A DNA stretch of 34,159 bases. Source: Rhodothermales bacterium. Lineage in GTDB: Bacteria; Bacteroidota; Rhodothermia; Rhodothermales; JABDKH01. Position 1 is the first letter of the stretch. Each line of letters begins with the position of its first letter. Where the stretch lies: the NCBI GenBank assembly GCA_028284545.1, contig JANQRN010000193.1, forward strand, positions 1-34,159, read 5' to 3'. Made by a program: the position numbers and the translations under genes. Shown piece after piece: positions 1 through 34,159 of this stretch. The notes under the pieces were generated by a model. It searched no databases. It was not told the DNA's origin and saw only the letters and a program-made list of their open reading frames with translations.

Positions 1-1
1 C

Positions 2-952
2 ACCACCGTCCTGCTTGACGACGGTCGCACCATTCTCGCCGTCTACCCCAAGGGACACGGGCGTGGAGCAATCGTTTACAAACGAAGTGCGGACAGGGGG
101 CAAACCTGGTCGCCTCGTCTACCGACACCGGACAATTGGTCGACCTCGCAGGAGGTGCCCACACTGTACAAATTGGACGGCCCGGACGATGTGCAGCGCC
201 TGGTTATGTTCAGCGGACTCTACCCAATCCGGAGCGCCGTGTCCGAAGATGATGGCGAGACGTGGTCGCCGCTGCAGCCAATTGGCGACTTCGGCGGCAT
301 AGTTGCGATGGCGTCGGTCGAACGTCTCAGAGACGGTCGACACATGGCGCTCTTCCATGATGACGGACGTTTCTTTGAGGATCAGGGCGAGGAGACTGTC
401 TTCACCGTGTACAAGACGATCTCGGATGATGGAGGACTATCATGGCAGGCACCCGAAGTCATTGTACAATCCGACAGCCTTGATCTCTGTGAGCCCGGAT
501 TGGTAAGGTCGCCTGATGGCAGTGAAATCGCGCTGCTCCTTCGCGAGAACAGTCGAACCGCCAATTCGCAAGTGATCTTCTCCAGAGATGAGGGTGAAAC
601 CTGGACAGCGCCTCTGCCGCTGGCGACAGAGCTGACGGGTGACCGGCACACGGCGGTTTATCTCGAGGATGGCCGACTGCTGGTTTCGTTTCGGGATATG
701 GCCGCCGAGAGTCCGACGAAGGGAGACTGGCTCGTGTGGGTGGGGGACTATGCTGACCTCGAGCGCGGCGGACGCGGTGACCTGAGGATTCGTGTGATGG
801 ACAACAAGGACAGCTGGGATTCGACTTATCCGGGAGTTCTGTTGCTGCCCACCGGTGATGTGGTCACAACTACGTACGGCCACTGGACTGCCGGGGAGGA
901 GCCTTACATCGTGAGCGTCCGATTAGGTGCGGAAGAGCTTGCGACCTGGTGA
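2..952 (+). CDS. Sialidase-family BNR-repeat protein (5' end missing)
   Basis: The frame is open from base 2, so the gene starts before the window; 316 codons are visible. Four Asp-boxes (S-x-D-x-G-x-T/S-W) can be read: SADRGQTW, SEDDGETW, SDDGGLSW and SRDEGETW. They are spaced as in six-bladed beta-propeller sialidases. Arginine-containing segments RENSR and SFRD lie between the later boxes and could supply part of the arginine cluster that holds a carboxylate in GH33 enzymes. Near the end, the segment around DSTYPGVLLLPTGDVV is typical of BNR_2/exo-alpha-sialidase proteins. The likely role is hydrolysis of a terminal sugar acid on glycans, probably extracellular, but the signal peptide region is outside the window. 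Not every BNR propeller is a sialidase and substrate cannot be read. The gene converges on the subtilase. Confidence 0.75.
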   Translation, partial: TTVLLDDGRTILAVYPKGHGRGAIVYKRSADRGQTWSPRLPTPDNWSTSQEVPTLYKLDGPDDVQRLVMFSGLYPIRSAVSEDDGETWSPLQPIGDFGGIVAMASVERLRDGRHMALFHDDGRFFEDQGEETVFTVYKTISDDGGLSWQAPEVIVQSDSLDLCEPGLVRSPDGSEIALLLRENSRTANSQVIFSRDEGETWTAPLPLATELTGDRHTAVYLEDGRLLVSFRDMAAESPTKGDWLVWVGDYADLERGGRGDLRIRVMDNKDSWDSTYPGVLLLPTGDVVTTTYGHWTAGEEPYIVSVRLGAEELATW

Positions 953-1140
953 GCTGCGGACAACGAACAGGCACAGTCATGGACCGGGAGGCGTCTCTGA
1001 CCAGGGGGCCGTACTTGAAGCTGACGCCGGAAGTCGAACCCGGACCCTTGTCGCTGTCTGGACGCAAGCCCGACTGACTAGAAGCCCCTTGTTCGTCGGA
1101 GGTACTCTAATGTACACTGGGTGGAGAGGCCGAACGATAA
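953..1140. other. Intergenic stretch without recognised gene
   Basis: This is the first part of a 349-bp gap between two convergent genes. I see no convincing coding frame here. A 17-nt hairpin resembling a tRNA T-arm lies at 1027-1043 on the minus strand, but no tRNA body could be built around it. The rest of the gap holds a strong hairpin (1141-1172) and an echo of the subtilase 3' end (1217-1273). Confidence 0.5.
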
Positions 1141-1172
1141 CGGCCCGCCCCGACGCGTGTCGAGGCGGGCCG
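1141..1172. terminator. Strong GC-rich hairpin between convergent genes, probable bidirectional terminator
   Basis: The arms CGGCCCGCC and GGCGGGCCG are perfectly complementary (9 bp), and the loop can add an inner CGAC/GTCG stem. It lies between the ends of the sialidase (plus) and the subtilase (minus). There is no long T run on either side, so classic Rho-independent termination is not proven. Position between convergent genes is the main argument. Confidence 0.55.
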
Positions 1173-1216
1173 ATAGTCTGAGGCCTTGGGCCGAGGCGGC
1201 TGCGTGTTCGGGTGAC

Positions 1217-1273
1217 CTAGAAGTCGCCCGCCCAGACGGATCGTCTAGTCGTGCCACCGGGGGCGTTCCAGAC
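1217..1273 (-). repeat. Degenerate duplicate of the subtilase C-terminal coding end
   Basis: Read on the minus strand this segment encodes VWNAPGGTTRRSVWAGDF followed by TAG. The real subtilase ends with VWNLPAATTDRALWVGDF followed by TAG, 85 bp away. The two copies align without gaps over about 57 nt, and 12 of 18 residues are identical. The 85-bp offset puts the second copy out of frame with the gene, so it is not part of the protein. It may be the remnant of a tandem paralogue or a duplicated tail. Confidence 0.7.
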
Positions 1274-1301
1274 GGTCTTCCGTGAGGTCTCTTCGGTAGG
1301 G

Positions 1302-2702
1302 CTAGAAGTCGCCAACCCACAACGCGCGGTCTGTCGTAGCAGCCGGCAGGTTCCAGACGTCAGCCTTCGCGGCGCCAAGGAGTGCGGCCTTGACCTGCGC
1401 CGGCGAAGCGGTCGGATTGTTCGACAGGTACAGTGCGGCTGCACCAGCAACGTGCGGGGCTGCCATCGACGTACCCGACATGAGGACGCCAATCTCGTCC
1501 GTCTTCGTCTCCGTGGTGCCGAGGCCCAGGACGTCTACACCCGGCGCCATGATGTCTACGGTCGGGCCGTAGTTCGAGAAGTCGGCGAAACGATTGTACA
1601 CGTCGTACGCACCCACGGTGATTGCGCCCGCTGCGTGCGCCGGCGTTACCGTCGAAGCGTCGATACCGTCGTTTCCTGCGGATACCACCACAACAACGCC
1701 CTGCTCAACGACTGAGTCGATTGCATGGTCGAGGGCCGTGTACTCGGTTGTTCCGACATCCGCGCCGAAGGAGATGTTCACCACGCCCGGAACACCCGGG
1801 TTCTGGGCCTGGATCTCAAGTACGCGGTCCAGCGCGGCGATCACGTTCGACATCTCGGTTTCACCGTTGTCGTCGAGCACCTTGAGACTGAAAGTCTTCG
1901 CGCCGGGTGCCATACCCACAACCCCCTTCTTGTTGTCCTGCGCAACAGCGGTGGAAGCGACGTGGTTGCCGTGGCCGTACAGGTCATCCGAGCGGCCTGC
2001 ACCCGAGAAGTCTTCCTTCGCGGCCGAGCTGATCTGCTTCTTCTCCACGCCGGAGTCGAGCACGAAGAAGTGCACGCCCGAGACCGAGCCGCTACCGTTA
2101 CCGGACTTAGCGGAGCTCTCTGCGCCACCGGAGCGCTCGATGCCCCACGGCAGCACCTGCTTCTTCTTGTTCTTCGTACGCTTCTGGTCGCCGAGGTTGA
2201 TGAAGATATCAGGCTCGACCCAGTCGATCTCGGGGTCTTCCTCCATCTCTTCGAGCAGATCCTCGAGCTCTTCGGCGTCGACGTCAACGGCAAGACCGCT
2301 GAACGCACCGGAGTACTCGTACCGACGGAGCAGCTTGTAGCGGCGAAGCAACTTGTCCGCGTCGAGGACGGTGTCGGACAGGCCGATGATCAGCGAAACG
2401 CTGGCGCCCTCTGGGGCCGCGATCAGCGTGAGTTCGTCGTCGGAGTCGGAGTCAGAGTCGGAATCGTCTGAATCGTTGTCGCTCTCCACGTCCTTCGCCT
2501 TGACCTTCTTCTTCTTGCCGGCGGTGTCGTAGACAAAGACGGCGCGTTCGAGCAGGTGCGCGTTGCGGAGTTTGGAGGTCGTCGTGTGCGCTGGCGAATC
2601 GTTGTCTGCGCTGGACTCGACGAGTGAGTCGGTGCAACCGGCGAAGAGGAACGCTACGGCGACAAACGCCACGGTCCCGAGCCCGAGTATCTGGCTCTTC
2701 AT
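1302..2702 (-). CDS. Lipoprotein subtilisin-like serine protease (S8 family)
   Basis: A 466-aa secreted protease. The chosen ATG at 2702 gives a signal peptide ending in the lipobox LFAGC (Cys23), so the protein should be lipid-anchored. An ATG five codons upstream is also possible. A Ser/Asp run follows (about residues 73-90), then an inhibitor_I9-like propeptide (about 98-168). The mature domain seems to begin near LPWGIERSGG. The catalytic triad is Asp216 (VLDSG), His244 (GHGNHVAS) and Ser412 (SGTSMAAPHVAG), with oxyanion Asn344 (SAGND). All key residues are present, so it should be active. It lies downstream of aspS on the same strand after a 180-bp gap and is probably transcribed separately. 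Its last 18 residues are echoed just beyond the stop codon. Confidence 0.93.
   Translation of the reverse strand: MKSQILGLGTVAFVAVAFLFAGCTDSLVESSADNDSPAHTTTSKLRNAHLLERAVFVYDTAGKKKKVKAKDVESDNDSDDSDSDSDSDDELTLIAAPEGASVSLIIGLSDTVLDADKLLRRYKLLRRYEYSGAFSGLAVDVDAEELEDLLEEMEEDPEIDWVEPDIFINLGDQKRTKNKKKQVLPWGIERSGGAESSAKSGNGSGSVSGVHFFVLDSGVEKKQISSAAKEDFSGAGRSDDLYGHGNHVASTAVAQDNKKGVVGMAPGAKTFSLKVLDDNGETEMSNVIAALDRVLEIQAQNPGVPGVVNISFGADVGTTEYTALDHAIDSVVEQGVVVVVSAGNDGIDASTVTPAHAAGAITVGAYDVYNRFADFSNYGPTVDIMAPGVDVLGLGTTETKTDEIGVLMSGTSMAAPHVAGAAALYLSNNPTASPAQVKAALLGAAKADVWNLPAATTDRALWVGDF
2433..2486 (-). repeat. In-frame Ser-Asp microsatellite in the subtilase propeptide
   Basis: Near-perfect repetition of GAC/TCC-type codons encodes an alternating Asp/Ser run of about 18 residues (E-S-D-N-D-S-D-D then S-D pairs). 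It separates the lipid anchor and lysine-rich linker from the I9 propeptide. Ser-Asp runs act as flexible surface stalks in other secreted proteins; that role here is inferred. Confidence 0.8.
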
Positions 2703-2882
2703 GATTCTGAAGGTCATCTTCCCGGTCCGCGCAGATCGGGTCAATGGAATAATGTGTCGCCCAGAGGGGGCGTACGCGGACGGGCGCCAGAAAAGCAACG
2801 GCGCCCACCGGACACGAAATGTAATAGTTGAGACAGTATCGGCCGCGCCAGCTAGCCTTTTAAACCCAGCGCGAACAATTGT

Positions 2883-4736
2883 TTAGGCGTCTCTCAGGGC
2901 GATATGCAGCTCCCTGAGCTGATCGTCATCCACGTCGTCGGGCGACATCACCATGAGCTCCTGGGCACGCTGGGTCTTGGGGAACGCGATGACATCGCGT
3001 AGCGAGTCGGCGCCGGTGAGAAGCATGACTAGGCGGTCGAGGCCCAGCGCGATACCGCCATGCGGCGGTGCGCCGTAGCGAAACGCATCCAGCAGGAATC
3101 CGAAACGCTGCTCAGCTTCGGCCTCATCGATCCCGAGGGCGGCGAACATGCGTTGCTGCACCTCCCGACTGTGGATCCTGATCGAGCCGCCGCCCAGCTC
3201 TGTTCCGTTTAGCACGAGGTCGTACGCTCTAGCGCGCGTGCCGGCAGGGTCGGATTCCAGCGTTTCGAGATCTTCAGGGTGGGGCGACGTGAACGGGTGA
3301 TGTTTGGCAAAGAACCGGTCAGCGTCCTCGTCCCATTCCAGGAGTGGGAACTCGGTCACCCATAGGAACTGCCACGGGTTTCGGCCAGCCGCTATGGCTT
3401 TGGTTACCGCGTCCGTCTCGCGCCCCATATGCAGTCGGAGCTCGCCCATCTGCTCGAACACTTTCGGGGATTCACCCGCAAGCACCAGTACCAGGTCGCC
3501 GGCTTTCGTCCCCGTGTGCTCGAGCACATTGTCGACGACGCTCTGTGGGAGGATATCGGATTTCACCGAAGAGATTGCTGGCTCACCCGACGACGGGCGC
3601 TTGAAGTAGATGAGTCCGCCGGCACCAATCTTCTTGCGCACGACATTCTTGTCGAGCTTGTCCATGGCGCCCCGGCCCCGGTTGCCTTCGCCTTCGACCA
3701 CGATGGCAAGCACAGCGCCGTCGTTGGCGACCGTGTTGTCGAACAGTCTGAATCCTGAGTCCTTGACGAGTTCAGACACATCTTTGATCTCCATTCCAAA
3801 GCGCAGGTCCGGCTTGTCAGACCCAAAGTGCTTGATCGCCTCCGCGTAGGTAATCCGGGGAAGCGGAAGCGCGACGTCGACGTCGTGGACATCTTTCCAG
3901 ACGCGCGCCATCAGTCCCTCGGTCAACTCGTAGACGAGCTCCTCCGTCGCGAACGTCATCTCGACGTCGATCTGCGTGAACTCGGGTTGGCGGTCGGCCC
4001 GCAGGTCTTCGTCGCGAAAGCACTTTACGATCTGGAAGTACCGGTCCATGCCGGCGACCATGAGGATCTGCTTGTACGTCTGCGGAGATTGCGGCAGCGC
4101 GTAGAACTTGCCCTCGTGCACGCGACTCGGCACGAGGTAGTCGCGTGCGCCTTCCGGAGTCGACTTCATGAGGACGGGCGTCTCGACTTCGACGAAGTTG
4201 TGCTCGTCGAAGTACGACCGTGTGGACTGGTAGGTGCGATGCCGCAGGAGCAGGTTGTTTTGCAGGGCTGGTCGTCGCAGGTCGAGGTAGCGATAGCGCA
4301 AGCGCATGTCCTCGTTGGCGACAGCGGATTTCTCTTCCTGGACTGAAACCTGGAAGGGTAGTTCATCCGAAAGGTTCAGGATGGCCAGGCTTGTGGCGCG
4401 GACTTCTATGTCGCCGGTGGGCATCCGCGGGTTCTTGTTCTCGCGGATCGCGACGTCGCCCTGGACCGAGATGACATACTCGTTGCGAAGTGCAACGGCC
4501 TGGTTGTACGTCGCCTCATCGTACTGCGTGGAGAAGACCACCTGGGTTACGCCGTAGCGATCGCGGAGATCGACAAAGATGAGTCCGCCCAGGTTGCGCC
4601 ACGTGTCAACCCAACCCTTAAGCACGACAGACGATCCAGCATCTGCAGATCGCAGCTCCCCGCAAGTGTGCGTGCGTTTCGGGTGTGGGTCAGAAGGTGT
4701 GGGGGTAGTCTGGGAAGTGGCGCTGGATTGGCTCAT
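2883..4736 (-). CDS. aspS: Aspartyl-tRNA synthetase
   Basis: Charges tRNA(Asp) with aspartate in the cytoplasm. The protein is 617 aa from the ATG at 4736, slightly longer than the usual 580-600 because of a Ser/Thr/Pro-rich N-terminal tail of about 20 residues. An OB-fold anticodon-binding domain lies near 36-120. The class II core follows, with motif 1 around FVEVETPVL (181-189), motif 2 [19 protein letters not shown] (239-257) and motif 3 [13 protein letters not shown] close to the C-terminus. The bacterial GAD insertion sits between motifs 2 and 3. The open frame extends upstream to 4850, but that would overlap the divergent symporter start and adds residues unlike any AspRS, so 4736 is preferred. 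No clear Shine-Dalgarno sequence precedes it. Confidence 0.97.
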
Positions 4737-4848
4737 CGGGGCAGTTTGTTTGGGCCGAGAATATACCCAATCGGTCAAATCTCTATATTCCGCCCGGTTG
4801 CAATTCGCGTAAAGCACAAGCTTATCTCTCGGCCTTCCCTCACGCGCC
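4737..4848. promoter_or_regulatory. Divergent promoter region of aspS and the symporter
   Basis: This 112-bp gap must hold promoters for both genes. It is AT-richer than its surroundings, with TATATT- and TATATTC-like stretches around 4760-4792. I could not assign properly spaced -35/-10 or Bacteroidota-type -33/-7 elements. Confidence 0.4.
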
Positions 4849-6303
4849 ATGGTCTACGTCGTTTTCATTGGGGTCTATCTCTTTGCGCTGATCGGCATCG
4901 GCGTCTACAAGTCGAAGAGCATCAAGACGCAGGCGGACTTCGCCGTGGCCGGCCGAAGCCTTACGCCCTGGGTGCTCGTCGGAACGATGCTGGCGACGTG
5001 GATTGGTACAGGGTCTGTGCTCGGCAACGCCGGGAAGACCTACGACACCGGTCTCGCGGCCTTGATTCTGCCGATCGGTGGCGTGCTGGGCATCATACTG
5101 CTGACGCGCATTTCGGGGAAGGTCCGGGCGTACGAGACGTTCACGGTCCCGGAGATTATCGGCAAACGCTACGGTGTTGGAGCCCGCGCCCTGGCAATGG
5201 TTGCGCTGATTGCCGCATACATGGTGATCGTGAGTTACCAGTACAACGCAGGCGGCGCCGTCCTTGAGGCCGTGCTGCGAAACGGCGCGGGCGAGCCGTT
5301 GCTGACTACGAAGACGGCTACGATGATCGCGGCGGCGTTCATCATTGCCTACACGGCGTTGGCGGGACTCGTCTCGGTGGCCTACACCGATGTGGCCAAC
5401 GGCGTGATCATGACCATCGCGCTCGTTATCGCGTTCCCGGTGCTCTGGATCAAAGCGGGCGGGACCTCGGGTATGGAGGCAGCTTTTGCAGCCCGAGGTC
5501 TTTCTGATCACATGAACTTCTTCGGCGTGTACTCGCCGATGGACATAGTCAACTTCTGTTTGCCGCCGTTCCTCCTCGTGTTGGGCGATGCGAACCTGTA
5601 CCAACGGTTTTCGGCCTCAAGCACCGTGAAGGGCGCGTCGCGCGCGACCACGTTCCTGGTCGTCGCGGTCCTTCTTGTCGAACTGTTGATCATAGCGTCG
5701 GCATGGGTGAGCTCAAGCATGATTCCGGACGCAGAGAACGGGCGCAACGTCTTGATTTACGCGTCGCGGGAGTTGCTGCCCGTGACGCTGGGCGCGGTGA
5801 TGATGACGACCATTGTGGGGATCATCATATCGACGGCGGACTCGTTTCTGCTTGTTCCGTCAAACACGATTGTCCGAGACTTCTACCTGCAGTACCTGAA
5901 GAAGGACGCGACCGAGAAGCACATTGTATTTGTAAGTCGCGTGTTGGTGGTGATCCTCGGGGTGATCGCCTACTGGGTTGCGGGGTTGTTCGCGGAGTCG
6001 GAGACGTTCTTCACCAAGGCGTTATACGCCTACACGATATACGGGGCCGCGATAACGCCGGCCCTGGTCGCGGCGCTATTCTGGAAGCGGGCGACAAGCG
6101 TCGGCGCGATTGCCTCAATCATCTCGGGTACGGCGATGACCGTCCTCTGGAAGGAGGCGGCTTTCGTGCAGAAGATCGTGCCCGAGGGGATCTACGGCGC
6201 GACGGATGAGGTGCTGCCGGCGATCACGGTTTCGGTGGTATGCCTGGTCGTGTTCAGCTTGCTGACGAGCGACAAGGGAGAGCACACGTTGCGGGAGGTG
6301 TAG
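4849..6303 (+). CDS. Sodium:solute symporter (SSS/SLC5 family)
   Basis: A 484-aa inner-membrane transporter that uses the sodium gradient to import a small solute. The N-terminus starts with a membrane segment, then the loop [18 protein letters not shown] followed by [19 protein letters not shown], both typical of the SSS family. About 13 hydrophobic segments are spread over the whole length, as expected of this LeuT-fold family. A conserved [15 protein letters not shown] segment near residue 330 matches the SSS region that contributes to sodium binding. The substrate cannot be read; no catabolic genes flank it. It is divergent from aspS and converges on the barrel-protein gene with a hairpin between. 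Confidence 0.9.
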
Positions 6304-6346
6304 AACGCAGCGTCACCATTTGGTGATGATTGTGAGCGCTGCGCTT
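6304..6346. terminator. Bidirectional terminator hairpin
   Basis: The 43 bp between two convergent stop codons form an outer stem CGCAGCG/CGCTGCG extended by AA/TT with one bulge. An inner TCACCA/TGGTGA stem-loop sits inside. It fills the whole intergenic space and should terminate both genes. Confidence 0.75.
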
Positions 6347-8272
6347 CTAGAACGCCGGGTTAATCCGCAGCCAGATAGATGGCTCGCGTTTGCCTCCGAT
6401 GTCGCGCAGCGGCCAGGACAATTCGAGCCGCACTGACCGGTCGATCAGCCCAAGGCCGGCTCCGATCGATGGATACACGTCATCGAAGTCAAACTTGTCG
6501 GTGCCGGTATTGTTGACCCATCCGGCGTCGAACAGGCCGGAGAACGTGATGTCGTCCCAGAACCAGTCCTGGTTGATCGTGTACTCGACGTTGCCGAGTA
6601 GCATGCGGGTGCCGACGAGCGAATTCTGTGCATACGAACGCGTCGAGCCGATTCCGCCGATCGTGAAGGCCTTCTGAAACGGAAGCTCGCCTGAAGACGT
6701 GCCACCGCGCACCCGTAGCGATAGCGTGCTCTGGTAGTTAAGCGGAATGTAGAGGCGCGCATCGCCGAGGTACCGGTTGAAGTCAAAGTCGCCTCCAAAG
6801 TCTCGGCCGTACTCACCTTCCATGCGGAAGGCGAAACCGCGTGGCAGCCAGTCGAGGTCTGCGACCGTGCCGCCCTCAACCACAACGAGAACGGAGTTCA
6901 TGTCGCCAGATGTGATTGGCGGATTGAACCTGAAGTCACGCCCGCCGAACAGCGACCACGTAACCTCATTTCGTAGTGAGCTGTACTCCTCCTGCCGATA
7001 CGCACCCGTGATCTGAATGAGTGGCGTGAGTTGTAAGGCGGCGTACGCCGTCCAGCCCTGCACCTCGAAGTAGTCCAGGAAATCGTAGTTGAAGAAAAAC
7101 GCAGCCAGTGAGTTTTCGACCCAGCTGCTCTTCCAGATGTCCTGGGTCGCGGTTGTTTTTCGATACGATCCGCCGAACTTCACGTCGACGTCTTTTGAGC
7201 GACGGTAGCTCCCGACTCTGGCTTCAGCACCAATCTCGTACTGCCATTCCTTCGACCCGAAGGCGTAGCCGCCGTGGCCGTAGACCTTAGCGCGGTCGTA
7301 GCTGTCCCAGCTAAGTGGCAGGCGGCGCAGGCCCAGCACCAGGCCCTCTACGCGGTTGTAGCGTATCGCCGGGATGGAGCGGTATGCACCGGTTTCCCTG
7401 AAGGGCCAGCCATAGCCAAACTCGCCTACATGCACCCCAATCAGAGACTCCGGGTCGGAGTCGCGGTCCCACTCCCAATCACTTTCCCACCGCCAGCGCT
7501 CACGCTCTTCATAGTTGTCATCTCCGTGGTCGCGGTCTTCTTCTTCGCGTGCCCAGTCGTCGCTATGCTCGCGGCGCTCTTTTGGTTCGTCGTCATCCCA
7601 GTTGCGCGGGGTGCGATCAGCGCGGTCGCGACGACGTTCCCTTGCCCATGCCAGCCACTCACTTCGTGCGTCGAGTTCTTCCGAATCCGCATTCTCGTCC
7701 ATTCGGTCGTCATCAGCACGCCGATACTCGTCGTGTGCAGGCTCGAGGCGGTCGCCTTGCATCTGCGCGTCGTCTGTCTCGAGCTTCTTGGTGATCGCGA
7801 TGGCGTCGAGGAGTCCGTTCTCGATGTCCCGCATCTTCTCGGCCGACTCGGTGTGCCCTTCCACGCGGAGCGCCTGGCGAACATCAACCGTCTGATCTAC
7901 GAGATCGGTGAGCAGGATACGCAGCTGTTCGAGGTCGTCTGCGCGCATGTGGACTCCGGTCCCCGTGCCCTGCAGCGCTGGCGCGGCATACGCCGTTGAT
8001 GCCCGAGACAATCGGTCAGAGAGACCGAAGAGTCGATCTGTCGCTACGTCGTCTGGTACGCCAAGGGTAACGTCGTGGACCAGTCCGACAAGTGTCTGCA
8101 GCAGGTCTTCGATCACGTTTTGCTCGGCGCGAAGCTGGTTGCGCTCGGCAAACGATTCGGTCACGACGCGCTGGTCGCCACGATCCTGCGCCTGGAGTAC
8201 GGAGGGTGTAGCGAAAGTGGCGACGGTCAGGAATCCGGCCAGACCAAGGGCAAGAGCGGGGCGGATGGGCAT
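6347..8272 (-). CDS. Outer-membrane beta-barrel protein of the Omp85/surface-antigen type with a non-POTRA N-terminus
   Basis: 641 aa from the ATG at 8272; a GTG nine bases upstream is the alternative. An N-terminal signal peptide ends near VLQAQD. Residues 35-170 look helical and contain no recognisable POTRA repeats. Residues about 173-275 are an extreme mixed-charge segment of Asp, Glu and Arg with regularly placed Trp. The rest resembles the C-terminal Omp85 barrel. GGIGSTRSYAQNSLVG lines up with the loop-6 (V/L)RG(F/Y) motif but has RSY instead of RGY. The protein ends in Phe after alternating aromatic residues, a usual outer-membrane insertion signal. Role unknown: possibly a transport or assembly barrel, but without POTRA domains it should not be called BamA. 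Confidence 0.75.
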   Translation of the reverse strand: MPIRPALALGLAGFLTVATFATPSVLQAQDRGDQRVVTESFAERNQLRAEQNVIEDLLQTLVGLVHDVTLGVPDDVATDRLFGLSDRLSRASTAYAAPALQGTGTGVHMRADDLEQLRILLTDLVDQTVDVRQALRVEGHTESAEKMRDIENGLLDAIAITKKLETDDAQMQGDRLEPAHDEYRRADDDRMDENADSEELDARSEWLAWARERRRDRADRTPRNWDDDEPKERREHSDDWAREEEDRDHGDDNYEERERWRWESDWEWDRDSDPESLIGVHVGEFGYGWPFRETGAYRSIPAIRYNRVEGLVLGLRRLPLSWDSYDRAKVYGHGGYAFGSKEWQYEIGAEARVGSYRRSKDVDVKFGGSYRKTTATQDIWKSSWVENSLAAFFFNYDFLDYFEVQGWTAYAALQLTPLIQITGAYRQEEYSSLRNEVTWSLFGGRDFRFNPPITSGDMNSVLVVVEGGTVADLDWLPRGFAFRMEGEYGRDFGGDFDFNRYLGDARLYIPLNYQSTLSLRVRGGTSSGELPFQKAFTIGGIGSTRSYAQNSLVGTRMLLGNVEYTINQDWFWDDITFSGLFDAGWVNNTGTDKFDFDDVYPSIGAGLGLIDRSVRLELSWPLRDIGGKREPSIWLRINPAF

Positions 8273-8340
8273 TGGGTCCACTCGTGTTGTGCGTCAGTCA
8301 ATAGATAGGTGATTTGGCTGACTTGACGAACGGCGCGAGG

Positions 8341-8388
8341 GATTTGTTACAGGATTTGTTGCAGCCCCCAGATTTGTCACAGCCCCCA
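8341..8388. repeat. 18-bp tandem repeat straddling the PRC gene stop codon
   Basis: On the plus strand there are two 18-bp copies, GATTTGTCACAGCCCCCA (8371-8388) and GATTTGTTGCAGCCCCCA (8353-8370), and a truncated 12-bp copy (8341-8352). Read on the minus strand, the same codon position is TGA, CAA and TAA in successive copies. The first copy supplies the actual stop. Confidence 0.9.
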
Positions 8389-8742
8389 GAGATCGGGGTT
8401 TGCCGGTGGATGTGCCGCGGCCATCTCACGGATTAGGGCCGGCGTGGTCACCGATTCATCGAAAGGGTGACAGAGCTGAGGTACGGTCAGGCGTCGGAGT
8501 GCGCGGACCTGTATTTTGCGTCGATCAGGGTCTACTATCGTCACGTAGAAAGCGGGTATCAGGAATGCACCATAGCCGCTACTGTGCGCCATCGACACCC
8601 GTAGAAAACGTGCTTTTCCGTCCTCGTCTCGATAGCAGTCCGCCACCGATCCTATCCGGATTCCGACTGCATCGATCACGTCGAACCCGGTCAGGATCCC
8701 ATCGCTACCGGCCACGCCGTATGTGTCGAACTGTGCTTCCAT
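8377..8742 (-). CDS. PRC-barrel domain protein
   Basis: 121 aa. Residues about 20-95 fit the PRC-barrel pattern: a G-x-x-I-G-x-V core (GIRIGSVADCYRDEDGKARF), a central strand ending in IPAFYV, then VDPDRRKIQVR and a short tail with the HPFDE element found in many single-domain PRC proteins. These small beta-barrels occur in RimM, in photosynthetic reaction centres and in stress-associated proteins; the partner here is unknown. GGAGAAA eight bases before the ATG is one of the clearest ribosome-binding sites in the window. The last residues (DLWGL) lie inside an 18-bp tandem repeat that continues beyond the stop. Confidence 0.75.
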   Translation of the reverse strand: MEAQFDTYGVAGSDGILTGFDVIDAVGIRIGSVADCYRDEDGKARFLRVSMAHSSGYGAFLIPAFYVTIVDPDRRKIQVRALRRLTVPQLCHPFDESVTTPALIREMAAAHPPANPDLWGL

Positions 8743-8898
8743 CGCTCATTTCTCCAATATGTCACCCTGATTACAAACGACGGGCCACAGGCGGCAAACT
8801 GAATGAACCTCGGTTTTTTTGCACCGGAGGGCGTTTTGTCGCGATCTCGGGATCCCGATGTGAGACTCCCGTAGTTCGCGGAGGCTCAGTTCGGGACG
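8743..8898. promoter_or_regulatory. Divergent intergenic region between PRC gene and fkbM
   Basis: This 156-bp gap separates two divergent genes and must carry promoters in both directions. Apart from the PRC ribosome-binding site at its left edge I could not identify specific elements. Confidence 0.35.
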
Positions 8899-9618
8899 AT
8901 GGGTAACTCACGGCTCGAATCTGCAAAAGACGCGGTGCGGCGACTTCGGTGGCGTCTGCGGGCCGCCACGGGGGACGCATCGTTTCACCGCGCCGAGGTA
9001 CGAGCGAGGGTGGAGCGGGTAGGCGGTGTACTGGGGCATGGCGGCTGGATGGTTTGCCCCAATCATCTCGACGCCGAGAGCGTCGTGTACTCTGTCGGCA
9101 TCGGCGACGACATCAGTTTTGACCTGGCAATGATCCGTCGGTTTGGGGTGAAGGTGCAGGCGGTTGATCCGACGCCCGCCTCCCACGCCTGGCTCGCCAC
9201 GCAGCAGCTGCCGCCCGAATTCGTATTGCACCCCGTTGGGCTCGCCGGCTATGACGGTACAGCCTCGTTCGCCGCTGCAGACAACCCGGACTGGGTTTCC
9301 CATTCCATGGTGCGGACCGAGAATCGCGCTGTCGAGAGCTTTCCGGTTGCGCGGCTTTCGACACTAATGGAACGGCTTGGCCATAACCACGTCGATCTGC
9401 TCAAGGTCGATATTGAGGGTGCCGAGTACGACGTCATCGATGACATGCTGTCCTCCGGGGTCGACGTGCGGCAGTTCCTTGTCGAGTTCCACCACAGATT
9501 TGACGAGGTCGGGTGGAAGAAGACGGACCAGGCGATCGCGGATCTGCGGAGTGCTGGCTTCAGGCTCTTCTACGTCAACGGGCGCGGCGAGGAGTACGGA
9601 TTCTTGCGCGACACCTAG
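8899..9618 (+). CDS. FkbM-family methyltransferase (first copy)
   Basis: 239 aa. SAM-dependent O-methyltransferase of the FkbM family, probably acting on a sugar hydroxyl of the surface polysaccharide. The SAM-binding motif I is in a slightly unusual form (YSVGIGDDISFDL, about residues 55-67), followed by the acidic motif VDPTP. The family signature VDLLKVDIEGAEYDVI is clear at about 163-178. It lies opposite to and converges on the glycosyltransferase pair that ends at 9649, at the edge of the polysaccharide locus. The final codons belong to a 17-bp tandem repeat that continues past the stop. Confidence 0.85.
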   Translation: MGNSRLESAKDAVRRLRWRLRAATGDASFHRAEVRARVERVGGVLGHGGWMVCPNHLDAESVVYSVGIGDDISFDLAMIRRFGVKVQAVDPTPASHAWLATQQLPPEFVLHPVGLAGYDGTASFAAADNPDWVSHSMVRTENRAVESFPVARLSTLMERLGHNHVDLLKVDIEGAEYDVIDDMLSSGVDVRQFLVEFHHRFDEVGWKKTDQAIADLRSAGFRLFYVNGRGEEYGFLRDT

Positions 9619-9654
9619 ATTTGCGCGACGCGTACAATTGCGCGACACTTAGAA
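9604..9654. repeat. 17-bp tandem repeat across two convergent stop codons
   Basis: TTGCGCGAC starts at 9604, 9621 and 9638, an exact 17-bp period. Copies 1 and 3 share the tail AC(C/T)TAGA; copy 2 has diverged to GCGTACAA. Copy 1 contains the fkbM stop TAG. Copy 3 contains, on the other strand, the TAA stop of the glycosyltransferase. A fourth partial TTGCC follows. Confidence 0.9.
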
Positions 9655-10761
9655 GTTGCCTAGCAGGTCCGCCCAGCGGGAGAGCACCTGGGATGGAGAA
9701 AACTTCTCATCAAAAGTCGCCCGAGCTGCGCGCGCGGATTTCTGCCACGCGCTCGCGTCGAGCAGTTGGAGAATGCCAGCTGCAATGGCATCGGGATGAG
9801 TTGTCTCGACGAACCTTGCTTCAACGCCATCATGCACCATAGACGGCAGCGACGCGTGCCGCGACAGGACAACGGGTGTGGCAGCCGCGAGTGCTTCAAT
9901 GACACACAAGGGCTGCGCTTCCGTCGGGTAGTAGGTCGGCAGCACGAAGACATCTGCATCGAGATAACATCTTCCGAGCGTCGCGCGGTCAGTAACCTGG
10001 CGCAGGTGCTGAACCCGGTCTGACACGCCGAGTGCATCCGCCACCTCGAAGAATCTTCGCTCATCTTCTTCGTTCTGCCATTTTCCAACGAACGTAGCCT
10101 GGTAGTGCAGACCGGCGTCGTCGAGTACCGGTAGGGCGCGCAGAAACTCCAGATAACCCTTGGACGGGATCATGTTCGACACGAACAACAGTTCTGACCT
10201 TCTACCCGGACCGAGGTTGACCCGTTCGTCGACAGAAGACTGGGAAGGGATCAGGTCGGCTTCGATGGTATTGGGCACGATGCCCACTTTCTCATCGGGT
10301 ATCCACTCGGAACACCTTGACGCAAGGACGCCGTCGAGGAATATGAAACGTTGCACCCGTCGAACCAGTCTCTGTGAAGATGCCCGCAACCACGGGTGTC
10401 TGAACAACGTGTCGAAGCTGCCCCAATGAACTACTGCGACAACCGGGTTCTTCTCTGGAATTGCGGGGAGCACGGTCAGTACGTCGCGAAGATGCCCGGC
10501 GGGTTGCGGCGACACGGTGTGCCAGACAACTGGCGCTTCTGGCGCCTCGCGCAGCGCATTAGAGATCTGCCTCCTTGCCCTGCCGTAGTGAGCCACTCGG
10601 GCCAGCGCAGACTGGCTGTCGTTGGATGATGCCAGGCCCGTACTTGTGTCGATAATCTGCACGTCAAACGACTCAGACAGGAGTTGCGCATTGAGGCGCG
10701 TGAGTACGTTCTGCCCGATGTAGGGCGGGGGCAGACTGCCAAGAACGACAACCTTCTTCAT
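9649..10761 (-). CDS. Glycosyltransferase family 4 (GT-B fold)
   Basis: 370 aa. The N-terminus VVVLGSLPPPYIGQNVLTRL is a GT4-type first strand and glycine loop. The C-terminal half holds the donor-binding signature: VLPTYYPTEAQPLCVIEALA, with the E-x7-E-like arrangement, then ATPVVLS. It should transfer a nucleotide-activated sugar to a lipid-linked polysaccharide intermediate on the cytoplasmic side of the membrane; donor and acceptor are not readable. It is translationally coupled to the preceding glycosyltransferase by an ATGA overlap (10758-10761). The 3' end lies in a tandem repeat shared with the convergent fkbM. Confidence 0.9.
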   Translation of the reverse strand: MKKVVVLGSLPPPYIGQNVLTRLNAQLLSESFDVQIIDTSTGLASSNDSQSALARVAHYGRARRQISNALREAPEAPVVWHTVSPQPAGHLRDVLTVLPAIPEKNPVVAVVHWGSFDTLFRHPWLRASSQRLVRRVQRFIFLDGVLASRCSEWIPDEKVGIVPNTIEADLIPSQSSVDERVNLGPGRRSELLFVSNMIPSKGYLEFLRALPVLDDAGLHYQATFVGKWQNEEDERRFFEVADALGVSDRVQHLRQVTDRATLGRCYLDADVFVLPTYYPTEAQPLCVIEALAAATPVVLSRHASLPSMVHDGVEARFVETTHPDAIAAGILQLLDASAWQKSARAARATFDEKFSPSQVLSRWADLLGNF

Positions 10762-12011
10762 GTCGGTACTCCTGCTGAGGCCCGGCGAAACGCATCCGAC
10801 AAAACAGCTTCGAAGCGGTCAGCGATTCCGCCAACCTCAAACGTTCTTGCAGCGTATTCGCGGCCATTCTGCCCCATCTCACTGCGCATTTTCGGGCTCG
10901 CCAACAACTGCCTCGCACCTTCGACAAAGCCGGCAACGTCGTCGGGTTCGAACACCATGCCGGCCCGGTTTGCGGAGACCAGTCGCGACGCCAGATTATT
11001 GCCCGGCACGGCCAATAGAATTGGTCGGGCGGCGCACATGTACGACAGAACCTTCGACGGTACGGAATAGGCGCCGGCGTCGCGCTCGAGAATGCCGACC
11101 AGGACGTCCGCTGACGCAAGTACGTGCGGTAGATCCTCGAACGCCTGGAAGCCAAGGATGTCGAGGGCGTCGAGTCCGATGTTTTCCTTCTGTTTCGCGA
11201 GCCAGTCGGCACCAGAGCCGTTCGAGACAACCACGAGTCTGGCATCCGACTGTTGAAGTGAAACCGCGAGTTGCTTGAGCAATTCGGGATTGTGCTTCAT
11301 GGCCAGCGTCCCGGAGTAGATCAAGCACGGCTTGTTGGCGAGATCGTGTCTGATGGACCATGGATTCGTCTTCGGGCCAACGGGCATATCTTCGACCGGC
11401 GCCCAGTTCTCGATCACGGTGATCCGGTTGTCGTCCACGCGGGCCGCTCGAAGCCCGGCCCGGAAATCCTCAGCGATGGTTACGACGGCGTCGCTTTGTC
11501 GCAGCAGCTTTTGCTCAAGCCCGCGGTAGTGGGAGCCGACAAGACTACCCAGCAGGGGGATCTTTCGAGAGAGCAGACGCCGTGACGCCTCACCGATCAG
11601 GTCTTGGACCCAGAACGCTTTGGCAACGCCGCCGTCGACGCACACGTTCCATAACCTGCGTTGAGCGTCCAACGGGGTATTCCCGCTGAGTACTACGTCG
11701 GGTTTGTGCCGGGCGACGGCGGCCGCGAGCAGACGTCCGTATTCATTCTCTTGCAGCCACCGCGCAAAGAAGTTCGTTTTGTTTAGCGCGCGGCCAAGTT
11801 CGATCGGGAGAATTGTCAGCGTGGCGGGGTCGGCAGCCCTGCGCGTGAGTTCGCCGCGAGGTGTTGTGCGCAACGACGCACAATAGGCATGCACTACCTC
11901 GTACCCGCGGTGGGCAAGTTCCCTGCTCAGCTGGATTTGAAAAGGGTGCCCCGCGTAGTCGTGGACGAAGATCCGTCCGGGTTCCCGGTGCGAGGGCGCG
12001 GCGATTGACAA
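10758..12011 (-). CDS. Glycosyltransferase family 4, WbuB-like
   Basis: 417 aa. The N-terminal RIFVHDYAGHPFQIQLSREL resembles WbuB/FnlC-type sugar transferases of O-antigen clusters. The C-terminal Rossmann domain contains LIYSGTLAMKHNPELL and the donor-site segment SVPSKVLSYMCAARPILLAVPG. The start is a TTG at 12011: no ATG or GTG lies close by and upstream codons give no better choice. It overlaps the next glycosyltransferase by four bases and is divergent from the methyltransferase at 12085. Specificity is unknown. Confidence 0.88.
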   Translation of the reverse strand: MSIAAPSHREPGRIFVHDYAGHPFQIQLSRELAHRGYEVVHAYCASLRTTPRGELTRRAADPATLTILPIELGRALNKTNFFARWLQENEYGRLLAAAVARHKPDVVLSGNTPLDAQRRLWNVCVDGGVAKAFWVQDLIGEASRRLLSRKIPLLGSLVGSHYRGLEQKLLRQSDAVVTIAEDFRAGLRAARVDDNRITVIENWAPVEDMPVGPKTNPWSIRHDLANKPCLIYSGTLAMKHNPELLKQLAVSLQQSDARLVVVSNGSGADWLAKQKENIGLDALDILGFQAFEDLPHVLASADVLVGILERDAGAYSVPSKVLSYMCAARPILLAVPGNNLASRLVSANRAGMVFEPDDVAGFVEGARQLLASPKMRSEMGQNGREYAARTFEVGGIADRFEAVLSDAFRRASAGVPT

Positions 12012-12084
12012 GCCTGTCGTTGTTGGTGAACGTGTGGTGCAAAGATATAGAAGAAGTATCTTGCTGGCCCCTTCAGCAGCGCAT

Positions 12085-12936
12085 ATGACCGTGGCAGAAA
12101 AGATGTCGATTGCTAAACGACTGGCGTCGATCCCGGTCCTCGGGCGGCTCGCGATGCTTGGCTATCGTAGCATCATTGGCATCACGACGCTTGGAAGTCA
12201 GACTGCCGCCTTCGCCCGTTGGTGGGCCACGTCGCGTGAGTTCACGAACTACACTTACGAACTGACGCCGGTGAACATGGCGCAGCTGGCTGCATTCTGT
12301 GCCCAGGTGGCGGGAATCAGCATTGAGCGGTCGCAGGAACTGATCGACGAGCTGCTATCGGATCGAGAGTTGGTCGAGCATATCCGGTCAGCCACGAATC
12401 AGTCTGCAATGCGCCGCTTTTCGGATTCTGAGGTCCGCTATGGCCGACGTATCGGATGGTACGTCTTGACGCGGGCCCGTCGTCCACGACTGGTCATCGA
12501 GACCGGCATCGACAAGGGTCTCGGCGCCTGTGTCCTGACTGCCGCGCTTTTGCGCAATAAGGAAGATGGGTTCCCCGGGCGCTACGTCGGGACCGATATC
12601 CGTGAGGAGGCCGGCTATCTGCTTTCAGGCAAGTATGCCACCGTTGGTGAGATCCTCTACGGGGACTCCATCGCGTCCCTGCAGACTCTGGATGAATCCG
12701 TTGGACTGTTCATCAATGACAGCGACCACTCGTCAGATTACGAGCGACGCGAGTACGAGGTGATTTCTCCATTGCTGGAGGCCGATGCGCTGGTTGTTGG
12801 CGACAACGCGCACGAGACAAACGAATTATTCGACTTCGCGTCAGCCACCGGGCGCGACTTTCTTTTCTTTCGCGAAGAGCCACAGCGACACTGGTATACC
12901 GGAGCCGGCATTGGAGTTGCATGGTCAGCAGCGTAA
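12085..12936 (+). CDS. Class I SAM-dependent methyltransferase (Methyltransf_24-like)
   Basis: 283 aa from the ATG at 12085; a GTG at 12034 or an ATG at 12103 are alternatives, none with a clear ribosome-binding site. The SAM fold shows as PRLVIETGIDKGLGACVLTA (motif I), then RYVGTDIREEAGYLL, EILYGDSIASL and GLFINDSDHSSDYERREYE. The last, with the N-D-S-D-H-S acidic strand, matches Methyltransf_24 proteins common in polysaccharide loci. It stands alone on the plus strand between two minus-strand glycosyltransferase operons. Modification of a surface sugar is the likely role, but that is inferred from context only. Confidence 0.75.
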   Translation: MTVAEKMSIAKRLASIPVLGRLAMLGYRSIIGITTLGSQTAAFARWWATSREFTNYTYELTPVNMAQLAAFCAQVAGISIERSQELIDELLSDRELVEHIRSATNQSAMRRFSDSEVRYGRRIGWYVLTRARRPRLVIETGIDKGLGACVLTAALLRNKEDGFPGRYVGTDIREEAGYLLSGKYATVGEILYGDSIASLQTLDESVGLFINDSDHSSDYERREYEVISPLLEADALVVGDNAHETNELFDFASATGRDFLFFREEPQRHWYTGAGIGVAWSAA

Positions 12937-12941
12937 TCAAG

Positions 12942-12960
12942 TCACGCCCTTTCGGCGTGA
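12942..12960. terminator. Hairpin terminator overlapping the 3' end of the convergent glycosyltransferase
   Basis: TCACGCC and GGCGTGA form a perfect 7-bp stem with a 5-nt loop. It begins five bases after the methyltransferase stop and includes the last codons and stop of the opposing gene. It has only a weak T run. Confidence 0.6.
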
Positions 12961-14183
12961 TGAAACGAGTCAATTCGTCGGGCGAACGTGTTGATGGCCT
13001 CCAGTACGAGACGTGCATCGAGGGCTTTACGAACGGGTTGAGTTAGCGCAACTTCCACTGCGTGTTCCATGCTCGTGGCGAATCGGTCCAGTCCCCACGC
13101 CGCAATTATCTCGGCGGATTTGTCGCTCATCGACCTACGCGTTGCGTTCGACAGTCCCGCCATCTTGTGGAGCCGATCTGCGAGATGCTCAACGTCGCCG
13201 GATTCGAAGGTGAACCCGTTTTCATCTGGCGAGACAAGGTCCCGGGCGCAACCGGCTGCGTCAGACACAATCAGCGGCGCCCCGGCCGCCATCGCCTCGT
13301 TCACCACCAGACCCCACTGCTCGCGCTTGGACGGAAGCACGAGGCACCCCGCCGCTCCGTAGTGTTCAGGTAGCGTGTCGTACGGTTGGGCACCGAGGAA
13401 GGTGACCTCCGGTACGCGCTGCTCGCGGCACATCTCCCGGAATGTGTCGGCGTCGGGGCCGTCCCCGAGAATTCTCAGACCCCATGGCGCGGGGCTTGGG
13501 GGCGCCTTCTCCCGATATACCTGGTAGGCTTGAATCAGCAGGGGGACGTTCTTCTTGTCGACTAGCCGCCCGCAGTAGAGGAAATGTGCTGGTAGTTGAT
13601 CTCCGCCCTCGGACTGTGCCTGCTGTCGCAGCTGACGCCCTCTTTCAAAGTGTGAGTTATCGACCACGTCCAGACCGAGGAAGATCCGCTTTCTTGAGAA
13701 ACCCAGGCCCGCGAGGTAGTCGGCGTGTGGTGTGCCGGCGACGACTGCGCTGTCATAGAGCGACATGAGTCGCGACTTCACGCGTTCGCGCCAGGCAACC
13801 CTGAGTGACGCGTCAAGGTGTGAGTCGGTCGTGACAACAACCGGCCGCCGCCTTTTTACCGCCCAACGCAGCGCGGCGCGCGCATCCGGCAGGCTGTAGC
13901 TGTTCGTGACCACAACGTCGGGTTGCAGCTCGTCCAGCGCGTTGGTCACTCCTGAATAGATCTGTTGGGGCCTCAGGTCTTCAAACACGGCTTCAGCGAA
14001 GACCGTCCTGACGTCGACGCCGACGTTTGGCGCACGTTCCCAGAGGTACGACCGCTCGCTCCCGGCGGTCTCAAGTGCTGCGACACGTAGTGCTGGTGCG
14101 TGCGCGGCCAGCGCCTCCAGCCGGGCCGTGTGGTACGGACCGAGGTTGGGCCATTGCAGGCAGACGCGGATGGAATCACCCAC
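12942..14183 (-). CDS. Glycosyltransferase family 4
   Basis: 413 aa from the GTG at 14183, which follows GGAGGG at good spacing and overlaps the previous gene by 8 bp. The open frame continues upstream but that extension is not GT-like. N-terminal IRVCLQWPNLGPYHTARLEA; C-terminal HFLYCGRLVDKKNVPLLIQA and, at the donor site, LVLPSKREQWGLVVNEAMA followed by GAPLIVSDAAGCARDLV. This is the canonical GT4 pattern. It is the last gene of the wza-to-glycosyltransferase operon and probably adds a sugar to the repeat unit. The hairpin at 12942-12960 covers its stop. Confidence 0.9.
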   Translation of the reverse strand: MGDSIRVCLQWPNLGPYHTARLEALAAHAPALRVAALETAGSERSYLWERAPNVGVDVRTVFAEAVFEDLRPQQIYSGVTNALDELQPDVVVTNSYSLPDARAALRWAVKRRRPVVVTTDSHLDASLRVAWRERVKSRLMSLYDSAVVAGTPHADYLAGLGFSRKRIFLGLDVVDNSHFERGRQLRQQAQSEGGDQLPAHFLYCGRLVDKKNVPLLIQAYQVYREKAPPSPAPWGLRILGDGPDADTFREMCREQRVPEVTFLGAQPYDTLPEHYGAAGCLVLPSKREQWGLVVNEAMAAGAPLIVSDAAGCARDLVSPDENGFTFESGDVEHLADRLHKMAGLSNATRRSMSDKSAEIIAAWGLDRFATSMEHAVEVALTQPVRKALDARLVLEAINTFARRIDSFHHAERA

Positions 14184-15402
14184 GGCGGCCCTCCACGAGA
14201 TGGCGGAGCAAGGCCTCGCTGAGGCACTGGGAATAGGCGTCGCTGCTATTTGCAGCGGCAAAGGAGGCAGCACGGTCACGGTCAATCGCTGGAGCAGAAT
14301 CATCTGCAGCGATCTGCTCCCAGACCCGGCTCAGTTCCATGGGATCTCTGGTATCGACGATTTTGCCCAGTTGGTATCGCCTTATGTTTTCACCGAGTGT
14401 TCCAAACTCGGGCCCGACGACGGGAATTCCGGCGGCTGCGGCGTGAACGAGCACGTTGCTCGAACCAATGTGGTCGATGTACGGCAGCGCGACCACGTCA
14501 GCCTCGCTAACGCGGCCGAGAAACTCCTGCTCGTCCATCTTTTTGTCGATGACTGTCACCGGCCGCGGCGTTTGTGCGTTCACGCGGTTCAATTCTGCCA
14601 TGATCGCGCCCTTTTCCGAGGGCTCGATGGGGCCGACGATGCTAAAGCGCAACTTGTCGAAAATTCCGGGATCGACATCCACGAGGCTACGGAGGAATGA
14701 GATTACTCCCTTGCGTTTGCTGATGGCTCCGGGAAGCACAACGGTGCGCGGTTGAGTGTCACGGTTCCTTCGAGGTGACCGAATCGAGTCGACTGGATCG
14801 GGAAGCCAGTGCACCGCCGTTCGTGGGGAGGCCAGTTTCGAGATCTCGCTAACGGCAAACGCATCAAGGGAAAACACGTCGGTGAGATTTCGGTTCTTCA
14901 GTGCCGTAGCCAGTATGCGTCGCTTGCGCTGTGCGGAAGTGCTTCGGGCGTATTCGCGGGAACGATCGTCGGGCAGTGAACCGTAATGCAGCGTCGGTCT
15001 GAAGAGAATACCGGCGATCGCCATGCTTCGATTTGGTCTCAGGATCGAAGCGAGGGATAGCTGCAGGTGGTCCATGTACATAACCAATGCCGCATCAATC
15101 CCGTACTGTCTTGCGAGACGCGCAACGCGCAATCCCGACGTTATGTCGATCGCGGCGAGCGACACGGATCCGCGTGGGCCGTCCTGATCCTGCAGGTGAT
15201 GGATGGAGAGCGCGCCGTCGGAGTCTTCTGCCAGCATTTCGAAGGCAGGGTTCACCGCTGTCATCGGGCGCGGCAACGCTGCGACAACGTCTATTGGCCA
15301 GTTGATCGCTGCCAGGTGCTCCAACAAGTACCAGACATACTTACCATGGTGGCCCCCCGCGTACGGATCAAAAACGAGTAGTTTTTTCCTGCCGTTACTC
15401 AC
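14176..15402 (-). CDS. Glycosyltransferase, GT-B fold (GT4-like)
   Basis: 408 aa from a GTG at 15402-15400 that overlaps the flippase stop (GTGA). The N-terminus LLVFDPYAGGHHGKYVWYL has the glycine/histidine loop of GT-B enzymes. The C-terminal half reads TVVLPGAISKRKGVISFLRS and VVALPYIDHIGSSNVLVHAA, then GIPVVGPEFGTLGENIRRY, which fits a donor-binding Rossmann domain. Within-family motifs are weaker than in the other three glycosyltransferases, so substrate and even subfamily are open. It sits between wzx and the last glycosyltransferase in a tightly packed operon. Confidence 0.82.
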   Translation of the reverse strand: MSNGRKKLLVFDPYAGGHHGKYVWYLLEHLAAINWPIDVVAALPRPMTAVNPAFEMLAEDSDGALSIHHLQDQDGPRGSVSLAAIDITSGLRVARLARQYGIDAALVMYMDHLQLSLASILRPNRSMAIAGILFRPTLHYGSLPDDRSREYARSTSAQRKRRILATALKNRNLTDVFSLDAFAVSEISKLASPRTAVHWLPDPVDSIRSPRRNRDTQPRTVVLPGAISKRKGVISFLRSLVDVDPGIFDKLRFSIVGPIEPSEKGAIMAELNRVNAQTPRPVTVIDKKMDEQEFLGRVSEADVVALPYIDHIGSSNVLVHAAAAGIPVVGPEFGTLGENIRRYQLGKIVDTRDPMELSRVWEQIAADDSAPAIDRDRAASFAAANSSDAYSQCLSEALLRHLVEGRRG

Positions 15403-15428
15403 GGTGCTTCAGACTCACGGTGCTTCAG
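15397..15428. repeat. Perfect 16-bp tandem duplication at the wzx/glycosyltransferase junction
   Basis: ACTCACGGTGCTTCAG occurs twice back to back with no mismatch. The duplication contains the flippase stop codon and the GTG start of the next gene. Because 16 is not a multiple of three, the second copy is read in a different frame and changes the flippase end from HLKHRE to HLKHRESEAP. Confidence 0.97.
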
Positions 15429-16913
15429 ATGCCTGGTCAACTCAATCAGTTCTTTTCGAAGCGGATGGCGTAGGAGCGGGATGAGGAGGATTGCGCCGAT
15501 CAGCGCGAGTTGCCCGATCAACAATACACCGGCTGACATTGAAAGGGGATTGCGGTCGCCGAGCAGCCACGCGCCAAGTCCGGCGCCGACGCTTGCTATC
15601 ACCAGTCGGGCCGTCGGCGAATCCAGAATTGTCCTCCAGCTCACGCCGCAGCGACGGCTATAGTTGCGGGCGACCAGCACACTGCCGACGACCAAACTGC
15701 CACTTATTGCAACCACGACTCCGATTGGGCCGAATTGCCGGCCGGCGACGAAACCGACCACCAGAACACCAACTGCGAGGATCCCGTGGCTGACGAGCGG
15801 CCACTTCAGGCGACCCTCGCCAAGGAAGCCGAAGTAGCCGGGCGTTGCAAGTAGATTTACAAACCACGCGACGACCAGCAGCGTTGCACTGAGAACAAAG
15901 AACGGCTCGTGGCTCCCGATCCATACTCTCGAGACCGAGGGCAGCAAACCGATGATTGTAGGTACCGTGACAATCGTCAGAGCGGTGACAATCCGCTGGG
16001 TCTTGACGTAGACGGCAACCACTCCATCTTGATCGGAGACACTGAGTTTTGCGATTGCCGGGAGTGCGGACTGGACTGCACCGGCGGCTACGGAGCGAAG
16101 TTGTACGGATAGTTTCCAGCCGAATTCGTACAGGGCCAACGCGCCCAATCCGCCAAAAGCCGAAACAAATGCCTTGGCGACGGGCTCAGTAATCACGTTA
16201 GCGACGGAGATGGCCTGCATTCCCGCGCTGTAGCGAAAGATGCTCTTAAAGGTCTCCCGCTTCCAATGGAAGGGTAAGATAGGGAGCTCCCGAATGAACC
16301 GACGCAGTATGCTCCAAGAGACAATAAGCGCGATCGAAGCGTGGATCAGGTGCGCCATGGCCAGCCCTAGCAGTCCGTTCGCCTTGGCTAGCACGATACT
16401 CAGCACAAGGTAGGTGACGATAGCTCCCGACAAGATGTGGCTTCGCAGATCGACGCGCTGGCAGCCCTCAAGACCGGCCAAAAAAACTGCCGTTACGGAA
16501 GAGACCCAGATCGAAACCAACACGACCGGCAGAATCGAACGTGCGCTCTGAAGTGCGGTTGGGTCTGCAATCACTGCCGGAAGGACGGCGCTTATTGCGG
16601 GGAGTGCAATTGCGAACACGACACCGAGACTGACGGCGACGCTAAGCGCTGCTGTTTCGACGATACTCGCTGCTCCGGATCCGTCGTTTTCGGCCAGGCG
16701 AAGCGGAATGAACCGGATGCAGGCGTTCGCGAGCCCGAGATTCGCGATGGCCGTTGTTGATGAGGCTGCCAGGACGAGCGCCCAGACTCCGAACAGGTCG
16801 CGACCCAGCAGGTCGAGCAGGAAACGGTACAGGAAGAAGTAGACTACTCCAGTGACGATGACCTGCGATGCTGCCGCCACCGCGTTGACCAGCATTTGCT
16901 GTCTGCTCGCCAC
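15399..16913 (-). CDS. wzx: Polysaccharide flippase (Wzx/MATE-like, MVF superfamily)
   Basis: 504 aa from the GTG at 16913, which overlaps the wzy stop by one base (TAGTG). That start gives ASRQQMLVNAVAAASQVIV, matching the N-terminus of this family; the longer open frame upstream is only the other frame of wzy. Twelve or more hydrophobic segments alternate with short charged loops over the whole length, and the amphipathic first helix with FLLDLLGRDLFGVWALVLA is typical of polysaccharide biosynthesis proteins. It moves the lipid-linked repeat unit across the inner membrane. The neighbouring wzy, wzz and wza support Wzx/Wzy-dependent assembly. Confidence 0.87.
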   Translation of the reverse strand: MASRQQMLVNAVAAASQVIVTGVVYFFLYRFLLDLLGRDLFGVWALVLAASSTTAIANLGLANACIRFIPLRLAENDGSGAASIVETAALSVAVSLGVVFAIALPAISAVLPAVIADPTALQSARSILPVVLVSIWVSSVTAVFLAGLEGCQRVDLRSHILSGAIVTYLVLSIVLAKANGLLGLAMAHLIHASIALIVSWSILRRFIRELPILPFHWKRETFKSIFRYSAGMQAISVANVITEPVAKAFVSAFGGLGALALYEFGWKLSVQLRSVAAGAVQSALPAIAKLSVSDQDGVVAVYVKTQRIVTALTIVTVPTIIGLLPSVSRVWIGSHEPFFVLSATLLVVAWFVNLLATPGYFGFLGEGRLKWPLVSHGILAVGVLVVGFVAGRQFGPIGVVVAISGSLVVGSVLVARNYSRRCGVSWRTILDSPTARLVIASVGAGLGAWLLGDRNPLSMSAGVLLIGQLALIGAILLIPLLRHPLRKELIELTRHLKHRESEAP

Positions 16914-18334
16914 TACGTGCGCCTGCTGGTCGGCGAACCGTTGCCACTCACGAACGCCGTCATCAGTGCAATAAGGAAGATCGTGTCGTTCAGTGCGAAC
17001 GGATTTGAGGTGACGATCGGCAGTAGGTAGGTGATGAGCACGACAGTTCCGGCCACCAGCATGGTACGCCGTGATCCACTTTCTCCATGGCCCCGTCGTA
17101 GCGCCCGAATCCCTAGCATGACGGTCGACATCCAGAAATACATGACCATCGCGAGTCCCCAGATGCCAAAACGGTACCACAGGCTAAGGTACCCGTTGTG
17201 TATGAAATCGCCGACGTTCGTGGAGTGGTGCGTGATGTCGAAGTAGGCGAACGAGACGCCCGGGCCGTAGCCGACGATCGGGTTCACGGCGATGCGGCGC
17301 ATCACCTCGAAAGTTTCGAGGTACCGATTAAGTAAAGAGATGTCGTTGCTCAGGGCCGACGGAATAGTCGTCAGGCGCGTGACGAGCGCCTCCCCGATCA
17401 GTGCCAGCTGGGAACTGAAAAGCGCAATCCCGATTGCGCCCAGTGCCAGGGTGAGCGTCGTTCCCACGAAGAGCAGGCGTCTTCTCTCGCCCCGGTCAAC
17501 GATGAGCAGCAGCACGACGATTCCAATGACGAGCGCAACCCAATAAGTTCTACTCTGCGTAAGAATAAGGGCCGCAAGCGCAATTGGAAGACCGAGGAAC
17601 GCGACACGCCTTAGGCGGGTGTTGCCGGACACAACCATCGTGATGTACGTCAGGCTCAGCCCCATGAGCAGTGCGTCATTGGCCACGACACGACCTCGCT
17701 CAAGCTGCCAAACGAGCGTCGCCCGTGCAATGATCTCCTGGTAGTTGATCAGGTTGCGAATCGCAACGAATGTCCCAACAATGAGGAAGGCCGACAACAC
17801 GACCATGCCTCCATTTTCTGACGATCGAATTGCGTCGCGCATCGGGAAGTAGAGCGCCAGATGCATCATGGCGAACGTCTGGCTGACGAACTGTCTGAAG
17901 TCGCCTCCCCAGAGCGCCGTTAGTACGCCCGTCAACGGCACCAGCGCCAGAAAAACGAGTAGCGCGAGCTCAGCGTTGCTCAATCGAAGCGCTCCCGGAG
18001 TGGTCATGCGAATCGCAAACCACGCGAAGAGATACAGAAGGAGGTACATGCCGTGTAGCACCTCTTCAGCTTTGATGCCCTCATTGTAGCCAACGGTGAG
18101 GACGAGCCCGACGAGCACCACAAAGAGGTTCAAAGTTGGTCTTCTGACGACGTACACGAGTGCGGGTAGAGAGACGAGCCCCGCCGCGAGAACTGGAAGA
18201 AGCGTTGGGTCGACGACAGTTGTCAATCCCGCGCAAATGAGACCCAGCGCAAACGCCGCCCGAATCGCGAGTTCGCCGATTCGGTACGTCCGTGAGCCGT
18301 CGTCCCAGCGATTTGGCGCAACTGCGTCGGGCAT
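16913..18334 (-). CDS. wzy: O-antigen polymerase/ligase family membrane protein (Wzy-like)
   Basis: 473 aa, ATG at 18334. Ten to twelve hydrophobic segments fill the sequence. A large hydrophilic loop near residues 335-395 contains NPIVGYGPGVSFAYFDITHHSTNVGDFIHNGYLSLWYRFG in two parts: a G-Y-G-P-G motif and an H-N-x-Y-L motif. Both are typical of the periplasmic loop of O-antigen ligase and polymerase families (Wzy_C superfamily). Context next to wzx and wzz argues for polymerase, but WaaL-type ligase activity cannot be excluded from sequence. It is followed by wzx with a one-base overlap. Confidence 0.82.
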   Translation of the reverse strand: MPDAVAPNRWDDGSRTYRIGELAIRAAFALGLICAGLTTVVDPTLLPVLAAGLVSLPALVYVVRRPTLNLFVVLVGLVLTVGYNEGIKAEEVLHGMYLLLYLFAWFAIRMTTPGALRLSNAELALLVFLALVPLTGVLTALWGGDFRQFVSQTFAMMHLALYFPMRDAIRSSENGGMVVLSAFLIVGTFVAIRNLINYQEIIARATLVWQLERGRVVANDALLMGLSLTYITMVVSGNTRLRRVAFLGLPIALAALILTQSRTYWVALVIGIVVLLLIVDRGERRRLLFVGTTLTLALGAIGIALFSSQLALIGEALVTRLTTIPSALSNDISLLNRYLETFEVMRRIAVNPIVGYGPGVSFAYFDITHHSTNVGDFIHNGYLSLWYRFGIWGLAMVMYFWMSTVMLGIRALRRGHGESGSRRTMLVAGTVVLITYLLPIVTSNPFALNDTIFLIALMTAFVSGNGSPTSRRT

Positions 18335-18356
18335 GGTACGTGCTACCCGCAGCCGC

Positions 18357-19547
18357 CTAGTCGGCCGCGGTGAGTCGATCTGCGATGTACCCGGAGTTAC
18401 GTCGCCACATTGCGGAGGCCGCGACGTACAGGCACGTGAGGAGAAAGACCGAGAGTGTTCCGAATATTGCGATCAGCGATCGGCGCGGGTGCGACTTTCG
18501 CGACGGGGGGACTGCCGGGTCGACGACCTGAACCGCCTCCGACTTCCGCCTCTCTTCGAAGCGCGCCTGCTCGAGTACTGGTGTGATCGTCTCTAGAATC
18601 GCTACCTGCACAGCACGCTGGAGCTCGAGGTTCGCGTACTGTCGGCCAACGTCAGGTAGGCTATCGCGTGCCACGGGCAGTACGGCCTCGCTGCCACCTA
18701 GCGCATCGGCGTACTTCCTGTTTGCAGCGAGAAGTGTTTGGCGCGCAAACTTCACCTGGTTGTTTTCATCGCCATACAAGGCGCGAAGCGCCTCGTGCTC
18801 AATCTCAGCCTGAACTCCCGCAGCACGCACTTCCGCCAGCTGGCTGAAATATGCTTCCATCTGAGTCGTGACGTCGAAAAGTCCGTACTCCGACTGGAAG
18901 GCGGAAATCACGCGGAATAGCGAGTCCCGGTCGGTCTTTGCCTCGTCGTACCTCCGCTCAACGTAGCGCCGGAGGTTGCTCGCCGACTGCGAAGCGAGTT
19001 CGGCATTCATCTCGTTGAGCATCGCGACCATGTAGTTTGCGAGCTCTGCCGCTCGCGATGGATCCCGGTCGGTTACAGATACCGCAAGGAACTCGTACTC
19101 TGCGTCAACGGTCAGGTCAGTGTTTCCCGCCAGCGTGGCGATGGCAAGGTCGATCGAGCGGGGCGTGTCGTCGTCGAGCCCGTAGACATCCGTCAAGTTG
19201 AACTCGGTCACCGTTTCTTGTAGGAGGCTGCGGCTCGACAGTATGGACAGATACCGCGAGTAGTCACCGCTTCCGCTGGATCCGAGGAACGCTCTTGCAA
19301 CGCCAGAGAGACTACCCAGAAATGCTGACCCCACGCCACCCGAGCTCTCGGGAGGCATCACGCGTGCCTGGGCGGTGAACTGTTTTGGTAACAGCAGGCT
19401 GATGATGACGCTCGCGACCGCAGCGAAGACTGTGGCGAAGGTCAAGAGTCTTCGTCGGCCGAACAGGTCAGCCGCCAGGCGCCACAGCCCGTCCGTGTCG
19501 GGGGCGCGTTGTTCAGCCATGAGCGTCGACGGGTTTTCGGTTTTCAA
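18357..19547 (-). CDS. wzz: Chain-length determinant / polysaccharide co-polymerase (Wzz family), no kinase domain
   Basis: 396 aa from a TTG at 19547 preceded by GGTGAG at good spacing; an in-frame ATG at 19520 is the alternative. First membrane segment at about residues 37-54, then the Wzz domain beginning FTAQARVMPPESS, a long helical periplasmic region, and the proline-rich VVDPAVPPSRKSHPRRSLI just before the second membrane segment near the C-terminus. It controls polysaccharide chain length together with Wzy and docks with Wza. The protein ends soon after the second membrane segment, so the cytoplasmic tyrosine kinase module is absent and none is encoded nearby. Confidence 0.9.
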   Translation of the reverse strand: MKTENPSTLMAEQRAPDTDGLWRLAADLFGRRRLLTFATVFAAVASVIISLLLPKQFTAQARVMPPESSGGVGSAFLGSLSGVARAFLGSSGSGDYSRYLSILSSRSLLQETVTEFNLTDVYGLDDDTPRSIDLAIATLAGNTDLTVDAEYEFLAVSVTDRDPSRAAELANYMVAMLNEMNAELASQSASNLRRYVERRYDEAKTDRDSLFRVISAFQSEYGLFDVTTQMEAYFSQLAEVRAAGVQAEIEHEALRALYGDENNQVKFARQTLLAANRKYADALGGSEAVLPVARDSLPDVGRQYANLELQRAVQVAILETITPVLEQARFEERRKSEAVQVVDPAVPPSRKSHPRRSLIAIFGTLSVFLLTCLYVAASAMWRRNSGYIADRLTAAD

Positions 19548-19557
19548 GTCCGCTCAC

Positions 19558-21309
19558 CTACCTCGTAATTGCGACGAACGTTGTGATGATTGCAGCGATC
19601 GCCGAGACTCCTGAGATGATTGTCTGAGTCGTTGACAGTCGGTACTGTCGCTTGGCTGAGACGTCAGTGACGAGGAGCGATTGAACCTCCGGCGTCGAGC
19701 CAAGCGGGGCGCGATTGGCGAATACCGTTGCGCCCCGCGGCACCTCGATGCCTGTGCCCGCTCCAATCTGGCCGTTTGGTGACTGAAGAACGTAGGTTTG
19801 AGTACCCATATCCGTCAGTCCACCTGCCTTGGCGATATAGTACGCGGCATCTTCGCCGGGTTGATGATCGACGTAGCCTGGGTTTGCTACCGCTCCGAGA
19901 ACAAGTACCGTTGACTCTCTACGTGGGAACACAACAGCGTCCCCATGCTCAAGAACAAAGTCTTCAGCCTCTCCGGCCAGGATCGCCGCGACGTCGACCA
20001 CTACGTTCTTCGGCTCTGCGGACTCAGCCTGATAGAACACTCTGGCGAAGAAGTCCAACTCGCTGTTGTCGACCGGCGCCGTGATCAACGTCGGGCTGGA
20101 CCGACTGACGTAGGCTGCCTCGAGATCGGCGTCGTCCAGAATCGGCCCGGCAATCTCTAGAATATCTGTTATCGTCGTGACGCCGCCGTGGATTGGGTAG
20201 GTGCCCGGACCATCCACCCATCCCCACACCGCAGCATAGTCGAACTGAAGCTGTGGAATACGAACGACGTCCTGTGGATGGATTGCCGGGTCAGGTATCC
20301 GGCCTGCCACCACATCCGCGACATTGACAACTTCCACAGACACTCCATCTGCATGGCGACGCGCGACCCTCGCCGTCTCCAACGTAGACAGGTCGGGTGA
20401 GCCCTGAGCAATCGTCAGGACGTCCGTAAGTGTGTCGCCGTCTTTCGACGGATACGCACCCGCAAACGGGATCTCGCCTTCGACGCGGACGGCATCGCGA
20501 AACTCGTGATAGGGAGAGACTACGATGACATCGCCATCCCGCAGGTATGGATTCTCGTTCTGATTGCCTGTGGCGTAGTACGTCATCAGGTCCACGGTCA
20601 GGATGGTGCCATCAGTGCGTTCGATTCGAATGTCCCGGAGTGAAGGGCGAAAGCCCTCGCCAAGCGGCGGTCGCTCCGATGTTGGTGTTGGCAGGGATCG
20701 CTCAAGCGCGGCACGCTGGGCTGCCGTTGTTGCGGCGGCACCAACCGACCGTTCGTAGGCGCGCTTCGTGTACGCGAGTTGGATTGCGTCGTCGACACGA
20801 GCAACCGCGTTTGAGAGGTAGCGACTCGGGAGAGGTACGGCCCCGGTAACGTGGACGAAGAACTGGCGGGGCGCCTCAAGCGACAACTCAACGGGGACGT
20901 TTTCGAACGCGGGTCGCAAAATGTCTAGCACCTTTTCGCGTGCTTCCACGAACGTCAGACCCGCGACGGATATCCCGCCCACCTCCGGTACAACCAGCTT
21001 GCCGTCGGCCCCAACAGCAATCGAATTGGTGATCGCGACCGCCCCGCCGAACGAGATCGAGTACACGTCACCGGGGCCAACCACGTATTCATCCGGATCA
21101 ACCGCTCCCTCAGTGGCGATACGTTGTATCTGCTGCGTCCGCATTCGGTTGCGGAGGGCTACCATGGGATCTCCGCTGTTGTCCATGCCCATCTTTTCTA
21201 CGCCCAGCGACTGGGCCGTCGCAGTCGGCGTGGGCCACAGGAATACAAACGCGGCGAGTATCGCCGTTGCTAGGATGCCAACGACTGACTTAGAGTAGAA
21301 ACCGACCAT
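19558..21309 (-). CDS. wza: Polysaccharide export protein with SLBB domains (Wza-like)
   Basis: 583 aa from the ATG at 21309. A signal peptide runs to about residue 33 and ends ATAQ, with no lipobox cysteine. The poly_export domain begins at EYVVGPGDVYSISFGG. Three SLBB domains follow: VRVEGEIPFAGAYPSKDGDT, the segment from VWGWVDGPGTYPIHGG, and VLGAVANPGYVDHQPGED. A hydrophobic stretch ends the protein. E. coli Wza is a lipoprotein octamer forming the outer-membrane exit channel; this one apparently lacks lipidation. It heads the operon wza-wzz-wzy-wzx-GT-GT, with 10 bp to wzz. Confidence 0.92.
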   Translation of the reverse strand: MVGFYSKSVVGILATAILAAFVFLWPTPTATAQSLGVEKMGMDNSGDPMVALRNRMRTQQIQRIATEGAVDPDEYVVGPGDVYSISFGGAVAITNSIAVGADGKLVVPEVGGISVAGLTFVEAREKVLDILRPAFENVPVELSLEAPRQFFVHVTGAVPLPSRYLSNAVARVDDAIQLAYTKRAYERSVGAAATTAAQRAALERSLPTPTSERPPLGEGFRPSLRDIRIERTDGTILTVDLMTYYATGNQNENPYLRDGDVIVVSPYHEFRDAVRVEGEIPFAGAYPSKDGDTLTDVLTIAQGSPDLSTLETARVARRHADGVSVEVVNVADVVAGRIPDPAIHPQDVVRIPQLQFDYAAVWGWVDGPGTYPIHGGVTTITDILEIAGPILDDADLEAAYVSRSSPTLITAPVDNSELDFFARVFYQAESAEPKNVVVDVAAILAGEAEDFVLEHGDAVVFPRRESTVLVLGAVANPGYVDHQPGEDAAYYIAKAGGLTDMGTQTYVLQSPNGQIGAGTGIEVPRGATVFANRAPLGSTPEVQSLLVTDVSAKRQYRLSTTQTIISGVSAIAAIITTFVAITR

Positions 21310-21474
21310 AGGAGCCTGCCAGAAAACATGATTTGTCGACGGCGTCCGCACATCGGATCCTGGGGACGCAAATCGTAACGCTTGGCAAATAGGCTGGGTA
21401 GGCAGGGGGAATGGTGTGGCCGGCTGACCGAGGACGACGTGAAGTGCCAAAAATAACGGTGGCGGCCTCGTCAG
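21310..21474 (-). promoter_or_regulatory. Probable promoter region of the polysaccharide operon
   Basis: This 165-bp gap separates ispE from wza and is the largest gap upstream of the six-gene operon, so its promoter is expected here. An AT-rich patch at about 21360-21395 could hold it. I could not fix -33/-7 elements, and read-through from ispE is possible. Confidence 0.3.
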
Positions 21475-22347
21475 TCAATTCCGGCGCGGCGAGGTATGCC
21501 GCCCTGACTCACCGATCCACGTCATCGATGCAAATGGGCCAAGCTTCTCTGCAGCCGCCGTCGCCGCCTCGTGCGTAGGGAAAACACCAAAAACGGCTGC
21601 TCCTGAGCCGGATAGCGACGCATACTCGGCGCCGGCTCCGTAGAGCGTTCCCTTGAGCCTTGCCAACTGGGGGAATGCCGAGAATATTGGGGCTTCGAAG
21701 TCGTTCACCAGATGATCTCGCCAGGCCCGAATGTCGTTGCCGCGCACGAGGCTTTCGAGGTCGGGCCGGTCTTCTTGACTTGGCGCGACCAGGCGATAGG
21801 CGTCCGCACTCGATATCGATAGCTCGGGCACCGCGACCAGGAAGACGAACGGACACCGATAGTCGGCACCGTTTGATTGCCGAAGCGCCGCAAGTTCGTC
21901 GCCCTTGCCGACTCCGACACACGGTCTGTTGTGCAGAAAGAAGGGAACGTCGGCACCAAGCGAGCGGGCGACTTTCTCGAGTCGTTGTTCATCCTCTTTG
22001 CCGCTGGCCTTCGACAGGAGCCGAAGGACGCCGGCGGCGTTCGCCGAACCACCGCCGAGCCCGGAACCAGCCGGTAGTCGTTTGTCAAGGTGGATGTGTA
22101 CAGGCGGAGACTCGCCGAACTCGCGCTCAAAGGAAATTCTCGCGGCAACGCACAGGTTCGATTCGTCGACCGGAAGCGAGGGGTCGCTGCACGTGAACGA
22201 ATGCGTTTGGGCGTCACGGACCGTGATTACGTCGGACCACCCGATCGGCAGGAACACGGTTTCAATATCGTGGTACCCGTCCGCGCGTTTCCGCAAGACG
22301 TGCAGGCCGAGATTGAGCTTTGCTCCTGTTGCAATTTCCGATCTCAT
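21475..22347 (-). CDS. ispE: 4-diphosphocytidyl-2-C-methyl-D-erythritol kinase
   Basis: 290 aa. Phosphorylates CDP-methylerythritol in the MEP pathway, using ATP, to make the substrate for IspF. GHMP-kinase features are complete: catalytic Lys10 in GAKLNLGLHVL, the ATP loop LPAGSGLGGGSANAAG (91-106), catalytic Asp133 in GADVPFFLHN, and the C-terminal GSGAAVFGVF loop. ispG of the same pathway lies 8 kb away on the other strand. ispE is divergent from the second fkbM gene and upstream of the polysaccharide operon. Confidence 0.97.
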   Translation of the reverse strand: MRSEIATGAKLNLGLHVLRKRADGYHDIETVFLPIGWSDVITVRDAQTHSFTCSDPSLPVDESNLCVAARISFEREFGESPPVHIHLDKRLPAGSGLGGGSANAAGVLRLLSKASGKEDEQRLEKVARSLGADVPFFLHNRPCVGVGKGDELAALRQSNGADYRCPFVFLVAVPELSISSADAYRLVAPSQEDRPDLESLVRGNDIRAWRDHLVNDFEAPIFSAFPQLARLKGTLYGAGAEYASLSGSGAAVFGVFPTHEAATAAAEKLGPFASMTWIGESGRHTSPRRN

Positions 22348-22462
22348 GACGGTCCTTAGATCGTTGATGGGTCGCTTCGACGTTTCGTCGCACGCACCGT
22401 TCCGCTCCTATTGTCTTTCTCGCTGGGACGCCAGCGACCTCCCCTAAACGAATCTGGTACCT

Positions 22463-23188
22463 GTGAGTCTACGAGAAACCGCAAGATGGGCGCTTCGTCG
22501 TGCCGGGTACGAGCTCAGGAAGTTTGATCGGTTCCATGCTCCCCTGGCCAGGCGGCTCACGCTGATGAAGACACACGGGATTGATTGTGTCCTGGATGTC
22601 GGCGCCAATTCTGGGCAGTATGCGATGGAGCTGCGACGTGGTGGATACGCGGGGCGGATCATATCGTTTGAGCCTCTGGCCGAACCGTTCGCTGCACTGG
22701 AAAACCAGTCATCCGATGACCCGAACTGGGAGGCAATGTGCTTCGCGCTAGGGAACCAGGAAGGTGAGGCCACTATCAATGTGTCGGGGGTGAACCAGTG
22801 TAGTTCGCTGCTGGATCTCAACGAGAACCTGCTTGGTGTCGATCCCGACGTCAAGTTTGTCGGCACCGAGACTATAGAGGTGCGGCGTCTGGATTCTCTG
22901 TACAACGAAATCGTGCCGAAGGGGGCTTCGGTGCTGCTCAAGCTAGACGTGCAGGGGTTCGAAAGCTCTGTACTTGATGGGAGCGTAGCGTCGATTGCAA
23001 ACGTCAACGCGATCCAGATCGAGATGTCGCTCGTGACGCTTTATGAAGGGGATACTCTCTTTCCCGACATGGACCAGCGACTACGCGACAGCGGGTTTAC
23101 GCTGATGTCGGTAGAGCCCACGTTTGTTGACTACAGCGGACAGATGCTGCAGCTGGATGGGTACTACGGGCGCGCGCCGCAGCGCTAG
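22463..23188 (+). CDS. FkbM-family methyltransferase (second copy)
   Basis: 241 aa from a GTG at 22463. Motif I is the standard CVLDVGANSGQYAMEL (about 41-56), followed by IISFEPLAEPFAAL. The family hallmark SVLLKLDVQGFESSVL lies at about 154-169 and QIEMSLVTLYEG follows. It is closer to typical FkbM enzymes than the copy at 8899, and the two share only family motifs, so they are not recent duplicates. Probably methylates a polysaccharide sugar. Its stop codon directly abuts the stop of the convergent gene at 23189 with no spacer and no hairpin. Confidence 0.9.
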   Translation: MSLRETARWALRRAGYELRKFDRFHAPLARRLTLMKTHGIDCVLDVGANSGQYAMELRRGGYAGRIISFEPLAEPFAALENQSSDDPNWEAMCFALGNQEGEATINVSGVNQCSSLLDLNENLLGVDPDVKFVGTETIEVRRLDSLYNEIVPKGASVLLKLDVQGFESSVLDGSVASIANVNAIQIEMSLVTLYEGDTLFPDMDQRLRDSGFTLMSVEPTFVDYSGQMLQLDGYYGRAPQR

Positions 23189-23692
23189 TCACTCGTCGTC
23201 AGTCCGCCGGTACGCTTCGACGGGTACGTCGGCGTGATCGAGCAAGATGTCCAACGTCCAAGCTGAGTCGATGTCTTCCATCGAGTAGTCGTCGATCACT
23301 TCGTGCGTGAGGCTGCGCCAGTCCACCGTCCAGTCTTTCAGGACGTCAAAACCAAACTGGTGCTCATCGGTCTCGTAGATCACCTGTCCGTTTTCCGAAT
23401 CGTACACGCAGTCGGCGCCGTCATCCTGCTCGGTTAGTCGGTACGCGCGTGCGAGAAGGGGCGCCCGGAATCCAAAGTCGAACTTCTTGATCTTGAGCCC
23501 TTCCTGGACGAGATACTTGGCGAGGACGATGCACCCCTGGCTGCTGTTTATCGCGCTGCGAGCTGCGTCGTAGACAATTTCTTCTGCGCCGATGGTGCCG
23601 AGCGCTTCCTCGACGCGTGACCAGATTGCGACCGTCTGCGTGTCGAAGCCGTCCTTCTGGGGGACGGTGACGGTCAGGTCCTCGACTTTCAT
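23189..23692 (-). CDS. Uncharacterised 167-aa protein
   Basis: I do not recognise a family. The protein is acidic (many Asp and Glu, especially near the C-terminus), has no signal peptide or membrane segment, and looks like a mixed alpha/beta soluble domain. Aromatic-rich stretches include KKFDFGFRAPLLARAY and FDVLKDWTVDWRSL. Two cysteines occur, in SQGCIVLA and ADCVYD. The start ATG is the first in frame. Codon use looks like the neighbours and the frame is open without interruption, so it is probably real. Context (between fkbM and pbp1A) gives no clear hint. Confidence 0.65.
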   Translation of the reverse strand: MKVEDLTVTVPQKDGFDTQTVAIWSRVEEALGTIGAEEIVYDAARSAINSSQGCIVLAKYLVQEGLKIKKFDFGFRAPLLARAYRLTEQDDGADCVYDSENGQVIYETDEHQFGFDVLKDWTVDWRSLTHEVIDDYSMEDIDSAWTLDILLDHADVPVEAYRRTDDE

Positions 23693-23740
23693 GCCTTGCT
23701 TGGGGTGTTGGCTAACATCATAGTGCTAGGCGAGGCGCGG

Positions 23741-26077
23741 TTACCAACCGACGCGGCCCTGCTCCCTCCGGTTATCTTTGTCCTCAAGCTCGTCGACCAT
23801 GCCTTCCTGTGACGGGTCAAGCGGACCAATAGGTAGTCCGTAGTCCGTCGGCGTCGGAAACTCCTCCTTGGTCAATCCACTCTCGGGATCGTTTAGTACG
23901 GATTTTAGGTAATCTCCGACAATAAGTAATGCGTTGTGGGCGCCCTGCCCCCACCAATCTGAGCGGAAGGCAACCCTTCGATCGTTAAATCCGACCCATG
24001 CTCCGGTAACGAGCTGCGGGTACATGCCGATGAACCATCCGTCGCCATTGTTCTGCGTTGTACCGGTTTTTCCAGCGAGGTCCCACTCACCGAGTCCAAA
24101 TTGCGAGTTGAGTCGGCGCGCAGTTCCCTCTTTGACGACGGCGCGCAACATGTCGATCATCGTGACGGCGGTTTCCTCTGAGAGGGCCTCTGTCGCGCGC
24201 TGCGGTGGCGCTTCGTAGATCACGATGCCGTGCTTGTCTTCGATTCGCGTAACCACGACCGGCTCGTTGTACAGTCCGTTGTCGGCAATCGTGGCGTAGG
24301 CGGAAGTCATTTCCAGGAGGCTGACGTCACTTACGCCAAGCGCCAGCGCGGGTACTTCGATGAGGGGACTCTCGATTCCCATCAGGCGCGCGTACCGCGC
24401 TACGGCGGTTGGGCCAATCTGCAGGACCAGTCGGCCGGTGATGGTGTTCTTCGAGTGCGCAAGCCCGTCGCGCAGCGTCAGTTCTTCGCCAGAACCCGGG
24501 TCACCCGAGTTCTGCGGATTCCACTCGTTGCCCAGCGCATCAACGTACAGGAAAGTGGTGTCGCGCAGCGTGTGGTATGGTGAATACCCGTTGTCGATTG
24601 CCGCCGTGTAGACAAACGGCTTGAAGGTTGAGCCGGGCTGGCGCTTCGCAAGTGCGACGTGATCAAACCAGTCAAGGGAGAGGTCGCGACCACCAACCCA
24701 TGTCACAACCTGCCCGTTGCGCGGGTCGATCGAAACCATGCCCGCCTCGAGTCGCGTCTTGTTCGTCCGAAGCGAATCGATGAACGCCTCGTTCGCCTTC
24801 AGCTGCTCCAATGCGTCACGCGCCGAGACGTCGTTCTGGCGCAGGCGCTTGAACCGATGCGTCTCCCGAATGAATGCGTCGACGGTCTCCTTCTGCGACT
24901 TCCAGAAGTAGTCGAATGGCGTGTAGTCCTGCTTCTTCAGGTAGGCGTCGGTGGTCAAACCGATTTCGTATCCGCCCGACCGGCTCCATTCGTAGTCGAC
25001 CACGGCCTGGAGCCCCTCCATCTGCCTTTGAGTCGACTCGATGGCGGCCTGCTGCAGGCGTGAGTCAAGCGTAGTATGGACAACCAGACCGTCAGCGTAG
25101 GGGTCGCATCCGTTCTCCTTGCACCAGTCCCCGACAAACTGCCGGACGTACTCCGCAAAGTGGGGCGCTATGCCCTCGGTGATTTCGGAGGACTGATATC
25201 GCGTCACGATCGCCGAGTCGCGAACGGTGTAGTAGTAGTCCTCCGTCAGGAGACCGTGCTTGATCATCTGGCGCAGCACGACGTTGCGCCGCACGCGCGA
25301 CTTCTCCGGGTTCAGGATCGGATTGTACCGGGTGATCGCCTTCTGCATCCCGACGAGAACAGCGGCTTCCAACGTGTCGAGTTTTGACGGGTGCTTACCG
25401 AAGAACGTCCGTGCCGCGGCGTCGAGACCAAAGGCGTTGTGCCCAAACTCGACCGTGTTGAGATACATCTGGATGATCTCGGGCTTCGAATAGCGACGCT
25501 CAAGCTGGACGGCGGTTGCCATCTCTTTAAGTTTGCGCTTTACGGAGACCTCTTTGCCAATCTGGTCGTCGTACAGGTTGCGCGCCAGCTGTTGCGTTAT
25601 CGTCGAACCGCCCTGGGGGTCGCCACGGAGAACGTGATACGGGATTGCCATCGTGCGGAAGAGGTCGATGCCCCAGTGACGATAGAAGCGATGGTCCTCG
25701 GTTGCGACGAGCGCCCGCACAACGGCGGGAGAGATGTCCTCGTACTCCACCCACGAACGGTTCTGCCGCGCGTAGCGCTGCAGTTCAACACCATCGGACG
25801 TGTACGCGACCGTTGCGAGCTGCAGGCGCGGATTCTCGATCTGGGAGATATCCGGGAGCTGGCTCGAGATGCCGAGGAAGTAGATCAGAACTGCGAAGGT
25901 GCCAAGGAGCAGTACGACGCCTATGAGTCCGAGGACGGCGACGGCCTGGCGCTTCTTGGGTGAGTCGCCCGACAGTTTCTTGATCCAGCGTGCGCGACTG
26001 CCGCCCGCCTTCTTGCGGGACTGCGGATCGGTGAAGTAGCGATCCAGTTCTTCGTCGGAGTAAGACCAGTTGGCCAT
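23741..26077 (-). CDS. pbp1A: Class A penicillin-binding protein (PBP1A-like)
   Basis: 778 aa bifunctional peptidoglycan synthase. A short cytoplasmic tail (to 44) and one membrane anchor (about 46-70) precede the GT51 glycosyltransferase domain. That domain has catalytic Glu127 in ATEDHRFYRHWGID and the QGGSTITQQLARNL motif (155-168). The transpeptidase domain has the S-x-x-K motif at Ser483-Lys486 (GSTFKPF), S-K-N at 542-544 and K-T-G at 670-672. All catalytic residues are present. A helical insertion of about 70 residues (365-440) lies between the domains. It follows lpxH with four bases between stop and start, so the two are cotranscribed. Confidence 0.96.
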   Translation of the reverse strand: MANWSYSDEELDRYFTDPQSRKKAGGSRARWIKKLSGDSPKKRQAVAVLGLIGVVLLLGTFAVLIYFLGISSQLPDISQIENPRLQLATVAYTSDGVELQRYARQNRSWVEYEDISPAVVRALVATEDHRFYRHWGIDLFRTMAIPYHVLRGDPQGGSTITQQLARNLYDDQIGKEVSVKRKLKEMATAVQLERRYSKPEIIQMYLNTVEFGHNAFGLDAAARTFFGKHPSKLDTLEAAVLVGMQKAITRYNPILNPEKSRVRRNVVLRQMIKHGLLTEDYYYTVRDSAIVTRYQSSEITEGIAPHFAEYVRQFVGDWCKENGCDPYADGLVVHTTLDSRLQQAAIESTQRQMEGLQAVVDYEWSRSGGYEIGLTTDAYLKKQDYTPFDYFWKSQKETVDAFIRETHRFKRLRQNDVSARDALEQLKANEAFIDSLRTNKTRLEAGMVSIDPRNGQVVTWVGGRDLSLDWFDHVALAKRQPGSTFKPFVYTAAIDNGYSPYHTLRDTTFLYVDALGNEWNPQNSGDPGSGEELTLRDGLAHSKNTITGRLVLQIGPTAVARYARLMGIESPLIEVPALALGVSDVSLLEMTSAYATIADNGLYNEPVVVTRIEDKHGIVIYEAPPQRATEALSEETAVTMIDMLRAVVKEGTARRLNSQFGLGEWDLAGKTGTTQNNGDGWFIGMYPQLVTGAWVGFNDRRVAFRSDWWGQGAHNALLIVGDYLKSVLNDPESGLTKEEFPTPTDYGLPIGPLDPSQEGMVDELEDKDNRREQGRVGW

Positions 26078-26081
26078 CGGG

Positions 26082-26921
26082 TCAGCCGTGGATTTCAGCC
26101 CTGGATTTCAGGCCGTGGGTTGCGGGAGGCATTGCGGCGGTCGTAGCTGATTCTTCGGCGCGATCGGGCGCGGTCGGGCCTGCAGATGACCATTCCAGCA
26201 ACTGCGGCCCACTGCCCGGGGGGCGGGCGTCGTCTGTAATCAGAGCAAACGTCCGCTGGTAGTGCCAGGATCCCGGATTCAGGTACAGCCCGCCCGCCAT
26301 GGCGCGTTTCTCTGGAAAATGGCTGTGTCCCATGACTACGATATCGACGTCCTTGCGTGTGAGTATACCCTCAGCGTGTTTTCGCAGGCCGTCCACCGTC
26401 TGCATGGAGCGGCGTTTGGCGGAGAACTTGTTATTCACCCAGCGGGCCAGCGAGACGCCCACGTCGCCGGGGAGGACGGACTTGTAGATGCTCACCGGAA
26501 TGGGATGCCGCAGGACCCGCTTCAGTTTGCCATACAGGCCGCCAAGCGCGGGGGCGCCGTCTCCGTGAAAGAAGTGATAGCGCATCCCGCCGAGCAGCCG
26601 CTCATCGGTGTCCATAAACATCGCTGCCCCGAATTCCCGAGCGAAGTAGTCTCGGTGCCAGGGGTCATGGTTGCCGGCGAAGTACGATATCGCCACCCCC
26701 GCGTCGGCAAGGTCTGCCAGCTTGCCCTGAAACCGAGAATAGCCCTTTGGGATGAGGTGGCGGTACTCGATGTAGTATTCGAAGACATCGCCGAGCAGGA
26801 CGACCTCAGACAGCCCCCGATCCGCGAAGAACTCGAGGCACGCCACGAGCTCCTTCTCCTTCGAGCGCTCGGCGCCGGCGTCGGCCTTGCCGAAGTGGAT
26901 GTCTGCGAGGATGAGGATCAC
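26082..26921 (-). CDS. lpxH: UDP-2,3-diacylglucosamine hydrolase-like metallophosphoesterase
   Basis: 279 aa from the GTG at 26921. Calcineurin-type metal ligands are complete: Asp7 and His9 (LADIHFG), Asp45 (GDVFEY), Asn84 and His85 (GNHD), His119 (FFHGDG) and His199/His201 (GHSH). The HGDG segment and the following GKLKRVLRHP resemble Bacteroidota LpxH-like enzymes, which cleave UDP-diacylglucosamine to lipid X in lipid A synthesis. A different phosphoesterase substrate is possible. The start is uncertain: the frame stays open through C-rich heptamer repeats to 27194, but that part is low complexity and the GTG lies exactly where homology begins, without a ribosome-binding site. The last residues lie in a 13-bp tandem repeat. 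Confidence 0.8.
   Translation of the reverse strand: MILILADIHFGKADAGAERSKEKELVACLEFFADRGLSEVVLLGDVFEYYIEYRHLIPKGYSRFQGKLADLADAGVAISYFAGNHDPWHRDYFAREFGAAMFMDTDERLLGGMRYHFFHGDGAPALGGLYGKLKRVLRHPIPVSIYKSVLPGDVGVSLARWVNNKFSAKRRSMQTVDGLRKHAEGILTRKDVDIVVMGHSHFPEKRAMAGGLYLNPGSWHYQRTFALITDDARPPGSGPQLLEWSSAGPTAPDRAEESATTAAMPPATHGLKSRAEIHG
26083..26108. repeat. 13-bp tandem duplication across the lpxH stop codon
   Basis: Two copies, CAGCCGTGGATTT and CAGCCCTGGATTT, differ at one base, and a third partial copy (CAGGCCGTGG) follows. The lpxH stop TGA (26082-26084) uses the first bases of this array. With one unit removed, the lpxH frame would run without a stop into the pbp1A ATG at 26077. Confidence 0.92.
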
Positions 26922-26928
26922 GGGAGGA

Positions 26929-27008
26929 AGGTGGGAGGTGGAGGGTTGAAGGTTGAAGGTGGAGGGTTGAGGGTTGAGGGTTGAGGGTAGAAGGTAGGGG
27001 GTGAAGGT
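26929..27008 (+). repeat. GGTTGAG heptamer tract with G-quadruplex potential
   Basis: About 80 bp built of 7-bp units of GGTTGAG, GGTTGAA and GGTGGAG type. Between 26964 and 26987 four GGG runs are separated by exactly TTGA, a canonical G-quadruplex pattern on the plus strand. It lies immediately upstream of the lpxH start, in the divergent region between lpxH and the first rhomboid gene. Confidence 0.9.
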
Positions 27009-27090
27009 ACGGGGGCAGGAGGTCGCGGTTAAGGACGGCGAATGGGCTGTGGCTGTTTCTACGGGTTTTCCGCCGATCGTTCCGCTTCTG

Positions 27091-27114
27091 GCGCCGGGCG
27101 GAGCGGCCCGGCGC
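27091..27114. other. Perfect GC-rich hairpin in the lpxH/rhomboid intergenic region
   Basis: GCGCCGGGC and GCCCGGCGC form a 9-bp stem with the loop GGAGCG. There is no T run. It lies in the 353-bp gap between divergent genes, between heptamer tracts of opposite orientation (26929-27008 and 27136-27164). It is not at a gene end, so terminator function is unlikely. I see no clear promoter in the rest of the gap (27165-27274). Confidence 0.55.
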
Positions 27115-27135
27115 GTTGTGGTCACGTTCGCACCG

Positions 27136-27164
27136 TTGACCCTCCACCTTCCACCTTCAACCCT
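27136..27164 (-). repeat. Short heptamer tract, inverted orientation
   Basis: The plus strand reads as CCCTCCA, CCTTCCA and CCTTCAA units, which are the reverse complement of the GGTTGAG-type tract at 26929-27008. It is the only heptamer tract in the window in this orientation. Confidence 0.75.
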
Positions 27165-27274
27165 TTCGGTATCGGCGGCCGCGCTGCGGCGCAAAATAGC
27201 AGATCATAATGACGGTCGCGACGTAACATCCGGCCCTCTCGAACGAACAACCGCTTTTCCGCCCAATCCGCCGG

Positions 27275-27982
27275 ATGAACCAGTACCAGCAGCCGACGCT
27301 GCAATTCTCCTTTTTCCCGCCGGTGATCAAGAATCTCTTGATCGTCAACCTGCTGGTGTACCTCGCGCAGATCGTCGCGATGACGACGAACGCGGGCGGA
27401 CTCGCAGTGGTACTCAACGCGATGGCGCTCTACCCGCCGGGCTCGGGTGAGATCGGGTCTTCGATATTTGGTGGACGCAACGTCCCGATTCCGGGATTCT
27501 GGCCGTGGCAGATGGTGACGTACTCGGTTCTGCACAGCGTAGGGTCCTTCTCGCACATCCTTTTCAACATGTTCGCGCTGTGGATGTTTGGGATGCAGCT
27601 CGAGAATACGTGGGGTTCCAAGCGCTTCGCATTGTACTATTTCGTTTGCGTCATTGGCGCAGCAATAGTGCAGATGATCGTCATGTACGGCTCCAGCGTG
27701 CCCACCCTCGGGGCTTCCGGAGGAGTCTTCGGCGTACTCCTGGCGTTCGGAATGATGTTCCCCAACCAGCAAATCTTCCTGTTTCCGATCCCGTTTCCGG
27801 TGAAGGCAAAGTATTTCGTGGCGGGCTACGGGCTAATCGAACTGTACAGTGGGGTCGCGGGTACAATGGACGGCGTTGCCCACTTTGCCCACCTGGGTGG
27901 CATGTTTTTTGGCTTCGGACTCCTGCTGTATTGGATGGGACGACTTCCGTTCAAACCAAAGAGCCAGGGCAGCACCTTCTGA
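27275..27982 (+). CDS. Rhomboid-family intramembrane serine protease (first)
   Basis: 235 aa with about six hydrophobic segments. The catalytic serine is Ser148 in GASGGVFGVL and the histidine partner is His206 in HFAHLGGMFFGFG, so the Ser/His dyad is intact. The HILFNMFALWMFGMQLE segment matches the second helix with its His and Asn, which form the oxyanion site, and the G-x-x-L/E turn. It cleaves transmembrane segments of membrane proteins; the substrate is unknown. It heads an apparent operon: rhomboid, rhomboid, EEP-family enzyme. Confidence 0.92.
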   Translation: MNQYQQPTLQFSFFPPVIKNLLIVNLLVYLAQIVAMTTNAGGLAVVLNAMALYPPGSGEIGSSIFGGRNVPIPGFWPWQMVTYSVLHSVGSFSHILFNMFALWMFGMQLENTWGSKRFALYYFVCVIGAAIVQMIVMYGSSVPTLGASGGVFGVLLAFGMMFPNQQIFLFPIPFPVKAKYFVAGYGLIELYSGVAGTMDGVAHFAHLGGMFFGFGLLLYWMGRLPFKPKSQGSTF

Positions 27983-27997
27983 TTCCGCCTGGATGCG

Positions 27998-28036
27998 GTG
28001 CCTACACGATCTGCCTCGACGATCTGCCTCGACGAT
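27998..28036. repeat. 13-bp tandem repeat abutting the start of the second rhomboid gene
   Basis: CTGCCTCGACGAT occurs twice exactly (28011-28023, 28024-28036) and is preceded by the degenerate copy GTGCCTACACGAT (27998-28010). The last two bases are the first two of the ATG at 28035. The array occupies almost the whole spacer between the two rhomboid genes, where a ribosome-binding site would be expected. Confidence 0.92.
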
Positions 28037-29027
28037 GGACCTCATAACGCGATTTAAGCTCTGGTACAACACGCAGCCGCCAGCGATAAGGCTGCTGCTG
28101 ACGATTAACGTCGTCCTGTACCTGATGTGGAATCTCCTGTTCATCCACATCGAGCCGGCGATTGTGTTCACGATGCGCTACCTCGCGCTGACGCCGCTGG
28201 CAGAGACGCTCCTTCTCGCGCCCTGGCAGCTCGTGACGTACAACTTCCTGCACACGTCGCCGGGCTTCGGCGGTCTGCTGCACATACTGTTCAATATGCT
28301 CTGGCTGGTCTGGATCGGGCGCGATCACGAGCACCTGCATGGCAGCGCGAACCTGATGGGACTATATCTCCTCGGTGGTATTGGCGGCGGCCTGATGGCT
28401 GTTTTGCTACATACCGCGCTCCCCTCAATTGGCGCGTTTGGCGGCCCCATTGTAGGCGCCTCCGGGTCAGTCCTTGCAGTCATCGCCGCGGTGGCAACTC
28501 GGTATCCGAACAAGAGCATTGCGCTGCTCTTTATTGGTGTTGTCCCACTCAGACTCATCGTCATTGGCTTTCTCTTCCTCGACCTCTTGTTCATCGCGTC
28601 GTCGGGTACGGCGGTTGGCGCGCACCTCGGTGGCGCCGTTGCCGGGTTCGCGATAGCGCGGCTGCAGCTGGCCGGGCGAGACGTCACGTCGTGGGCCAAC
28701 ATCTTCTTCGGAGGATCGCGTCCCCGGAAAGAGCGATCGCCGAAGAAAGAAGACATGCTCGGGCAGCTCGAGTCCTGGCTTGCCGAACGACAGGAGGGGC
28801 GTCGGAAGTCTCGCGGTGAGTCGACACCCGAGCCGGGTGGCGGCGCGAAACGGCCCCGCCGGCGTGAGGCAAAGATCCACAAACTCGATCCGCGTGCGGG
28901 GGAAAGAAATCCACAGCCGTCGGGCGACGAGTTGATTGACCGACTGCTCGACAAGATCAACGAGCATGGCTACGAGTCGCTGACAGAGGAAGAAAAGCGG
29001 ATACTCTATGAGGCGAGCAACAAGTAG
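28035..29027 (+). CDS. Rhomboid-family intramembrane serine protease (second) with cytosolic C-terminal tail
   Basis: 330 aa from the ATG at 28035; the longer open frame upstream only overlaps rhomboid 1 in another frame. Six hydrophobic segments, Ser143 in VGASGSVLAVI and His197 in GAHLGGAVAGF give an intact dyad. From about 225 there is a charged, low-complexity linker. The tail then ends with DELIDRLLDKINEHGYESL and TEEEKRILYEASNK, which matches the short C-terminal module (DUF6576-like) seen on Bacteroidota rhomboids. Its end overlaps the next gene by 20 bp, which indicates translational coupling. Confidence 0.92.
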   Translation: MDLITRFKLWYNTQPPAIRLLLTINVVLYLMWNLLFIHIEPAIVFTMRYLALTPLAETLLLAPWQLVTYNFLHTSPGFGGLLHILFNMLWLVWIGRDHEHLHGSANLMGLYLLGGIGGGLMAVLLHTALPSIGAFGGPIVGASGSVLAVIAAVATRYPNKSIALLFIGVVPLRLIVIGFLFLDLLFIASSGTAVGAHLGGAVAGFAIARLQLAGRDVTSWANIFFGGSRPRKERSPKKEDMLGQLESWLAERQEGRRKSRGESTPEPGGGAKRPRRREAKIHKLDPRAGERNPQPSGDELIDRLLDKINEHGYESLTEEEKRILYEASNK

Positions 29028-30087
29028 GATTCTGCTCCTGCTGTACCTCCTCATCGCCGCACTCTTCCTGTGCGGGTTGCTTGCACGATACGTCCATCCG
29101 CGATTCGCGTGGTGGCTCCAACTTGCGGGCATCATCCTGCCGTACTCCGCACTCGGACTGCTGGCAAGCTCTGTCGTGGTCTACTTCTCAAAGCGGAAGT
29201 GGCTGCGGAGAATTCACCTCGCCCTGCTCGTGCTTGCATTGATCCGGTTTCCTCCGACGATGCTGACAGGGCCACGCCAAGCCGCAGAAGGCGACCTCGT
29301 CCTGCTTACTTACAACACGCCAACGTATTTACACGCAGACGGCCAGCCGGCCGGTCAGGCGCTGACGGACTTGCTCGAAGCGACGCAACCCCATGTCTTT
29401 TCCCTGCAGGAGGGCTACTGGCGATATGCTTTTGGTCGGAAAGGAATCTCCGGCCGGGCCGACGTGCTAGCCGTTGTCGAGCATACTGACTTCAGTGACG
29501 CTCCTGACAGCATCGCCGATCGGATATTTACGCACCAGCCCGTGCTGTCCCGCATCGGGATCGACCATGTTGAGCAGCGCACGTTTCGCCGAACTCCGGA
29601 GCAGACCGACCCGCTTGACGTGATGCGCGTCGCTACCGAATGGCAGGGAAAGCCGCTGGTCATCTACAACGTTCACCTTGCATCGTACGGCACGCAGAAG
29701 CCGTGGCAGGAGGAAGAAGAGGATCGGCTCGATCCGTGGGTTTGGCGCGGATATCTGCGTCGATACCGCCGCGCGATCAGGCATCGCGCATGGGAGGCGG
29801 AGCAGATTCGCAAACCCCTGGAATCCGAGGAGCAGGCTTTCGTCCTCACCGGCGACTTCAACGCAACTCCGCACAACTGGACATACCGACGCATTGCCAG
29901 CGGGCTTCGGGACGCGGCGAGGGATACGGGTGGTGGTACCGGCTTCACATACCACCGCAAGCGCCCGATCGCCCGCATCGACTTTGTCCTGGCTTCGCGC
30001 GATTTCAAGTTCACGTCGGCGAGGACGGTTGATGGCGGTGCCTCGGATCACCTCGGGGTGCTTGCTACGCTGCGCTGGACGGATTGA
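29008..30087 (+). CDS. Endonuclease/exonuclease/phosphatase-family membrane protein
   Basis: 359 aa. The N-terminal 80 residues hold two to three membrane segments; the remainder is an EEP domain facing one side of the membrane. Catalytic motifs are Asn103 (TYNTPT), Glu135 (SLQEG), His223 (NVHLAS), Asp283 and Asn285 (GDFNATP) and Asp347-His348 (SDHLGV). This set fits metal-dependent hydrolysis of a phosphodiester or phosphomonoester; a lipid or nucleic acid substrate cannot be decided. Pairs of rhomboids followed by such membrane-anchored EEP proteins are frequent in Bacteroidota. Immediately after the stop come heptamer repeats. Confidence 0.88.
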   Translation: MRRATSRILLLLYLLIAALFLCGLLARYVHPRFAWWLQLAGIILPYSALGLLASSVVVYFSKRKWLRRIHLALLVLALIRFPPTMLTGPRQAAEGDLVLLTYNTPTYLHADGQPAGQALTDLLEATQPHVFSLQEGYWRYAFGRKGISGRADVLAVVEHTDFSDAPDSIADRIFTHQPVLSRIGIDHVEQRTFRRTPEQTDPLDVMRVATEWQGKPLVIYNVHLASYGTQKPWQEEEEDRLDPWVWRGYLRRYRRAIRHRAWEAEQIRKPLESEEQAFVLTGDFNATPHNWTYRRIASGLRDAARDTGGGTGFTYHRKRPIARIDFVLASRDFKFTSARTVDGGASDHLGVLATLRWTD

Positions 30088-30091
30088 CTCG

Positions 30092-30117
30092 GAGGTTGAG
30101 GGTTGAGGGTTGAGGGT
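30092..30117 (+). repeat. GGTTGAG heptamer tract after the EEP gene
   Basis: Three and a half heptamers (GGTTGAG) begin five bases after the stop codon and run directly into the 47-bp repeat array. Three GGG runs and one GG with TTGA loops could form a two-layer quadruplex in the mRNA 3' end. Confidence 0.88.
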
Positions 30118-30285
30118 GATCCTGGTTCGGGGCGTGTTGTCCGGATCCAACAACCTGAGAGGGTGATCCCCGCTCTGGGCGTGTTGTCCGGATCCTACAA
30201 CCTGAGAGGGTGATCCCCGTTCTGGGCGTGTTGTCCGGATTCAACAACCCTCCTTCGGGGCGTATTGTCTGGATCTAACAACCCC
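30114..30285 (+). repeat. 47-bp tandem repeat array, hairpin-forming unit
   Basis: Units start at 30114, 30161 and 30208 (exact 47-bp period), and a shortened fourth unit follows. Each has a GGTGATCC head, a GGGCGTGTTGTCC middle and the core TGTCCGGATCYAACAACC. In each unit GTTGT and ACAAC (TTGT and ACAA in the last) can pair around a 9-nt loop whose sequence varies. The array occupies the 309-bp gap between the EEP gene and ispG. No spacers are present, so it is not a CRISPR array. Confidence 0.93.
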
Positions 30286-30313
30286 GTTGAACCGGGGGGC
30301 GGTTTGGTGGTAC

Positions 30314-30397
30314 ATGGCTGGCGGACTGCCGCGCGCGATGCGGCAGATGCTGAAAGAACGGATTGAAGAACTGATTGAACTTGACCGAACGTCCTGA
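30314..30397 (+). CDS. Possible 27-aa leader peptide overlapping the ispG start
   Basis: An ATG at 30314 opens a 27-codon frame ending in TGA at 30395-30397. The last base of the TGA is the first base of the ispG ATG (TGATG), the usual arrangement for translational coupling. GGTGG precedes the ATG by a few bases. The peptide is amphipathic, with the segment MLKERIEELIELD likely helical. It may be a coincidental frame; there is no homology I recognise. Confidence 0.3.
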   Translation: MAGGLPRAMRQMLKERIEELIELDRTS

Positions 30398-31485
30398 TGG
30401 AACGTCCACGTAGAGAATCCCGCGCCGTGCAGGTAGGCAACGTCCAGATCGGGGGTGGTGCGCCGATATCCGTCCAATCTATGACGGTCGGGAAGACCCA
30501 CGATGTCGCGAACTGTCTGCGGGAGATCCAGGGCCTGGCTGAAGCCGGGGCGGATATCATACGGGTCGCCGTGCCGCGGCCCGAAGACGCCTCCGCGCTG
30601 CCCGACATCGTGCACGGGTCACCGGTACCGATCGTGGCCGATATCCACTTCAATCACCAGTACGCACTGCAGGCCATTGAGGCGGGCGTTGCGAAGGTGC
30701 GCATCAACCCCGGCAACATTGGCAAGCACGAGTGGGAAGCCGAGGTGCTGCACGCTGCGAAAGATGCGGGCATCCCCATTCGCATTGGCGTGAACTCTGG
30801 TTCACTCGAGAAGGACATACTGGACAAGTACGGATACCCCAAGCCGGAGGCGCTCTTCGAGAGCGCGATGCGACACGTAGAGATCTGCACGAAGAACGGA
30901 TTCGAAGACATTGTGATATCCGTCAAGCACTCAGACGTCTACTTCATGATCCAGGCCTACCGGATGCTCGCCGAGCGCACGGACTTCCCGCTGCACCTCG
31001 GCGTCACCGAGTCGGGGAGCAAAGGCACCGGCACGATCAAGAGCTCGATCGGGATCGGGACGCTGTTGGCGGATGGCATCGGCGACACGATCCGCGTTTC
31101 GCTGGCGGCGGATTCGGTTCACGAAGTTGAGGCCGGTCACGAAATCCTGAGCGCCCTGCGGCTGGGACGACCGGGTGTCAATATCATCGCATGCCCGACG
31201 TGCGGGCGCCTCGCTGGTGATCTGTTCACGGTGGTCGAAGAGGTGGAGGCCGCGGTGAAGTCGCGCAAGTTCGAGAAGAACCTCAACGTCGCCCTGATGG
31301 GTTGCGCTGTCAACGGCCCGGGCGAGGCCGCCGGCGCTGACCTGGGCGTTTCACTCGGCCGCGGTCGCGCGCATCTCTTCAAGCGCGGCGAGATTCTGCG
31401 GACGGTCGAGCAGGAAGACATCGTGGCGGCAGTGCTTGAGACGATTGAGGCGTGGGAGGAGGAAGAGGAGAAGGTTGAGGGTTGA
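30397..31485 (+). CDS. ispG: 4-hydroxy-3-methylbut-2-enyl diphosphate synthase (short bacterial type)
   Basis: 362 aa. Converts methylerythritol cyclodiphosphate to HMBPP in the MEP pathway, using electrons from ferredoxin or flavodoxin. The N-terminal TIM barrel runs from VQVGNVQIGGGAPISVQSMT to about 255. The C-terminal domain carries the [4Fe-4S] ligands Cys266 and Cys269 (ACPTCG), Cys303 (MGCAVNGPGE) and Glu310. It is the short form without the central insertion found in many Bacteroidota and plants. The start ATG is fixed by a stop five codons upstream in frame. The last codons (KVEG and the stop) are formed by GGTTGAG repeat units. Confidence 0.97.
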   Translation: MERPRRESRAVQVGNVQIGGGAPISVQSMTVGKTHDVANCLREIQGLAEAGADIIRVAVPRPEDASALPDIVHGSPVPIVADIHFNHQYALQAIEAGVAKVRINPGNIGKHEWEAEVLHAAKDAGIPIRIGVNSGSLEKDILDKYGYPKPEALFESAMRHVEICTKNGFEDIVISVKHSDVYFMIQAYRMLAERTDFPLHLGVTESGSKGTGTIKSSIGIGTLLADGIGDTIRVSLAADSVHEVEAGHEILSALRLGRPGVNIIACPTCGRLAGDLFTVVEEVEAAVKSRKFEKNLNVALMGCAVNGPGEAAGADLGVSLGRGRAHLFKRGEILRTVEQEDIVAAVLETIEAWEEEEEKVEG

Positions 31486-31537
31486 AGGTTGAGCGTAGGA
31501 GAGTTGAGGGTTGAGGGGAGAGGGTTGAGGGGAGAAA
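31471..31537 (+). repeat. Heptamer tract entering the ispG 3' end
   Basis: GGTTGAG, GGTTGAA, GGGTTGAG and GGGGAGA-type units, less regular than at the other sites. The tract starts inside the ispG coding sequence (K-V-E-G-stop) and leads into the second array of the 18-bp core repeat. Confidence 0.85.
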
Positions 31538-31652
31538 GGTGATTCCTGTTCCCGGGCGTGTTGTCCTGATCTAATGACCTGTCCCGATCTAATGACCTCT
31601 CCTGATCTAACAACCTGTCCTGATCTAACGAGTTGTCCGGATCTAACAAGGC
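31538..31652 (+). repeat. Second compound repeat: one 47-bp-type head plus five 18-bp core copies
   Basis: GGTGATTCCTGTTCCCGGGC corresponds to the head of the 47-bp unit at 30114. Then the core alone is repeated with starts near 31562, 31580, 31598, 31616 and 31634, consensus TGTCCNGATCTAACRACC. It has the same orientation as the first array and lies in the 327-bp gap between ispG and the secreted-protein gene. The rest of the gap (31653-31812) shows nothing I recognise. Confidence 0.92.
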
Positions 31653-31812
31653 GCGAGGAGAGAGGAGTGGCCGCTGAGGCGCGGTTGCGCTCCCGTTTGG
31701 GTTCAGCATGAACCATTCGTCTTTGATTGTAGGCCGTTCAGGCGTTCCCTGACAACGATCTGCGGAGTGACGTGCTAACCTCTGGTGGATATTTCGCGCA
31801 GAGGCTTGTTTC

Positions 31813-33474
31813 ATGGCAACACGTCCACATGCAGCGGCGACGTTGCGGGTCACATTAGTCGTCTTGGTCTGTGCCGTTTGCGTTGTGCCGTCTAGAGATG
31901 CGCCGGCTCAGATCTGTGACAAAGGGAGCAGCTACGTTTTCCTTGAGGACGGACCCTCCCGATTTATGGTGTCGAATTCCGGCAACCTGTTCTACAAATG
32001 GAACAGCGTGGACAGCTTTGCCGTTGCGCCGAACGGATACGAGTACCTCTTCAGCGGCTATCTCGGGGTTGGCGGATACGACGGCGACGAACTTCGCATG
32101 ACGGGTCAACCGTACTGGCCATTCATGCTCCCGGGACCCTTGGGCGAAGACGGTATGCCCGCCGCCGGTGAAGCGTGTGCTGCACTTGATCGCGTGTACA
32201 AGGTATCGCGGCAAGATCTCTGGGAGGGGCGAGGAGAAACCCGGCCGAGTGATGCGGTGCTGGAGTGGCCGGCGGCCCTCGGCGCTCCGGTCGTGGATGG
32301 TGACGGCGATGTAACGAACTACAACCCGTTCGGAGGCGACCGACCGGCCCTGATAGGCGATCAAATGGCCTGGTGGGTAATGAACGATGGCGGGCGGGCA
32401 CATCTGAGCGGGCGAGAGGGAGCTCGATGCTCTCGAGGGGATCGCAATTGCGCGACCCGTCGCCTTGGTTTTGAGGCGGGCATAACGGCCGCAATCTTCA
32501 AGAGTGGACCAGACCTCCAGTTGAGTCTGTTCAGGTACCACTTGACGTACCGCGGCGAAGGCACACTAGATAGCGCCGTCGTCTACGTCTTCCTTGATGC
32601 GCAGGCTGGATACTGGGACGACGACGCCGGCGGTTCGGACTCTACCTCGAATCTCGGGTACGTCTACAATGTGAAACCCGATCGTCACCTTGGCGGCGAA
32701 ACACCGGCGGTCGGTCTCCAGCTTCTGCGAGGGCCGCTCGTCGACAAAGATGGTCTCGATAATGACGGTGACGGCGTGGTCGACGAAGCTGGGGAAGAAC
32801 TGGGCGCTGTAACGATTGGGGTGAATTCTGAGGTGAACGAGTACAAGGAAAGTCCCGGTGGCTTTCATCTAGCCTACCACGGCTGCTACAGGTTTCAGGA
32901 GATGATCTACGGTCTCGGATGCGCACAAAGTGAGGGGAACACGCGATTCGAGGCTTCGGGAAACCCGGTTAGTGGAGAGGGTTGGGTGACTACGCGGTCT
33001 CATTACAGACAGATCATCGTGTCGAGCGGCCCGTTCACCTGGGTGCCCGGACACTCCCAGACGATCGAGTTTGCCGTCATCTGGGAGAAGGGCAAGTCGA
33101 ATCTTGACGCTGTTGATCGAATCATCGGTCGAGCGCCCAATCTGATTGCCGGCCGCGAGATTCTGTTCGAGCCAGATGTTTCTCGGCCCAGACCTGATCC
33201 GCCTGAACCGCCTGCTGACTATATGATATCTCGTGTGCACCCAGATCCAACTGATGGACTGGCGAAGATCACCTTTGAGCTTCCCAATCCGACAGACATT
33301 ACTCTGAGTGTCTACGACATCATGGGGCGTAGAGTCGCACGAAGTAGAGCGGACTTCTCGGCGGGAACGCACGATCTGTCTATCGACGTTTCGCGTTTCC
33401 CGACTGGGGCGTACTTCTACCGACTGGACGTTGGCCGCGGCTACGCAACTGGACGATTTGATGTGCGACGATGA
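31813..33474 (+). CDS. Secreted protein with type IX secretion C-terminal sorting domain
   Basis: 553 aa. An N-terminal signal peptide ends near residue 33 (DAPAQ). The central part, about 35-470, belongs to no family I can name; it contains DxDxD-type loops likely to bind calcium at 161-166 (VDGDGD) and 311-326 (DKDGLDNDGDGVVDEA). The last 80 residues are a clear T9SS type A-like sorting domain: PDPTDGLAKITFELP, then ITLSVYDIMGRRVAR and a TGAYFYRLDVG strand. It should be exported across the outer membrane and either released or attached to the surface. AGAGG precedes the ATG. It converges on the GH3 gene with a 13-bp gap. Confidence 0.88.
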   Translation: MATRPHAAATLRVTLVVLVCAVCVVPSRDAPAQICDKGSSYVFLEDGPSRFMVSNSGNLFYKWNSVDSFAVAPNGYEYLFSGYLGVGGYDGDELRMTGQPYWPFMLPGPLGEDGMPAAGEACAALDRVYKVSRQDLWEGRGETRPSDAVLEWPAALGAPVVDGDGDVTNYNPFGGDRPALIGDQMAWWVMNDGGRAHLSGREGARCSRGDRNCATRRLGFEAGITAAIFKSGPDLQLSLFRYHLTYRGEGTLDSAVVYVFLDAQAGYWDDDAGGSDSTSNLGYVYNVKPDRHLGGETPAVGLQLLRGPLVDKDGLDNDGDGVVDEAGEELGAVTIGVNSEVNEYKESPGGFHLAYHGCYRFQEMIYGLGCAQSEGNTRFEASGNPVSGEGWVTTRSHYRQIIVSSGPFTWVPGHSQTIEFAVIWEKGKSNLDAVDRIIGRAPNLIAGREILFEPDVSRPRPDPPEPPADYMISRVHPDPTDGLAKITFELPNPTDITLSVYDIMGRRVARSRADFSAGTHDLSIDVSRFPTGAYFYRLDVGRGYATGRFDVRR

Positions 33475-33487
33475 AGACGCAGATGTT

Positions 33488-34159
33488 CTACCAGCTCAGC
33501 CCGAACCCGTATTCGAACAGCGGGTCGTAGTCGGCATCCCCGACGTTTATCGGATGCTGATCCACCGATCGCGGCCACGTGTACGAAAGCTTTCCGGTCG
33601 GCGCGTGATCTCCAAACAACACATCAGCGATTCCGTCGCCCTCGGTGCCCGGCAACCAGACCGCGGCAAAGGCATTGCTGGCTTCCATCGCATTCGGCAC
33701 GATCATCGGCCGGCCTGAAATGAGCAACGTGACAACTGGTGCACCCGACGCCGCAGCGTTTCTGACGACACTTTTGTCTTCGTCACTCAGTTCGAGCTCG
33801 AGGTCGTCGCCGATGAACTCCGCGTAGGGACGCTCACCAACGACCACGACGACTGCGTCGGCCCCCTCGCCGGCGGTGCCGTCAGCCGAGTGTGTCACCT
33901 CCGTACCCTCAGAAACCGCGTTCCGAATCGCCTGCAGAATCGTTGTCCCATCAGTGATCTGGCCCATCGCGCCCTGCCACTCGATCGTCCATCCGCCGCT
34001 CTGCATGCCGATGTCGTCAGCTCCGGGGCCAACAACGTGAATCCGCCCGAGATCCTTCGCCAACGGCAGAACACCGCTTTCGTTTTTCAGCAGCACGAGC
34101 GACTCCCGCACCGCCTGCCGGGCGACTGATCGATGCTCGTCGGATCCGAAGGTCGACTC
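33488..34159 (-). CDS. Glycoside hydrolase family 3 beta-glucosidase, C-terminal part
   Basis: The frame is open to the window edge, so the N-terminal (beta/alpha)8 domain lies outside. The visible 223 codons are the GH3 C-terminal alpha/beta sandwich: [18 protein letters not shown], then [20 protein letters not shown], which in family 3 exo-glucanases forms part of the active-site pocket. [20 protein letters not shown] and FEYGFGLSW at the end are also typical. It most resembles plant and bacterial exo-beta-glucan glucohydrolases. With the sialidase-like gene and the symporter it hints at glycan use, although the three are not linked. Confidence 0.92.

Follow-up and report, generated by a model that had tools for sequence, protein, structure and literature searches.

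Short tandem duplications at gene junctions of a Rhodothermales genome are probably slippage products spread over noncoding DNA

The stretch of DNA analyzed here (34,159 bp, hereafter referred to as the window) is contig 49 of the 3.85-Mb draft genome of a Rhodothermales bacterium (326 contigs, 81% complete; G000). Repeats were examined by direct reading of the sequence and with Tandem Repeats Finder (TRF), and a self-trained codon-pair model served to call genes. Tested on annotated E. coli DNA (50 kb), the gene caller recovered 44 of 47 stops and placed 36 starts within 30 bp, so called stop positions are reliable and start positions less so. Genome-wide tests were performed on 1.06 Mb of the 3.85 Mb (28%), and 0.4 Mb was sampled from each of G006 and G015, two order-mates whose genomes are single contigs. 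The only congener among the 40 nearest genomes is G001, with 59% protein identity of the metallophosphoesterase. The named neighbours of IspG are metagenome genomes of Bacteroidetes and Rhodothermia; in the nearest named relative by this protein (L180, 92% identity) the downstream neighbour differs from that in the window.

Pfam analysis of the genes at the junctions considered here revealed a PRC-barrel protein, an FkbM methyltransferase, group-1 glycosyltransferases, a polysaccharide synthase, a penicillin-binding protein, a metallophosphoesterase and two rhomboids. An earlier note on this DNA listed five short tandem duplications located at stop or start codons. All five are present, a few bases from where they had been placed, and every one of them overlaps at least one stop or start codon. 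The array at 8340-8390 (minus strand) contains 2.1 copies of an 18-bp unit and a third partial copy at a 12-bp offset, and triplicates the 3′ end of the PRC-barrel gene (8377-8742, minus strand). The array at 9604-9659 contains 3.2 copies of a 17-bp unit (79% matches) and lies between two convergent genes. The TAG stop of the FkbM-methyltransferase gene (8899-9618, plus strand) is in copy 1, and the TAA stop of the glycosyltransferase gene (9649-10761, minus strand) is in copy 3. At 15397-15429 (minus strand), 2.1 copies of a perfect 16-bp unit cover a GTGA stop/start overlap. A 13-bp unit is present in 2.8 copies at 26082-26118 (minus strand), at the 3′ end of the metallophosphoesterase gene, whose TGA stop (26082-26084) is 4 bp away from the start of the penicillin-binding protein gene at 26077. 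The fifth array, at 27999-28036 (plus strand), consists of 2.4 copies of a 13-bp unit, perfect over 28006-28036, and then a diverged third copy, inside which lies the ATG of the second rhomboid gene (28035).

The five tandem duplications are real and above chance: 20 near-perfect tandem duplications (period 10-40) were detected in 0.81 Mb of the genome and none in order-2 Markov sequence. Their units are unrelated, as the earlier note had it. A BLAST search with each unit against the 1.06 Mb of genome produced no match longer than 18 bp, with E values of at least 0.09. The arrays are head-to-tail copies of local sequence with no motif common to the sites, and since the five units do not recur across loci in this search, they do not constitute a dispersed mobile or regulatory repeat of the REP, STRR or TAACTGA type. 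A longer-offset echo at 1217/1302 turned out to be an older tandem duplication in which 85 bp of the subtilase 3′ end were copied (1217-1386, minus strand). Its copies have diverged to roughly 70% and give a local alignment score of 49, compared to 32 for the best of 500 shuffles; the motif WNxPxxTTxRxxWxGDF* stands at the end of both, in different frames. Similar arrays that are absent from the original list and overlap no called gene end are found in the window at 9168-9202, 26157-26179, 30112-30249, 30354-30379 and 31562-31647. The one at 30354-30379 (plus strand) is a near-perfect 12-bp duplication, and the closest called gene end is about 101 bp away from it.

The proposed preference of the arrays for junctions over other noncoding DNA fails genome-wide: they are no more frequent within 30 bp of gene ends than in other noncoding sequence, the outcome that the earlier note had itself named as refuting the proposal. 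The positional test used TRF arrays with a period of 9-60 and a score of at least 40. Thirteen of the 39 arrays that are at least partly noncoding in the 1.06 Mb are centred at most 30 bp from a gene end, with 13.8 expected from the 35.4% of noncoding bases that lie within this distance. With random placement of spans of the same lengths, 17.8-20.6 arrays are expected within 30 bp and 22 were observed (p = 0.10-0.37), while 8 arrays overlap a gene end compared to 9.7-13.8 expected. Among near-perfect duplications, 10 of 14 are located within 30 bp of a gene end, compared to an expectation of 7.0-8.6 (p = 0.09-0.30). The absence of an excess was unchanged when the window was left out. The span-based point estimates are slightly above expectation (22 compared to 17.8, p = 0.10), which counts against the explanation that we favor below. 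Intergenic gaps in this genome are short (median 36 bp, 46% of them at most 30 bp), and therefore nearly any noncoding repeat falls at a junction.

The window itself is rich in arrays: its share of the noncoding bases is 3.6%, and 7 of the 39 noncoding or edge arrays fall in it (p = 5e-4, uncorrected for the choice of this finding and for the roughly 113 stretches of window size). The density of noncoding arrays in the genome is about 8 times that in G006 and twice that in G015. The richness of the window and the density differences between genomes weigh against the explanation favored below; they are differences of rate or tolerance and not of junction placement. A contaminant contig was considered as the cause of the local enrichment and rejected, since no contig is more typical than the window in its tetranucleotide use (r = 0.991).

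Coding and noncoding DNA differ strongly in array content. The density of arrays with a TRF score of at least 50 is 0.302 per kb in noncoding or edge DNA versus 0.019 per kb in coding DNA, an excess of about 16-fold. Periods divisible by three account for 15 of 19 coding arrays versus 10 of 24 noncoding ones, and the multiple-of-three bias in coding DNA is also seen in the two order-mates (18 of 22 and 35 of 37). Near-perfect duplications in coding sequence cluster at the termini: four of nine lie no more than 30 bp from an end, compared to 0.5 expected (p = 0.0014); with the window excluded, two of six are at termini versus 0.4 expected (p = 0.045). This pattern fits selection against protein-breaking changes, with changes of the protein tail being tolerated. 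According to work by Lin and Kussell as cited in PMC4692102, simple repeats are enriched towards gene termini and suppressed in gene interiors, and work by Mrazek and colleagues as cited in PMC4679880 finds repeat units in multiples of three likeliest in coding regions. The statement that no named phenomenon matches the arrays was thus too strong, enrichment of repeats at gene termini having been published. A junction-specific duplication process under a name of its own did not turn up in our literature search.

The history of single junctions was read by comparison with G001. In the PRC-barrel array the gene-proximal copy contains the TGA stop, the middle copy has CAA and no stop, and the distal partial copy, CCTGTAACAA, resembles the context of the TAA stop in G001, CCTGTAACAATT. 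The stops of the FkbM-methyltransferase and glycosyltransferase genes are separated by 30 bp built of 17-bp copies, compared to 8 bp and no array in G001. Copy 1 of this array provides the FkbM-methyltransferase stop (CCTAG), the last copy contains TTAG, the complement of which provides the TAA stop of the glycosyltransferase gene, and the middle copy has decayed. The ancestor was probably a single copy with overlapping convergent stops (TTAG) that were separated by duplication, both genes keeping a stop. At this junction one can follow how two genes with overlapping ends can be moved apart by a duplication while both remain intact.

With one copy of the 16-bp unit at 15397, the upstream gene would, by codon reading, end in ...LKHRE followed by TAA. 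The second copy shifts the upstream frame and supplies a TGA, and the GTG start of the downstream gene is retained in the gene-proximal copy. The orthologues of 14176-15402 in relatives are too diverged for this junction to be read. The array at 26082 touches just the unconserved C-terminal tail of the metallophosphoesterase, and no array was found in the 3′ region of the G001 metallophosphoesterase gene. The two rhomboid genes are 52 bp apart here, with the 13-bp array in between, and about 24 bp apart, with no repeat, in G001. Arrays are absent from G001 at all four readable orthologous junctions. Among nine sampled edge arrays, with three contig-end calls set aside, the stop or start is inside the gene-proximal copy in six; of the other three, two are duplications that shift the frame and one has an ambiguous start.

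We consider it very likely that the arrays are independent, lineage-specific tandem microduplications scattered through noncoding DNA, which were produced by slippage or misalignment and survive since the proteins stay intact or are altered only in the tail. Replication slippage or misalignment would make tandem duplications anywhere, and duplications that break proteins would then be lost. When a duplication spans a gene boundary, the upstream gene would keep its end in a copy of its own, and another copy would hold the start of the downstream gene or, if convergent, its end. Gene-end duplications would survive because both proteins stay intact or differ only in the last residues, and the arrays look junction-tied because most noncoding DNA in so compact a genome consists of short gaps. 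One possibility offered in the earlier note was slippage that is tolerated only away from conserved coding sequence; it gains support from the 16-fold noncoding excess, the multiple-of-three periods in genes, the absence of the arrays in G001 and the working gene ends. The presence and distribution of the arrays and their absence in G001 are observed directly; slippage as the molecular cause and the neutrality of the duplications are what we infer.

The arrays resemble slippage tandem repeats or VNTR-type microduplications (PMC4692102, PMC4679880) in having short, unrelated units, mostly in 2-3 copies, in being lineage-specific and depleted in genes except for periods that are multiples of three, and in being tolerated at gene ends. 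Unlike classical simple sequence repeats of 1-11 bp, their units are 10-34 bp long, and several arrays straddle stop or start codons. The TAACTGA repeat of Beggiatoaceae (PMC4679880) is one conserved dispersed motif, located mostly upstream of starts, whereas the five units here all differ. The junction duplications are real repeats with, most probably, an ordinary cause and no junction-specific process. Since a compact genome yields the junction pattern when slips survive only outside genes, the pattern need not be pursued as a new mechanism. The parts worth keeping are the separation of stop codons inferred at 9604 and a family of heptad repeats described below.

Several other explanations were weighed. 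The lineage may have unusually active, intergenic-biased duplication, with gene-end duplications acting as a ratchet that pulls overlapping genes apart and makes new spacers. The array density, about 8 and 2 times that in the order-mates, and a burst of GGTTGAG heptads that is absent from G001 speak for this reading, which we nevertheless regard as unlikely. Functional elements under selection, such as terminators, repeated protein-binding sites, or translation-coupling or phase-variation devices, would be suited by positions at stops and starts, and a change of copy number at 15397 or 26082 would alter the C-terminal frame. However, none of six folds went beyond those of shuffled sequences (z from -0.68 to 0.39), no Rfam match was found in the window, the unit sequences are unrelated, and the arrays are not conserved at the four G001 junctions. 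Copy changes affect protein tails or spacers only, so an on/off switch is not expected, and a functional role is quite improbable.

The earlier note had also considered an active process at junctions, which could be a nuclease, an integration or a repair event coupled to the end of translation or of transcription and duplicating the DNA there. That all five listed arrays overlap a stop or start codon, and that the window is locally enriched, would agree with such a process. It is already largely refuted by the positional tests, which revealed no genome-wide excess either within 30 bp of gene ends or in overlap with them; in addition, the units have no common motif, and stops, starts and convergent ends are all affected. 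We find it extremely unlikely. Artefacts of metagenome assembly, conceivable in a draft genome, are scarcely credible, since copies in the 8353, 9604 and 26082 arrays carry distinguishing substitutions, all arrays are short enough to be spanned by a short read, the copies agree with intact reading frames and stop codons, and the composition of the window matches the rest of the assembly.

Slippage-type microduplication thus remains our preferred explanation of the five arrays. A separate, dispersed family of arrays is built of the heptads GGTTGAG/GGTTGAA and is unrelated to the five junction duplications. We detected 82 overlapping exact three-unit matches in this genome and none with a reversed control pattern; G001 has no three-unit match, and a few are present in three of the other relatives searched. 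The window contains heptad arrays at 26927-27023, 27137-27165, 30094-30117 and 31473-31535, and the genome sample 24 more. Where arrays lie between called genes, the GGTTGAG strand starts at most 30 bp from the 5′-side gene boundary or overlaps it in 17 of 22 cases, and in none of the 22 does its end come as close as 30 bp to the next gene. The 5′ neighbour gene is the nearer one in 20 of 22 (p = 1e-4). We conclude that the GGTTGAG heptads, unlike the five duplications, are tied to gene boundaries with fixed strand polarity. In several gaps, for example 26922-27165, heptad arrays face inward from both sides.

A matching polarity is published for the G-rich heptameric GGGNATC repeats of Xanthomonas and Nostoc (PMC4692102), which, like the GGTTGAG arrays, are intergenic, mostly 0-50 bp from a gene boundary, and have equal strand polarity. 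The heptad found here is a different one, with tracts of two or three G only; a quadruplex would be hypothetical. There is also a likeness to the TAACTGA repeats (PMC4679880), which are gene-adjacent heptad direct repeats, some overlapping stops, with stops in all frames. GGTTGAG repeats contain TGA in all three frames, and the polarity may partly follow from this sequence property, a point also raised for TAACTGA repeats (PMC4679880). Judging by the heptad family, the published polarity rule for gene-end repeats may extend to an unrelated phylum.

Several further observations were made around the heptad arrays. The ispG gene reads into the heptad array at 31473-31485, and the array supplies its stop codon (GGT TGA). 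A perfect hairpin, GCGCCGGGC-GGAGCG-GCCCGGCGC, occupies 27091-27114, flanked by heptad arrays that face inward; this region is upstream of the metallophosphoesterase and rhomboid genes, which are divergent. At L012:2680-3510, heptad arrays flank two tRNA-like sequences, recognized by eye, in one intergenic region. Two heptad-bearing intergenic regions (L094:6134-6164 and L104:3151-3181) have a 31-bp sequence, ACCCTCAGCGAGGCCGAAGGCCGACGCGCAC, in common (96.8%), which is possibly a second dispersed repeat. The G015 sample (L133, L144) contains heptads of its own, AACGTGC/AACGTTC/AACGGGC, which suggests different heptads in different lineages. Finally, two neighbouring intergenic gaps of the window (30112-30290 and 31554-31650) contain related arrays built on TTGTCCGGATCTAACAACC, with periods of 47 bp and 18 bp. 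Each of them is located directly downstream of a heptad array, and 14-bp exact matches are also found in L106 and L010.
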